DNA from: Chloroflexota bacterium
Lineage (GTDB): Bacteria > Chloroflexota > Anaerolineae > UBA2200
DNA: 64,000 nt
Assembly: GCA_030607875.1 (NCBI GenBank)
Contig: JAUWJD010000006.1
Span: 1 to 64,000, forward strand
Direction: 5' to 3'
The translations under genes were made by a program, and so were the position numbers. This document shows, one piece after another, positions 1 to 64,000 of this stretch. Within the stretch, counting starts at the first letter, position 1. Every line of letters begins with the position of its first letter. Under the pieces are notes generated by a model. That model was not told where the DNA came from. It made no database searches and saw only the letters and a program-made list of their open reading frames with translations.

Positions 1-115
1 AGCGGGGCCGTGTCCCGCTATCTGTAGAGCGGGGCCGTGTCCCGCTATCTGTAGAGCGGGGCCGTGTCCCGCTATCTGTAGAGCGGGGCCGTGTCCCGCT
101 ATCTGTAGAGCGGGG
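1..115. repeat. 27-bp tandem repeat, 4 full units plus partial (AGCGGGGCCGTGTCCCGCTATCTGTAG), truncated by window edge
   Basis: Units 1-27, 28-54, 55-81, 82-108 identical, then partial AGCGGGG. Minus frame of holB reads RSTDSGTRP repeatedly without a stop. Confidence 0.97.
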
Positions 116-1099
116 CAGCCTCAGAAGCAAAACCTCCAGGGCCAGACACGGATTGACATTGTGCTCAACCTGCTGAGCGCAACGCTGGGTAGCACGCAGG
201 CAAGCCAGAAGCTCGCCCAGTGTATAGTGCTGCGCTTCGTTGAGCAGTGTCTGCTTCCAGTCCACGTTGGTCAACGCATGTGCGTTGCCGCTCTTTGCCA
301 ACAGCAGGTCGCGCCACCAACCTTGCCAGAAATCAAAAACCTCCGGCAATGCTTGGGGATTCTGGCAAAGCTGCTGTGCCAGCCCCATGCGCTGCGTTCG
401 TCCCTGTCGCATTGCCTGCTCCAATGCGACAAAATACTTCTCACGATTTCGCAGCAAAGTGTCGTCCCTGCTGGCAGCAATCGCCCATCCCATGTGTCCT
501 TGCGACAACCTGGCCAGCAGGTTAGCCTGATTCAATTCAAGACCCCAATGAGCCTGAAGGGCCTCCTGTACCTGGCTGATAGGAAGTGCCCGCAAATTGA
601 GTATCTGACAACGGGAGACGATAGTCGGCAGAAGCATTTCGGCCTGACTGGCCGTCAAAATCAGCACCACCTTGGACGGGGGTTCCTCCAGCGTCTTTAG
701 CAGGCAATTGGCTGCCTCAAGCGTGGCCAGTTGGAAGTTACAGAGAATGTAGACACGCCAAGGCCCCTCAAACGGTGACAGCACCATCTCTCTCTGCAGT
801 GCACGTATCTGATCGATCTTGATGCTGGTGCCCGCTTCATCAATAACCCGTACGTCTGGGTGAAGGCCCTGCCCAATCTTGCGGCACGCGCTGCATCTTC
901 CACACGGTCTGGCGTCTGGATCGAGGCAGTTGAGTGCTCGCGCCAGGTAAAGCGCCAGGGTGGTCTTGCCCACGCGCGGAGGCCCAACAAACAGGTACGC
1001 TTGAGATAGACGATCTGCTGCCAAGCTATGCCTCAGCAACTCGACGGCCCACTCGTGACCGATTACCAGGGGGATGCCTTCAACGTCCGCTGTGCCCAT
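1..1099 (-). CDS. holB: DNA polymerase III delta' subunit (HolB-like), 3' end runs off the window
   Basis: Hand translation from ATG at 1099: MGTADVEGIPLVIGHEWAVELLRHSLAADRLSQAYLFVGPPRVGKTTLALYLARALNC...CGRCSACRKI..HPDVRVI...LLKTLEEPPSKVVLILTAS...LLPTIVSRCQ; Walker A, zinc-binding Cys cluster and SRC motif. Open to position 1, so absent from the ORF track. Confidence 0.88.
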   Translation of the reverse strand, partial: MGTADVEGIPLVIGHEWAVELLRHSLAADRLSQAYLFVGPPRVGKTTLALYLARALNCLDPDARPCGRCSACRKIGQGLHPDVRVIDEAGTSIKIDQIRALQREMVLSPFEGPWRVYILCNFQLATLEAANCLLKTLEEPPSKVVLILTASQAEMLLPTIVSRCQILNLRALPISQVQEALQAHWGLELNQANLLARLSQGHMGWAIAASRDDTLLRNREKYFVALEQAMRQGRTQRMGLAQQLCQNPQALPEVFDFWQGWWRDLLLAKSGNAHALTNVDWKQTLLNEAQHYTLGELLACLRATQRCAQQVEHNVNPCLALEVLLLRLPRSTDSGTRPRSTDSGTRPRSTDSGTRPRSTDSGTRPR

Positions 1100-1105
1100 G
1101 TCCCT

Positions 1106-1134
1106 ATTGTAGCATGAGTTGGGAGCTCTGTCCA
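1106..1134 (-). promoter_or_regulatory. sigma70-like promoter for holB (TGGACA-17-TACAAT)
   Basis: -35 at 1129-1134, -10 at 1106-1111, spacer 17; predicted TSS falls at or next to the ATG. Confidence 0.5.
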
Positions 1135-1195
1135 GTCGGGTGAGGCCTCTATCGAAACTGGCACAGAAGCAAGATGAGTCAGAATCGCCCCCCTT

Positions 1196-1224
1196 TTGGA
1201 AACATCCCCAACTTGTGTTACACT
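1196..1224 (+). promoter_or_regulatory. sigma70-like promoter for rarA (TTGGAA-17-TACACT)
   Basis: -35 at 1196-1201, -10 at 1219-1224. Confidence 0.45.
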
Positions 1225-1257
1225 CCCGATGCATGGTCAGGACTCTGAGGCAACTCG

Positions 1258-2607
1258 ATGAGCACAAGTGACCTTTTCGAATACAGCCGCAAGGCTCAGA
1301 TAACAAGAGAACAACCACTGGCTGCGCGCATGCGCCCGCGAACCCTGCGTGAGTTTGTGGGCCAGGAACACATTGTGGGGCCAGGGACGTTGCTGCGTCG
1401 CGCCATCGAGGCTGACCGCATCTCTTCCATGATCCTGTGGGGGCCTCCTGGCACGGGCAAAACCACCCTGGCTATGATCATTGCCCATCGCACCGAGGCC
1501 CATTTCGAGGGCATCAGTGCCGTGATGGCAGGCGTGAAAGACATCCGCCGACTGGTGCAGGAAGCAACAGAGCGGCGGAGCATGTACGGAAAGCGCACCA
1601 TCGTCCTTGTGGACGAGATCCACCGCTTCAATAAAGCACAACAGGACGCTTTGCTGCCCTACGTGGAAGATGGCACGATCATTCTCATCGGTGCCACTAC
1701 AGAGAACCCCTACTTCGAGGTGATTGGCGCTCTGGTATCACGGTCACGCATCTTCCAGCTCAAACCCCTGGCGGATGAGGAGATCGAGATCATTCTGCAC
1801 CACACTCTCTCCGATACGGAGAGGGGGTTGGGCAAGATTCCAGTTCAAGTGGACCAGGACGCCCTTGCTCACCTGGTGCGCGTGGCTGGTGGGGATGCGC
1901 GAAATGCCTTGAACGCCCTGGAGCTGGCTGTGACTACAACCCCTGCCGACAAGGCAGGCCATGTACATGTCAATCTAGCGGTCTCCCAGGAATCCATCCA
2001 GCGTCGCGCCCTGTTGTACGATAAGGACGGGGATGCTCACTACGATACCATTTCGGCGTTTATCAAGAGTTTGCGTGGCAGTGACCCCGACGCCGCACTG
2101 TACTGGATGGCACGCATGATCTACAGCGGCGAAGATCCTCGTTTCATCGTGCGCCGCATGATCATCCTGGCCTCAGAAGATATTGGATTGGCAGATCCGC
2201 AGGCCCTCATCGTAGCAACGGCTGCCGCCCAGGCTCTGGAGTGGGTGGGCTTGCCAGAAGCACAGTATGCTTTGGCAGAAGCCGCGATCTACCTCGCTAC
2301 AGCGCCCAAGAGCAACTCGTGTGGAGCCTATTTCCAGGCTCTGAAAAAAGTCGAACAGGAGGGCATTGTCGAAGTGCCCAACCACTTGAAAGACAGCAGC
2401 CGTGATGCCAAAGCATTGGGGCACGGCGAGGGCTATAAGTATCCACACAGTTTCCCCAAGCACTGGGTTTCACAGCAATACCTTCCCGATCGCCTGCAAG
2501 GAAAACGATGGTACAAACCCAGTGAACTCGGGTACGAGAGGACCATCAAAGAACGACTGGCAAGATGGCGAGGGATACAGCAGGAGGGAGACGACGAATC
2601 ACCGTAG
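1258..2607 (+). CDS. rarA: Replication-associated recombination protein A (AAA ATPase)
   Basis: RPRTLREFVGQEHIVGPGTLLRRAIE..ILWGPPGTGKTTLA..VDEIHRFNKAQQDALLPYVEDGTIILIGATTENPYFEV. Confidence 0.96.
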   Translation: MSTSDLFEYSRKAQITREQPLAARMRPRTLREFVGQEHIVGPGTLLRRAIEADRISSMILWGPPGTGKTTLAMIIAHRTEAHFEGISAVMAGVKDIRRLVQEATERRSMYGKRTIVLVDEIHRFNKAQQDALLPYVEDGTIILIGATTENPYFEVIGALVSRSRIFQLKPLADEEIEIILHHTLSDTERGLGKIPVQVDQDALAHLVRVAGGDARNALNALELAVTTTPADKAGHVHVNLAVSQESIQRRALLYDKDGDAHYDTISAFIKSLRGSDPDAALYWMARMIYSGEDPRFIVRRMIILASEDIGLADPQALIVATAAAQALEWVGLPEAQYALAEAAIYLATAPKSNSCGAYFQALKKVEQEGIVEVPNHLKDSSRDAKALGHGEGYKYPHSFPKHWVSQQYLPDRLQGKRWYKPSELGYERTIKERLARWRGIQQEGDDESP

Positions 2608-2700
2608 GTCCCCTCCCGTCATAGCGGCCCCTGCCCATGGGGACAATGTACAGCGATGCCCTCAGCAATGGGCCAAGTCCACATTTGAAGGCAACGGAGC

Positions 2701-4140
2701 ATGAGAAAGATCGCAGCGGCATGGGCATGCACCAGCCTAATCGTCTGTGTCCTTCTCCTGACAGTTAACATCGCTGCGTCTCCGGATGACCAAACGCCTT
2801 TTCCTCCCCTTGAAACAACTCAATGCATGATCCATCGCCGCTGGTTGTTCGACCAGCATAGCGGACAATGGAAGCCGATAAGTGCGGGCATTCCTGCGCC
2901 GAAGCGCAGCGCTGCCCTGGGTGGGCTGGAGGAGTCGTACGACTTTCCCATCTGTGACCTCGCGAGCTGGCAGTTCAACCCGGTCATCGCGCTGGATAGC
3001 GAATGTGACGAGTTCCTCGTGGTTTGGGAAGACATGCGGAGCGGCAGCAACCTGGATGTCTATGGGCAGCGTTTGGCTGGCGACGGCAGCTTGCTGGGAG
3101 ACGAAGTCGCTCTCGCAACTGGCGAGCATGATCAAGCTGCCCCAGCCCTGTTCTACAACCCGGTGGAGGGTGGATACCTACTGATCTGGCATCACCGCCA
3201 ACAAGGCAAGTACGCCATCTACGGGCAACGTCTGTCTGCGCTGGGCACACCGTTGGATGCGCCATTCCGTGTCCCGTCACCCGATGACAGGCAGCAATGG
3301 ATCCCTGGCTGCGCTTACAATGACGTAGCCAACGAGTACCTTGTGGTGTGGGAAGACATGACCACGAGCGACATCTTTGCACAACGGATTGCCAGCGACG
3401 GAACCCCTTTGGGCGATCCAATCACCATCGCCACCTGGCTCGAGTCGCAATGGACTCTGCCATTCGTGACGTTCAGCAGCGTACAGCATGAATACCTGGT
3501 AATCTGGGATGCACTTGCTTCGGCGGACATCTATGGGCAGATCCTGGCAGCAGACGGCACGCCGCGTGGCGAAAACGTAGCGGTCTCGATCGCAGCGGGG
3601 AGGCAGCTCGCCTCCGACGTGGCCTACAGCAACAGCAGTGACGAGTATCTGGTGCTTTGGACTGATGAGCGTGCTCTTGCCAAACGAGGCAGCGATGTAT
3701 ACGCCCAGCGCATCGCGGCGAACGGTCTGCTGATCGGTGAAGAGGGGGTTGTCTCAGCCGCACCCGACTGGCAACGGGATTGTGTAGCTGTCTACGACGC
3801 CATACATGGTGAGTACTTGCTGCTTTGGTGGGATGGTCGCAACCCAGACACAGCCAGTGACATTTACGGCCGGAGACTCTCGGCGCACGGGACGCCGCTC
3901 GGTCCGGACCTGGCCATCGCTGCCACAGCCAGCAACCAGATCCTGCCCAGACTGGCCCGCAGAGAGGCGGACGACCAATACGCTATCGTTTGGCAAGACT
4001 GGCACTACATGGATGGGGTAGAAGATGATCCTGATATCCGTGGGCTGCTTTACTCCCCACAGCGTTTTATCCTGTGGTTCCCACAGGTTGTTGCTCAGAG
4101 CCCGCGCTCCGCATTCTCCAACAACTCGCCAGCGCGATAA
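2701..4140 (+). CDS. Secreted repeat protein, probably beta-propeller-like
   Basis: N-terminal signal peptide; ~50-aa repeats of type EYLVVWEDxxxxDIYGQRLxxDGTPLGD. Confidence 0.85.
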   Translation: MRKIAAAWACTSLIVCVLLLTVNIAASPDDQTPFPPLETTQCMIHRRWLFDQHSGQWKPISAGIPAPKRSAALGGLEESYDFPICDLASWQFNPVIALDSECDEFLVVWEDMRSGSNLDVYGQRLAGDGSLLGDEVALATGEHDQAAPALFYNPVEGGYLLIWHHRQQGKYAIYGQRLSALGTPLDAPFRVPSPDDRQQWIPGCAYNDVANEYLVVWEDMTTSDIFAQRIASDGTPLGDPITIATWLESQWTLPFVTFSSVQHEYLVIWDALASADIYGQILAADGTPRGENVAVSIAAGRQLASDVAYSNSSDEYLVLWTDERALAKRGSDVYAQRIAANGLLIGEEGVVSAAPDWQRDCVAVYDAIHGEYLLLWWDGRNPDTASDIYGRRLSAHGTPLGPDLAIAATASNQILPRLARREADDQYAIVWQDWHYMDGVEDDPDIRGLLYSPQRFILWFPQVVAQSPRSAFSNNSPAR

Positions 4141-4997
4141 GAACTGCGCACAAAGGGCCCGCAGTGCACCCCACGAAACCCCAGATTGCGGGCCACCTGG
4201 GCGTAGTGGTCAAAGGTTGCTGGCGCAACGTACTCGATCACCGGGCAATGCTGAGCTGAGGGCCGCAGGTACTGGCCGATAGTTAAAAAGTCACAACCGA
4301 CAGCGCGCAGGTCGTGCATCACTTTGATAACTTCTTGTTCCTGTTCTCCCACCCCAACCATCAGCCCCGACTTGGTATATCCAGAAGGCCACAACTCCTT
4401 GGCTCGTCGAAGGACGTGCAGTGAACGTTCATAGCTCGCCTGTGATCGGATCTTGGGGTAGAGACGAGGAACCACTTCCACATTGTGGCCCAATACCTCA
4501 GGTTGGGTCCGAACAACGGTCTGCAGCGCAGCTTCATCGCCCTGAAAGTCGGGAACCAATACCTCTACGGTGGCCAAAGTGCCACCGTGGACAGCCCTTA
4601 TGCATGTCGCAAAGTGCGCGGCTCCCCCGTCCGGCAAATCATCCCGGGTCACGGACGTAATGACCACGTGGCGCAGATCAAGCTGTAGCACAGCGTCAAC
4701 CAGGTGCTGAGGCTCATCGGCGTCTACTGGCTGCGGCTGACCATGCTCAACTGCACAGAAACGGCAATTTCGCGTACAGGTACGGCCCAGGATGAGGAAG
4801 GTTGCCATCCGTTGCCGGAAGCACTCGCCGATGTTCGGGCACGCGGCTTCCTCACAAATGGTGGCCAGTGCAAGGCCGTCCAACATCGCTTTCATCCGCT
4901 GCCAGACTTTAGCGGTGAGCGCCCTCCGTGTCAACCAGGGTGGCTTCTTAGCCTGGGTGGGTAGCTTCTCCCGTGAGATCCGTGACTCCTCACGCAT
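4095..4997 (-). CDS. lipA: Lipoyl synthase (radical SAM)
   Basis: EEAACPNIGECFRQRMATFLILGRTCTRNCRFCAV...; CxxxCxxC radical SAM motif. Track ORF extends to 5096; start placed at 4997 or 5003 from the promoter position. Confidence 0.95.
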   Translation of the reverse strand: MREESRISREKLPTQAKKPPWLTRRALTAKVWQRMKAMLDGLALATICEEAACPNIGECFRQRMATFLILGRTCTRNCRFCAVEHGQPQPVDADEPQHLVDAVLQLDLRHVVITSVTRDDLPDGGAAHFATCIRAVHGGTLATVEVLVPDFQGDEAALQTVVRTQPEVLGHNVEVVPRLYPKIRSQASYERSLHVLRRAKELWPSGYTKSGLMVGVGEQEQEVIKVMHDLRAVGCDFLTIGQYLRPSAQHCPVIEYVAPATFDHYAQVARNLGFRGVHCGPFVRSSYRAGELLENAERGL

Positions 4998-5013
4998 GAT
5001 CATCTCCGTGGCT

Positions 5014-5019
5014 ATTATA
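5014..5019 (-). promoter_or_regulatory. -10 element (TATAAT) upstream of lipA
   Basis: TATAAT on the minus strand about 11-17 nt upstream of candidate start codons 5003/4997. Confidence 0.4.
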
Positions 5020-5114
5020 GCCTGGCACATGACCGGATGGCAAGCCACGACAGCCATCCGCTTGTGCATTCTGCAAATCCCAATCCTCCTGACCAAGGAA
5101 TGGAGGTCTTTCGT

Positions 5115-5143
5115 TTTACAGATTACTCAAGCCGTGGTATACT
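5115..5143 (+). promoter_or_regulatory. sigma70-like promoter (TTTACA-17-TATACT)
   Basis: -35 at 5115-5120, -10 at 5138-5143, about 310 nt upstream of the HEAT-repeat CDS. Confidence 0.5.
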
Positions 5144-5269
5144 TTGGTTGAGAACAATCACAGAACGGGACAGCATGGCGCACGCAGTCTCCATGCAGTG
5201 ATTACTGCTTCGTGCACGGATTGCTGAACGTATCTCACCGCATTAGGGTCTGAGAAGGACCATTTGAGT

Positions 5270-5400
5270 TCAGCAATCCCGTCGAGCCATCCCGTCGGTG
5301 CGGGACCCTTCGGCTGTCGCCCGTCGCCCGCAGGTGCCCACGGGGCATGCAGAGCACATGCAGAGCACGAATGGTTGACGCGGTACTCTGTATTTGCAGC
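5270..5400 (-). repeat. Interspersed repeat R2, copy 1 (inverted relative to copy 2)
   Basis: Reverse complement matches 32290-32455: TTCGTGCTC..GATGTGCTCTGCATGCCCCGTGGGCACCTGCGGG ... GACAGCCGAAGGGTCCCGCACCGACGGGATGGCTCGACGGGATTGCT. Confidence 0.93.
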
Positions 5401-5459
5401 CCAGGATTTGTCCATATACAATAGCTGAAACTAAGTCAGTAGGAATATGCTGCCCATTC

Positions 5460-6287
5460 ATGCTTAGAAAACTACGAGATCTCCTTACTGCACTGCGCCC
5501 AAGCAAGGGGCCTGGCCTCGAACACTGGATGACACAATCATCTCATACCGATGCCCGCAGGCGCTGGGAAGCGGTCGAAGCTCTGGGCCAGTACAGCAAC
5601 GAAACAAAAGTCGCACAAGCCCTGGTGGAGGCTTTGGGCGATGCGCATCCATTTGTGCGCTGGCAAGCAGTCGAGAGCCTGTCACGATCCAAGAATGAAC
5701 AGACTTTCTTCCTCTTGGAGGCTGCATCTGCGAGCAAGAGCAGCCGCCGACGTAGCTCTGTCGCCGATGCTCTGGGCAAACTTGGAGACAAACGGGCCAC
5801 CAGTGCCCTTTGCAGGGCCCTTGCCAGCCGTAACGCGGAGGTGCGTTGCAGTGCGGCCGAAGCGTTGGCACGCCTGGGCGATCCAGCAGCCCTGCCTGCA
5901 CTCAGCAAGGGGCTCGGTGACGAGGACGTGCACGTTCGACGAGCTGTGATGAATGCCCTGGGAACCATCGGAAACCCAGAGGCAATACCGGCGTTGCTGA
6001 CCATGCTGCAGGACGACAGCGCGTTGGTACGTGCCAGCGCTGCCGGGGCCTTGGGCAGAATCGGGGACCCCGGTGTAACCGATTCCTTGCGTCAGGCATT
6101 GCAAGATTCCGATCCTGGGGTAAGGTGGCAGGCCATACGCGCTTTGAACGCAGCCGGCAGCGCCCAAGATGTGCCCGCCCTGGAGCCACTATTGAACGAC
6201 AACACGGAAGTATTCGGCACGTCAATCGCTGACGCTACACATCATGCGATGGAGGCTATCCAGCACCGGCGACCGAGCGGGGACTGA
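5460..6287 (+). CDS. HEAT-repeat protein (PBS lyase HEAT-like)
   Basis: Repeats such as ALVEALGDAHPFVRWQAVESLSR, ALSKGLGDEDVHVRRAVMNALGTIGNPEAIPALLTML. Track start 5394 is in R2; 5460 ATG preferred. Confidence 0.92.
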   Translation: MLRKLRDLLTALRPSKGPGLEHWMTQSSHTDARRRWEAVEALGQYSNETKVAQALVEALGDAHPFVRWQAVESLSRSKNEQTFFLLEAASASKSSRRRSSVADALGKLGDKRATSALCRALASRNAEVRCSAAEALARLGDPAALPALSKGLGDEDVHVRRAVMNALGTIGNPEAIPALLTMLQDDSALVRASAAGALGRIGDPGVTDSLRQALQDSDPGVRWQAIRALNAAGSAQDVPALEPLLNDNTEVFGTSIADATHHAMEAIQHRRPSGD

Positions 6288-6346
6288 GCGTACGGTCTGA
6301 AGTGATCATGAGCAGCGATTGTGCATGCTGCATAGGAGTTGTCACC

Positions 6347-6826
6347 ATGTTTGGCTGTCCTTACTGTGACACCCTTAACCGGAAAGGGAGCAACTACTGC
6401 AGCAATTGCGGCCAGCGATTGGACACGGTTGCCAGCATCCATTGTCCCGTATGCAATGCGCCAAATCCATCCAACAGCTCGTTGTGCGCGTTCTGTGGGA
6501 CCTCGCTCAGCCCCCCCGTCCTCGCTGAAGGGGATGTAGCGGGCACACGCCAGCCTGAGGAGAGCAAACCCGTGGACTCTGGGCCTGCTATTGAATCCCG
6601 CCCCAAGGTGCCTCCGTGGCTTTACGAGCAACCTGCTGACCAGTTCCAGGAATCCGCCCGATCTGTGGAGCCATCAGCCGACAAAGAGCGGAGCAAGTAC
6701 CTCCAAGGAATTCGCGGCGTGCTGCCGTCCGCAGATGGATGGCTGGCCTCGTCCGTATCGCGCTATCTGACATACAGAGCGCAGCTCCAAGAGACACCGA
6801 AACCGCCAGGACCACAGACGAGGTAA
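6347..6826 (+). CDS. Double zinc-ribbon protein
   Basis: CPYCDTLNRKGSNYCSNCGQRL...CPVCNAPNPSNSSLCAFCGTSL. Confidence 0.88.
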   Translation: MFGCPYCDTLNRKGSNYCSNCGQRLDTVASIHCPVCNAPNPSNSSLCAFCGTSLSPPVLAEGDVAGTRQPEESKPVDSGPAIESRPKVPPWLYEQPADQFQESARSVEPSADKERSKYLQGIRGVLPSADGWLASSVSRYLTYRAQLQETPKPPGPQTR

Positions 6827-7000
6827 CAGAGCCCAAGCCGTGGTCAGGATGCCAGCTATTGCCTATGACCATCATCTGGGGCTCACAGGGCTTGGTCTGA
6901 TGTCTACGTCCTGTCTGAAGCGCACTCACACCATAATCTCCCACACGCTGCTTCCGCCAGAAGGGAGAGGACACCAACGACCACAGCAGATGAGGTATCC

Positions 7001-7285
7001 ATGATACTCACGCGAGAACAAGTTGAACATGTCGCTGAGCTGGCCAAACTAGGCTTGACAGAGGAGCAGATTGAGACATACCGCAGGCAGCTTTCAGCCA
7101 TCCTGGAGTACGCAGCTATCCTGGAACGCCTGGATACAGATGCCATCCCACCGACGGCTACCGTCTTGCCGTTGTGCAACGTAATGCGGGAGGACGAACC
7201 AGAACCCTCTCTTCAGCAGGCCGAGGCGTTGGCCAATGCCCCGTCTGCCAGAGAAAACCATTTTCAGGTCAAAGCCATCTTGTAG
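7001..7285 (+). CDS. gatC: Asp-tRNA(Asn)/Glu-tRNA(Gln) amidotransferase subunit C
   Basis: VEHVAELAKLGLTEEQIETYRRQLSAILEYAAILERLDTDAIPPTATV. Confidence 0.95.
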   Translation: MILTREQVEHVAELAKLGLTEEQIETYRRQLSAILEYAAILERLDTDAIPPTATVLPLCNVMREDEPEPSLQQAEALANAPSARENHFQVKAIL

Positions 7286-7344
7286 TGATCGAGGGACAGC
7301 AAGGGACCATTTACCATGACTCGTCCCTCAAAGAATGATGAAAT

Positions 7345-8811
7345 GTGAAACTGCATGAACTGACCATCCACGAAGCACTCGATCTGCTACAGCGACGCGA
7401 AATCTCGGCCACAGAATTGACGCAAGCAGTCCTGGAGCGCATCGTCGCTGTGGACAATGACACCAAAGCCTATTTGACCTTAACACCAGAGGCAGCCTGC
7501 GAAGAGGCACGCACGGCAGATGAACTACGTGCAGCGGGTACCGATGGAGCGCTGTTGGGCATTCCCCTGGCCCTCAAGGATAATATCTGCCAGATTGGAC
7601 TGCCCACTACCTGCGGATCACGCATTCTGGAGTCTTTTGTTCCTCCCTACGATGCCACAGTCGTCACGCGGCTTCGCGACGCTGGCGTAGTGTTCCTGGG
7701 AAAAACTAATTTGGACGAGTTTGCGATGGGGTCTTCCACTGAGAACTCGGCCTTTTTCACGACTCGTAATCCCTGGGACCTCACACGAGTGCCCGGCGGC
7801 TCCAGCGGAGGCAGCGCAGCTGCGCTCAGTGCCAACGAGACCCTGGGGGCGCTTGGATCAGACACAGGCGGCAGCGTGCGGCAGCCTGCGTCGCTGTGTG
7901 GGGTTGTTGGTCTGAAACCTACTTATGGGCGCGTATCCCGCTATGGACTGGTAGCATTTGCCTCCTCACTAGATCAGATCGGGCCAATGGGCAAAGATGT
8001 TACGGATTGCGCCTTGTTACTGAGCGTCATCGCCGGCCATGATCCACGAGATTCTACTTCCTTGGACACGCCCGTACCCGACTATACCCAGGCTCTGCGT
8101 CCTGAGCTTGAAGGGCTGCGTGTAGGCGTGCCACGGGAGTACTTTGGTGCCGGCACACAGCCAGGAGTTGAAATGGCGCTGCGCAAGGCGATCCAGGTCT
8201 TGGCGGACCTCGGCGCGAAAATCGGCGAGACCTCTTTGCCTCACACTGAGTATGCCTTGCCGGTGTACTATCTGCTCGCGCCTGCTGAGGCCTCGGCCAA
8301 TCTGGCACGCTACGATGGTGTCAAGTATGGGTACTCGGCACCAGATGCCCCAGACGTCTGGGAGGCCTACCGCAGGACAAGACAGCATGGCTTTGGCGCG
8401 GAAGTAAAGCGCCGTATCATGCTGGGCACATACGCCCTTTCAGCGGGCTACTACGATGCATACTACTTGAAAGCCCAAAAGGTGCGCACTTTGATCAAGC
8501 AGGACTTTTACCGGGCTTTTCAGGAGTTTGACGTTGTGGTCGGGCCGACTGCACCCACTGTCGCCTTCAAGATCGGGGAAAAGGCTCAGGATCCATTGCA
8601 GATGTATCTGTCCGACGTTTTCACAATACCCCAGAATCTTGCTGGCATCTGCGCGCTCTCCCTTCCCTGCGGGTTCGCCGATGGCTTGCCCGTGGGGTTG
8701 CAGATCAGCGGGCCCGTTCTGGGCGAAGAACTTGTCCTGCGCGTAGCCTATGCCTACGAGCAGGCTACAGAATGGCACTCTCAAAAACCAATCATCAAGA
8801 AGGAGCGTTGA
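7345..8811 (+). CDS. gatA: Asp-tRNA(Asn)/Glu-tRNA(Gln) amidotransferase subunit A (GTG start)
   Basis: Amidase signature [17 protein letters not shown]...[52 protein letters not shown]. Confidence 0.97.
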
Positions 8812-8814
8812 CCC

Positions 8815-9807
8815 ATGAAGGTTATCATTCCCCTGGCTGGCTTTGGGACCAGACTACGTCCTCATACCTACACCAAGCCCAAACCGCTCGTCTCCGTTGC
8901 GGGCAAGCCGGTGCTCGGTCACATCCTCGACAAGCTCACCGAGCTGGAAATCGAGGAGATCATCTTCATCGTCGGCTACCTCGGGGACCAGATACGTGAC
9001 TATGTGGAGGCCACCTATGATTTTCCTTCTCGTTACATTGAGCAAGAGGAGCTAAAGGGCCAGGCACATGCTATCTATTTGGCCAAGGAGTATATGTCCG
9101 GGCCAGTGCTCATTATCTTTGTCGATACAATCTTTGAGACAGACATCAGTGTTCTCAGCCAAGAACCTTCCGATGGCGTCATATACGTCAAGCAAGTGCA
9201 AGACCCCCGGCGCTTTGGTGTCGTGGTTACCGAAAATGGCTTTATCACCCAATTGGTCGAAAAGCCTCCCACACCGGTGTCCAATCTAGCGGTGATTGGC
9301 CTCTACTACATCAAGAACTCCCAGATGCTGACAGAATGCATCGCCGAGCTGATTCAGAAGGACATCAAGACCAAGGGGGAATACTTCCTGGCGGATGCAC
9401 TTCAACTGATGGTCAACAGAGGAGCCAGGTTCGTAGCGCGCACAGTGGAGGTATGGGAGGATTGCGGCAAGCCCGAAACTGTGTTGCACACCAACCGCTA
9501 CCTGCTGGAGCACGGTGGTGCGCAAGAGATTGAAACGGAGAACTCGGTGCTGATCCCGCCGGTGTACATAGAGAAAACCGCCGTCATCACGGACTCGGTT
9601 GTCGGGCCCTACGTGAGCGTGGCCGGTGGGGCAACGATTATCCGATCCATTGTCCAGGATTCGATCATCAACGAGAATGCGCACATCGAGGACGCCAACC
9701 TCAGTCAATCCCTGATCGGCAAAGATGCCCTCGTGCGCGGTTCCTCGCAACGGCTGAACGTGGGCGATTCGTCCCAGGTGGACTTTGCAGGCCATGAACA
9801 CGAGTAA
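8815..9807 (+). CDS. NDP-sugar pyrophosphorylase / glucose-1-phosphate thymidylyltransferase-like
   Basis: MKVIIPLAGFGTRLRPHTYTKPKPLVSVAGKPVLGHILD; C-terminal left-handed beta-helix hexapeptides. Confidence 0.93.
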   Translation: MKVIIPLAGFGTRLRPHTYTKPKPLVSVAGKPVLGHILDKLTELEIEEIIFIVGYLGDQIRDYVEATYDFPSRYIEQEELKGQAHAIYLAKEYMSGPVLIIFVDTIFETDISVLSQEPSDGVIYVKQVQDPRRFGVVVTENGFITQLVEKPPTPVSNLAVIGLYYIKNSQMLTECIAELIQKDIKTKGEYFLADALQLMVNRGARFVARTVEVWEDCGKPETVLHTNRYLLEHGGAQEIETENSVLIPPVYIEKTAVITDSVVGPYVSVAGGATIIRSIVQDSIINENAHIEDANLSQSLIGKDALVRGSSQRLNVGDSSQVDFAGHEHE

Positions 9808-10111
9808 TGACAGTGAATCGTCCGCAGCCCCGCCACCGCGCGGCCCAGACGTGGAATGTTATTCTGGTTATACCTATGCCCAGGAGCCGCGCGCTTTCCG
9901 CTTGGATAACAAACGACGAGCAGTGACCCAGGTGTGCAAGAGATGGCGTGAGCCAGCAGGGCCTCGTTTTGAGGTCCTGGCGGACGATGGTGCAACCTAC
10001 GTGCTGGCCTACGACGAGGTAGCCGACCAATGGCATGTATCTGCAAAAAGGGGCAACAACGCCAAACGCTCTGGGCGTGGAGGCTCTTGCGCAGGGTTCC
10101 GCGACATATGA
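9794..10111 (+). CDS. Small conserved-looking protein (DUF6504-like)
   Basis: YSGYTYAQEPRAFRLDNKRRAVTQVCKRWREPAGPRFEVLADDGATYVLAYDEVADQWHV; overlaps the end of the upstream gene. Confidence 0.65.
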   Translation: MNTSNDSESSAAPPPRGPDVECYSGYTYAQEPRAFRLDNKRRAVTQVCKRWREPAGPRFEVLADDGATYVLAYDEVADQWHVSAKRGNNAKRSGRGGSCAGFRDI

Positions 10112-10136
10112 CTACTCTATGGAGGAGAAAAGTGCA

Positions 10137-11297
10137 ATGAGAAACGTGTTGGCAGAGAGCGTGATGTCAGTCCCACCTTCTGGAATTCGCAAGTTCTTTG
10201 ACATCTGTGCAACGATGCCCGACGTCATTTCCTTGGGCATCGGAGAGCCAGACTTTGTGACTCCTCCCGCCATACGCCGGGCAGGGATGGAGGCACTGGA
10301 GCGAGGAGAAACGCATTACACATCCAATTCAGGGTTGCTAGAGCTCCGCGAGGCGCTCAGCGAGCATCTAGAGCGCCTGTACCAGATCCAGTACAATCCC
10401 GTGACTGAGATCCTGGTTACGGTTGGTGTGTCAGAGGCGCTTCACCTAGCTCTTATGGCCATCCTGAATCCTGGAGATGAAGTGATCGTACCGACACCCT
10501 GTTTCGTGTCCTATGCTCCTGGCGTCGTCCTTGCAGGCGGCCAGCCAGTCATACTTAGCACCACTGCGGAGAAGGGCTTCCAGGTGTCAGCGTCAGACGT
10601 TGAGAAGCTGCTGACAAACAACACGAAAGCTCTTCTCTTGGGATATCCTAACAATCCCACGGGCGCAGTGATGAGCCGCGAGAAGCTATTGGAAATCGCC
10701 AAGCTTGCTGAAGAACATGATCTGCTCGTCATCTCTGACGAGATCTACGATCGGTTGGTGTATGGCGTGGAGCACACGTGCTTCGCTTCATTGCCGGGCA
10801 TGAAGGAGCGCACTGTATTGCTCCAAGGTTTCTCTAAAGCGTATGCTATGACCGGATGGCGATTGGGTTATGCTGCTGCTCCGGCGGAAATACTGGCGGG
10901 GATGCGCAAGATTCACCAGTACATCATCATGTCTGCCCCTACAACAGCGCAGTTTGCTGGGCTGGAAGCTCTGCGAAGCGGTGAGGCCGATGTCCAACGC
11001 ATGGCGGCAGAATATGATCGGCGTCGGCGCGTGGTGGTCCCCGGTCTGAACAAACTTGGACTGACCTGCCCCGAACCCAAGGGGGCGTTCTATGCGTTCC
11101 CCTCTATTCGAGTCACGGGCATGACCTCAGACGAGTTCGCTGAGTCGCTGCTGGGCGAGGAACAGGTGGCGGTGATACCAGGTACTGCTTTTGGGGCATG
11201 TGGGGAAGGCCACGTTCGTATCTCTTACGCGACTTCACTGGAAAAAATCGAGCAGGCTTTGGAGCGAATGCATCATTTCATGCAGCGACATGGATAG
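10137..11297 (+). CDS. Pyridoxal phosphate-dependent aminotransferase (class I/II, AspC-like)
   Basis: ISLGIGEPDFVTPPAIRRA...LLLGYPNNPTGAVMSREKL...SDEIYDRLVY...LQGFSKAYAMTGWRLGY. Confidence 0.94.
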   Translation: MRNVLAESVMSVPPSGIRKFFDICATMPDVISLGIGEPDFVTPPAIRRAGMEALERGETHYTSNSGLLELREALSEHLERLYQIQYNPVTEILVTVGVSEALHLALMAILNPGDEVIVPTPCFVSYAPGVVLAGGQPVILSTTAEKGFQVSASDVEKLLTNNTKALLLGYPNNPTGAVMSREKLLEIAKLAEEHDLLVISDEIYDRLVYGVEHTCFASLPGMKERTVLLQGFSKAYAMTGWRLGYAAAPAEILAGMRKIHQYIIMSAPTTAQFAGLEALRSGEADVQRMAAEYDRRRRVVVPGLNKLGLTCPEPKGAFYAFPSIRVTGMTSDEFAESLLGEEQVAVIPGTAFGACGEGHVRISYATSLEKIEQALERMHHFMQRHG

Positions 11298-11333
11298 ATC
11301 GCGCAGGCGAGGACTCGGAACGAAGGACTGCTG

Positions 11334-12830
11334 ATGAAGTACGAGCCGACCATTGGCATCGAGACACACGCCCAATTGCTCACCGCGTCGAAGATGTTCT
11401 GCAAATGCAGAGTCCCGCCATCTTCCGGGCGGGGCAGAGTCCCACTATCTCATCGGCGAGACAGTATGGACAACACGCCGGCGCCTCCCAACAGCCTGGT
11501 TTGTCCCGTCTGTCTGGGCATGCCGGGGTCGCTACCGGTGATCAATCGACGGGCGGTTGAGTACGTCATCATGACCGGCCTGGCCTTGAACTGCCAGATT
11601 GCCGAGTTCTCCAAGTTTGATCGCAAAAACTACCACTACCCTGACCTGGTCAAGGGCTACCAGATCTCACAGTTCCACTTGCCGCTCTGTCATGATGGCT
11701 GGATAGAGATCCAGGCCAACGGCCGGGCCAAGCGCATCGGCATCCACGACGTGCACCTTGAGGAAGACACAGGGAAACTCGTTCACGTCCAAGGGCACAG
11801 CCTCATTGATTTCAACCGCTCTGGGATACCCCTGATGGAAATCGTGACTGCGCCTGATTTCGCCTCCCTAGAAGAGGCGCGGGCGTACGTTTTCGAACTG
11901 CGAAGGATGTTGCGCTATCTTGGCGTCAACTCAGGAAACATGGAAGAGGGCGCCATGCGCTTTGAAGCCAACATCTCCCTGCATCCTGTGGGCACCACTA
12001 CCTTGGGCACGCGGGTTGAGGTCAAGAACCTGAACAGCTTCAAAGCGATGCTGCGCGCACTGGAATACGAAATCCAGCGCCAGGATCAAGTGCTGGCTGA
12101 CGGTGGAACCATCCGCCGTGAGACCAGAGGCTGGGATGAAGCACGGGGCACCACTTACGTGCAGCGCGGCAAAGAACAGGCTGATGACTACAGATATTTC
12201 CCCGAACCAGACTTGCCACCTTTGGAGATCAAGCGAGAGTGGGTGGAACAGATTCGCTCCCGAATGCCAGAATTGCCTCACGAACGCCGCAGTCGCTTCA
12301 CGTCAGAGTATCAACTGCCCAGCTACGACACTGGCCTGCTAACGGAAGACCGCTCCGTAGCTGACTTTTTCGAACAAGCGGTGGCCGCAGCACGGCCGAA
12401 GGGTATTGGACCCAAAGTTGTCGCCAACTGGATCACCGGCGAGTTGTTCCATCTGCTTCACGCCGCAAACCTGGAGATCACTGCCAGCCAAGCATCTCCC
12501 GAGCAGCTCGTGGAACTGCTTGTTCTGCTCAAGGGGAACGTGATCAACATCACCACCGCCAAGCACGTTCTGAAGGTCATGGTTGACACCGGTGGAACTG
12601 CGAAGGACATCGTAACAGAGGAGGGGCTGGCTCAGGTTGCCGACCGAAGCGAGTTGTCGTCCATCGTGGACGAGGTCATCTCTGCAAATCCAGACGCAGT
12701 AGCCCAGTACAAGGGTGGCAAGGAGACGGTGCTGCGCTTTCTCGTAGGCCAGGTCATGAAAGCAACGAGAGGCAAGGCGGATCCCAATCTGGCCGCTGAC
12801 CTCCTGAAGGAGAAGCTGTGCGGCGACTAG
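11334..12830 (+). CDS. gatB: Asp-tRNA(Asn)/Glu-tRNA(Gln) amidotransferase subunit B with an 18-aa insertion
   Basis: [23 protein letters not shown]...[55 protein letters not shown]. Confidence 0.97.
11409..11462 (+). repeat. Two 27-bp units of the holB-type hairpin repeat inserted in frame in gatB
   Basis: AGAGTCCCGCCATCTTCCGGGCGGGGC + AGAGTCCCACTATCTCATCGGCGAGAC; compare holB unit CGTGTCCCGCTATCTGTAGAGCGGGGC. Confidence 0.93.
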
Positions 12831-12836
12831 TCAGCT

Positions 12837-12865
12837 TTGGCCAGGAGGTCAGATCGCGGTATAAT
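12837..12865 (+). promoter_or_regulatory. sigma70-like promoter upstream of gdhA (TTGGCC-17-TATAAT)
   Basis: -35 at 12837-12842, perfect -10 TATAAT at 12860-12865. Confidence 0.5.
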
Positions 12866-13012
12866 TGATCTGCCGTGCCAGGGGCCATGGAGTGGTTCGA
12901 TCCAATCATCTCACAAGGGGCTGAGGTATTCAGGGTTCGGCGTGAAATGAGAACACCTGGTCACAAACTGCTCATGTCAGTCAAAAACATTCAAAGGAGA
13001 ATAGCAAATAGC

Positions 13013-14263
13013 ATGAACAAAGAACTGAATCCATTTGAGATTGCCCAACGCCAGCTCGACACTGCAGCCGAGGTCCTCAAGTTGGACCCCGCGATGCACG
13101 CCTTTCTACGCCAGCCATTGCGCGAACTGCACGTTACCCTGCCTGTAAAGATGGATGACGGCACAGTGAAAGTATTCCAAGGCTTTCGCGTGCAGTACAA
13201 CGATGCCCGCGGGCCCTGCAAGGGCGGCATCCGCTTCCATCCCCAGGAGACTGTGGACACGGTGCGGGCACTGGCGGCCTGGATGACCTGGAAGTGCGCG
13301 ATCATGGATCTCCCACTGGGTGGTGCCAAGGGTGGAGTCATCTGCAATCCCAAAGAGATGTCCCGAAGCGAATTGGAGCGCCTGAGCCGGGCCTACATCC
13401 GGCAGGTTGGCCGCATTCTCGGCCCTCACACGGATGTGCCTGCTCCAGACGTGTACACAGACGCGCAGATCATGGCCTGGATGATGGACGAGTTCAGCGT
13501 CATGCGTGGACACAATGTGCCGGGCATGATCACCGGCAAGCCTCTCTGCCTTGGCGGTTCCTGTGGGCGCAGTGATGCCACCGCTCGCGGCGGCATGTAC
13601 GCGGTGCGTGAAACAGCCAAGGTGCTGGGCATCGACCTCAAGGGCAAGACAGCGGCCATCCAGGGCTACGGCAACGCTGGTATGTTCGCCCACCAGTTGG
13701 GACAGGAACTGCTGGGGCTCAAGGTGGTAGCAGTCAGCGACTCCAAAGGCGGCATCTACAACGAGCAAGGGCGCGACCCGGATGCTGTGGCAGCGCACAA
13801 GGGGAAGACTGGCTCCGTGGTGAGTTTTCCTGGAGCCAAGAACATCACCAATGCAGACCTTCTCACCCTTGACGTCACGGTGCTGTTCCCTGCTGCTCTG
13901 GAGAACCAGATCACCGCGCACAACGCTGCCGATGTCAAAGCCACGATCCAGGCAGAGTTGGCCAATGGCCCAACAACGCCCGAAGCTGACGAAATCCTGT
14001 ACAAGAACGGCGTCTTTGTGATACCGGACTTTCTGTGCAACGGCGGTGGCGTCACCGTGTCCTACTTCGAGCAAGTGCAGAATGCCTACAACTACTACTG
14101 GCCTATCGAAGAGGTCTACCAGAAGCTGGATGAGAAGATGACAACGGCTTTCCACAGCATGCACGAGATCGCCCAGGCATATAAGGTGAAGAACCGAGTG
14201 GCCGCCTACCTGGTAGCAGTGAGCCGCGTGGCAGAAGCCGTCAGGATGCGCGGCTGGGTGTAG
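13013..14263 (+). CDS. gdhA: Glu/Leu/Phe/Val dehydrogenase (glutamate dehydrogenase)
   Basis: [45 protein letters not shown]...[21 protein letters not shown]...[11 protein letters not shown]. Track start 12875; 13013 ATG preferred. Confidence 0.95.
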
Positions 14264-14312
14264 ACGTGGCACCCCTCGGGTGACACGCTCTCCCAACCTT
14301 CATTTCTCTGGG

Positions 14313-14355
14313 AAAGGGTGGAGATCCTCACGCAGGATGAGGCTCCACCCTTTTT
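14313..14355 (+). terminator. Intrinsic terminator downstream of gdhA
   Basis: AAGGGTGGAG...CTCCACCCTTTTT stem plus T-run. Confidence 0.85.
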
Positions 14356-14367
14356 GGAGCCGAATAC

Positions 14368-15597
14368 ATGGGTGAACGGCTGATCGTACAACTAGAGGAT
14401 ATGGCACACGGTGGTGACGCCGTCGGACGGCACGAGGGAAAGGTCATCTTCATACCCTACGGCATCGCGGGTGAATCGGTACGGGTAGAGATCACGCGGG
14501 ACAGGGAGCGCTTTGCGCACGCCCGGTTGTTGGAGGTGCTGGCGGCATCTCAGCAACGCATCCAACCTCCCTGCCGCTACTTTGGCACGTGCGGCGGATG
14601 CCAGTGGCAGCACATCCAATATGGGAGCCAGTTGGAATACAAGCAAGGCATCGTCCGCACACAATTGCAGCGCATAGCGGGCCTGTCGGATATCGTTGTA
14701 CGTCCGACGCTGGGCATGGCAGACCCGTGGCATTACCGCAACTACATGCGGTTCAGTGCTAGTCGTGATGGCAGGCTGGGTCTGATGGCTGCTGGCAGCC
14801 ACCAGGTCGTGCCCATCGACCATTGCCTGCTGATGCATCCGTTGCTCGAAGAGATGTTCGACTCCCTGGACATCGAGCTGTCCGGCTTGCAGCGACTCTG
14901 GCTGCGTGCTGGTGTCAACACAGGCGAGCAGATGATCATCTTTGAGACGGAAGACGATCAGCCACCCGAGGTAGAAGTCGACCTGCCTCTGTCCTGTGCG
15001 CTGTTGCTGTCCGATGGCACCTCGGCTACCCTGGTGGGCAGCCCTTACATCTACGAGCGCATAGCAAACCGCAGGTATCGTATCTCAGCGCCCAGCTTCT
15101 TCCAGGTGAACACTCAGCAGGCGGAGACGCTGGTATCGCTGGTGGCCACCTACCTGAGGCCAGGGCCAGAAAACACTATCCTTGACCTCTACTGTGGTGT
15201 GGGTACGCTTTCCTTGAGCCTGGCAGCGAGAGTCAATCAAGTCATTGGCATTGAAAGCAACGCTGCAGCCATTGCCGATGCCGAGGCCAACGCAATCGGC
15301 GTGGAAAACGTGGTCTTTGCCCATGGCCCTGTCGAGGACGTCGTACCAACGCTGGATGTTGCAGCTCCAATTGTGGTGATGGATCCACCCCGAACTGGCC
15401 TGCATCAGAGAGCCCTGTCTGCTGTGGTCGACCTAGCTCCAGTGCGCATTGTCTACGTCTCATGTGACCCAGCCACCCTGGCTCGAGATGTGAAGAGGCT
15501 AGTCGCGTCAGGATATCAGTTGCGCGAGGTGCAGCCCATCGACATGTTCCCCCAAACCTACCACATTGAGTGCGTGGCGGTACTGGATCATCTGTAG
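14368..15597 (+). CDS. rlmD: 23S rRNA (uracil-C5)-methyltransferase, RlmD/RumA type
   Basis: TRAM-like N-term, CRYFGTCGGCQWQHI Fe-S motif, LDLYCGVGTLSL, MDPPRTGLH, YVSCDPATLARD. Confidence 0.9.
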   Translation: MGERLIVQLEDMAHGGDAVGRHEGKVIFIPYGIAGESVRVEITRDRERFAHARLLEVLAASQQRIQPPCRYFGTCGGCQWQHIQYGSQLEYKQGIVRTQLQRIAGLSDIVVRPTLGMADPWHYRNYMRFSASRDGRLGLMAAGSHQVVPIDHCLLMHPLLEEMFDSLDIELSGLQRLWLRAGVNTGEQMIIFETEDDQPPEVEVDLPLSCALLLSDGTSATLVGSPYIYERIANRRYRISAPSFFQVNTQQAETLVSLVATYLRPGPENTILDLYCGVGTLSLSLAARVNQVIGIESNAAAIADAEANAIGVENVVFAHGPVEDVVPTLDVAAPIVVMDPPRTGLHQRALSAVVDLAPVRIVYVSCDPATLARDVKRLVASGYQLREVQPIDMFPQTYHIECVAVLDHL

Positions 15598-15649
15598 GCC
15601 AGCGCCAGCCAGGGTTATAAGTAACGGCAGCTCCGGTGCCTGTCTCCAC

Positions 15650-15874
15650 CTAGCCCCGAAGAGCGCGAACCTCCGCCATGAATTCCCTTACCCGCGCGAC
15701 GTCCACGGGATTCCATCTGTGCCAGGTGTCGCGCTTGACGTACTGCTCGGGCTGCCCGGTCACGGTCTTCGGCCGCAGCGCATAGGTGACGCCCGTTCCG
15801 CGCTTGCACCCATCAGGTATCTGCGGGTCTTTGCATGTGGCGGCCTGCTGAGCATCATCCAAGGCTTTTGCCAA
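15650..15874 (-). CDS. Small hypothetical protein
   Basis: 74-aa ORF, MAKALDDAQQAATCKDPQIPDGCKRGTGVTYALRPKTVTGQPEQYVKRDTWHRWNPVDVARVREFMAEVRALRG; plausible composition, no family recognised. Confidence 0.4.
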   Translation of the reverse strand: MAKALDDAQQAATCKDPQIPDGCKRGTGVTYALRPKTVTGQPEQYVKRDTWHRWNPVDVARVREFMAEVRALRG

Positions 15875-15895
15875 CCAGGCGTTCTATAGTACAAT
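15868..15895 (+). promoter_or_regulatory. Promoter candidate (TTGCCA-16-TACAAT) upstream of the YVTN-propeller operon
   Basis: -35 at 15868-15873, -10 at 15890-15895. Confidence 0.4.
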
Positions 15896-16185
15896 TGATT
15901 ATCCGGCTTGCCGTTGGTCCTTTTGTGTCCCTGTGAAGGAGGGCGCAATGTACTCCACAAATACGAGTCGAGCCTCCCCTGGGCCTGCAAGGCAGCATCT
16001 CCTCCCGCCCGTGCTCTGTTCTGGAGTTTCTGCTCTCCCCTGGCCTACTGTCCTCTGTCGCGCTCCTCCCCGGTGCACCCTGCCAACCTTTTTCAGGGTC
16101 AAATGCCCTCGGCTGAAGTTAGTTTCTCTTGTTCCCTTTTACAAATTCGGACGAACAAAACATCACAAGCAATGAAAGGAGATCC

Positions 16186-17649
16186 GTGAGTCGAAAAAGA
16201 GCAATTCTGGTAGCTGTGTTTGTGCTGGCCGCGCTGGCGATTGTAGCCGGCGTCAGTGCCAAACCTATGGCTGCCCCCCCTCCCATGGTGTTTCACCTCA
16301 CCTACCAGGGAAGGCTGGCGGACGCAGCCGGCAATCCCGTTGCCAATCAGACTGTGGACATGACATTTCGTATCTACGAACAGCCAACAGGTGGCACAGC
16401 AGTTTGGACGCAAGACCGCGCCATCCCTACGGATGCGAACGGGCTGTTCACTACCATCCTGAGCATCAATCCGCCGCTGAAAGAGGGTGGAGTCGAAGCG
16501 ATCAATAACCTGTGGCTGGGAGTTCAAGCGGGCAGCGATCCAGAGATGGAGCCCCGGCAGCGCCTCACGGGCGCTCCCTATGCGTTCACCCTGGTACCAG
16601 GCGCAGGCATCACTGGAACGGTGAGCCATATGGAACCGCCTACCGCTATGCTGTTCATCAGCAACATGGGCACAGGCACTGGCCTGATCGCCCGCAGTGA
16701 GAAGGGCGTCGGCGCGGCGTTCACCAGTGCCGAGAACCACGCTTTGGTGATGGGGGGATCTGTATTGAAGGAAAGCCCCAACCTCAGGCAAATCGCCCTG
16801 CACCGCTGGTACGAGGTCAATGAGGCCGCTATCCGCTACACTGTGGGTGAGGATCCCAAGGGCATTCTGTTCGATGGTATGAGCGTCTGGGTCACCGAAA
16901 GCGTCAGCAACACGGTGAGTCGCTGGCGTGTGGCCGATGGCGCTCTCATTGGCAGATACCCAGTAGGCCACTATCCCATCGGCATGGCTTTCGACGGCGC
17001 GCGGCTGTGGGTTGCCTGTCGCAACGACAATGCTGTTCGCGTGCTGCGCATGACCGATGGAACGCTGCTGCGCACCATTGCAGTAGGCACCCAACCCAAC
17101 GGCGTGTCCTTCGATGGCCGCCATATGTGGGTGACGAACGATGGCAACAACACCGTGACCAAGATCCGGGCGGACACCTACGCAGTCGTAGGCGTCTATC
17201 CCGTTGGCAACAACCCGCGGATCGCGGCCTTTGACGGCAGAAGCATCTGGGTCACCAACTTTGGCGACGGCACCGTAACGTTGCTGAACCCAACGAATGG
17301 TTCGCAAATCGCGACCTACGCGGTTGGCAGCAACCCGGTGGGCATCGCCTATGATGGCGCCTGCATGTGGGTGGCCAACTCTGGCTCCCACAACGTTACC
17401 AGGCTGCGCGCCAGCGATGGCGCGGTGCTGGGGACCTATTCTGTCGGGATGGGGCCACGTGGTCTGGCCTTTGACGGCGGGCACATCTGGGTCACGAACT
17501 TTGAAGAAGACACAGTGACCAAGTTGCGCGCCCGCGACGGCTCGCTGGTGGGCACGTACCCAGTGGGAGACGGACCGCGCGGCATTGCCTTTGATGGCTG
17601 CAATATGTGGGTGGTGAACGGCAACGAAGCCAGCCTCGTTGAAATGTAG
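16186..17649 (+). CDS. Secreted YVTN/YncE-type beta-propeller protein
   Basis: GTG start followed by a signal peptide; ~7 repeats of ~42 aa (GIAFDGxxMWVTNxxxNTVTKLRAxDGxxVGTYPVGxxP). Confidence 0.9.
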   Translation: MSRKRAILVAVFVLAALAIVAGVSAKPMAAPPPMVFHLTYQGRLADAAGNPVANQTVDMTFRIYEQPTGGTAVWTQDRAIPTDANGLFTTILSINPPLKEGGVEAINNLWLGVQAGSDPEMEPRQRLTGAPYAFTLVPGAGITGTVSHMEPPTAMLFISNMGTGTGLIARSEKGVGAAFTSAENHALVMGGSVLKESPNLRQIALHRWYEVNEAAIRYTVGEDPKGILFDGMSVWVTESVSNTVSRWRVADGALIGRYPVGHYPIGMAFDGARLWVACRNDNAVRVLRMTDGTLLRTIAVGTQPNGVSFDGRHMWVTNDGNNTVTKIRADTYAVVGVYPVGNNPRIAAFDGRSIWVTNFGDGTVTLLNPTNGSQIATYAVGSNPVGIAYDGACMWVANSGSHNVTRLRASDGAVLGTYSVGMGPRGLAFDGGHIWVTNFEEDTVTKLRARDGSLVGTYPVGDGPRGIAFDGCNMWVVNGNEASLVEM

Positions 17650-17659
17650 GAGGGGTGCG

Positions 17660-17956
17660 ATGAAAACACACAAGTCACTCCTGCTGGCGATTCTGGCGAC
17701 CATGCTACTGCTGGTCGCCGTGACCACCGCTGGAGCCGAAGGAAGTATGCGCATCACCTGGTACGTGATTAGCAGTGGCGGAGAGCACATGACTTCGCCA
17801 AACTATACATTGGATGCCACAATGGGTCAGGCAGCACCCGGCCTCTCGCACAGCACCAACTTCCGGCTGGGCAGCGGCTTCTGGTACGTGATGGGCGTAC
17901 CCGAGGTAACCGAGATACGCATATACCTGCCCATAGTGCTGAAGAGCTATCCATAG
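17660..17956 (+). CDS. Small secreted protein ending in YLPIVLK motif
   Basis: MKTHKSLLLAILATMLLLVAVTTAGAEG signal peptide; C-term IYLPIVLKSYP. Confidence 0.8.
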   Translation: MKTHKSLLLAILATMLLLVAVTTAGAEGSMRITWYVISSGGEHMTSPNYTLDATMGQAAPGLSHSTNFRLGSGFWYVMGVPEVTEIRIYLPIVLKSYP

Positions 17957-17960
17957 GGAA

Positions 17961-17997
17961 AACGCCTCGCTGAACGAGTACTGTTCAGCGAGGCGTT
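17961..17997 (+). terminator. Strong hairpin terminator (perfect 15-bp stem)
   Basis: AACGCCTCGCTGAAC-GAGTACT-GTTCAGCGAGGCGTT right after the 17660-17956 stop; no long T tract. Confidence 0.75.
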
Positions 17998-18123
17998 GCT
18001 CGAAGACGCGGAATCTTCCTTCTGGGCACTGGGAGCAGGAACGCTCCAGCTACCTCTTGGGCCAGTGAGCCCAGGGATATTGACTTCCCAGTGCCTGCTC
18101 CCATCTGCTCAAGGAGGGCAGCG

Positions 18124-21000
18124 ATGAAACATGATCTGTCTTTTCTCACCATGGCGGCAGCGTGGGTCAGACAACTCTGCAGAGACCGCAGGGTTCGTTT
18201 GCTCGCAGTGAGTCTGTCCCTGTTCGCCGCACTGCTTCTTCTGACAGGCTGGGTACTGCCTTTGTCAGACTTTGCCGATGCCACTTTCCTCGGCGAGGAC
18301 ATATACGACTACGCAGGGAACCAGACTGCGATAATAGGGGACGTGAACGGCGATGGCTACGACGACTTTCTCATCGGCGCCCGGAACGCCCGCATCACCG
18401 GGATCCAGACCGGAGGCGCTTACCTCTTCCTGGGCCGGCCAGCAGCCGATTGGGGCACTGGCTTCGCTATCACCCAGGCCGATGCGTCCTTCGGCGGCGA
18501 AGGTTATCTAGATAATGCTGGGCGTGACGTAGCCGGCGCTGGGGACGTGAATGGCGATGGGTACGATGACTTCCTCATCGGCGCCTTCAGCTACGACGCG
18601 CCCGGAGCTATCACCGAGACAGGCAAAGTGTACCTCTTCCTGGGTCGGCAGGCGGCGGACTGGGGCCGGGGCTTAAACCTGGCAGACGCCGACGCCTCAT
18701 TCGTTGGAGAGGCTGCCTATGATTGGGCTGGCGGCGCCGTGGCTGGTGTGGGAGACGTGAATGGCGATGGCTACGATGACTTCCTGGTCGGCGCGTACGG
18801 CAGCGATGAGCGCGCCGACGCTGCCGGCAAAACCTACCTCTTCCTGGGCCGCCAGGACGTTGCCTGGGGGCAGAACGCAAGCCTGGCGAACGCCGATGCA
18901 ACCTTCTTAGGCGAAGCAGGCGGCGACAACGCTGGAGCTGCCGTAGCAGGTGCGGGAGACGTGAACGGCGATGGCTACGATGATTTTCTTATCGGTGCCT
19001 ACGGGAGTGCCGATGTCGCTGTAACTGCCGGGGAGGCTTACCTGATGCTGGGCCGTGCCGCCGGAGATTGGGGCCAAGGCTTCAACCTGGCCGACGCGGA
19101 CGCCGCCTTCCTCGGCGAGTCGAGTGGCGACCATGCTGGCATAACTGTGGCTGGCGCAGGCGACGTGGATGGCGATGGGCTGGCCGACTTTCTCATTGGT
19201 GCCGTCAACAACGATGAGAGCGGTGCCAGCGCTGGACAGGTCTATCTCATCCTCGGCGACAATGGGGCCAGTTGGGGCACGAGCTTTGGCCTCGCGAATG
19301 CCGACGCCTCCTTTCGAGGGGCACACGTCGCGGACTCGTTGGGCACCGCCCTCTCTGGCGCTGGCGACGTGAACCGCGATGGCTATGATGACTTCCTTAT
19401 CGGCGCCGATCACTACGATGCCTTCCAGGCTCTTACCGACAGCGGGACGGCCTATCTCCTGGTGGGCAAGCCCAGTGGCTGGCACATGGACACCGACCTG
19501 GCCGATGCGGAGACAGCCAACGACATCTTGGCCTTTGACGGCGAGGCGCCAGGTGATCAGGCGGGCTCTGCTGTAGCTGGGGGCGGTGACATCAACGGTG
19601 ATGGCTTTGCTGATTTTCTGGTGGGTGCGCCCTGGAATGACGAACATGGCGACCGTGCTGGCAAAGTCTATCTCGTCCTGGGAAGAGGGCTGATCCTCCT
19701 GGACAAGGCCGCCCATGCAGACGTGGTGCCCCCGGGCGGGCGCATCACCTACACACTGCATTACTCCAACAGCGACCTTGGGGACGTGCCAGTGGTACGT
19801 ATCTTCGACCGTATCCCGGCCCACACAAGCTACATCCGCTGCTCTGGCGGCATCACCTGCAGTCGCCAAGGGCCGTTGGTCACCTGGTTCCTGGGCACTG
19901 TCGTCTCGCAGACCAGCGGCACAGTGCAAATGGTGGTCCGGGTATCCCCGGCTGTATCCCTGGGGACAGTTATCACTAACACTGCCTGGGTCACCGCACC
20001 TAGTCGGATCGACCCCGTCTTCAGCCACGCAGTCGTCACAATAGGTGTGGCCGAGGCAACTCCCACCCCTACGCCAACATCACCCCGGACGCCGGCGCCC
20101 ACTGTGACGCGTACCAGGACACGGACATCGACGCCCACTCCGACTTCCACTCCGACGGGGTGTGTTCCCTCTCTAATCTCACCTGAGGAAGGCGCGGTGC
20201 TGGACAATGGGCGGACGGACGGGCAGGACTATATGATCTGGGACTTTGACTGGTCGGACTGCCCCGGAGCCACCGCCTATCACCTGTATGTGATAGGGCC
20301 CACCGCAACGACCCCGCTGATCGACGAGGATACGCTTGTCAGCTCATTCTACCATTACGTGGGCAACGTCTCCACCAGCGGCGCGTATCGGTTCAACTGG
20401 ACCTGGAAGGTAAGGGCACAGGCGGACGGGCAGTGGGGACCTTGGTCAGAAACAAGATCGTTTGACGTTGAGCCAGTAGATACTGACCCTCCCACCTACT
20501 GGACGGTGTACCTGCCCATTGTGCTCAAGGACGCGATGCCCCTGCCACAACCCGCCGCGACGCCGACGCCTACTGCCACCTCTGTCGAAATGGCGTTTGA
20601 CGACGGCACTGCCGAGTCCTACCAGTCCTGGGAGGTGGGTAAGGGCTTTGCCGTGTCCTATGCCTCCCCTGGGGAAGGACACCGTCTGTTGGGGGTTCGG
20701 CTCTATTTGCTCAACCCAGCACCGATCCAGGTGCACGTCTGGGACAAGGAGCCGTATGATATGATCACGCCGTTCACCGCTAATCCCCCCTCAGATGGTT
20801 GGTTTGACGTGGATCTGTCAGCGCAGAACGTCATCCTGGATCGTCACAAGTTCTACGTGGGTTTTACCTACCTGACAGACTACCAGCCCGACATCGGCGT
20901 GGACACCGATGCCCCTTACGGCTACAGCTATGAGATAGTGGGGATGAATCTTGAGCATAGGCCGAACATGGACTATATGATCCGCGCCGTCGTGCAGTAA
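18124..21000 (+). CDS. Large secreted FG-GAP (integrin-alpha-like) protein with DUF11-like and Thr/Pro linker regions
   Basis: Repeats DVNGDGYDDFLIGAxxxxxxxxxxGxxYLFLG; TPTPTPTSPRTPAPTVTRT linker; VYLPIVLKD motif. Confidence 0.93.
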   Translation: MKHDLSFLTMAAAWVRQLCRDRRVRLLAVSLSLFAALLLLTGWVLPLSDFADATFLGEDIYDYAGNQTAIIGDVNGDGYDDFLIGARNARITGIQTGGAYLFLGRPAADWGTGFAITQADASFGGEGYLDNAGRDVAGAGDVNGDGYDDFLIGAFSYDAPGAITETGKVYLFLGRQAADWGRGLNLADADASFVGEAAYDWAGGAVAGVGDVNGDGYDDFLVGAYGSDERADAAGKTYLFLGRQDVAWGQNASLANADATFLGEAGGDNAGAAVAGAGDVNGDGYDDFLIGAYGSADVAVTAGEAYLMLGRAAGDWGQGFNLADADAAFLGESSGDHAGITVAGAGDVDGDGLADFLIGAVNNDESGASAGQVYLILGDNGASWGTSFGLANADASFRGAHVADSLGTALSGAGDVNRDGYDDFLIGADHYDAFQALTDSGTAYLLVGKPSGWHMDTDLADAETANDILAFDGEAPGDQAGSAVAGGGDINGDGFADFLVGAPWNDEHGDRAGKVYLVLGRGLILLDKAAHADVVPPGGRITYTLHYSNSDLGDVPVVRIFDRIPAHTSYIRCSGGITCSRQGPLVTWFLGTVVSQTSGTVQMVVRVSPAVSLGTVITNTAWVTAPSRIDPVFSHAVVTIGVAEATPTPTPTSPRTPAPTVTRTRTRTSTPTPTSTPTGCVPSLISPEEGAVLDNGRTDGQDYMIWDFDWSDCPGATAYHLYVIGPTATTPLIDEDTLVSSFYHYVGNVSTSGAYRFNWTWKVRAQADGQWGPWSETRSFDVEPVDTDPPTYWTVYLPIVLKDAMPLPQPAATPTPTATSVEMAFDDGTAESYQSWEVGKGFAVSYASPGEGHRLLGVRLYLLNPAPIQVHVWDKEPYDMITPFTANPPSDGWFDVDLSAQNVILDRHKFYVGFTYLTDYQPDIGVDTDAPYGYSYEIVGMNLEHRPNMDYMIRAVVQ

Positions 21001-21013
21001 TCCAGACGACAGA

Positions 21014-21049
21014 GCCTCCCGCAGGTTGCTTGGACAATCTGCGGGAGGC
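21014..21049 (+). terminator. Hairpin terminator after the FG-GAP gene
   Basis: GCCTCCCGCAG-GTTGCTTGGACAAT-CTGCGGGAGGC perfect 11-bp stem. Confidence 0.7.
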
Positions 21050-21151
21050 CTTTGAGAGCACGCGAATTTCACGAATCGAAACGCATCGCACGAAGAACTG
21101 ATAGTAGATGTTCGTGCTATTCGGCTTCTGTTTGTGTAATTCGTGTACGGT

Positions 21152-22354
21152 TTACTTGTGCAGCTTCTTCTTGAACTGTTCGGTCAGCGCTGGGACAACC
21201 TGGAAGAGGTCGCCGACGATACCGTAGTTGGCCACGGTGAAGATGGGCGCTTCGGGATCCTTATTGATGGCCACAATGACCTTGGCAGTGCTCATGCCCG
21301 CCAGATGCTGTACTGCCCCGGAAATGCCGCAGGCGATGTACAGATCAGGGCGCACCGTGCGCCCGGTCTGGCCCACCTGGTGTGCGTAGGGAATCCAGCC
21401 GGCGTCTACCGCGGCACGTGAAGCGCCGAGCGCTCCGCCCAACACCTCGGCCAACTTGCGGACGGGATCAAACCCTTCTGGACCTCCCACGCCGCGCCCG
21501 CCGGAGACGATGATCTTGGCGTCGGCCAGGTTGACTTCGCCCTGCTCCATGATAAAGTCTACCACCTTGGCTGCAACTTCGTCTTCGCCCATGGCGGGCT
21601 GGACGGGGACAATCTGCCCCTGGCGGGTTTCGTCCGCAACAGGCATTTCAAAGACCCGATGACGCACCGTAGCCATCTGCGGCCGGTAGTTGGGGCAGAT
21701 GATTGTGGCCATGATGTTGCCACCGAACGCCGGACGAGTCTGCCGCAGCAAGTTGGTCTCTGGATCGATGTCCAGCCCAGTGCAGTCGGCGGTTAGGCCG
21801 GTGTAGAGTTCGGTAGCCACAGACCCGGCCAGGTCACGGCCCCGCGAGCTGGCTCCCAGCAAAAAGATCTCCGGTTTGTACTGGCGCACAAGGGCCACGA
21901 GCATGGCAGCGTAGGGCCGCGTGCGGTAGACCGCCAGGCTGGGGTCATCCACCCAGAAGACACGATCCGCACCATAGGCGACGGCCTGCTTGGCGATGTG
22001 TTCCACATTGTGGCCCAGGAGACATGCCGTCAGTGTCGTTCCGCGCTGGTCGGCCAGCTTGCGACCTTCGCCAACCATCTCCCAGGAAATGCTGGCCGCC
22101 TCCCCCTGGAACTGCTCCACCCAGACCCACAGGCCCTGATAGGCCTCGAGACCTTCAGCAGGCGCTTCCGGGCGCTCAGGCAGGCTCAGTGCATCCACCG
22201 GGCAGACGTCCAGGCAAGCGCCGCAGGCGGTGCACGTCTCATCCACTTCGGCAATGTCTTCCACCAGCGTCAGCGAGCCAAAGGGGCAGACGTCGATACA
22301 GGCTCCGCAGCCGGTGCATTCTTCTCCGTTGATTTCCAGCAATGCCACGTCCAC
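21152..22354 (-). CDS. etfA: Electron transfer flavoprotein alpha subunit with N-terminal 2x[4Fe-4S] ferredoxin domain
   Basis: [14 protein letters not shown]...[16 protein letters not shown] then EtfA core; [53 protein letters not shown]. Confidence 0.95.
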
Positions 22355-22358
22355 CCTC

Positions 22359-23159
22359 CTAGATCACTTTCTCGGCCAGGAGCTTGTCGGCCAGAATGCC
22401 CGCCGCATCATCCATGCTGTCGGCCTCGATCAGATCCACCGTGCCTTCCCGTCTGGGAGGGCCGAAAACGCGCACCACCTGGGTGGGGCTGCCATTCAGT
22501 CCACACCGGTCAGGGTCTGCACCAGGCAGGTCTGCGACAGTCCAGACCGGAATCTGCATTCTCGTCGCACGGCGGATGCCCATGAAGGTAGGATAGCGCG
22601 GTTGGTTGATGTCCTTGACCACAGTGAGCAATGCTGGCAAGAAGGTCTCGACCACCTCCCGCCCTTCCTCCAACAAGCGCTCGACGACGACGGTGCGGGC
22701 CTCCGGATCCAGCTTGCGGATCTTGAAAACGTAGGTGAGCTGGGAGATGTCCAACTGCCGCGCAATTCCAGGCCCCACCTGCCCGGTGTCGCCATCAATG
22801 GCCTGCTTGCCGCAGAGGATGATGTCAAATTCTCCGAGCTTCTTGATGGCGTGAGAGAGGGTGTAGGCTGTGGCCCAGGTATCGGATCCGGCAAAGGCAC
22901 GGTCCGATAGCAGGATTGCTTCATCGGCACCCATGGCCACCGCTTCTTTGAGGGCTTCCATGGCCTGCGGTGGCCCCATGGAAATCACGGTGACCTTGCC
23001 GCCGAACTGCTCTTTCAGGCACAGCCCTTCTTCGATGGCATAGGTGTCAAAGGGATTGATAATGCTGGGGACGCCTTCGCGGATGAGGGTGCCGGTCTCG
23101 GGGTTGATCTTGACCTCAGTGGTATCCGGCACCTGCTTGATGCAAACGATGATGTTCAA
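22359..23159 (-). CDS. etfB: Electron transfer flavoprotein beta subunit (TTG start with GGAGG RBS)
   Basis: MNIIVCIKQVPDTTEVKINPETGTLIREGVPSIINPFDTYAIEEGL..GKQAIDGDTGQVGPGIARQL. Confidence 0.95.
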   Translation of the reverse strand: MNIIVCIKQVPDTTEVKINPETGTLIREGVPSIINPFDTYAIEEGLCLKEQFGGKVTVISMGPPQAMEALKEAVAMGADEAILLSDRAFAGSDTWATAYTLSHAIKKLGEFDIILCGKQAIDGDTGQVGPGIARQLDISQLTYVFKIRKLDPEARTVVVERLLEEGREVVETFLPALLTVVKDINQPRYPTFMGIRRATRMQIPVWTVADLPGADPDRCGLNGSPTQVVRVFGPPRREGTVDLIEADSMDDAAGILADKLLAEKVI

Positions 23160-23313
23160 TGCCAGACCTCCTTGTCTATGGATGTGCAGAGTGTTATGCG
23201 CGAACACCGAAGGCGATTATAACACCAAACGAGCGTACTCGCAACTGCACAACCAACCCTGGCAGCAAAAAGGACAGGCGAAGGAGAAGCTCCGCCTGTC
23301 CCGGATACAAATA

Positions 23314-24534
23314 CTAGCTCTCGCTCTGCCACTCATCGGGGTCATAAGCGGGCAGCTCACAGCGCAGTGGCCTGTCCTGACGGTAACCCAGCGCGTACTG
23401 CGCCTGCATCAGTTGGTGTATCTCGCGGCTGCCCTCGTAGATGACTGCACCTCTGGCATTGCGCATGTAGCGCTCAACATCGTACTCGTCCGAGTAACCG
23501 TAAGCGCCGTGGATCTGTATCGCATCTGAAGCAGACTCGAAAGCCGCATCGCAGTTGATCCACTTGGCGACGGAAGTCTCCCGCGTGTTGCGTTTGCCCT
23601 GGTTCTTTAGCCAGCCTGCCTTGTAGCTCAGCAGCCGCCCAGCATCTCGCCGCGCCACCATCTTGGCAATCATGAGTTGGATCAGTTGAGGCTTGCCAAT
23701 AGGAACGCCGAAAGTGTGACGCTCGTTGGCATAGCGCACAGACGCCTCGATGCAAGCGTCAATCAGCCCCACTGCACCAGCGCCGACCGTATAGCGCCCA
23801 CCGTCCAGCGCGCTCATGGCGATTTTGAACCCTTCGTCCTCGTGCCCCACCAAGTTCTCAGCCGGCACAATGCAGTCGCTGAGGGTGATGCTGCCGGTAT
23901 TGCCAGCGCGCACGCCGAGCTTGCCGTGGATTGTGCCCGTCTCGATGCCGGGGAAGCTGCGCTCAACAATAAATGCCGAAATGCCACGGTGATTGCGCTG
24001 TTTCTTCTTTTCCATGTCCGTCCAGGCGAAGATGATAAAGCTGTCAGCTACATCGGCCAGCGAGATCCACATCTTCTCGCCGTTGAGCACATAGTGGTTG
24101 CCTTCCTTGCGAGCCGTCGTCTGCAGCGCCACTGGATCGGAACCAGCGTTTGGTTCGGTTAGTCCGTACGTGGCGATCTTTTGCCCCATCGCTTGCGGCA
24201 CGAGGTACTTTTGCTTCTGCTCTTCCGTGCCCCACTGCAGTAAACTGAGACAATTCAGGCCGATGTGCACGGACATCACCACGCGGGCCGAAGTGTCCAC
24301 CCGCTCCAGCTCTTCGCAGGCGATGGCCAGGGAGATGTAATCCATACCTGCTCCGCCGTACTTGACCGGGATGCAGATGCCGAGGATGCCAAGCTGACCC
24401 ATCTTGGTGAGCACGCCATGGTCAAACTCTTGGTTGCGATCTTGCTCCTTGATATCCGGGGCGATCTCCTTCTCTGCAAAATCGCGCACCATCTTGCGCA
24501 CCATTTGGTGCTCTTCGGTTAATGCAAAATCCAT
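23314..24534 (-). CDS. Acyl-CoA dehydrogenase
   Basis: [26 protein letters not shown]...[19 protein letters not shown]...[36 protein letters not shown]. Confidence 0.96.
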
Positions 24535-24592
24535 CTCTCCTCCTTTGGGAATGGCGCCATCCCTGGCTTGATCACGTATTGGGGACAAGACG

Positions 24593-24621
24593 ATTATACT
24601 ACAGGCATGTCAGCCAGCCAA
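24593..24621 (-). promoter_or_regulatory. sigma70-like promoter for ACAD-etfBA (TTGGCT-17-TATAAT)
   Basis: -10 complement ATTATA at 24593-24598; -35 complement AGCCAA at 24616-24621. Confidence 0.5.
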
Positions 24622-24787
24622 TTTTGTGTACACGAATCACACGAAGAAGCTGTAGCTTGACATTTGTAGCATGCGCCTACCGTCCTCGCCAGCCATCTGT
24701 GGCTCGACAGGTGGGGCACAGATGAAGACGCGCTGGGCGCAGAATCTGAGGCCCACAGTTGGCGCATTCAGCGCGGGCATGGAAAGA

Positions 24788-24811
24788 AAGGCTGTCACTC
24801 ATGACAGCCTT
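24788..24811. terminator. Perfect 10-bp hairpin AAGGCTGTCA-CTCA-TGACAGCCTT
   Basis: Inverted repeat downstream of the GH13 gene on the minus strand. Confidence 0.6.
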
Positions 24812-24867
24812 GTGCCCGCCTGCGAAAGCAGGCTGAACAATGACTGTTGACGCAGTACTCTGTAAGT

Positions 24868-24905
24868 AGCGAGTGATCATCCCCGACGGGCAGGTGTATT
24901 CTTTC
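24868..24905 (-). repeat. ComM/YifB-derived fragment A1, overlapping the GH13 3' end
   Basis: Minus: GAAAGAATACACCTGCCCGTCGGGGATGATCACTCGCTAC = KEYTCPSGMITRY; compare A2 [13 protein letters not shown]. Confidence 0.78.
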
Positions 24906-27900
24906 GAACCAACCTCAGCAACTCCTCCACTTGATAGCCAGATTCCTCTTCGGCCTGGCGCAATTGCTGGACGACCTCGTAAGAAGCGAGGGCCTCTTCC
25001 CCTACCTCGGCTGCCGGGCGAAACGCAGCCGTATGGATTACTGCCACCAACAGCAGCCACCACAACAACTGCTCAAAGGCTTCGTTGTTGAACCACAGCA
25101 CATCCTGGTAGCGATTGATCTGCAGGAACTGCTGCACATCATCGTCTTTGAGCAAGGTCTCCAGAATTGGGTAGGCTCGCGCCCGACCATCGGGCGCCTC
25201 CGCGGCAAACCAGCGCTGGTGGCTGGTGAGCAGTTTGATCACTCCCACCGCCTGCCAGGCCTTTGACTCGTCCAATCCCAAGTCCTGCAACGCACCAGCG
25301 AGAACCTTCCCCAGCAGCCACTCGTCGATCCAACTGCGGCTTTGTCCCTCAAAGCCCGCCTCCCCAACAATCTTGCCCAGGGAATGGACGGACCACCAAC
25401 CCAAGAGGCAGCCCCAGGTGAACCAATCGGCGTTCAAATCCGCAGAAAGGTATTCTGCAATGGCCTTGTACTCTTTGGACTTGGACCAGGGGGCGCGACT
25501 TTCCAGAAGGGGCAACTGCAACAACGCTTCCAATTCCCGTTGCATCTCCAACGCCAGGGCTGCGTGGTCCGCGGTCGCAGCGGTAAACTGCCCGATCTCT
25601 TGCAGCAGGTGGAGGGTTTTCTGCTCCACTTCCTGCAGAAGGGCCGCGTCCAATCGCTCAGCGGGGTCGGTGAGGCGGGCGTCCATCAGCCGGCGGAACA
25701 TGGCGGCGTTGACCAATTCCATGAACGCTTGATGGATGGGCCGCAAGAAAGTCTCCTTGAGGGCTTGGTCGATGCTCGGCACGCCACGCCCGTCGAGGTA
25801 GGCTGCCAGGTGGGCATAGTGGTGCCACACGTTGTCCTGCACCTGGCGGAAATCGAGAAAGACGTGACGCTTGTAGGCGTCCAACTCGACGTAAAGGCCC
25901 TTTTCATGCAGTTCTCTGTTGCTGCGAATGTATTCCAGCCCGTTGACGTGATCGCGGAAGATGCAGAAATAATCGTCCTGGTTGTGCAGTCCCAGGCCCT
26001 CGCCCAGGCTCTTTTGCACTAGGACGCGTTCGCCGTCGCCTTCGGTCTTTACCGAGTAGGCTGCCGAGGTGCGTATCCAACCCTGCGCGGTGGCGTATTT
26101 GTTGTGATACACTACCAGCGCGCGTTCGTCACCGACGCGGTTGGAATAGGCGAACACGTCTTCGTTGACGTGCCCTTCGGGCGTGTAGAAATCGTACAGC
26201 AAGAAATTGTTCACTTCGGCAAACAGGTACCGATGGTGCAACAGTGGGAAGATCTCCCGCTCATGACGTCGAAGCAGGTCTTGGTCCGGCTGCTCATCCC
26301 AGTAGGCGCGCCGGTATTCCATGCCATACTTCTCGGCAAAGCCTTCGATCTGACCATGGCCGAACATGGGCAATCCGGGCATGGTCATCATCATGGTGCA
26401 GACACCAAAGTACTTGTCGCCTTTGCCAAACTGGGCTACGGCGGTTTCTTCGTCGGGGTTGTTCATGAAATTGACAAAGCGTTTCAGAATTTCGGGGTCG
26501 AATTGCAGCACGTTCTTGATGGTGGTGCGATACTTGGCATTGTCCTCGGCCTTGAGCATGTGCATGAACGCGCTGTTATAGACGCGATGCATGCCCAGCG
26601 TGCGCACAAAGTAACCTTCCATCAGCCAGAAAGCTTCGGCCAGCAGGAGGGTATCGGGCGCTTCTTGCGCCACGCGGTCCACCACCTCGCGCCAGAACTC
26701 CTGGGGCATGGCCGCGTCGAACTGGGCCTTGGTCAACCCGTGCTCGGCCCGCGTGGGGATGTCCCCTCCGGTGCCGGGCTCCGGGAACCACAGGCGCTGG
26801 TAGTGCTTTTTGCTCAGCGTCATGGCCGCGTCAAAGCGGATGATCGGGAAGTTACGCGCCACGTGCAGGATGGTCTGGATCACCGCCTCGCGCACCTCGG
26901 GATTGAGATAGTTCAACTGGGCGGTGTCGTTCCAGGGCATGCTGGTGCCGTCGTTGCCGTGGTAGACGTATTTCTCGCTGCCCGTCCAGCGATCCACCCG
27001 CTTAAAGACCACGGCCGCGTCGCTGCGCGTGTAGTAGTGATCCTCTACAAAGATGCCCACGCGTTCGTCCCAGGAGAGGGCTGGCCCGCCAAAGGTGTGC
27101 GAAGGGTAAGGACTGTGGTCCAGCGAGATGAACCAGTCCGGGTGCTCGATCACCCATCGGCCATCGATGCCCACGTGGTTGGGGACCATATCACCGGCCA
27201 TGCGAATGCCCCGCTGCCAGGCCCGCGCTTTCAAGTCCTGAAAGGCCGCTTCGCCGCCCAGGTCGTCGGCGATTTGATAGTCGTACAGCGAGTAGGCCGA
27301 AGCCACCGCTTCGGGGTTGCCGCACAGTTGCTTGATGCGCTGAGAGGCCTTGCTGCGCTGCCACACGCCAATGAGCCACAAACCGGTAAAGCCCCAGCGG
27401 CCCAGAGTGTCCAGCTCCTCGTCGGGGATCTGATCCAGGCGAGTGATCGACCGCCGGTATTTCTTGGAGAGCTGATCCAGCCACACGTAAGTGCTCTTGG
27501 CCATCAGCACCACGCGGGGCATCCAGTCGCGATCGAGACTGTAGCGCTCTGCCTCCGTCTCCAGCTCAGCAAACTCGTACGGCCTCGCGGGGCCGGGGCC
27601 CATGAAGCGCATCTTCTCCTCTTCGCGGATCAGGTCCAGCCCGCCAAGCAGGCGGTAGAGGTACCGTCCAAGCAGCGCCCCCCATTTCTCGCGGATGTAT
27701 TCCAACTGGCCGGAGAGGGAATGTGGCACCTCAATGGCGGGATCGCGCAGCATGTCCACCAGATGCTGGTCTTTAGGGCCAAAGGTGGGCTGGGTCTCGA
27801 AAAAGTCACCAAGAGCGGCGATGATTTGGCGGTAGGCTGTTTCCTTCTCCAGCGCCGTGTCGTCGAACAACTCCAGGAAAGGTGAAAAGGCCAGGTTCTT

Positions 27901-28386
27901 GTTGGCCAGCCAGAGCATCATCATCTCTTCCAGCACGATCTGGCGATGGGGCACGCCAGCCGTTTCGCCTTCCAGGTAGGCCTCGAGTCCAATCTCGCGC
28001 CGATAGACAGCCAGTGGGGGAAACTCGTCCGCGAATCGGCGCAGGGTTTCGTCCACTGCCTCCTGACCGAATCTCTCCACCAGCCAGTCCATGGCCTGCT
28101 CCATAACCTGGGGGGTCTTCTGCTCGCGGTACAGGCCCACGACATAGTGCAAGATTTCGTCAATCAGCCCCATGGCATTGATCTGGCCAGCCTTGACAGA
28201 TTGCTCGGGGAAGCGAACCAGGTCGCGCTTCTCGTTCATCTTTTTCGCGAACAGCCGCGCGCCGTGAAAGTTGGCCAGGATAACGTTCCCGCTGAGAGAG
28301 AACAGTGCTTGGTCAAATTGGTAGAGATCCCGCGCTTCCCGGGAAACGTGAAACTCCATTGTGACTTGGTCTGTTCGCTGCATCAC
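24877..28386 (-). CDS. Large alpha-amylase family (GH13-like) glycoside hydrolase
   Basis: 1169 aa; GFTGLWLIGVW, MAGDMVPNHVGID, IIRFDAAMTLSKKHY, LLLAEAFWLMEGYF conserved-region motifs. Confidence 0.88.
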   Translation of the reverse strand: MMQRTDQVTMEFHVSREARDLYQFDQALFSLSGNVILANFHGARLFAKKMNEKRDLVRFPEQSVKAGQINAMGLIDEILHYVVGLYREQKTPQVMEQAMDWLVERFGQEAVDETLRRFADEFPPLAVYRREIGLEAYLEGETAGVPHRQIVLEEMMMLWLANKNLAFSPFLELFDDTALEKETAYRQIIAALGDFFETQPTFGPKDQHLVDMLRDPAIEVPHSLSGQLEYIREKWGALLGRYLYRLLGGLDLIREEEKMRFMGPGPARPYEFAELETEAERYSLDRDWMPRVVLMAKSTYVWLDQLSKKYRRSITRLDQIPDEELDTLGRWGFTGLWLIGVWQRSKASQRIKQLCGNPEAVASAYSLYDYQIADDLGGEAAFQDLKARAWQRGIRMAGDMVPNHVGIDGRWVIEHPDWFISLDHSPYPSHTFGGPALSWDERVGIFVEDHYYTRSDAAVVFKRVDRWTGSEKYVYHGNDGTSMPWNDTAQLNYLNPEVREAVIQTILHVARNFPIIRFDAAMTLSKKHYQRLWFPEPGTGGDIPTRAEHGLTKAQFDAAMPQEFWREVVDRVAQEAPDTLLLAEAFWLMEGYFVRTLGMHRVYNSAFMHMLKAEDNAKYRTTIKNVLQFDPEILKRFVNFMNNPDEETAVAQFGKGDKYFGVCTMMMTMPGLPMFGHGQIEGFAEKYGMEYRRAYWDEQPDQDLLRRHEREIFPLLHHRYLFAEVNNFLLYDFYTPEGHVNEDVFAYSNRVGDERALVVYHNKYATAQGWIRTSAAYSVKTEGDGERVLVQKSLGEGLGLHNQDDYFCIFRDHVNGLEYIRSNRELHEKGLYVELDAYKRHVFLDFRQVQDNVWHHYAHLAAYLDGRGVPSIDQALKETFLRPIHQAFMELVNAAMFRRLMDARLTDPAERLDAALLQEVEQKTLHLLQEIGQFTAATADHAALALEMQRELEALLQLPLLESRAPWSKSKEYKAIAEYLSADLNADWFTWGCLLGWWSVHSLGKIVGEAGFEGQSRSWIDEWLLGKVLAGALQDLGLDESKAWQAVGVIKLLTSHQRWFAAEAPDGRARAYPILETLLKDDDVQQFLQINRYQDVLWFNNEAFEQLLWWLLLVAVIHTAAFRPAAEVGEEALASYEVVQQLRQAEEESGYQVEELLRLVRKNTPARRG

Positions 28387-28574
28387 ATTCTCCTCTCCCC
28401 TCGCGTGAATAGAGCGGGATGCCCTTTTTGGGCATATTCCTCAGCAGCCCTGGCGGCATCCGACCAACCAGCGTAGAAGGGATAGCGGCCATCGTGTTCA
28501 GGGGATATTATACACCAGGAAAGCCAGGTGATCGAACCGGCGCCGACCGATGTACTCAGGCAAAGAAAAGTCCG

Positions 28575-28765
28575 ATGAATGGAGTGGATGTCGACCCCAC
28601 AGGGAGGCTTCGTGCTGCGGTCCAGCAGCGGGCCGGGGCCTGTCCTGAACGGAGTGAAGGAACACGCTTGCGGTAGCGGGTGATCATGCTCGGCGAGCAG
28701 GTGCACTCTTTCAACAGGTCGCCGAAGTAGCCGCACGGACAGGGATTCATGGCTGCCACGAGCAT
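28575..28765 (-). repeat. ComM/YifB-derived fragment A2 (best-preserved A-type copy)
   Basis: Minus: [34 protein letters not shown] + insert + GPLLDR + 21-bp insert + (V/I)DIHS. Confidence 0.9.
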
Positions 28766-29015
28766 GAGGTAGGTAGCACATCGCTATTTGACGCATCAGG
28801 GAAAACTGACACGCCGCTCTAGCTGGATCGTCAGATCCGGCTGCTTGAACGGTGGACCTGGCGAGCTGCCAGGGGCGATACGTGCTGCTGTTCGCGCAAT
28901 GCGCGATTTCGCCTGGAAGACTATTGATCATCGAGTCTCGGGGCAAAAAGGGAAAGATCCGGTGTGGTTGTACTCCATCTGCCATCTACCTGTCACCATT
29001 CTGCCGCAAATCTCC

Positions 29016-29044
29016 TTGACCGAACGCGGGATTTCTGCTAACAT
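29016..29044 (+). promoter_or_regulatory. sigma70-like promoter (TTGACC-17-TAACAT)
   Basis: Immediately upstream of the response regulator. Confidence 0.5.
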
Positions 29045-29074
29045 CAGGAGGAGACATTCTGCCAGGAGGAACCG

Positions 29075-29761
29075 ATGTCTGCCAGGATCCTGATCGTGGA
29101 TGACGAGCCAGCCATTGTGGACATGCTGGCCTATAACCTGCGGCGAGCCAACTACCAGGTGATCATCGCCCAGGATGGCGAGGAGGCGCTGACCAAGGCC
29201 CTGCAGGAGCAGCCTGATTTGATCATTCTCGACCTGATGCTGCCCCGGTTGGATGGGCTGGAAGTGTGCCGGGCCTTGCGCCGGAAGCGCGATGTGCCCA
29301 TCATCATGCTCACCGCCCGCGATGCCGAAGTGGACCGGGTGGTAGGCCTGGAGTTGGGGGCCGATGACTACGTGGTCAAGCCCTTCAGTGTGCGCGAACT
29401 GATGGCCCGGGTGAAGAGCGTGCTGCGTCGGACTGCGCCGCGACCGGAGGAGACGGCGCCAGATACGATCCGCGCCGGCGCGTTGACGGTGGATGCTGCC
29501 TGCCACGAGGCCAGATGGCGCGACATCGAACTGGAGCTCACTGCCCTGGAGTTCAATCTGCTGTACACCTTGGCCCGTCACGCCGACCGGGTGTTGAGCC
29601 GGGAACAACTACTGGAGCAAGTATGGGGCTACAGTTATTATGGCGATCTGCGGGCGGTGGATGCTGCCATCAAGCGTCTGCGGGCCAAGCTGCGCCAGAC
29701 CGCGCCTGAAGCTGAAGTCATCGTGACCGTGCGCGGCGTGGGCTACAAGCTAACCGCGTAG
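29075..29761 (+). CDS. OmpR/PhoB-family response regulator
   Basis: ILIVDDEPAIVDMLAYNLRRANYQV...DLIILDLMLPRLDGLEVCRALR; winged-helix C-term. Confidence 0.96.
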   Translation: MSARILIVDDEPAIVDMLAYNLRRANYQVIIAQDGEEALTKALQEQPDLIILDLMLPRLDGLEVCRALRRKRDVPIIMLTARDAEVDRVVGLELGADDYVVKPFSVRELMARVKSVLRRTAPRPEETAPDTIRAGALTVDAACHEARWRDIELELTALEFNLLYTLARHADRVLSREQLLEQVWGYSYYGDLRAVDAAIKRLRAKLRQTAPEAEVIVTVRGVGYKLTA

Positions 29762-29773
29762 GGAGCAAAGCCG

Positions 29774-31321
29774 ATGTTCTCTAGCCCTTTGACTCCGCTC
29801 AGGACCAGTATCCGCACTCGGCTGACCTTCAGCCATCTGGCGGTGATCATCGTGGCCATGAGTCTCTCTGGGCTTCTGTTGCTGTCTCTCCTGGAGCGAT
29901 ACTTTCTACAGGCCATGGAAGACAGTCTCATCGCCCAGGCGCGGATCACGGCTCAGGCCCTCATCCCCGGGGCGAGAACCGAAGGCCCGCCCATTGAGGT
30001 TCCGGCCCCGGCCTTTAACACCCTCCAGCAACAGCAGAGCAACATCTCTCTCCAGACTCAGAATGTCGCCCCACCGGTCGGGGACGTTTCCCTGGGCGAC
30101 CTGGATTTGGCCTATCTTGCCAACGCCTCGCTTCAACTCAGTTCTCAATTGGACACCCGTATCCGTATTCTGGATGCCCTAGGGGTGGTGCTGGTGGATT
30201 CGCGGCAAGAGGAACAGAGCGCAGATCTGCGGGCCGATTCACTGGTAGGCCAGGCGCTGGAGGGGCGATACGCCAGCCGAATTGCTCAGGCTGACCGGGC
30301 GGAGGAGACTGCTATGCATCTGGCCCTGCCGGTGCTGGTCGAGGGCCAGTTGGTGGGAGTGGTCTATCTCAGCCAACCCTTGCGTGACGTGACAGCCGTG
30401 TTGCACGACCTGCGCACGCGGTGGCTGCTGTCCACGGCCGTTGCCCTTCTCCTGTCGGGCGTGGTGGGCTGGTTGCTGTCACGGGCCATCGCCAGCCCGT
30501 TGCGGCAACTGACAGCGGCTGCCGGGGCCGTGGCCGGGGGACAACTCGATCAACAGGTTCCGGTTCGCTCCCGTGATGAGCTGGGCCGCTTGAGTCAGGC
30601 CTTCAACGAGATGACCGCCCGCCTGCGAGCGGCACGCCAGATGCAGGTGGACTTTGTGGCCAACGTATCCCACGAATTGCGCACTCCATTGACAGCCATC
30701 AAGGGGTTGGTGGAAACCCTGCGCGATGGCGCGGTGGACGACCCCCAGGTGCGCAACCGCTTTCTGGAGACTGTGGAGGGCGAAACCGACCGTCTCATCC
30801 GGCTGGTCAACGATCTACTGGTCCTGTCTCGCGCTGACTCTGAGGCGCTCAACCTGCAACGTGATTCGGTAGACCTAGCGCAACTGGTCCGAGCCACAGT
30901 GAGCCGGTTGGCACCTCAGGCCAAGGCGCGGGGGCTGGTCTGGCGAGTGGAGACCAGCCCTGACTCCCTGTTGGTGTGGGCCGATCCTGACCGCATCGAG
31001 CAGGTTCTGGTCAACCTGCTGGACAACGCCATCAAATACTCCCGGCCTGGGGGCACGGTGACAGTCAGCGTGGATGGCGAGCAGGGACAGCCGGTGCGGG
31101 TACAGGTGCAGGACGAGGGTGTCGGCATTCCGGCGCAAGACGTGGCCCGCATCGGCCAGCGGTTCTACCGGGCCGACAAGGCCCGCTCGCGCACTGAGGG
31201 CGGCAGCGGACTGGGCCTGGCCATCGCCCAGGCTCTGGTCCAAGCCCACGGCGGCCAGTTGTGGCTGGAGAGCCAGGAGGGCCAGGGTACCCTCGTAACG
31301 TTCACCCTGCCATCTTCGTAG
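29774..31321 (+). CDS. Sensor histidine kinase (HAMP, HisKA, HATPase)
   Basis: FVANVSHELRTPLTAIKGLVETLRDGA...VNLLDNAIKYS...GGSGLGLAIAQALV. Confidence 0.96.
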   Translation: MFSSPLTPLRTSIRTRLTFSHLAVIIVAMSLSGLLLLSLLERYFLQAMEDSLIAQARITAQALIPGARTEGPPIEVPAPAFNTLQQQQSNISLQTQNVAPPVGDVSLGDLDLAYLANASLQLSSQLDTRIRILDALGVVLVDSRQEEQSADLRADSLVGQALEGRYASRIAQADRAEETAMHLALPVLVEGQLVGVVYLSQPLRDVTAVLHDLRTRWLLSTAVALLLSGVVGWLLSRAIASPLRQLTAAAGAVAGGQLDQQVPVRSRDELGRLSQAFNEMTARLRAARQMQVDFVANVSHELRTPLTAIKGLVETLRDGAVDDPQVRNRFLETVEGETDRLIRLVNDLLVLSRADSEALNLQRDSVDLAQLVRATVSRLAPQAKARGLVWRVETSPDSLLVWADPDRIEQVLVNLLDNAIKYSRPGGTVTVSVDGEQGQPVRVQVQDEGVGIPAQDVARIGQRFYRADKARSRTEGGSGLGLAIAQALVQAHGGQLWLESQEGQGTLVTFTLPSS

Positions 31322-31509
31322 TTATTCTCCCCCATACTCTCATACCCTCTTTCTCCCCTGTGTCCCTTTCGTGCTTCTCATCTGCCCTCAGATTATCATC
31401 CCCTCGTCACACACCTGCCACATAGCCAGGCCACAATGTAAGGGCTTGATGCAAGAGAACGTTTTGCGGCACAACCACACTTGGCTTCGTTCAAAAGGAG
31501 GGACGAACG

Positions 31510-32268
31510 ATGAAAGCAAGAATCGTCAGTATTGTCGGCGTTTCGCTTATCTTGACCTTCGCGCTTTGTGCCTGGACGGGGGAGCAGCCGGTGTCCCATG
31601 AACCTCGTCTCATCACAGTAACCGGAGACGCCAAAGTCCGGGTTGTTCCCGACGAGGTTCTCCTCACCCTGGGCGTGGAAACCTGGGACAAGGATCTTGT
31701 CGTGGCCAAGGACCAGAATGATGCAATCGTCAACAAGGTGCTGGGCCTGGCTGCGGACTATGCCATTGATCCCCAGCATGTCCAAATCGACTATGTCAAT
31801 ATCGAGCCGTGGTATCGTCACGGCACGTATGAGGAACAGGATTTTTTAGGGTTCTTTGTACGCAAAACGATTGTCATCACGCTCAGAGACATCTCCAAGT
31901 TCGAGGATCTGCTGACCGATGTGCTTGGCGTCGGCGTCAACTACGTCCAAGGGATTCAGTTTCGTACTACACAACTGAGGAAGTATCGAGATGAGGCCCG
32001 TGCGCTGGCCATCAAAGCCGCCCGGGAAAAGGCCATCGCTCTGGCCGGGGAGTTGGGCCAAAAGGTGGGTGAACCTCACGTGATCCGCGAAGACCAAGGT
32101 GGCTGGTGGTCCGGCTACGGTGCATGGTGGGGTTCTCGTTGGGGTGCAGCGATGACTCAAAACGTGATTCAGGAACTTGGCGGAGCTTCCTCAGCAACAG
32201 GCACCGTGGCGCCCGGCCAAATCAGTGTCCAGGCCAGGGTCGCGGTAACCTTTCAACTGGAGATCTAG
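31510..32268 (+). CDS. SIMPL-domain (DUF541) secreted protein
   Basis: RLITVTGDAKVRVVPDEVLLTLGVETWDKDL...AREKAIALAGELGQKVGEP. Confidence 0.9.
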   Translation: MKARIVSIVGVSLILTFALCAWTGEQPVSHEPRLITVTGDAKVRVVPDEVLLTLGVETWDKDLVVAKDQNDAIVNKVLGLAADYAIDPQHVQIDYVNIEPWYRHGTYEEQDFLGFFVRKTIVITLRDISKFEDLLTDVLGVGVNYVQGIQFRTTQLRKYRDEARALAIKAAREKAIALAGELGQKVGEPHVIREDQGGWWSGYGAWWGSRWGAAMTQNVIQELGGASSATGTVAPGQISVQARVAVTFQLEI

Positions 32269-32289
32269 TCCTGTATCGTCAAGTTCTAC

Positions 32290-32455
32290 TGCTTCGTGCA
32301 TCAACCGTTCGTGCTCCGGATGTGCTCTGCATGCCCCGTGGGCACCTGCGGGTGGCCGCCAAAAGGTCTCGTCGCCGAAGGTCTTGGCGAAGACAAGGCC
32401 GAAGGCGACAGCCGAAGGGTCCCGCACCGACGGGATGGCTCGACGGGATTGCTAG
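32290..32455 (+). repeat. Interspersed repeat R2, copy 2
   Basis: Inverted match to 5270-5400, with an extra internal segment AAAAGGTCTCGTCGCCGAAGGTCTTGGCGAAGACAAGG. Confidence 0.93.
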
Positions 32456-32549
32456 AGCTCTCTAGCTGGGTTATTGTGTGAAAACGGCCGCTTGAGTTTA
32501 GCGACCTTCGGCGCAGCACTCTGCAAGAGTGGCATAAGGAGGTGTGATC

Positions 32550-34829
32550 ATGCGCAAGGTGATTCTGATTCTGTTGGTGAGTGTGTTGTGGTTCAACGTG
32601 GGCGGTGGACCTGCCCTGGCCGACGGCATGTTCGTGCCCGATGCCCTCAGCCCCGACTACTTGGTCGTGCGTTATCACCACGTCACGGTCCGCATTGAGA
32701 ACGGCCACGCCGTGACGCGAGTGGAACAGGAATTCTACAATCCCTACGACTTCCGGGTGGAGGGGCGCTACCTGTTCCCCGTGCCGCCGGAGGCCATCCT
32801 GTCTCGTTTCCTGGCTGTGGTAGACGGCCAGCGGCAGCAGGTGACCCGCCAGGACGCGGCCACGACTAACGACGCCCTGTACGCTATCGTGGCCCAACGG
32901 CGCGATCCCTCGCTGCTGCAATACGCCGATTGGGAGACCCTGGCCTTTGACCTCAGCCTTCCGCCTGGCGGCTCGCGCCAAATGACCCTGGAGTACGAAG
33001 AAGTGTTGGTGCCCAGCGGCGGATTGTACCGCTATCGCTACGTCCTGAGCACCGAACGCTATTCGTTCCAAGTGCTGGAGGAGGTGTCGCTGGCCGTGGA
33101 TCTTCACTCGTCGTCCGGCCTGGCCAGCCTGTACTCCTCGACCCATGCGGTGACCACCGAGAGGCTGGGGCTAGGCCGGGCGCGGGTAACCTGGGAGGCC
33201 CAATTCATCCGACCTACCGAAGACTTTGAGTTGTTCTTCGCTCCGGCCGAGGATGGCTTTGGAGGTGGCCTACTCACCGGCCAGCGCAACGGCCACGACC
33301 ATTTCCTGTTCCTCTTTTCACCGCAAGTCGAGCCGCTCCGGACCACCTACCTGCCCAAAGACATCGTGTTCGTCATGGACCGCGCGGGCAGCATGGGCGG
33401 CGAGAAGATCGAGCAAGCGCGCTACGGCCTGCACTTTGTCCTGAGCCAACTTGGCGAGGATGACCGGTTTTCCATCATCAGCTTTGATGATCAAATCTCG
33501 GCCTTTGACCAGAGCTTGCAGCCGGTGGACAAACGCACCTTGCAGAGCGCCCATCGCTACGTGGACCGGCTGTCTGCCGGGGGCTGGACGGACCTGGAGG
33601 CAGCTTTGCAGACCGGGCTAGAGGTTCTGGAGCGCAGCGAGGAACGGGAGTCATCCCGGATGGTCGTCTTTCTGACCGACGGCCTGCCCACGGCCGGCAT
33701 CACCGATGGGGAACTCATCGCTCACCTTGTGACCCAGACCAACGCCCGGCTCGCGGCTCGCCTGCACGTCTTTGGCGTGGGCTATGACATCAACACCCAC
33801 CTACTCGACCGCCTGGCCGCCGACAACGGAGGCACGGTAACCTATGTTCAGCCCGACGAGAACCTGGAACTGGCCCTGACCGAGTTCTACGGGAAGATCG
33901 CCCACCCCGTGCTGACCGACGTGCAGGTCGAGTTTGAGGGCCTGGAAGCCAACGCACTCTATCCTGGAGCACTGCCCGACCTGTTCCAGGGCTCCAGCCT
34001 GCTACTGACCGGTCGCTATCGAGCCACAGGCGACACGGCCACTGTGCGGGTGCGCGGCCGGGCCGGGGCCGAAAGGCGTGAGTACGTCTACCACTTTGAC
34101 CTGAACCAGGCCGGCGGTCGCGACTTTGTGCCCCGGCTATGGGCCACCCGGCGGGTGGGTGCGCTTCTGGATCAGGTACGGGTGGAAGGCGAGAGCCAGG
34201 CGCTGGTGGAAGAAATCCGGGAACTGGGTCTGAGCTACGGCCTGGTCACTCCTTACACCACTTTTGTCATCGAAGGCCAGGCCGACGGAGCAGCCTCAGC
34301 GGCCAACATGGCTCTGTATAACTCGGCTGACCTGAACCAGGCCTCGGGCCGGACCACGATCCAGGCCCGCGTCCAGAACCAGGCCTATCAGCAGGCGGCC
34401 CAGGCCAATCTGGCCAGCGGGGCCAACATAGTGCACCAAGGACAGCGCAGCCTGGCCCAGGTGGGTAGCCAGAACGTGGACTTGGCGCTGCTGCAGGGAC
34501 AGAAGCCTCCGTCGGGCCCGATCACCGTCGAGTGGATAAGCCGCAACGTCGGCGTTGACCGCACGGTGGATTTTGGCTCGGAGGAGTATTTTGCCCTGGC
34601 CGAGGATCCGGCTGCCCGGACCTTCCTGCAAAGTGGTCCCAACGTAGTCTTCACTTACCAGGGGCAGGTCATCTCCGTCCAGGATCCAGAACATCAGGGC
34701 GATCAATCCGGCAGCGCGGATGTCGCAGCAACCAGTCAGGCTCCAGCAAATCAGGGCCGTCGTTCAACCAGCTTGGTTCTCCACGCGATAACGATGCTGC
34801 TGGACTTGTTCTTGGGTTTTGTGCCCTGA
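32550..34829 (+). CDS. VIT + von Willebrand A domain secreted protein
   Basis: VRIENGHAVTRVEQEFYNPYDFRVEGRYLFPVPPEA (VIT); DIVFVMDRAGSMGGEKIEQARYGL (VWA MIDAS-like). Confidence 0.93.
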   Translation: MRKVILILLVSVLWFNVGGGPALADGMFVPDALSPDYLVVRYHHVTVRIENGHAVTRVEQEFYNPYDFRVEGRYLFPVPPEAILSRFLAVVDGQRQQVTRQDAATTNDALYAIVAQRRDPSLLQYADWETLAFDLSLPPGGSRQMTLEYEEVLVPSGGLYRYRYVLSTERYSFQVLEEVSLAVDLHSSSGLASLYSSTHAVTTERLGLGRARVTWEAQFIRPTEDFELFFAPAEDGFGGGLLTGQRNGHDHFLFLFSPQVEPLRTTYLPKDIVFVMDRAGSMGGEKIEQARYGLHFVLSQLGEDDRFSIISFDDQISAFDQSLQPVDKRTLQSAHRYVDRLSAGGWTDLEAALQTGLEVLERSEERESSRMVVFLTDGLPTAGITDGELIAHLVTQTNARLAARLHVFGVGYDINTHLLDRLAADNGGTVTYVQPDENLELALTEFYGKIAHPVLTDVQVEFEGLEANALYPGALPDLFQGSSLLLTGRYRATGDTATVRVRGRAGAERREYVYHFDLNQAGGRDFVPRLWATRRVGALLDQVRVEGESQALVEEIRELGLSYGLVTPYTTFVIEGQADGAASAANMALYNSADLNQASGRTTIQARVQNQAYQQAAQANLASGANIVHQGQRSLAQVGSQNVDLALLQGQKPPSGPITVEWISRNVGVDRTVDFGSEEYFALAEDPAARTFLQSGPNVVFTYQGQVISVQDPEHQGDQSGSADVAATSQAPANQGRRSTSLVLHAITMLLDLFLGFVP

Positions 34830-34929
34830 TGCTGCAATGGCGATGTTGCTGGGCTTGGTAGCTGAAGAACCACGTTTTCCTGCAAAGCAGCAAACGGCAG
34901 GCTTGACTGCCACGGCAAACAACATCAGG

Positions 34930-35055
34930 GGTTGCGGAGCGTCCTGAGCATAGCGAGAGGCTGCGCTTGCGGTGGCCGGTGATCATCCCTGGCGAGCAGG
35001 TGCACTCTTTCAGCGCATCACCACAATAGCCGCACGAGCAGGGGTTCGTGGCCGA
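34930..35055 (-). repeat. ComM/YifB-derived fragment A3
   Basis: Minus: [30 protein letters not shown]. Confidence 0.88.
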
Positions 35056-35224
35056 TCGAGCATAGGGCTGACCTGAATGCGGCACGGTTTGAAGGTTGCG
35101 CTTCGATGTGTGTCAATCGTGTGGGCCTTTCCTGTGCGGGCCGTACTGGATTGTTTCGGCTCCCCCTCCGCTGCGCTTCAGGGATACGCACTCCAGCTTC
35201 CGTATCTTTCGCGGCTCTTGCGGG

Positions 35225-35517
35225 CTAGATCTGCCTTCGTGGACAGTGTTGGATAGTCTCCGCTAGATGATGTGTCTTGATCTCCAGTGCACCCTCCAGA
35301 TCAACGATGATACGGGCCAGCTTGACGCTTCGCCTGCGGTGGAAGGCTCTGGCGCTCATGCCCAGTTGCGTCAAGGCCGCGCGCAGCCCTGCCCGACCCC
35401 GCCTCACTAATGGCGGGACTTTGCAGATGGCAGGACGCCTCAGTCCTGTCGTCCTGAGACAGGGCGAGACAGGGCAAGCGGCAGGCTCTTGCCGGCGTCG
35501 TCCGTGCGTTTCGCCTT
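35225..35517 (-). repeat. ComM/YifB-derived fragment B1 with nested hairpin insertion
   Basis: Minus: DDAGKSL + insert + RAALTQLGMSARAFHRRRSVKLARIIVDLEGALEIKTHHLAETIQHCPRRQI*. Confidence 0.92.
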
Positions 35518-35531
35518 CAAGTCGAAGCCGC

Positions 35532-36371
35532 TCAGAGGCCTGCCTTGTACGAGACGATGCCGATAATGCCCGGCCCTCCGTGCACGGTCAAGGAACAGGC
35601 CAGGTCTACGACGTGCATCTCGTGGCAACTGAAGTTGTCCTCCAGCCGCGCCCTCAGAGCCTCCGCCTCGTCGTGGGCTTCAGCGTGGATCATGGCCAAC
35701 TTCACCGGCTCAGTGGTGCCCACTGCCTGCGCCGTCAGCTCCACCAGCCGATCGATGGCCTTGCCCCTGGTGCGCACCTTCTCAAAGGCCTCCAGGACGC
35801 CGTCTTCCACCTTGATGATGGGCTTTACACTTAACAGCGAGGCCAGCGCACCGGACAGCTTGCCCACGCGCCCGCTTCTCTGGAGGTACTTCATGGTGGC
35901 CGGGGTGAAATAAAGGTGCGTCCTCGACCTTATCCCTTCCAGGAGCTGGAGGATTTCCCCCATGCTCTTCCCCTCCTCGGCGGCCCGGGCGGCAGCTAGC
36001 ACCTGATAGCCGGTGCCCATGGAGATCGAGAGCGAGTCAAAGACCTCGACGTCGGCATCGGGCAGCATGGACTTGGCCAGCACCGCCGATTGATAGGTCC
36101 CGCTGTGTTTGGAGGTGACGACGATGGTGAGGATAGAGTGGCCTTGTCCCGCCAACGGCTTATAGACCTCGACCAGCTGGCCCGGCGATGGCTGTGACGA
36201 CGTGGGTATGCACTCCTCGAGCTTGCGGAAGAAGGTGGGGCGGTCAATGTCAATCCCCTCCCGGTAGGTCTCGTGGGCGAACTGGATGTTGATGGGCACC
36301 ACCCGAATGTCGTATCGCTCCAGCAATTGCTGAGGGACATCGGCAGTGCTGTCGGTGACAATCTTGATCAT
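35532..36371 (-). CDS. DegV family (fatty acid-binding) protein
   Basis: MIKIVTDSTADVPQQLLERYDIRVVPINIQFAHETYREGIDIDRPTFFRKLEE...PTSSQPSPGQLVEVY. Confidence 0.95.
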   Translation of the reverse strand: MIKIVTDSTADVPQQLLERYDIRVVPINIQFAHETYREGIDIDRPTFFRKLEECIPTSSQPSPGQLVEVYKPLAGQGHSILTIVVTSKHSGTYQSAVLAKSMLPDADVEVFDSLSISMGTGYQVLAAARAAEEGKSMGEILQLLEGIRSRTHLYFTPATMKYLQRSGRVGKLSGALASLLSVKPIIKVEDGVLEAFEKVRTRGKAIDRLVELTAQAVGTTEPVKLAMIHAEAHDEAEALRARLEDNFSCHEMHVVDLACSLTVHGGPGIIGIVSYKAGL

Positions 36372-36666
36372 CGGTAGAACCTCCTTCTCAGGTTGCATTC
36401 CGCTACGACGGCTGCGGTCATGGCGTTCGCCGACCGCTACGGCATCGATGTCCTTGCAGTTCAAGTCCTCGGGGCAGTGGGTGGCACGGTAGCCGGCGAT
36501 GACGGTGAGGATGGCGGGATAGAGACCTTAGCTTACTGGTAGATGGATAGCACACGGGGCAGATTGTGGTGCAACCCATCACCCCTACCAGGGCGGGGTC
36601 AGCATCCCTCGCAATGATCCCACTCGCCCGCTCTATGCAAAATAGAACACCGAAGGGCAACCACAG

Positions 36667-37200
36667 TTACTCTGCCTCTGGGTAGCGGGCGACGGCTTGG
36701 CAAAGTCCGGAGCGTGCCAGCTTGAGGATGCGCCCTTCGCCGGGCGCAGGATGCAGTAGAAGGCTCGGGCGATCATGCCAAACTGGGTCATGGCCGCTTG
36801 CGTCCCGCTCTGCGACCGCAGGCAAAGTCCTACCATTTGTCGGGCAGGGAAGTCCCCAGAGTCGAGCGGAGGGGCGGGGCAGCGCGCAGCCCTGGCCCAC
36901 AGATGCCAGGACGCCTCAGTCCTGTCGTCCCGAGACAGGGCAAGCGGCCCCGCCGGACTGATGGCGGGATGCCTCAGTCCTGTCGTCCTGAGACAGGGCA
37001 AGTACAGGCTCCTACCAGCGTCGTTCAGCGCGCAGTACTCGCGTACTTCCGCTGGGCCTACACTTGAATCTGCGCTGGCCCACTCCGCTGCGCTTGCTCT
37101 GGTCTTTGCGCCACCTCTGGTCTTTACGCCAGAGGCGTAAACGGGAGGCGTATACAGCTAGGACTGGGCAAGCGCAGCTGTGGCGGCATTGCACAACAGA
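36667..37200 (-). repeat. ComM/YifB-derived fragment B2 with multiple nested insertions
   Basis: Minus pieces LLCNA ... VGPAEVREYCALNDAGRSL ... AAMTQFGMIARAFY ... RILKLAR in order, separated by insertions. Confidence 0.85.
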
Positions 37201-37428
37201 GGCACATTGCCATTACACCGCCGAGATCACCCGCGAGGCGCTGGTGCTGTGCCTCACGTGCCTTCTCCGCAGGCGAGCGGATGTTGGCCCTTGGTCCACC
37301 CAGCCGATCACCGGCGAGCTTGGTGTTCGCCTCGCTCGACGAGGGATGCTTCGCGTCTGAAGCCGCCTCACAGAACGAAAAGCCGCTGCCGGCTTGAGTG
37401 TAGGCGTTGGTCGAGGCACCAGTCTCCG

Positions 37429-38454
37429 CTAGGGCGTCGGCGCTGCGAACTCGACCAGTGTCTCTATCGCAGCGGCCTGCAACTCTTCTGCGAACCAGGC
37501 CTGGAAGTTCTCCTGTTGGGCCTGCTCGAGCAACGCCGGGTCCAGAAGCCGCGTTTCTTTGTCCAGGACCTGGATGATGTGGTAGCCAAACTCACTCTGC
37601 ACCAGGTCGCTGATCGCGCCGACATCCAGGGAGAAGGCCGCCTCGTCAAACTCGGGCACCATCATGCCCCGTGGGAACCAGCCCAGGTCACCGCCCTCAG
37701 CACCACTACCCGTGTCTGTCGAGTACTCCTGTGCCAGGTCGGCAAAGGCTTCGCCTGCTTCCAGCTTGTCCAGCACCTCCTGGCCCGTTTCTTCGCTGTC
37801 GACCAGGATGTGCGCCGCATGAACTTGTTCCGCCTCACCTGACCCGCCATGTGTCTGCAGTAGCCGTTGATAGACCAGATAGTCCGTGATGTCGTCCTCC
37901 ATGTCTTCCTGCGTCGAGCCGTTGGCGTCGAGAAAGTCTTCCCAGCTGTCGAACTGGCCGCTCTGCAGGACATCGGCCTGTACCTTGGCCAGTTCTGCTT
38001 CACGCGCAGCATCATCGATGACGATGCCCTCAGCAAGGGCAAGCTGCTTCGCCAGCTCCTCGTTGATCATCTGCTGCAGTATCTCGTCCTGGAAGGTGGG
38101 CAGGTAAGACACGGTCTGCTCGTCGTACCAGTCCAGGCTGTAGCTGTCGGTGACGGACTGCAACTGCCGCCGCAGCTCGCCCAGGTAGACCTCCTTGCCA
38201 ATGGGGGCGCCGTTCACAAACGCCACCACGTCGACCTCTGGCTGAATCACATTCTCCCAGGCCACGTCCATCCCGCCCACGGGCTGCCCAGGTTCCGAAG
38301 GGGGCGCTTCCGCGGTGGGTGGTTCTTCAGTGGGCACTGCGACGGTCGGCTCGGGCACCGCAGTTGGTGTTGGCGCTGTATCACTGCTGCAGGCTGCCAG
38401 AGCGCTGGCGCCCACGAGCAGTAGGGTGAAAAGAATATGTCTCCGACCCTTCAT
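37429..38454 (-). CDS. PpiC-type peptidyl-prolyl isomerase lipoprotein (SurA/PrsA-like)
   Basis: Lipobox LAACSS; HAAHILVDSEETGQEVLDKLEAGEAFADLAQEYSTDTGSGAEGGDLGWFPRGMMVPEFDEAAF. Confidence 0.95.
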   Translation of the reverse strand: MKGRRHILFTLLLVGASALAACSSDTAPTPTAVPEPTVAVPTEEPPTAEAPPSEPGQPVGGMDVAWENVIQPEVDVVAFVNGAPIGKEVYLGELRRQLQSVTDSYSLDWYDEQTVSYLPTFQDEILQQMINEELAKQLALAEGIVIDDAAREAELAKVQADVLQSGQFDSWEDFLDANGSTQEDMEDDITDYLVYQRLLQTHGGSGEAEQVHAAHILVDSEETGQEVLDKLEAGEAFADLAQEYSTDTGSGAEGGDLGWFPRGMMVPEFDEAAFSLDVGAISDLVQSEFGYHIIQVLDKETRLLDPALLEQAQQENFQAWFAEELQAAAIETLVEFAAPTP

Positions 38455-38892
38455 CGGGAATCAACCTCCGTTCTCAATACTGAAACAACAAGCGGCAAGC
38501 GCCTCCATATGAGCACTCGCCGGTTAGGATGGTAGGCTCAAACGAACCTACATGGCATAGTGTACTGCAGTTCGCACTAGGAAGCAAAGCAGGTGCAGAA
38601 TCCACCTGGGCGCATCGACGTTCACGCGCTGTGTCATTCTTAGCCGCCCGCGTGGCGGGCAGGCAAGTTCAGGTAAGCGTCTGTGGCACCGGCGAGAACC
38701 GGATGGTTGGCCCCTTGGCTCCCATGCTTCACTGCGCGCAGGACTCCCGCCCAAGCAATGGCGGGACGCTCCGCAGCCTCGCCCAACTGATGGCGAGATG
38801 CTCCGCGAATGCAGGTGTCGCTACGGGGACTTGCTCCGATCGCTTCAGGGATACGCCTTTCGCCGTGCCAAACGTTGCGAAGCTTGCAGGGC

Positions 38893-39005
38893 TCAGATTC
38901 GTCTGCGAGGCCGATACTGGATAGCCTCGGCTAGATGATGGGTCTGGATGTCCGCTGCCCCCTCCATGTCGGCGATGGTGCGAGCGCTCCGAACCAGCCG
39001 GATCA
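38893..39005 (-). repeat. ComM/YifB-derived fragment B3
   Basis: Minus: RSARTIADMEGAADIQTHHLAEAIQYRPRRRI*. Confidence 0.92.
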
Positions 39006-39008
39006 TGG

Positions 39009-39965
39009 CTAATTGCGGATCGGCCCCTGAGCCAATGCTTGGTAGACAGCCACGGCGATCTTGATGTCCTGTACCGCAACGCCCGTCAAATCGGCGACCG
39101 TTATTTGCTCCTCAGACGTACGCCCCGCAGTGTTCCCGGCGATGACATCACCCAACTCGACCAAGTCGTCCTGGGTGATGTGGCCCGACAGGATCGCTTT
39201 GTGTATTTCGCCGCGTTCGAGGCACTGTGAGACGCTGTCGGCAACCACCACATCTGCTCTGGCTAGAATCACAGAATCGAGCTCTTGCTTCTCCGGGGTG
39301 TCGGAACCAACGGCCGTGATGTGGGTTCCCGGCTGCAGATCAGCAACGTGGAGCAGGGGTGCAGTGGCAGGAGTCGCAGTGACGACAAGGCTGCAGGTGC
39401 GCAGAACATCGGCTCCGTCCCGCGTAGTCTCAATCATAAAGCCGTGTGGTTCCATGTCACGGCAATAACGCTCCAGTTGCAGCTCTCCTCTGCCCCAAAC
39501 CAGCACTTGCCGGCAGGCAGTCACCTGCTTCAAGTACTCTAGCTGCAGGCGTGCCTGCGTGCCCGTGCCCACGATGCCGATGCGCTCGACGTTCGGGGGA
39601 GCAAGGTACTTTGCGGCGATGGCGCCGGCTACGCCCGTGCGCACGTCAGTCAGATGCCCCTCATCCAGCAGAATGCTCAACAACTCTCCTGTCTCTTGGC
39701 TGAACAGCAGCATCAAGCCATTGCTGGACGACAGGCCGATCTTGGGATTCGCGTAAAAGCCTGAGGCGATCTTGATGACGTAATACTCGTCCTGCCGTAG
39801 ATAGCCATACTTGATGTGTACCTCCCCCTTCGCCAGCAGCAGCTCACCGATGGGGGGCACCACAGCTCGTCCTTCGGAATAGGCCACAAAGCCCGCTTCG
39901 ATGGCCGGCATGAGGTCGAGTGAAGGCAGAACGGCTTTGATTTCGTGCAGCAAGATGGTTCTCAC
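39009..39965 (-). CDS. Ornithine cyclodeaminase / mu-crystallin family protein
   Basis: GLMLLFSQETGELLSILLDEGHLTDVRTGVAGAIAAKYLAPPNVERIGIVGTGTQARLQLEYL. Confidence 0.95.
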   Translation of the reverse strand: MRTILLHEIKAVLPSLDLMPAIEAGFVAYSEGRAVVPPIGELLLAKGEVHIKYGYLRQDEYYVIKIASGFYANPKIGLSSSNGLMLLFSQETGELLSILLDEGHLTDVRTGVAGAIAAKYLAPPNVERIGIVGTGTQARLQLEYLKQVTACRQVLVWGRGELQLERYCRDMEPHGFMIETTRDGADVLRTCSLVVTATPATAPLLHVADLQPGTHITAVGSDTPEKQELDSVILARADVVVADSVSQCLERGEIHKAILSGHITQDDLVELGDVIAGNTAGRTSEEQITVADLTGVAVQDIKIAVAVYQALAQGPIRN

Positions 39966-39988
39966 GGCTCCACTCCTTTCCCTGTAGA

Positions 39989-40013
39989 GCGGGCGGGCCA
40001 GACAACCGCCCGC
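39989..40013. terminator. GC-rich hairpin GCGGGCGG-GCCAGACAA-CCGCCCGC
   Basis: Between the dehydratase stop and the OCD start; 8-bp perfect stem, preceded on the plus strand by CTGTAGAGCGGG as in the 27-bp unit. Confidence 0.55.
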
Positions 40014-40022
40014 AACCCGCCA

Positions 40023-40991
40023 TCAAATCTGCGCCGTATCGCACAGCACCTTCTGCAGTGTCTCCAGGCTGATGTTCGCGCCGCAGATCACGATGACCAC
40101 GTTCTTATCAACAAAACGTTCGCGTGTTTTCAGGTACGAGGCGACAGCCACTGCCGCCGCTCCTTCAATCAGAATATGGTGCGCTTCGATGAACAGCCGC
40201 AGGTTGGATTTGATCTCATTCTCGGTGACGGTGACATAGTCGTCCACCAGCGCGCGGCACAAGTCAAAGGTGATCGCACCGGCCTCAATGCCTCCCGCCG
40301 TGCCGTCGGACAGTGTGGGCAGCGATAGCAGGTCCAGTATTCTGCCCGCTTTGACGGACTGGATCATGACCTGGGAGTTCTCGGGTGAGCAGCCGATGAT
40401 CTGCACCCCAGGTTGAACGGATTTGAGGTAGCCCGCGATGCCCGAAACTAGTCCCCCACCACCGAGCGAGGCGTAAACCGCGTCTATATGCTCGAGCTGA
40501 CGGGCCAACTCGACGCCAAGCGTGCCCTGCCCACCGATGACCTGGGGGTCATTGTACGGCGAGATGTACACCATGCGCTTCTGTGCAGCATACTCCCTGG
40601 CATGCACCTCGGCTTCGGCACAGTCCTGGCCATAGTGGCGCACCTCTGCTCCCAGCCACTCAATCGCCCGCACTTTGGATGGGTCGGCGTTCTCAGGCAC
40701 GAACACAAGGCCTGACGCGTTGAGCTTGTGCAAGCTATAGGCTACCGCCGCGCCGTGGTTGCCCGTTGATGCGGTCACAACTCCTCGAGCTCTCTGCTCC
40801 TCGGTCAGTGACAACAGCTTGTTCATTGCCCCTCGCGCTTTGAACGATCCTGTGTGCTGCAGGTTCTCCAGCTTGCAGTACACCTTGGCGCGGCCGAGTT
40901 CGCTCAGTACGGGTGAGAACTCTAGTATGGTCTCTCGAATGTGCGGGCGGATGCGTTCTTCTGCACGCAGCACTTTTTCCAGGACATTCAT
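40023..40991 (-). CDS. Threonine/serine dehydratase (PLP fold type II)
   Basis: GSFKARGAMNKLLSL..GVVTASTGNHGAAVAYS...ASLGGGGLVSGIAGYLK. Confidence 0.94.
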   Translation of the reverse strand: MNVLEKVLRAEERIRPHIRETILEFSPVLSELGRAKVYCKLENLQHTGSFKARGAMNKLLSLTEEQRARGVVTASTGNHGAAVAYSLHKLNASGLVFVPENADPSKVRAIEWLGAEVRHYGQDCAEAEVHAREYAAQKRMVYISPYNDPQVIGGQGTLGVELARQLEHIDAVYASLGGGGLVSGIAGYLKSVQPGVQIIGCSPENSQVMIQSVKAGRILDLLSLPTLSDGTAGGIEAGAITFDLCRALVDDYVTVTENEIKSNLRLFIEAHHILIEGAAAVAVASYLKTRERFVDKNVVIVICGANISLETLQKVLCDTAQI

Positions 40992-41084
40992 GGCTTCAAC
41001 CTTCCAACGTCGTAGCCTTCGCGTGCCGGGGCTGGCAGACAGATGAGCCGAAAGCGCATTCCAGGTGATCACTCTGTGCGAGAT

Positions 41085-42218
41085 TCAGGCAACACCCTTC
41101 AGCTTCATTATCAGCTCGTGAATCCGGTCCAGACCAGGAATCAGGTAGTCGTGCGGCAGGCCAAAGCTGACCCGCACGAAATGATCCATGCCAAAGTGGT
41201 CACCAGCTACGATGAGCACGCTCTTCTCCTTGCGCAGGCGCTCGGTGAAAGCGGTCGAATTGATGTCGAGTTGGTAGCGAATAAAAGCGATGGCGGCCGC
41301 TTGAGGGGGCGTCAGGTGGAGAGTATCCTCGTGGTTGTCCATCCACTCCTGTAGCACCGGATAGCCCCTGCGGATATAGTCGCGGGTGCGTTGGATGAGA
41401 CGGGGGCGAACCTCTGGGGAGAGTGCGAGGGCGGCGAGCTTGTTTGCCAGCATGGTGGCGCTGATGGTGACGTATTCGTGCCTTGCCCAGGTGTCGTCCA
41501 CGGTGTCAGGAGGCCCCACGACCCAGCCAATGCGCAGCCCAGGCAGGCCGTAGGCCTTGCTCAGGCTGCCTGTAGCGACTACCTTGTCGTAGCGTCCGTA
41601 GAAGGACGGGCTCTCAGCGCCGTTCAGTCGCTCGGCACCACGGTACACCTCATCGGCCAGGATCCATGCTCCCACGCGCTCAGCCACAGCAACGATGGCG
41701 TTCATCTGCGCCTCGGTGAGAATGCGGCCGGTGGGATTGTTGGGATTGCACACGGCGATGAGCCTGGTTTTGGCCGTTACAGCTTGGTCCAGCTCGTCCA
41801 GGTCAGGTGCCCAACTGTTCTCTTCCCGCAGGTGGAATGCCTTCACCCTGTAACCGTGGTTCTTGGCGATGCCCCAGATCTGCATGTAATTGGGAAGCAT
41901 GATGACGATTTCGTCCTCTGCGGAAAGCAGGGTACGGGTGGTGATGTAATTGGCTTCAGCCGCTCCGACCGTAACGAGAACGTTCTCTGGCACAGCACCA
42001 TCGTAGAGTGCGGCGATGTTCTCGCGCAGCTCAGGGATGCCGTTGACATGCGGATAGTTCAGCTCGGTAGCCAGCAGGCGGTTCATCTCCTCGGGATCGT
42101 CAGCGAGAAGCTCTGCGAGGGAAACAGGATGCACTCCACTCTCCGACAGGTTGTATTCGACGTCCTGCTCGAACTTGGACATCATACGTTCCATGGTGAA
42201 TGGCTGGAACTCGGGCAT
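41085..42218 (-). CDS. Pyridoxal phosphate-dependent aminotransferase
   Basis: VTVGAAEANYITTRTLL...AVCNPNNPTGRILTEAQMNAIV...DEVYRGAERL...GSLSKAYGLPGLRIGWVVG. Track N-terminal extension (42219-42428) is repeat A4 DNA. Confidence 0.95.
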   Translation of the reverse strand: MPEFQPFTMERMMSKFEQDVEYNLSESGVHPVSLAELLADDPEEMNRLLATELNYPHVNGIPELRENIAALYDGAVPENVLVTVGAAEANYITTRTLLSAEDEIVIMLPNYMQIWGIAKNHGYRVKAFHLREENSWAPDLDELDQAVTAKTRLIAVCNPNNPTGRILTEAQMNAIVAVAERVGAWILADEVYRGAERLNGAESPSFYGRYDKVVATGSLSKAYGLPGLRIGWVVGPPDTVDDTWARHEYVTISATMLANKLAALALSPEVRPRLIQRTRDYIRRGYPVLQEWMDNHEDTLHLTPPQAAAIAFIRYQLDINSTAFTERLRKEKSVLIVAGDHFGMDHFVRVSFGLPHDYLIPGLDRIHELIMKLKGVA

Positions 42219-42324
42219 TTGCTCACTTCTCCTTTGCTGAGGCCTTTGATGGGTACCATATTGTGCATCACCTGATGCTCTTTTGCAAACGGTTTCCCTA
42301 CCTTGTCTGGCGCTTTGTGCATGT

Positions 42325-42415
42325 CGATCCCACAGGGAGGCTTCGCACTGCCGGCCAGCAGCGGGCCGGGGCCTGTCCTGAACGTAGAGTACGAAGGCTG
42401 CTGCGACTTCTTCAG
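42325..42415 (-). repeat. ComM/YifB-derived fragment A4
   Basis: Minus: CCTTCGTACTCTACGTTCAGGACAGGCCCC + GGCCCGCTGCTGG + AGTGCGAAGCCTCCCTGTGGG + ATCGACATGCAC. Confidence 0.88.
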
Positions 42416-42746
42416 CATGGAAAACCATAGCGGAGTTCTCTACTCTGAAGAAGCAGGTGATCTCTTTTCACCTAGGCCAGCTTATAGAGGCTGAAGGTTT
42501 GGTCAGAGTTCCAGAGATGGTGAGTCCCGCTACGAGTTTCCATCAGTTACGATCTCCAGTATGCAGGTGGTACAACCGAATTGGTTCGATGTCTGCAGCC
42601 ATACAAACACCGGCACGCTACAACCGAAGTAGGTCAGGCCTGCTAGCTATGCGAGCAGCAACCTACCTCACAGTCCATTAGCTCCACGATAGAACTGCAA
42701 AGCAATAGGTGCCCACTCACCTCAATGGGCACACTTCCCGGTTGTG

Positions 42747-42775
42747 TTGCAGCTCCGGAGTGCATCTGCTATAAT
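42747..42775 (+). promoter_or_regulatory. sigma70-like promoter (TTGCAG-17-TATAAT) for the GH2 gene
   Basis: -35 at 42747-42752, -10 at 42770-42775. Confidence 0.5.
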
Positions 42776-42886
42776 GAAGTGCCAACACAGTGGGGTCTTG
42801 CACGTCTCAGAAGGATCCACATTATGGTCGCGGAGCCACCACCAATACGGCACTCGTCGCAGCCGCTTCACGGCAGGGAGGCCACA

Positions 42887-45800
42887 ATGTGCGTGCACAG
42901 AGTGCATCGGATAGTCATTCTCTTGACACTGCTGTTGCTCGCCGTCGGCGCGACCGCAGCGAGCCGAGAACCCTCAGTCTCTGCCACACCGACCAGCCAC
43001 GTGTACTTGCCCATTGTTGCCAGGCCGCCAGAACCGCGCCACACGCTGGATCTCGCGGGCACCTGGCACTACACCTACTCACAGAATGGGGAACTCCCGG
43101 AAGGCGCCACCTGGACAGAAGTCGATGTTCCCTCCTTCGTGAGCGGGCGCGCTGGCTTTCCCTACATCTGGTTTCGACGAGATGTGGCCTTCCCCGCGGG
43201 CTTTCCCCGCAGGCGGGTGTACCTTTCCTTCCGAGCGGTCAAGTTCGCCTGCCAGGTCTATTGGAACGGAACCTTGCTCGGAGAGCACGAGGATGGCTTC
43301 ACTCCCTTCGAACTGCCAGTACCAGAAGAGGTACTGACCTCAAGCAATGAGGTCGTGGTGAGAGTGTCAAATTGGGAGAGCGCACTGGCTCCCGAGGTCC
43401 CACGCGGCCAGGTTGGCCGCCCCGGTCAGTATCAGGCTGCTTTCCTTCTCCCCTTCGGTTCGGTCTGGCATTGGCTCGGCATCTGGCAGGACGTCACCCT
43501 GGTCGCCTACCCACCGGCGCGTATCAAGGATGTGTTCGTTATGACGTCGGTTCGCGAACAGCAAATCGAGGTTGAGATCACGGTGGAGAACCTGACCGCG
43601 CATACGTATCAGGTCAGCCTGCGTAACGGGGTGGTTGACGGGCAGCAGACTGCTCTTCGATTTCCTTCTGTCAGCGTCTCTCTCGCGCCGCATGAGGTCA
43701 AGACCGTCAACGTGGACCAGCCCTGGGCCGAGCCGCACCTGTGGTCGCTGGACGATCCCCATCTTTACCACTTACGGTCCCAGTTGAGCAGCGGGGATGA
43801 ACAGGCTGTCCGATTTGGCTTCCGCGAGTTCTGGATCCATGGGACGGAGTTCTACCTCAATGGGACCCCCATCCACCTACGTGCGACTGCCGCCCATCCG
43901 TTCGCGGTCAGTGACTCCAAGGACCAAGCGCTGCACTACCTGCGCGTGGCCAAGGAAGGCAACAACATGATCATGCGGCTTCACGCCCAACCCTGGTGGT
44001 CCTCGTGGTACGAGGCGGCGGATGAAGTGGGGATGCTTATAGTTTGGGAGTCGGCCTACTACTGCTACGGTTCCGCCTATGCTTTGGAGGATGCACGGCT
44101 GTGGTCCCGTTTCCGAGAGCATCTTCGTGATCAGGTTGTCCTGCACCGGAACCATCCGTCCATCGTCATCTGGAGCGTGGAGAATGAACTGCAGTTGACC
44201 AGCCCATGGAACTACCAGGACCCCCGGTGCCAGGAGGTCAACGCCGAGCTGGCCGCTCTCGTGCCCTTTGTTAAGGCCCTGGATCCGGGACGCCCAGTCA
44301 TGTTCGAAGGCGACGGTGATCCTGACGGGGAGGCGGACATCTGGAACATACACTACCCGCACCAATACCCAGGCTGGCGTCAGTGGCCCAATGAAGCCTG
44401 GTGGTTGCTTTCCACCGATCAGATCGACATGTATCCAGGCGAGATCCCAGGCTGGCCACTTCGAAAGCCACTCTACGTCGGGGAGTTCCTGTATCCCGGC
44501 CCGGTCTGTACTGAAGGAGCCACTATCTTCTTCGGGGACCAGATCTACCGCGACGTGTGGGGATACCTTGACCGAGGAATCATCATTCCTTGGAGATTCC
44601 AGATCGAAGCATATCGTGCCCTCGGAGTGCAGGGAATGTGCCCTTGGAACATCTGGGAGGGCTCATCCGAACTGCCCAACCCGCTACGGTACGTCGTCGT
44701 CGACGAGACCTATGCGCCGAACGGACTCTACCTGCGCGAGAAGAACACCCGTTTCTTCGGGGGAGACACCATCACGCGTACGGCCTACCTGCTCAACGAT
44801 CTACCTCACGACTCGAATCTCACCGTCGTGTGGGCTTTGAGATCGGGCCAGACTTCGTTGAGCATGGATTCACGCGACTTTGACCTGACACCCGCGGAGA
44901 TCGTCGAATTCGAGAGTGGCCTGGAGACGCTGCAGGTCACACAGGAGACTTTGGCGCTGCTCTCGTACCGTGTGGTGCGTGGCGGAGAGCAGGTGTTTAC
45001 CTACGAGGAACCGGTGCGGCTCTACCCGCGTTCCTCGCTCCAGACAGGAGGCACCATTCATGTCTATGATCCAGCTGGCTCCCTTCTCTCCGTGCTGGCG
45101 GCAGAGGGCATCCTAGCGTCGGTTGTCAACGATCTCTCGGTCATTCCAGCGGCAGCCGATGTACTCGTGGTCGGTCGTGACGGGGTCGACGACGCGCGTG
45201 CGTGGCGACACGTTTGGGAATTTGCCACTGCAGGCGGTCGCGTTTTGATCTTGCGACACGAACGATATCCCGCGCAGGCTTCCCTTGCGCTACAGGAGGA
45301 CGCTGCGACGATTGCCTTCCTCAGGCGCCCCTCGCATCCGGTACTGTCAGACTTCCGGGAAGATGAGCTGCGCTACTGGGCTGGAGATCATGTTGTCATC
45401 GACAAGCCACTGCAAAAGCCGGCTGCAGGCCTGTACAAGGTGCTCATCGATGCTGGCTCCGCCCATGGGCTCAACTCAGTTGGCCTGCTTGAACGTGAGG
45501 TGGGCGAAGGCACAATTCTGTTCTCGCAGCTTGACCTGCTGCCCAGATGGGAGCACGAGCCCGCGGTTAGGAAGTGTCTCCAGAACATGCTTGACTATCT
45601 GGCGTCGTACCACCCAAGCCAGCCGCGCCAGGTGCAGCTCCTCAACGCCACCGTGGAGGAGCAACGGGTGTTTGACATCATCGGCTTCCGTGTGGAGAAC
45701 CTGGTCACCCCACCTGAACCAGGGCAAGGCTTGATCTTTGTTCATGGCGATGTGCATCAACCCACCTCATCGCCATTCGGCCTGCCAGACGGTGTGCAAT

Positions 45801-47005
45801 GGGGCGAACTGCTGGGCCAGGTCGAGCAAGGCAGCGTGCTCTGGCTCCACAAGCCGACGGCCTCATCCCTGGAACAGTTGCGCACTCTGGGCCTGGAGAT
45901 TCAGACCCAAGCGACTCAACCCGGATTTATCTGGATCCACGACAGCCTTCGAACGGAGGGCATGACCAGTCACAGTCTGTTCTGGCTATTCAGGGCCTGG
46001 TGGTCAGATTGGCAAGAGCTATGGCATGGATATGATTTTGCCGAAAGGATATTCGGGTTGTACGGGGATTTCGAAGGTGCAGTGGAGTATCTCCCGCCAG
46101 CGTTCAGCGTTGACTCGCCAGGCGCCTACATCTCGCCGGATCACATCTTCCTTAGCACAGACGGTACTCTGGAGACCGAGATTGAGCTGGCTGATACTGG
46201 AATCTACAACATAGGTATGCTTGGCCAGGGGACACCTGTAGCGAGTATCTATCCCATGGTACAGATGCGACTTGATGGCGACGCGATAGGGATGCTTACC
46301 GTTGGTGAGGGACGACAGATCTACTACCTGACGGCGGAGCTGCCAGCGGGCAGGCACCGCATACAGCTCGAGTTTCTCAACGATGCCTGGGCTCCCCCTG
46401 AGGACCGCGACCTGTATTTCTTCAAGCTGCTGATCCACCATCTAGATGTAGACCAGCAGTGGTACCCACTGACACAGCCACCAGCGTTGGTCGAGATAGT
46501 GTATGGACAAGGTTCCATTCTGTTGGACTCGCTCGACTGGGAGCATGCGGACGCAGCGGAGCGCAAGCAGGAGCTCGTGGTCTCGGTTCTGGCCAACAAC
46601 GCTGTCAAGCCGGATCCATCCTTGCCTCTGTGGGTACTCGAGGCAGAAGACATGGAGCATATCGCTGGCTCACCGGTCTCCAGAACGTACTCTGGAGTGT
46701 GGTTCAACGCCAACGGGACTATTGGCGCCGACCTTGACCTCGCTCATGGCGGGAGGTACGAGTTCCGTGTGCTGGCCGGTGGAACGCCGCTCGGTGGGAT
46801 CTATCCCCGCTTTGAGCTGGCGCTTGATGGGCGCCTCGTTTTGGGCCAGTTCTTGATCGCCGAAGAGGAGAGATACTACTCCGTCGAAACGGACGTTGCT
46901 GCCGGTCCGAACCGGCTCTCGCTGTCCTTCGTCAACGATGACTGGGCTCCACCTGAAGACCGCAACCTCTACGTAAATCGCATCGTCATCCGGAAAGTGC
47001 CCTGA
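42887..47005 (+). CDS. Secreted glycoside hydrolase family 2-like protein with two C-terminal CBM-like repeats
   Basis: DLAGTWHYTYSQNGELPEGATWTEVDVP; RFGFREFWIHGTEFYLNGTPIHLRATAAHPF; NHPSIVIWSVENEL; paralogous C-term modules each with FLNDAWAPPEDRDLY / FVNDDWAPPEDRNLY. Confidence 0.92.
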   Translation: MCVHRVHRIVILLTLLLLAVGATAASREPSVSATPTSHVYLPIVARPPEPRHTLDLAGTWHYTYSQNGELPEGATWTEVDVPSFVSGRAGFPYIWFRRDVAFPAGFPRRRVYLSFRAVKFACQVYWNGTLLGEHEDGFTPFELPVPEEVLTSSNEVVVRVSNWESALAPEVPRGQVGRPGQYQAAFLLPFGSVWHWLGIWQDVTLVAYPPARIKDVFVMTSVREQQIEVEITVENLTAHTYQVSLRNGVVDGQQTALRFPSVSVSLAPHEVKTVNVDQPWAEPHLWSLDDPHLYHLRSQLSSGDEQAVRFGFREFWIHGTEFYLNGTPIHLRATAAHPFAVSDSKDQALHYLRVAKEGNNMIMRLHAQPWWSSWYEAADEVGMLIVWESAYYCYGSAYALEDARLWSRFREHLRDQVVLHRNHPSIVIWSVENELQLTSPWNYQDPRCQEVNAELAALVPFVKALDPGRPVMFEGDGDPDGEADIWNIHYPHQYPGWRQWPNEAWWLLSTDQIDMYPGEIPGWPLRKPLYVGEFLYPGPVCTEGATIFFGDQIYRDVWGYLDRGIIIPWRFQIEAYRALGVQGMCPWNIWEGSSELPNPLRYVVVDETYAPNGLYLREKNTRFFGGDTITRTAYLLNDLPHDSNLTVVWALRSGQTSLSMDSRDFDLTPAEIVEFESGLETLQVTQETLALLSYRVVRGGEQVFTYEEPVRLYPRSSLQTGGTIHVYDPAGSLLSVLAAEGILASVVNDLSVIPAAADVLVVGRDGVDDARAWRHVWEFATAGGRVLILRHERYPAQASLALQEDAATIAFLRRPSHPVLSDFREDELRYWAGDHVVIDKPLQKPAAGLYKVLIDAGSAHGLNSVGLLEREVGEGTILFSQLDLLPRWEHEPAVRKCLQNMLDYLASYHPSQPRQVQLLNATVEEQRVFDIIGFRVENLVTPPEPGQGLIFVHGDVHQPTSSPFGLPDGVQWGELLGQVEQGSVLWLHKPTASSLEQLRTLGLEIQTQATQPGFIWIHDSLRTEGMTSHSLFWLFRAWWSDWQELWHGYDFAERIFGLYGDFEGAVEYLPPAFSVDSPGAYISPDHIFLSTDGTLETEIELADTGIYNIGMLGQGTPVASIYPMVQMRLDGDAIGMLTVGEGRQIYYLTAELPAGRHRIQLEFLNDAWAPPEDRDLYFFKLLIHHLDVDQQWYPLTQPPALVEIVYGQGSILLDSLDWEHADAAERKQELVVSVLANNAVKPDPSLPLWVLEAEDMEHIAGSPVSRTYSGVWFNANGTIGADLDLAHGGRYEFRVLAGGTPLGGIYPRFELALDGRLVLGQFLIAEEERYYSVETDVAAGPNRLSLSFVNDDWAPPEDRNLYVNRIVIRKVP

Positions 47006-47302
47006 TTCCGCCTGTCGAGCCGAGTAGCCGCAAGAGGAGAGTTATGCTCTGCTGCCATTTGAGGCTCGTGTGGTGTCACACGTCTTTGGGGGTGGCGTCT
47101 GATTCGCTGCTATCCTTCTCATGCACGAATTCCTTGGGTGAGAAACGCATCTGTGACGCGCACTGAATCGCTTCGGCTACCCGCTCCGCCCCGCTGCGTT
47201 TCACTACGGGGACTCCCCTGCCCGACAAATGGCAGGACGTTGCCTTCGGTCGCTTCGGCGATACCCTTGCGCTGCTATCAGATGCCCCGCAGAGAGTGAC
47301 GC

Positions 47303-47480
47303 TCAAAGCTGACGACGAGGTCGACATTGAATAGCTTCCGCTAAATGATGCGTCTCGATCTCCGCCACACCTTCCAGGCCATCCTGCCGAAGGTGTCGAA
47401 GGGTCTGCGATGGTGCGGGCTAGCTTGATGTTTCGCAGGCGGTGGAAGGCGCGGGCGCTCATGCCCAGTGCAGCGTGACC
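47303..47480 (-). repeat. ComM/YifB-derived fragment B4
   Basis: Minus: MSARAFHRLRNIKLARTIAD [CCTTCGACACCTTCGGCAGG insert] LEGVAEIETHHLAEAIQCRPRRQL*. Confidence 0.91.
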
Positions 47481-47593
47481 GTGGCTCGTGACCGGGCGAA
47501 CTCCTTCACCGGATTGCCGTGTTGACCGCACCCGAATCCTCCGCAGACGCCCTGTCGATCACCTGCCCCCCCCGTAGAATCCTCGCCCGAAGG

Positions 47594-48124
47594 TCATTCG
47601 CGCACCAGCGCCTCACGCATCAACCTTGCAACTTGATCCACGTCGGCGATGGCCAGAAAGCCGTGACGCCAACGCTCCGCGCCATGACGGCCCCCTCTCT
47701 TGGTCGTGAAGTAGAGGTCGCCTCGTCCGCCCGCCTTGGGCACAGTCTGAAGGAATTCGATCCTTTCGGGGGGATAGGACTCGGTCCTTTTCGGATCACC
47801 CACGCTGAGGATCAGAGCACGTCGATTGGTGATCGCATAGAGTGTGTGCCGTAGATGGTTGGACTGCCTCCAGGCCACAAAGGCCGGTATGCCGGTCCAA
47901 ACCAGCAGCGATAGAAGGACAAGCATCCCCCTGGACGGGTTGTTCCAGGAGACGATGCTGCACAGGAACATCAAAAAAATGGACGCGACGGCAAGCGGCA
48001 GCAATCGTCTCATTCGCCCAGACACGTTCGTCGTGCCTGCCCAATGCACCTGTTCGTCCGTTTCAATCTGGGTATTCAGGTATTCCTTCATTTCCGGGGT
48101 GACTAAAGGTTGCTCAGCACTCAT
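47594..48124 (-). CDS. Bacterial PH-domain (YdbS/YdbT-like) membrane protein
   Basis: DEQVHWAGTTNVSGRMRRLLPLAVASIFLMFLC...YAITNRRALILS. Confidence 0.8.
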   Translation of the reverse strand: MSAEQPLVTPEMKEYLNTQIETDEQVHWAGTTNVSGRMRRLLPLAVASIFLMFLCSIVSWNNPSRGMLVLLSLLVWTGIPAFVAWRQSNHLRHTLYAITNRRALILSVGDPKRTESYPPERIEFLQTVPKAGGRGDLYFTTKRGGRHGAERWRHGFLAIADVDQVARLMREALVRE

Positions 48125-48287
48125 TCTCTTGCCTCCTTTCTCGTGTTTCTATCCGACAAGCGATATGCGCCTTTCTGGCGGCGACTGCAGGGTCTGGCCC
48201 TCGTGCCCATCCGGACCATCGCGGTGCATAGCCCCGCGGGGGACCCACGGCGCGCACGATCGGGTCATAGCCACTTTGACACAGACG

Positions 48288-48345
48288 TCGATCCCACGGC
48301 GAGGCTGGGTACTGCGGTTGAGCAAGGGGCCGGACATCAGTACCC
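48288..48345 (-). repeat. ComM/YifB-derived fragment A5
   Basis: Minus: SGPLLNR [AGTACCCAGCCTCGCCGTGGG] ATCGACGTC. Confidence 0.8.
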
Positions 48346-48627
48346 TTCATGGTGTGTACCCAGACCAACCAAGAGGATCATCTCTTCCCGGGTATCGGGG
48401 TTGGGTTTGAAAGCAAAGATGATGCGGCATTTCCTGAGTCAAGGATACACTACCTCCTTTTCTGCCAGCTTCAGAGACACGAACCACGTCTGCCTGCTGT
48501 TCCCGTGCGATTACCCGGCTCGGCGCTGCAAAGCGCTCTCCCCATCGTCCCAGTGCAGTTGCCCAATCCCGTACAGCGGAGCACTGCACGGCGTCCCTCC
48601 CCTCCTAGGCAATTCCAGCCTCCCCAT

Positions 48628-49149
48628 TCACCTCTTCCCAAGCCGCGGGATCCACATTGGCACTTCCCGCATGTACTGCTCATACTCCTCGCCAAAACGC
48701 GCAAGCAGCAGTCTTTCTTCGTAGAGCGAGATGTAGTGCAAGAACCCGATCGCAATAACCCACACCGCTGCAGCAGCCAGTGATATACTCAGCATCAGAA
48801 GACCAAGATACAGCAGAATCTCACTCAGGTATATGGGATGCCGGACCACATTGAACACGCCCTTCCTGATCACGCCAGGCTTCTCTCTCTTCTCACCGAA
48901 CACGATAGACATGCCTGTTCCTGCCAGGTAGCCCGATAGGACCAGTAGAATGGCTCCCAAAGGCACTCTGACAACAGGTGACACGTACCGGTTGAGGAAA
49001 GTCGTGTACTTGAAAAAGAACGTGTCGGCTATCCACGTCGCCGCAAACAGGCAGGCCAGCACCATCTGTCCGGCATCGCCCACAGCATGCTCTCCGGTAA
49101 GGTCATCCCGCTGTTGTTGTGCTCTCCTCTGCGTACTCAGTTTGGCCAT
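48628..49149 (-). CDS. Isoprenylcysteine carboxyl methyltransferase (ICMT)-like membrane methyltransferase
   Basis: GVFNVVRHPIYLSEILLYLGLLM...EERLLLARFGEEYEQYMREVPMWIPRL. Confidence 0.88.
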   Translation of the reverse strand: MAKLSTQRRAQQQRDDLTGEHAVGDAGQMVLACLFAATWIADTFFFKYTTFLNRYVSPVVRVPLGAILLVLSGYLAGTGMSIVFGEKREKPGVIRKGVFNVVRHPIYLSEILLYLGLLMLSISLAAAAVWVIAIGFLHYISLYEERLLLARFGEEYEQYMREVPMWIPRLGKR

Positions 49150-49329
49150 GTTCTCTCCTTTCCCACCTTCTGTATCCTGAAGGAATGCGCGCCAACGGCC
49201 GAGCTCAGCCGCCGGGCGCGGTGGCAACTCGTGCACCCTCGACAGTGCAATTGATCGGTGGTCGAGTTTCCCTTCACACCTAGGCCCCGCATCTATCGGC
49301 AGATGCTCCTGCCTCTGAGGCTCTGTGCT

Positions 49330-50187
49330 TCACACCGTAAGCCCGTCGTACGCTACCTCGTAGCCATGCCGTGCGGCAAACTCCGCCAGCTCCGGGTGGA
49401 CAGGGTTGCCGGCGTGGGCCACGTGCGTTGCGAAGGCACGGGCTCCGTCGGCCAGCAGACCCTCATCCCGCATGCGCGCCACGTGCTCGATGAACTGCTG
49501 AGCACTCAGGTGATCGCTGCCCGTCTCGTCGGGCCCATACGTGTGATCGAGGATCACCACGTCGAATCGCAGCTTGTGCCGGTGAAAAGCTTCCCAGGTT
49601 TCTTCCGGCAGCGTCGCCGTGTCGGTACCGTAAAAGATACTGCGTCCGTCCGCCTCAACCGCGTAGAGCAGCGGATCCACCGTCGGGTCATGATTCGCCG
49701 GGAACGCCGTCACTTGGTAGAGGCCGACGGCAAAGGACTGCAACGCTTCGATCTGATGAATCTCTAGGTTCAGGCGCTCGCCAACCTCGGGGTCGAGGAG
49801 ACTAGCGGGGGCGCAATCCCTCTCAAGAAGCTGCGCGGTCCGTCGCGCAGTGGCAGTCGAGGCATAAAAGTGCAGACGGGGTGCATCGACCACGCCGTAC
49901 TCTGGGCTGCGCGAGAGGAGGTGAGAGGGGTCCAGATGGTCCGCGTGCGCGTGCGTCTGCAGGCAGTAGCGCACCCTGGCCAGGGAGCGACCGTGTAGGA
50001 AGGAAGCGGTCATGATATCGGGGCCAAGGTCGATCAGGAGATCGTCGTTGATCAGCACGGCGGATCGCTTCCGCAGACTCTGACCGCCGAGCGCTCGCGC
50101 CCGCTCGCAGTTCTCGCACCGGCAGAAGGCGTCCGGATAGGCCTCCGCCGCGGCGGTTCCCAGGAACGTGATGATCATCTTCTCCAC
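49330..50187 (-). CDS. MBL-fold metallo-hydrolase (PhnP-like)
   Basis: FLGTAAAEAYPDAFCRCENCERARALGG...YCLQTHAHADHLDPSHLL...DHTYGP. Confidence 0.9.
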   Translation of the reverse strand: MEKMIITFLGTAAAEAYPDAFCRCENCERARALGGQSLRKRSAVLINDDLLIDLGPDIMTASFLHGRSLARVRYCLQTHAHADHLDPSHLLSRSPEYGVVDAPRLHFYASTATARRTAQLLERDCAPASLLDPEVGERLNLEIHQIEALQSFAVGLYQVTAFPANHDPTVDPLLYAVEADGRSIFYGTDTATLPEETWEAFHRHKLRFDVVILDHTYGPDETGSDHLSAQQFIEHVARMRDEGLLADGARAFATHVAHAGNPVHPELAEFAARHGYEVAYDGLTV

Positions 50188-50318
50188 CTTTCTTCTGGAG
50201 GCTACGCCGTAGGCCCAACCTGAAGACGCGTCGAGCCGCCGCTGTGTGCGCGCGCAGCGCGGCCGTTCGCCCTTGCGCAGCGAACGGCGGTTGGGACGGG
50301 GTCAGCTGCAAGAGCTTG

Positions 50319-51513
50319 TCAGCTCTCTTCCTCAGGCCATGATGCCGGAAGGCCCAAAATCGCAGCGACGGACTCTCCGTTGACATGTTCCACGCGTTTG
50401 CCTCTAGGAATGGCCTGCGGCAGCCGTGCTAGCGCCGATTGGCAGGGCCTTTGAGCCCAAGGATTATGGTATAGGCGCAGTTTCGCTCTCGGAATGCTCC
50501 AGGTTGACAGCCGGGTTGCCAAGAGTGCGGCACTGACCCTCTTGTATCGAGGCCCGGCCCGTCCTGTCCAGGCGCCATCGGGTAGCCTTGACATGCTGGT
50601 GTGTACGACGTCGGGAGGTCCGCCTTGAGAGCACACTATGATGAATCGCTCCTTGCCAAATAGGGCCTCCATGACGTCAATCTCGTCAGCCAACTCAAGC
50701 ACGTTTACTGCCACAACATAAGGCAGGTCGAACTCGCCGTACCGTCCAGCCTTTTTGGTAATTGCATCTCTGATAGGTATCCTGTGATCCGCCTTGACCC
50801 ATTGTGCTCCAGTGCTCTGGCCGCCTATTGGCCGTACCCCAGGTCTGCCTCTTGCCGCAGACTTTTTCGGAATTGGCCTGAATTCGATTGTCCATCCGGC
50901 GTGCTCAAAACGCCAACGCAGAAGCACATCAAATCCCCCAGCTTCGTACAGTCTCGCAATCTCATCGGGATCAAGTTCAGCAAGACAGGCATCAAGGAAC
51001 GATGCCATTCTTCCAGCAGGAGGCGGTGTCGCAGGAGTGCCTTCCACTTCGAGCCAGAGAAAGAAGTGCGGTGAATGTATCCTTTTATTCAGTACATCGT
51101 ATACAGTGTTTACTCTGGCACAAGCGCCTGTTTTTTTCTGCGGATTCGCTGGTTGCAAGCGTGGCCTCAATGTAGAAGCGAACGCCGCGTGATGAGTCGA
51201 CCAGGAAGTCAGGAGTTTTCGCGACATTGGGTAGAACTGGATGTACTGTTACTTGACAGCCTAACCTCAAGAGGAGTTCATGAAGGAACAGCTCAAAGAA
51301 CGCGCCTTGGTGGTGTGAGTCGATATCTGAACGAAATCGTGCGCGTAGGTCTTCTGGTTGTCCGGAAGCAGGATAGTGCGAAAACCACTCTTGTAGTCTG
51401 TGACAAATCGTCTCGAATTCAACTCTTCCGGTGCGGTTCAGATAGACGAATAGCGGCTCAGCATATAGAGCTGGCCCGTAGTCGTTTCTCACTATCTCGT
51501 CAAACAGTCTCAT
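50319..51513 (-). pseudogene. Nuclease-like gene split by a frameshift at an A7 run (track ORFs 51085..51570 and 50319..51227)
   Basis: MRLFDEIVRNDYGPALY...TPDFLVDSSRGVRFYIEATLATSESAEK | TGACARVNTVYDVLNKRIHSPHFFLWLEVEG...; joins in one frame if A7 is read as A6. Confidence 0.75.
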
Positions 51514-51597
51514 TGGTTCCCATCTCTCAAATGAGTCCGTAACTTGGCGGGTTCCCACGTGGCAGGACAACGACTGAGTTGAGGGGCGCGGCGGGCC

Positions 51598-51850
51598 TGC
51601 CCTGCCGAAGGTGTCGAAGGGGCGGCGATGGCGCGGGCTAGCTTGACGATTCGCGTGCGGTGGAACGCTCTGGCGCTCATGCCCAGTTGGGTCACGGTGG
51701 CACGCAATAGGCTCTTGCCGGCGTCGTCCGACGGGCAGGACTCGCGCACCTCCGCCGGCCCCACACTTGTGCCTGGGCTGCCTGTGTCTTTACGCCAGCG
51801 GCGTAAGCGGTAAGTGCAGGCATTTCCGCGTTGCACAACAGAGACAGATC
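51598..51850 (-). repeat. ComM/YifB-derived fragment B5
   Basis: Minus: LLCNAEM [insert with TTACGCCGCTGGCGTAA] VGPAEVRESCPSDDAGKSLLRATVTQLGMSARAFHRTRIVKLARAIA. Confidence 0.93.
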
Positions 51851-52167
51851 GCCCCCTCCTCCGCCGGAGCTGCCCGCAGCACGGCTGATCGTTACTCCCC
51901 CCAACGGTTTCCACAAGTCACCATCTCCAGCACACGCTTGATACGCATACTATACGCAGGCTGCTGCAACTTCCGAAACACCACAGATCACGGCAGAGTC
52001 CTGCGCGTGGCAAAAGCAGGCTACCTCTGGTCACCGGCTCCAGGGCCTCGTCCACACGCTCCAATGCCCAGCCCAGCACGGCGCGCGGTCAGCTCTCAGT
52101 TGGAACACTGAGGCAGGCCGACGTGCCCCAAAGTGCCCTGTGCTTTCCGGCGTGTCATTCACAGTCC

Positions 52168-53274
52168 TTAATTCAGAATCCGCGGGTCGGTGTTCAGTAT
52201 CGTCGTGCTGTACAGGAACAGCACGGCTTTGCCATCCAGGTCGAACTGGTCAAAGATCCACTCTTTCCTGACATACCTCAGATCGAACAGCGTAACCGTC
52301 CGCAAATGCTGAGCCAAGAACGGAGCCAGAGCGTGCGCATAGGAGTCCTTAAAGACCACTAGCTCATCGTCACTTGCCGCTCTATCGTTCTCGATCACAG
52401 TGATGGGTCCCGCGCCTCCGATGAACACATCATATGGGTCCAGTCCGCCTACCTTCTCTCGGAAGTATACCGAGAGGAAGCACTTGACATCATCCGTGGT
52501 CTCGTACCGGCAGGTGGTCATATGATCCAACACGGGGTTGTGTGCCACATAGATTCTGTCTTTGGCGATTGAGCTGACGGCGGCCCTTCCGTAGAGACTG
52601 CCGGCAAAGGAATCGGTTACCTGCTCGAACTCATAGCCCTCGACAGGCTCGAATCCCATCGCCCGGATCAATACGTCGTATCCACGGATGGCACCCTGCG
52701 TTGTCCAGTGGTGATCGGTCACGTAGTAGAGATCCTCGTCGCCCTCTCCAAACGCACCCATGAGATCAATGTACGCTGCCTGTACATTCTGTCTCAGGTG
52801 GTCCGCAATGGCGTTCTGATTAGACAGCAGATACTTGCTCCCATCCAGCAGGTGCGCTTTCGACGGTATGACCGACAGGTATATCCTGCTGGAATCGATT
52901 GCTTCAATGATGCCATTCATCAGAACCGCAGCGCGCTGGATGTAGCGCTCGTTCACCCCGTAGAACTTGTCATACAGGTTGTTGTTGACGACATACACGC
53001 CATTGTTCTCATCCTTCAGCAGCAGTCTCCTCTCCACGAAGGACTTGATGTTTCTGAAGGCATCTCGAAAGACAACCTGGTCCTGCAGGAACAAGGAGTA
53101 GTCCTTCGCAAATCCGCCGGCGAGCATCCTCTCCAGTGAGAGCTCGGGAAACTGGGCCAGCTTGCGCCTTTCGCTCGTGCTGATCTGCGTGGGCTGGCTC
53201 GACAGGTCGAGTGCCGTCAATCCAAAGACGAACACTATGAAAGCCAGAACCGTTGTCAAGTGCGGTCGCCTCAT
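52168..53274 (-). CDS. AlgJ/AlgX-like DHHW-family protein (acetyltransferase partner)
   Basis: YLSVIPSKAHLLDGSKYLLSNQNAIADHLR...DLYYVTDHHWTTQGAIRGYDVLIRAMG...VFKDSYAHALAPFLAQHL. Confidence 0.9.
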   Translation of the reverse strand: MRRPHLTTVLAFIVFVFGLTALDLSSQPTQISTSERRKLAQFPELSLERMLAGGFAKDYSLFLQDQVVFRDAFRNIKSFVERRLLLKDENNGVYVVNNNLYDKFYGVNERYIQRAAVLMNGIIEAIDSSRIYLSVIPSKAHLLDGSKYLLSNQNAIADHLRQNVQAAYIDLMGAFGEGDEDLYYVTDHHWTTQGAIRGYDVLIRAMGFEPVEGYEFEQVTDSFAGSLYGRAAVSSIAKDRIYVAHNPVLDHMTTCRYETTDDVKCFLSVYFREKVGGLDPYDVFIGGAGPITVIENDRAASDDELVVFKDSYAHALAPFLAQHLRTVTLFDLRYVRKEWIFDQFDLDGKAVLFLYSTTILNTDPRILN

Positions 53275-53285
53275 ATGGCCAGTCC

Positions 53286-54680
53286 TCAGAACCGGAAATA
53301 CAGGAACGGGTTGAACGATGAATCAACCACATAGGCCGTGCTTATGGTCAACACAGTGAGGTACAAAAGTGGCATGAGCACTGTCCTGACATACGCCCTG
53401 TCCGAGAATCTGTCGTACAGGACCACAAGCGCCGGCGTCGAAGCGACAATGGCGATCAGCAACAGGACAGCATTGGCTCGCAGCAGATACAGAGACTCGG
53501 CGTTGTAGAGCTCAGTTGTGCGCAGTCCGAACATGTGGCCAAAGTAGCTGAGGATGTCAGAAACGGAATCGAGCGCAAAGATCACCCAGCTCACCAGCAC
53601 GGCCAGCAGCGTGTAAGAGTGTCTCATCAGCCTGGGCAGCCGTTCCAGGAGCCTGCTGAGGAGGAGCCTTTCGAACACCAGAAGCACTCCGAAGTATGCT
53701 CCCCACAGCACAAAGTTCCAGCTCGCGCCGTGCCACAGGCCGGTCAGGAACCAAACCACGATCATGTTCCTGACCCACCTCCATCGCGACACCCTGTTGC
53801 CTCCGAGGGGGATGTACACATAGTCGCGAAACCACTGGCCCAGCGATATGTGCCATCTGCGCCAGAACTCGGTGATGCTCTGAGAGATGTACGGGAAGCG
53901 AAAGTTCTCTGCGAAATGAAAGCCGAACATCCGCCCAAGACCTATCGCCATGTCGCTGTAGCCCGAAAAGTCGAAATAGAGCTGAAAGGCAAAAGCGACG
54001 ATGCCCAACCAGCCAGACAGCACAGAGGGCGCCGTCGTCGTCCTGCAGGCGTCCCAGATCAAGGCGACGTTGTCGGCGATGATGACCTTCTTGCCCAGTC
54101 CCAGCACAAAACGATGCACGCCTTCCGCGAAAAGATCCAGCGAATGCTCTCTGTCCACGAGCTCGTTCGCTATTGCCTCGTACCTCTCGATGGGTCCAGC
54201 CATCAGTTGCGGGAACAGCGAAACGTACAGCAAGAAGGTCCTTGGGTCCTTTGCGGTTACAGAGTCGCCACGGTAGAGGTCAATGCTGTACGACAGGATC
54301 TTGAAGGTGTAGAAGCTGATGCCCACTGCCAGAGGCACACCGAGGAGTCCGATGTTGGATCCCAGAATGCTGTTGAGATTGGCGATTAGAAAGTCCCAGT
54401 ACTTGAAGAACCCGAGCAGCGACAGGTTGACAACGATGGACGAAGCCAGGGCAACCCTGGCTCTCGTGCTGCCTCTGTACCTGTCAATGGCCGTGCCGAG
54501 CGCATAGTTAATGGCGCACGAAAACAGCATCAACAAGACATGGATGGGTTGTCCCCAGGCATAGAAAACAAGACTGGCGATCACCAGCAAGGCATTCTGG
54601 AATCGCTCCGGCACCAGGAAGTACAGCAGCAGAGTGGCCGGGAGGAATCTCAGCAGGAATTCGAGACTGCTGAATACCAT
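53286..54680 (-). CDS. MBOAT-family O-acyltransferase (AlgI-like)
   Basis: MVFSSLEFLLRFLPATLLLYFLVP...FFKYWDFL...GISFYTFKILSYSIDLYRG...FWRRWHISLGQWFRDYVYIPLGGNR...LTGLWHGASWNF. Confidence 0.96.
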   Translation of the reverse strand: MVFSSLEFLLRFLPATLLLYFLVPERFQNALLVIASLVFYAWGQPIHVLLMLFSCAINYALGTAIDRYRGSTRARVALASSIVVNLSLLGFFKYWDFLIANLNSILGSNIGLLGVPLAVGISFYTFKILSYSIDLYRGDSVTAKDPRTFLLYVSLFPQLMAGPIERYEAIANELVDREHSLDLFAEGVHRFVLGLGKKVIIADNVALIWDACRTTTAPSVLSGWLGIVAFAFQLYFDFSGYSDMAIGLGRMFGFHFAENFRFPYISQSITEFWRRWHISLGQWFRDYVYIPLGGNRVSRWRWVRNMIVVWFLTGLWHGASWNFVLWGAYFGVLLVFERLLLSRLLERLPRLMRHSYTLLAVLVSWVIFALDSVSDILSYFGHMFGLRTTELYNAESLYLLRANAVLLLIAIVASTPALVVLYDRFSDRAYVRTVLMPLLYLTVLTISTAYVVDSSFNPFLYFRF

Positions 54681-54782
54681 ACACGCCCCTTTCGTACCAG
54701 ACAGCGATTGTGGACAGAGCCGCCACCAGACAGACGTCTTACGGCAAGAAGCAAGGTTGGCGGAATGCCTGTGTCTGGCCGC

Positions 54783-55256
54783 TCACTGGATGCTCTTGAA
54801 CGCTTCCAGCAGGGCTTTTCTCTGTTCAGAGTCCGAGTTGATGCCAAGGAAGATCACATCGCCCCTGCTTTCGATGGCCACGTCTTCCGGCGTGAAGGTA
54901 ACGCAAACCAATCTGTTGGGGTCGATGTTCTGCGCCAGCTTGTCTGTGATCTCTTGGACACTGCCTTTGTCAGTGGCCCTGATGATCACCAGAACTCTGG
55001 TGTCCAGGCTGATCATGGGGATTACTGCAACTGCGTCTGCGAACGCCGGATAATCCCTTGAGCCCAGATAGAATTCCTTGGTCTCATCGTCTTCCAGGCC
55101 TTGATACGGACCAAAGCTCTCGACCCCAGCTTCAGCAAAGATCTTGTTGGCAATTTCGGTGGCCGTTCCTGCGGGGGCAGGCTTCTCTCCCGCGCACCCC
55201 GTCAAGATCGCCAGTGAGAAGAGCACAACAAGCAGTAAAGCCGTCTTCTTCATCAT
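54783..55256 (-). CDS. DUF4358-like lipoprotein
   Basis: MMKKTALLLVVLFSLAILTGCAGEKP lipobox; small secreted protein next to AlgI/AlgJ-like genes. Confidence 0.8.
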   Translation of the reverse strand: MMKKTALLLVVLFSLAILTGCAGEKPAPAGTATEIANKIFAEAGVESFGPYQGLEDDETKEFYLGSRDYPAFADAVAVIPMISLDTRVLVIIRATDKGSVQEITDKLAQNIDPNRLVCVTFTPEDVAIESRGDVIFLGINSDSEQRKALLEAFKSIQ

Positions 55257-55401
55257 GTTGACACCTCCGATATCTGTTGCGAGCGTATTGCTACACTGCC
55301 CACGTGCACCGAGCAGAGTGGCTGGGGCCACCTTTCGGTTGCCATAGGCAGGCTCACGGCCTGGTGTTGCTGGTATCTATCTCGAACGCCCCCGGCGTCT
55401 G

Positions 55402-57084
55402 CTAGCGCTGGCAGATCGGCTGGAAGGTGTACCCACGGGCTTGCAGCTGCTGCAGGACGGTCTCCAGCGCAGATACGGTCTGTTCGCGGTCACCGCCCCC
55501 ATCGTGCATCAACACGATTGCTTCAGGGTAGACCTGTTTCAGAATCGTGCTGATGATGGCCTGTGCGCCAGGGCGCTTCCAGTCCAGGGTGTCGATGTTC
55601 CACATGACGACCGAATAGCCTAGCTCTGCCGCGTAAACGCGGGTGAAGGCGTCGGTAGCACCATAGGGAGGGCGCAGATAGGGCGCAGCCCTGTCTCCGA
55701 GGGCTCTTGCGGTCCGTTGCACTTGGTTGTAAAAGTCCTCTTTGCTAATCCCTGCGAGCGAGACGTGGTCGTAGGTGTGGTTGCCAAGGGCATGACCGGC
55801 TTCGTACGCCGCTTCAATCAAGTCTGGAAATCGCTGCACGTTCTGCCCGAGCACAAAGAAGGTCACTTGGGCGTCGTACGTCGACAGCAATTGCAGCATC
55901 TCGCGCGTATAGGGTGGCGTGGGCCCATCATCCAAGGTCAGGTAGACCACCTGTTGGCCTCCTGGCTCTGCGGTCGGGGGTGGCGGGACGGTCGTGGGCA
56001 CGGGCTGCGGTGTCGGAGTGACCAGCGGGGCCGCTGCCTCCACGTTCAAGGTGTACTCTGTTTCCAGACCGATGGCAAAGATGTTGATGGCGTACTCCTG
56101 GGTGGCGGGAATGGCCCCTCTCCACGCCGACACCTCCTCGACAGCGCGCACCAACACATCCAGCTCCTTCAGACCATAGATGGACAGGAACACATCGGCA
56201 TTCGGTGAGGTTACGGTTACCGTTACCGCCTGACCGGCCTGTACCTGCAAGGTGTAGCGGTCCAACCCAAAGGGCCGGCTGCGCCCGCTGTAGCTGGCCG
56301 AGCGTTTGCCTTCCGGGAGGACGATGGCCACGACGTCGGCGGTTGTGGTGTCGTTCACGACATCGTCCGCGTTCAAGGCCCCACTGTGCACCAGTTCCAG
56401 GGTCTGGTCGTGCAGCCGGTAGCGCTGCGCCATTTGCAGTGTGGGTGTGCTGCCGAAAGGTTCTTCTTCGCGGTAGGTCCCGAACACCAGTTCAACCTCG
56501 CTTCTGGTGACGGCCACTTGTTCGATGATGATGCGATCACCCAGAAACACGGGCTCAAGAGGGCGCGGCTCCCCGTGCTCGTTAAGCACTACTGCCAGGT
56601 GGTAGAAGGTGCCTGTGCCGGCGCTGCTATGAATCAGAATCACCACCGCATCTTCCACCTGGTCGGCGTTGAGATCGCCAAAGGCCACGCCGCGGTAGAG
56701 CAGGTAGCGCTCCACGCTGGCAGCGCCCGGTATGTAGGCGTAGGTGAACGCTCCATCCTGCATCGGCAGCAAGCCATCTGGAGGGCCGCCCCAGTTCTTG
56801 GGCAAGATGTAAGTTGCCCCTTTCAACTGCTCCCACGTCAGCCGCGCGACCGTGGGTGTGGGAGCGATGGTGGGGGTGGCCGTCGGCGCTGGACTGGGCG
56901 TGCTGGTTGGAAGCGCCGCCCGGGTGTGGGTGACGGCCGGTACTGCGGTAGGCGTTGCCGCGCGGGCGACCCAGGATGTGTGCGTTGCGGCTGGCAGGCT
57001 GGTCGGCCCGCCGGCAGGCTGGCAGGCAGCCAATAGCAAGACGCTGGCTGACAGAAGCTGTGACAGCAGTTTGGTACGGCTCAT
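55402..57084 (-). CDS. Polysaccharide deacetylase (NodB domain) lipoprotein
   Basis: Lipobox LLAACQP; VVYLTLDDGPTPPYTREMLQLLSTYDAQVTFFVLGQN...ALGNHTYDHVSL...YLRPPYGATD...VLMHDGGGDR. Confidence 0.95.
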   Translation of the reverse strand: MSRTKLLSQLLSASVLLLAACQPAGGPTSLPAATHTSWVARAATPTAVPAVTHTRAALPTSTPSPAPTATPTIAPTPTVARLTWEQLKGATYILPKNWGGPPDGLLPMQDGAFTYAYIPGAASVERYLLYRGVAFGDLNADQVEDAVVILIHSSAGTGTFYHLAVVLNEHGEPRPLEPVFLGDRIIIEQVAVTRSEVELVFGTYREEEPFGSTPTLQMAQRYRLHDQTLELVHSGALNADDVVNDTTTADVVAIVLPEGKRSASYSGRSRPFGLDRYTLQVQAGQAVTVTVTSPNADVFLSIYGLKELDVLVRAVEEVSAWRGAIPATQEYAINIFAIGLETEYTLNVEAAAPLVTPTPQPVPTTVPPPPTAEPGGQQVVYLTLDDGPTPPYTREMLQLLSTYDAQVTFFVLGQNVQRFPDLIEAAYEAGHALGNHTYDHVSLAGISKEDFYNQVQRTARALGDRAAPYLRPPYGATDAFTRVYAAELGYSVVMWNIDTLDWKRPGAQAIISTILKQVYPEAIVLMHDGGGDREQTVSALETVLQQLQARGYTFQPICQR

Positions 57085-57235
57085 GCTTAGCCCCTTCATA
57101 CTCACTGGGATTGGCACGCCTCGGCTGGTATCAGGTAGCACGCAGCAGATGCGACGCCATTATACCCGCGTCGTATCCAAAGTTCAAAGGGTCGCATTCT
57201 GTCATGCAAAATGTCACTGAAGGAGTGTGGTTCTT

Positions 57236-57620
57236 TCAAATGATAGTGTCACTGGGGGAACGATGCCGAATGAAGAGAAGATGACCATCGACGAGCGATA
57301 CAAGTATCTGTGCATCAAGCAAGAGCTGTACAGGAAAGCCAAGCGAAAGGAGCGTAGCCAGTTGTTGGACCAGATGCAGCATGTCATCAAGTTGAACCGC
57401 AAGACCCTGATTCGCCACATGAAAGGCAAGATCGTGCGCAAGCCTCGGCAAAGGCAACGTGGCACGACCTACAGTCACGAAGTTGACGATGCCTTGCGCG
57501 TGATCTCCGAGAGCTTGGACTACATCTGTGCTGAACGCTTGTATCCCGACCTGGTCTCCACGGCCCTTCATCTAGTTGCCCATGGCGAGCTGCACGCCAT
57601 GGTGGGGCAGTCGGCCACCA
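57236..57620 (+). mobile_element. Truncated transposase/integrase remnant
   Basis: MTIDERYKYLCIKQELYRKAKRKERSQLLDQMQHVIKLNRKTLIRHMKGKIVRKPRQRQRGTTYSHEVDDALRVISESLDYICAERLYPDLVSTALHLVAHGEL: N-terminal HTH part only; catalytic region absent. Confidence 0.7.
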
Positions 57621-57764
57621 TCGAGCCGGTGTACTTTCGTGAAAGGCTGCCAGTCGGCCCAGGCGGCAGATTCAGATCCGTGATCCCACTGGTCAAACGG
57701 CAGGACCCGTATCTGCGGTCCGGAATGCCCAGTTCTGACGATGGCGCTTGGACCGATAGGCCCC

Positions 57765-58682
57765 TCAGCGCTGCGCCCTGAGGATCCTTGGCACGGTGAG
57801 GCTCAGTGACTCCCACAGAAACCCCGCCGCATTCGCTGCCCGCCACATGATCAGCAGCGTCGCCAGCAACGGCGCCTGTCGCCAGTGAGCCTGCCGAAGC
57901 AAACGAAGCGCCATGCTGAACGGCTTGAGATAGGAATCGCGTCTCGTGTCCAATCCTCCCCAACGCCGTCTGGCACGAACCTGGCGCAGCCAGAAGGCGC
58001 CACGACCACGGTTGAAGTGTTGTCGGCAGAAGCTCGGAAGGGTGAGGCTATGAGCGTGGAATACCCGAACCTCCCGGGCGTAGATCATGCCGCACCCGTG
58101 CTGGAGCCAGCGCTCGCAGAAATCGCGATCCTCTGCTGCAGCGATTGGAAAAAAGGTCGCGTCAAAGCCGCTGATTGCGTGGAAGCCGTCAGCAGGGACG
58201 GCCAGGTTGTTGCTGGCGAGGAAGTGCGCCTGGCTGCGGTGCGAGTTGTAGTGGGCGAACATGGCGTCCAGGACAAGTTGGCTGGCGACTGCATACGCGT
58301 TGTCGGGAAGCGCATTGATCGTGGGGCCGCCGATGGCGTGATTGGGTGCCGTGGCAAAGCATGCCTCCAGCGTCCTCAGCCAATCCGGCGCAGGGGCACA
58401 GTCGTCGTCGGTAAAGGCCAGGAATCTGCCCCTTGCCTTCGCCGCGCCAGCATTGCGTGCTCCTGCTGGGCCAGCGTGCGGCTGCATGAGCAGAGTCAGC
58501 TCGAGCCAGCTCCGGAAACGAGCAACGACAGCTTGCGGCGATGTCTCGCTCTCATCGTCTACCACGATCACCTCGAACCGGTTGCGCGGATAGTCCAGAC
58601 GGCCGAGCGACTCGAGACAGGCAGCGAGTTGTCTTGCGCGGTTGTAGGTAGGAACAATGATCGAGAACACAGGTTGTGTCAT
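57765..58682 (-). CDS. Glycosyltransferase family 2
   Basis: MTQPVFSIIVPTYNRARQLAACLESLGRLDYPRNRFEVIVVDDESE...GPAGARNAGAAKARGRFLAFTDDDCAP. Confidence 0.95.
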   Translation of the reverse strand: MTQPVFSIIVPTYNRARQLAACLESLGRLDYPRNRFEVIVVDDESETSPQAVVARFRSWLELTLLMQPHAGPAGARNAGAAKARGRFLAFTDDDCAPAPDWLRTLEACFATAPNHAIGGPTINALPDNAYAVASQLVLDAMFAHYNSHRSQAHFLASNNLAVPADGFHAISGFDATFFPIAAAEDRDFCERWLQHGCGMIYAREVRVFHAHSLTLPSFCRQHFNRGRGAFWLRQVRARRRWGGLDTRRDSYLKPFSMALRLLRQAHWRQAPLLATLLIMWRAANAAGFLWESLSLTVPRILRAQR

Positions 58683-58772
58683 CGCAGATGTTCCTGAGGG
58701 CACCGGCGAGCACGCGTCAGGACGCCCGTCACTTTCCCGGCCAAGAACCACCTCGTTCAGCGCCCGAGGACC

Positions 58773-59675
58773 CTACCAGATCCGTCCTCGATTCAAGAAC
58801 AACTGCCTGCACAGGCCGAGGAAGTAGGCAGGCATTAGGAGGGACAGCAGGCAGGTGTGAAACCCCAGCTCAAGCAGCGGGATGTGCAGCCAACGTCGTG
58901 CGCGATACATGCTGCCAACGCCCTGAAGCAGTCTCTTCGCCGCCAGGGCTGCTGCGGCAATCGGTCCCAGCCGAAGCAGTCCCGCACCTGGTGAGGAAGG
59001 GTCCGCAAGTTTTATGGCGATAGAATTGACGGCCATCTCACCGTACCACATTGCAGTCATTTGACCAAGGGAATGCGTCCTGTGGTCGATGCTCAGTGAT
59101 GGCCGGTAGGCTATCGAGATCCCCATCTTGTGCAAGTTGCGAGAGACAAGGATCGCTCCTGCTCCGTCAGAAAGGATTACGTCCGACTCGGGAAGCGCAC
59201 CTTCGAGAAGCCCCGCGCGAATGGCAAAATTGTCGTCCCACAAGAACTCCACTTCACCCTCAGCCTGGCCAACATAGTCACCGTGCACGGAGATGGCGTG
59301 AAAGCGCTCCAGCAGGCGATGCTTCCCGTGATGGCCCGTGCCTGTGAAGACTGGATCACCCTTCGCCCCCTCGTCTTCTACAGCCGCCAGCCAACCTTCA
59401 TCGGCCCGGCAGTGCGCTCCCAGAAAGGCCAGAAGGCTCCCCTGGAAGGTGGGCAGATGCTTGCGCAGAGACGCCACCCACCCAATTGTGTGCTCTTCCC
59501 TCACAAGTCGAAACTGCGGAAACGCGCGGGCCACGATGGTTGCAGTTTGATCTGAAGAAGCATCATCGATGACCACAACCTCATGGCCACTCCCACTGCG
59601 CTGAGTGACCAGTGAACTCAAACACCATGCGATGGTCCCTTGGTCATTCAGTGTGTACACGATGACTGTAATCAT
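58773..59675 (-). CDS. Glycosyltransferase family 2
   Basis: MITVIVYTLNDQGTIAWCLSSLVTQRSGSGHEVVVIDDASSDQTATIVARAFP. Confidence 0.92.
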   Translation of the reverse strand: MITVIVYTLNDQGTIAWCLSSLVTQRSGSGHEVVVIDDASSDQTATIVARAFPQFRLVREEHTIGWVASLRKHLPTFQGSLLAFLGAHCRADEGWLAAVEDEGAKGDPVFTGTGHHGKHRLLERFHAISVHGDYVGQAEGEVEFLWDDNFAIRAGLLEGALPESDVILSDGAGAILVSRNLHKMGISIAYRPSLSIDHRTHSLGQMTAMWYGEMAVNSIAIKLADPSSPGAGLLRLGPIAAAALAAKRLLQGVGSMYRARRWLHIPLLELGFHTCLLSLLMPAYFLGLCRQLFLNRGRIW

Positions 59676-59702
59676 GATCATCCCAACCGAGCTACCAGCT
59701 TG

Positions 59703-60857
59703 TCACAGGTTGTTGTTCAGCATTCGACAGAGTCTGGTGCACCGTCTGCTGTCCCGTCGTATCCTTCGAGCCTGCTCACTCCGCCAAATCTGTCGTGGCT
59801 CGTCCTGCAGAACGTTGCCGACGGGAGGATACCCGTAGCAAACTCGGACATCCCCGAAAGGATCAATGTACATTCTTGAGAGAGTTCCCAGGCAGGGTAG
59901 TCGTCTTATCGCATCTGGATCTTCAGAGTAGAGTGCAAAGTTGGACAGCTGAGAGGGTGGATTGAAGAGCGGACTGCCCCCTTGCTGCAGGCGCAGCAGC
60001 TCGTGAACCTGCTGCCGCAGGACGTCGGTGCTGCGCACCCACCTAGGATTGTGAGCATACCAGGTGGAGGTGGATGGCGGCATGCGCCTTTCCTTGACAA
60101 AGGGGTAGTGCGCTTCCTCTGCGCCCAGCACCTGAAGAATGATACCGGTGAGGCCTTTGTCTTGCACGAACCTGACCAGGGAGGTCAGTTCGCCGCAGTT
60201 CTCTTCCATGACTACCGTGCTCAGACACAGGTCAATCGTCCGAGGCTGAGTGCGCCACGCTTCGATGGCCCGCATGACACGGGCATGGCTGCCCGGCTTG
60301 CCGCGCGTCTCATCATGGATGGATGCGCGCAGACTGTTCAGCGAAACCATGAGTCGATCTACGCCAATGGACTCTAGTTGATTCAGGACCTCGCCGTCGA
60401 GAGACCATCCATTGGTGATGAGCACAATCTCCAGTCCCTGCCGCTTGGCCAGCTCAAGGAACTGCAAGAGGTCCGGGCGCATGAATGGCTCGCCTCCGGT
60501 GACAGATATCTTGCGCAGCAGGGGCACGTCGCGGATTGCCTCAAGGATCGTGCTCCAGTCGTCCAGTTGCAGTTCCCCTCTCGAGGGAGCAGCTTTCCAC
60601 TTGGAGCAGGTGGGACAGCGGAAGTTGCAGCGATCGGTGATGTCGATCTGAATGTGGAAGGGGGGCGGTACCACCCCAAAGCGCAGCATAGCTCGCTTCA
60701 CTGCCTGAGTTGCATCTCTCCGCAAGCTGCTCAGAGACTGTCTGTATCTGCTGGGCAAAGTGGTCTGTGATGACACCAACGTCCTCCACGGAGACGCCGA
60801 TTTCCACACGCGTGGGGTTAAAGATCCGTGATGGTCCTCAGCATAGCCTGGGCCCAT
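59703..60857 (-). CDS. Radical SAM/SPASM-like protein
   Basis: HIQIDITDRCNFRCPTCSKWK (CxxxCxxC), SVTGGEPFMRPDLLQFLELAKRQGLEIVLITNG; C-term CLGTLSRMYIDPFGDVRVCYGYPPVGNVLQD. Confidence 0.93.
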   Translation of the reverse strand: MGPGYAEDHHGSLTPRVWKSASPWRTLVSSQTTLPSRYRQSLSSLRRDATQAVKRAMLRFGVVPPPFHIQIDITDRCNFRCPTCSKWKAAPSRGELQLDDWSTILEAIRDVPLLRKISVTGGEPFMRPDLLQFLELAKRQGLEIVLITNGWSLDGEVLNQLESIGVDRLMVSLNSLRASIHDETRGKPGSHARVMRAIEAWRTQPRTIDLCLSTVVMEENCGELTSLVRFVQDKGLTGIILQVLGAEEAHYPFVKERRMPPSTSTWYAHNPRWVRSTDVLRQQVHELLRLQQGGSPLFNPPSQLSNFALYSEDPDAIRRLPCLGTLSRMYIDPFGDVRVCYGYPPVGNVLQDEPRQIWRSEQARRIRRDSRRCTRLCRMLNNNL

Positions 60858-61134
60858 CCACTGCTGCCGGCATGTATGCCGCGCGGTCGCTTCTGGTGTC
60901 AGGCGCTCGGCTCGGTCAGCTCACCGAGAGCATTTGCTGAGCGCTGAGCCAATGCCTGACGATACCGCAGTAGGCGCGAGTATAAGCAGCCTATCTATCG
61001 ATCCATAATAGGGCCACACCCCAACTAGCACGTCCCAGGGTGCTGACCCAAGCGAAGAGTGAGTGTCCGTTCTTCTGTTGATCATACCTCATCTGATGTC
61101 GGCAGCCAAGCTTCGTTCGGGCTGCTCGCCTGCA

Positions 61135-61440
61135 AGGGCCTTGTTGGCTTACCTCCGCCAAACGATGCATCTGAGTCTCTGGCGCGCCCTCCAGGTCAGC
61201 GATGGTGCACGCCAGCTTCACGCTTCGCGTGCGATGGAAAGCGCGGGCGCTCATGCCCGGTTGCGTCATGGCCGCGCGCAGCCCCGCCGGGCAGATGGCG
61301 AGATGCCTCAGTCCTGTCGTCCCCTCAGCCGAAGGTGTCGTCCTGAGACAGGGCGAGATGGAGCAAGCACAGGCTCTTGCCGGCATCGTCCTGCGGACAG
61401 TGCACGCACACCTCCGCCCGGCCCACACTCGCGCTCCGAC
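61135..61440 (-). repeat. ComM/YifB-derived fragment B6 with nested hairpin insertion
   Basis: Minus: VGRAEVCVHCPQDDAGKSL + insert + RAAMTQPGMSARAFHRTRSVKLACTIADLEGAPETQMHRLAEVSQQ. Confidence 0.91.
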
Positions 61441-61583
61441 CGGGTTTGCGCCGCATGGGCGTCCGATGATAGGCTATGCCGACCTACAGCGCCCGCTGCA
61501 AACTAGTGCAGCAAATCAGACGGATGTGAAAACATAGGCTTCACGCCTGTCTGAGCAACACTACTCCCTTCGGGTACGGCCAA

Positions 61584-62627
61584 CTACTGACCAGCCATTA
61601 TCGTGACGTTGGTCTTGCCCTCTTGGGCGTCGATCAGGATCTGGGCTGCCCGGTCGCCTTTAGCGAAGGACATCATGCCGGGGATCGCGCCTTCGCCCTT
61701 GGTCCAACCTGCGCCTGGCATTTGGGCGTCATAGAAAGCTATGACCTCTTCCACGCTTTTCGTGGTCTTGTAGGTAACGATGCCGAGGACAGCGCTGAGC
61801 TCGGTGGCGCCATCCATGATGGGGATGTCCTCCGGCATGGCTGGCTTCACGCCCTCGGGTGCCTTGATGGTAACAGGTTTGTTGAGGTCGGTGAGGTCAA
61901 AAGCCAGGTCCAGGACCCCCGCTTCACCGCTGCCGATTGCCAGGTTCTCGCCTTCGTAATGTGCCACGTACCTGACCGCGACGCCAAACTCTGGAGACAC
62001 CCATACATCCCCCTTGGCCTTGGCGATGACACCCAGGCCAAGAGTCGGTCCGAGGGAACTCTCATCAAAGATGTAATGGTTAGTGGACACACCGTTGACC
62101 ATCACATTCTTCTGCACCAGCTTCCCCCGGTTCCCAGAAATCACATTAAAGGGATCGCTCAGGAAGCGGTTGGCCTCGAAGATGTCCGCTTCACCGGAGA
62201 GCACGGCAAACCATCCTGAACCCGAGTCCATGTAGACGTCTTTCCCGATCTGGATGATCTCCCACTTGCCCTCTTCACCAGCACCAGTGCTGGTCCACAG
62301 CAAGTGATGCGCTGGCGGCTGCCGTACAAACTCTTCCACCACGTCCCAGGAGCCGGTGTCCTTCTGATCAGCCTTGGTGCTCTCCCATTTGAAGATGTAG
62401 TGCATGCGGTAGCTGCTCAAACTGGAGAGATCGGACGCCTGATCAAAGTTGTACTCCTCAGCTACTACTGGGGGCTGGGCAGCAGCCTTTGTGTTCGTCG
62501 GACGGGGAACGGCTGAGGTGCTGGTTGCCGCTAGAGGTCGTGTAGCAGTGGGTTTCGCGGCACCGCCCCCGCAGCCTGTCAACACCAAGGCCGTAATCAA
62601 TACCATTGTGCCAAAACCTTTTCTCAT
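61584..62627 (-). CDS. LolA/LppX-like lipoprotein
   Basis: Lipobox LTGCGG; SSYRMHYIFKWESTKADQKDTGSWDVVEEFVRQPPAHHLLW...KDVYMDSGSGWFAV. Confidence 0.85.
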   Translation of the reverse strand: MRKGFGTMVLITALVLTGCGGGAAKPTATRPLAATSTSAVPRPTNTKAAAQPPVVAEEYNFDQASDLSSLSSYRMHYIFKWESTKADQKDTGSWDVVEEFVRQPPAHHLLWTSTGAGEEGKWEIIQIGKDVYMDSGSGWFAVLSGEADIFEANRFLSDPFNVISGNRGKLVQKNVMVNGVSTNHYIFDESSLGPTLGLGVIAKAKGDVWVSPEFGVAVRYVAHYEGENLAIGSGEAGVLDLAFDLTDLNKPVTIKAPEGVKPAMPEDIPIMDGATELSAVLGIVTYKTTKSVEEVIAFYDAQMPGAGWTKGEGAIPGMMSFAKGDRAAQILIDAQEGKTNVTIMAGQ

Positions 62628-62954
62628 AGTTCATATCCTCCTCATGCTTCTTATTTGAGGACGAGTTTACCCAAGAATCCACAATTGTGCTAATTGCTCG
62701 TGAGGTTCTCTACCGATCCAGCGGCAGCTCGCTAGCGGTTTCAGCACGATCACTGAGCCTTTGGGTCGACTGGACGCCCGGCAGTCAGAGCCGTGAAGGG
62801 AAGCAGTCCCCGTGCCACCCCAGTGCGCGGCGGGTACAGAATCGTCTCGGCCGCCCCCTCCGCCCCGCTCCGCCTTGCTTTGGGGTTCCGTCCCGGCACT
62901 TCCCTTCGGGGATACGCCTCCCGTTACTGTGAAGCGCTTCTGAATCAGCGGCGA

Positions 62955-63075
62955 TCAGAGCTGACGGCGAGGCCTGTATTGAATAGCTTCGGCTAGATGA
63001 CGCGTCTGGATCTCTGCCGCACCTTCCAGGTTGACGATGGTGCGGGCCAGCTTCACGCTTCGCAGCCTCGCCGAA
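62955..63075 (-). repeat. ComM/YifB-derived fragment B7
   Basis: Minus: VKLARTIVNLEGAAEIQTRHLAEAIQYRPRRQL*. Confidence 0.9.
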
Positions 63076-63446
63076 CCCAGGGCAAGACGCTCCGCAGGCG
63101 CAATAGCCAATTGTCACACCGTGGCAAGGCCACGCTAGAGTTTGACGATTCCTAGTCGTTGTAGGTGAGCTGTCTGACAAGTCGTTAGTACACCTGGCCG
63201 TCCCCCGCTCTTTTTGATTCTAGCGCCAACGATAGCATAATATCTATTGTCTGCCGTGTGAAAACGAATCTCGGTCGTGAACGTGTGTGTACAGGACTCT
63301 GACTTCGAGAGATAGGAGGGCCAGCACACGGCTGTTCCATCGTCACCCTGCATCACAGAGCCCATTGATCTCGCACTCCACCCGGAATGGCTGTCTGCCC
63401 GTAGACAAAGAAGCTTCAGAAGCAAGAATGAAAGGAGTGGAGACCC

Positions 63447-64000
63447 ATGCGTCGTTTTGCTGCCATGAGCGTTTTGCTGGTGCTGGGATTGACGATCGCC
63501 CCATACAGTTTCCTCGCCAGCGCCGAGGGCCATGCTCAGCCACGCCACCTCCAGGAGGCAGCTGCACCGTTCGTGCCTGGCCAACTCCTGATCCGCTTCC
63601 GGCCGGAGGTCGCTGCTTAGCGTACTGGGCAGATCCTGGCCGCGGAGAACGCGGTACGGGGGCGGCGGATTTCGGCCCTCGGCGTGGATGTTCTGCGCCT
63701 GCCGCCAGGGCTCTCTGTGCAACAGGCGGTCAACCGCTTTGGCGGGTACCGGGAGGTCGAGTACGCCGAGCCCAACTACATCCTCTATGCCCTCCAGGTC
63801 GATGATCCCGGGCTGAGCAACCAATGGGCCCCGCAGAAGATTGATGCCCCGTCGGCCTGGGCCATCACGACGGGCGATCCGGCGGTGATCATCGCCGTGG
63901 TCGACTCGGGCGTCGACTATCGCCACAGCGAGCTGGCCCCAAACATCTGGGTCAACTCTGGAGAAGTCGCGGACAACGGCCTGGACGACGACGGCAACGG
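63447..64000 (+). pseudogene. S8 (subtilisin-like) serine protease, N-terminal part, with in-frame TAG at 63618; runs off window
   Basis: MRRFAAMSVLLVLGLTIAPYSFLASAEG...PGQLLIRFRPEVAA*RTGQILAAENAVRGRRIS...YAEPNYILYALQVDDPGLSNQWAPQKIDAPSAWAITTGDPAVIIAVVDSGVDYRHSELAPNIWVN. Confidence 0.85.

Follow-up and report, generated by a model that had tools for sequence, protein, structure and literature searches.

Displaced comM 3′ ends downstream of an intact comM gene in an Anaerolineae genome: a probable tandem array of serial island insertions

The 62 kb downstream of comM in the Chloroflexota genome analysed here probably constitute a tandem array of displaced comM 3′ ends that arose through serial island insertions. 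The best reading of this array is that integrative islands, of the kind that restore the end of their target gene, accreted in tandem with comM as the target. The stretch of DNA under analysis (the window) covers the initial 64 kb of contig C33 (124,075 bp), in a genome of 69 contigs and 84% completeness; the intact gene lies further along the same contig.

The comM locus of the window genome

A preliminary description had listed at least 12 non-coding fragments of one ComM/YifB gene in the window, all in a single orientation, and tblastn and blastn searches bore it out: all 12 places carry comM/YifB-derived sequence on the minus strand, with significant matches whose E-values are far from chance. 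Ten of them were recovered by tblastn with the peptides quoted there and blastn with the intact comM, and the two faintest (24868 and 48288) were supported by a match to another fragment, each at E 8e-6. Several fragments scored above the cut-off for Mg_chelatase_C (PF13335), which places them in the ComM/YifB family. The gaps left in the quoted peptides also found an explanation, since some fragments are compound and contain short non-comM inserts.

Listed by increasing position, and all on the minus strand, the fragments begin with a faint one at 24866–24905 (KEYTCPSGMITRY), which lies where the amylase ORF ends and shares 82.5% identity over 40 nt with the 28.7-kb fragment. The latter (28560–28773) covers comM nt ~1019–1127 (blastn, 84% over 109 nt) followed by an insert-bearing continuation, and it matches a fragment at 75 kb with 87% identity over 190 nt. 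Two tails follow at 34962–35064 (comM nt 1026–1129; 80% identity, E 4e-19) and at 35142–35503, the latter starting at codon ~460, extending 84 nt beyond the stop, and giving the best blastn match of the intact comM in the window (76%, E 4e-44). A compound tail at 36748–37322 (codons ~398–486) is broken by inserts into three blastn pieces, with a best E of 1e-18, and its portion at 37181–37322 is an extra comM piece beyond the 12 described before. The tail at 38901–38985 spans codons ~485–513 (78%, E 1e-12 by blastn; PF13335 match). The one at 42317–42395 contains the SGPLLDR region with inserts as in the 28.7-kb copy, to which it is 87% identical over 79 nt. Codons ~471–511, with one insert, are represented at 47316–47469 (blastn E 4e-12 and 1e-6), and a faint fragment of the SGPLLNR region at 48284–48333 (78% over 50 nt). 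The remaining three each match PF13335 and were found by blastn: 51624–51821 (codons ~445–490; 86% over 108 nt, E 2e-30), 61126–61425 (codons ~445–515 with an insert of ~80 nt; E 9e-21), and 62961–63101 (codons ~480–513; 85% over 52 nt, E 7e-10).

The intact comM (C33:92427–90871, minus strand, 518 aa) lies 27 kb beyond the window. Past the window, blastn located further comM pieces at C33 67555–67728, 74620–75015, 81226–81541, and 88119–88292, all on the minus strand, and none between the intact gene and the other contig end (92–124 kb). The fragments fill the 62 kb from comM to an alpha-amylase-type gene (24877–28386, minus strand, 1169 aa; Pfam PF00128), the outer neighbour of the array as judged by synteny, and only the faintest fragment (24866–24905) falls beyond this gene. 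Off C33, a whole-genome search returned two weak pieces from contig C15 and one weak match from C41; except for two weak pieces, every copy lies on C33 no more than ~66 kb from comM. The earlier suggestion of an interspersed repeat seeded by the tail of a housekeeping gene therefore stands as regards the single gene of origin and fails as regards a dispersed family. We rejected a genome-wide interspersed repeat because the copies occupy one locus downstream of the intact comM.

In two relatives from the window organism's family, synteny placed the same amylase gene downstream of comM at 3.3 kb (G005) and ~5 kb (G002), compared with 62 kb in the window genome. A biotin carboxylase-like gene directly follows comM in the ORF lists of G005 and G003, which indicates that gene order in the family has changed in other ways too. 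Pfam matches and synteny show cargo between the comM tails throughout the window part of the array interior (28774–64000), and the array continues from there to the intact gene. This cargo is ordinary in kind and includes a histidine kinase, VWA, DegV, and PPIase proteins, an ornithine cyclodeaminase, PLP enzymes, a large glycosidase, an MBOAT/DHHW pair, glycosyltransferases, and a radical SAM protein, among others.

No tail in the window is intact. Short inserts occur at recurring sites (after RKR, LDR, and HR, and within LLRA) in several copies, and one of ~32 nt, found in both the 28.7- and the 75-kb copy, appears identical by eye amid comM sequence that differs, which suggests that the inserts postdate the divergence of the fragments. 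Judged from these copies, small repeats seem to have been added at specific sites at a later stage, although copying of inserts between dead tails may also have occurred. Recurrent fragment starts near comM nt 1334–1346 and 1389–1400 were considered as junctions and discarded, as they probably reflect places where the alignment breaks, at inserts or at a variable linker. A motif scan of the window genome, where the tails are decayed, found neither the NPCPCG left-end junction nor the conserved upstream motif seen in relatives. Because of this, and because fragments share inserts, the mechanism proposed for the window is drawn from relatives.

Arrays, junctions, and cargo in relatives

The nearest named comM genes place the window organism with the Anaerolineae of the Chloroflexota. 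A search of 396 Anaerolineae genomes found extra ComM C-terminal domain matches in ~55 of the 338 genomes with a match, a count taken from the table in which some cases come from contig breaks; for RuvB_C, extra C-terminal domain matches occurred in 2 of 140 genomes. Fragments on the same contig as comM lie downstream of it and on its strand, except in G206, G329, and G269. The clearest arrays belong to G242 (~15 pieces over 65 kb) and to the single-contig genome G350. The same DEAD-box gene closes the arrays of G242 and G262, at 65 and 16 kb, respectively. Outside the phylum, one downstream fragment each was present in L099 (Ignavibacteriae), L069, and L089.

Examination of tail ends disclosed a junction at a fixed place. 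The left end is exactly the proline codon of NPCPCG (comM nt 1048) in G350 (three tails), G017, and G013; in G242, it lies at most 4 bases from this junction in 5 of 6 tails, and in G230 it is no more than a few bases away. Right ends fall at the stop codon or just beyond. The bases directly before the junction are non-comM and conserved (TTCAATTGTGTACAC in G350 and ACATTGTGTACAT in G017), and the corresponding sequences elsewhere are ACATTGTGAGAAT in G206, AGATTGTGAGTAT in L049, and TATTGAACTACAC in G242. This upstream motif reads ATTGTGnnnAY (~11 bp) and precedes tails that begin at the same comM codon (NPCPCG) in at least 10 families. Scanning the 396 genomes with ATTGTGNNNAYCCNTGYCCNTGYGG at up to 2 mismatches yielded ~70 sites, whereas the reversed pattern gave fewer than 20. 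Fetched sites were followed by a comM tail in G388, G294, G058, G291, G335, G352, G032, G305, G326, G230, and G350; none had comM upstream, and nearly every verified tail began at query residue 350. This class-wide layout with fixed junctions fits insertion events at comM and not a spreading repeat.

Two other left ends were observed in a few cases each: one near FLDELPEF (G255, G329, and perhaps G378), and a hairpin-bearing one ~25 nt further in (three tails of G262, and G032). Group II introns and other known RNA elements were rejected for the junctions, as no Rfam family matched in the window or at eight array loci.

The comM-adjacent blocks of relatives often comprise one gene or operon, mostly co-directional with comM, and their GC content is often below that of the surroundings; the cargo looks foreign. 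Toxin-antitoxin cargo includes Phd/PIN (G230), PIN toxins (G388, G340, and L089), and HicAB (G004); nucleotidyltransferase and NTase-HepT pairs (G283) and DUF433/DUF5615 (G006) were also found. Defence-type cargo is represented by a SIR2-Argonaute (SIR2-pAgo) fusion in G013 and by STAND or related ATPases in G119 and G262, and G017 carries a protein with weak Cap4-nuclease and AAA matches. Larger blocks, reaching 20–38 kb, contain transporters and metabolic operons. A phage or plasmid origin of the tails was rejected: no viral contig encodes one, and the matches in phage and plasmid collections, one of which was checked directly, look like bacterial chromosome sequence.

Proposed mechanism and competing explanations

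In the insertion model, foreign DNA blocks would enter one after another at comM, presumably from a circle, each bringing a copy of the comM 3′ end of ~160 codons. The incoming copy would join the resident 5′ part, keeping comM intact, while the old 3′ end would be shifted beyond the block and decay there. Repeated beside the intact gene, such insertions would leave a row of dead tails, all downstream and in the orientation of comM. In related families, the exchange would take place at a fixed point in comM (the NPCPCG codon and at least one other) next to the conserved ~11-bp motif at the block end. The fixed exchange point and the motif suggest site-specific recombination by an enzyme outside the blocks. 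The conserved motif at the junction argues for a site-specific recombinase, and since neither tyrosine (PF00589) nor serine (PF00239) recombinases matched on the array contigs of 24 genomes, it would either work in trans or have since disappeared. The vicinity of comM gave no PF00589 match that would point to an intI-type gene beside the insertion point. A link with recombination, raised speculatively in the preliminary description, is supported as a connection, and the role of comM as a transformation gene may be relevant to the arrays. On a wider and more tentative view, which we consider somewhat less likely true than false, the arrays would form an Anaerolineae-wide, integron-like cassette platform whose site is the 3′ third of the host comM, each capture renewing the gene end with a recombinase in trans or through transformation.

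Displaced and resident tails differ with dN/dS of 0.04–0.24 at dS of 0.5–1.4 (dN/dS of 0.08, 0.08, and 0.10 in G350; 0.04–0.08 in G242; 0.11 in G230; 0.08 in G017; 0.10 in G032; and 0.24 in G013), and intact tails compared between genera give similar dN/dS values. Low dN/dS at high dS indicates that the displaced tails diverged under purifying selection, mostly inside working genes of separate lineages. Fragments of the window genome compared with its intact comM gave a pooled dN/dS of 0.13, a lower bound because blastn picks better-preserved stretches, at dS 0.68 over 588 codons; intact tails of its relatives gave 0.06–0.07. As these fragments differ mainly at synonymous sites, they were working comM 3′ ends before decay. 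The excess at third codon positions was not by itself taken as proof, since the intact side contributes to it. Read from these substitution patterns, insertion would swap comM tails, with the replacement end being functional foreign sequence.

G350 has a mosaic intact comM, with the head nearest to G279 (81 vs. 74%) and the tail nearest to G148 (82 vs. 75%), and 0 of 300 shuffles reached the observed gain. Its breakpoint lies at nt ~880–1023 (one interval, 894–930), ~25–170 nt upstream of the junction (nt 1047). Among 64 comM genes, the nearest neighbours of head and tail differed equally often with arrays (13 of 24) and without (21 of 40); the head-tail correlation was 0.53 in array genomes versus 0.67 in others (p 0.004), a comparison confounded by relatedness.

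The position of this breakpoint bears on the main rival, homologous exchange during transformation, by which blocks flanked by comM tails would move by natural transformation and enter by homologous recombination (RecA, perhaps ComM), with the junction stemming from one founding event. Two G350 tails are 97–100% identical in their last ~300 nt and 55–88% in the first ~180 nt, revealing recombination inside tails as well; such chimeras, together with the breakpoint upstream of the junction, indicate that homologous exchange occurs too, and arrays devoid of recombinase genes are also consistent with it. Pure homologous exchange, however, should keep the cargo linked, whereas the motif is retained in ~10 families while the cargo right beside it varies, and tails only 72–89% identical are poor RecA substrates. 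We regard this explanation as rather unlikely, and homologous exchange may act alongside site-specific insertion.

Shared insert sites among window copies (RKR^, LDR^, HR^), for example in the 28.7- and 75-kb copies, would suit a comM fragment that became an interspersed repeat or a tandem duplicate, its copies drifting as pseudogenes among resident genes. Such an origin is improbable given that the copies are confined to one locus, that decay after duplication should push dN/dS toward 0.5–1 rather than the values observed, and that the ~32-nt insert appears younger than the comM sequence around it. A still smaller chance, very slight in our estimation, is given to the tails being expressed stand-alone ComM C-terminal domain proteins under selection: the nearest tails in G350, G242, G230, and G013 are open over ~125–165 codons with low dN/dS, but a start codon at the junction is missing from most tails, stops, frameshifts, or extensive internal deletions disrupt many of them, and the window has no intact tail at all.

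Comparison with known systems and significance

The closest known system to the proposed comM islands is that of the ssrA islands in Dehalococcoides, also Chloroflexota, which share tandem islands, 3′-end repeats in one orientation, and a flanking motif. Those islands lie in tandem within ~100 kb downstream of ssrA, an essential gene, with over a dozen direct repeats of the ssrA 3′ end in a single orientation, each directly preceded by a 15-bp non-ssrA motif, and many are without integration genes (PMC3146451). In contrast, the comM arrays target a protein gene, their repeat consists of ~480 coding nt where that of ssrA has 20 bp, no serine recombinase was found on the array contigs of 24 genomes, and the cargo is often a single toxin-antitoxin or defence gene. 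Features that mark this class of islands were present at comM, namely an intact target at one end with displaced 3′ ends downstream in the same orientation, and a replacement end that is functional and foreign, as evidenced by the dN/dS values and the mosaic comM of G350. A fixed exchange point with an element-end motif was found in relatives and not in the window genome, and a cognate recombinase in some of the islands was not found on the array contigs of the 24 genomes.

SCC in rlmH and e14 in icd are elements that insert into a protein gene and restore its 3′ end. The comM blocks likewise bring a replacement gene end and the target stays functional, whereas SCC and e14 encode their own recombinase and arrays of many long displaced tails are untypical for them. 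SCC has been compared with the ssrA islands (PMC3146451). In Acinetobacter, AbaR/Tn6022-type resistance islands sit in comM (PMC7508600, PMC8787482, PMC11472951). The insertion locus is the same, but the AbaR transposon interrupts comM, while here the 518-aa ORF is uninterrupted and its end replaced, and a transposon of this type was therefore rejected.

Integron arrays are directional, consist of small, toxin-antitoxin-rich gene blocks without a cassette recombinase, and have a repeated site between blocks. The comM arrays resemble them in direction, toxin-antitoxin-rich blocks, lack of an internal recombinase, and repeated inter-block site; unlike integrons, they have no integrase gene beside the array, their repeated site is the 3′ end of a host gene, and their blocks can be far larger. 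We found no description of comM tail arrays in the literature searched, a search that most subscription journals lay outside.

The missing recombinase is a concrete gap open to testing, and the junction motif can be used to look for cassettes with defence or toxin-antitoxin genes. Insertion at comM in Acinetobacter destroys the gene and lowers transformability (PMC7508600); by contrast, insertion here leaves comM working. If the insertion model is true, a large uncultured clade would supply a further gene, comM, whose end is used as an attachment site, and the row of former gene ends would be a natural record of successive captures.

Repeats on the contig

The contig start (window 1-116) holds a perfect direct repeat of 62 bp with a period of 54 bp, and a 969-aa ORF (18091-21000) contains tandem repeats of ~204 bp, ~67% alike, at 18337-19421. 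A dispersed ~110-bp repeat occurs in both orientations on this contig (C33), at window 5272-5381 and 32298-32453, at contig positions 74572-74615, and just upstream of comM; the copy at 74.6 kb directly adjoins a comM tail, i.e., a displaced 3' end of the gene.

Short inserts within comM tails

Several tails of the window genome carry REP-like short inserts, for example TTCCTTCACTCCGTTCAGGACAGGCC and GCGAAGC, at identical sites (window 28560-28773, 35142-35503, 42317-42395, and 61126-61425; contig 74620-75015). Inserts resembling these were located at the same comM positions in two other genomes, G004 and G027.

comM loci in other genomes

In genome G013, the main gene separating comM from its displaced tail encodes a 1050-aa SIR2-Argonaute fusion (L028:4582-7734; PADLOC: pAgo). 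Locus L150 (G269:C1:348001-366000) differs from the usual arrangement of same-strand downstream tails, as two near full-length comM genes stand in opposite orientation ~2.8 kb apart. Outside Chloroflexota, an Ignavibacteriae genome has a same-strand tail downstream of comM (L099:7823-8010).

comM pieces on a second contig

A different contig of the window genome (G000:C15:16136-18714, equal to L037:8136-10714) carries two tail pieces that share one strand. The comM array of this genome may extend further or may have undergone rearrangement.
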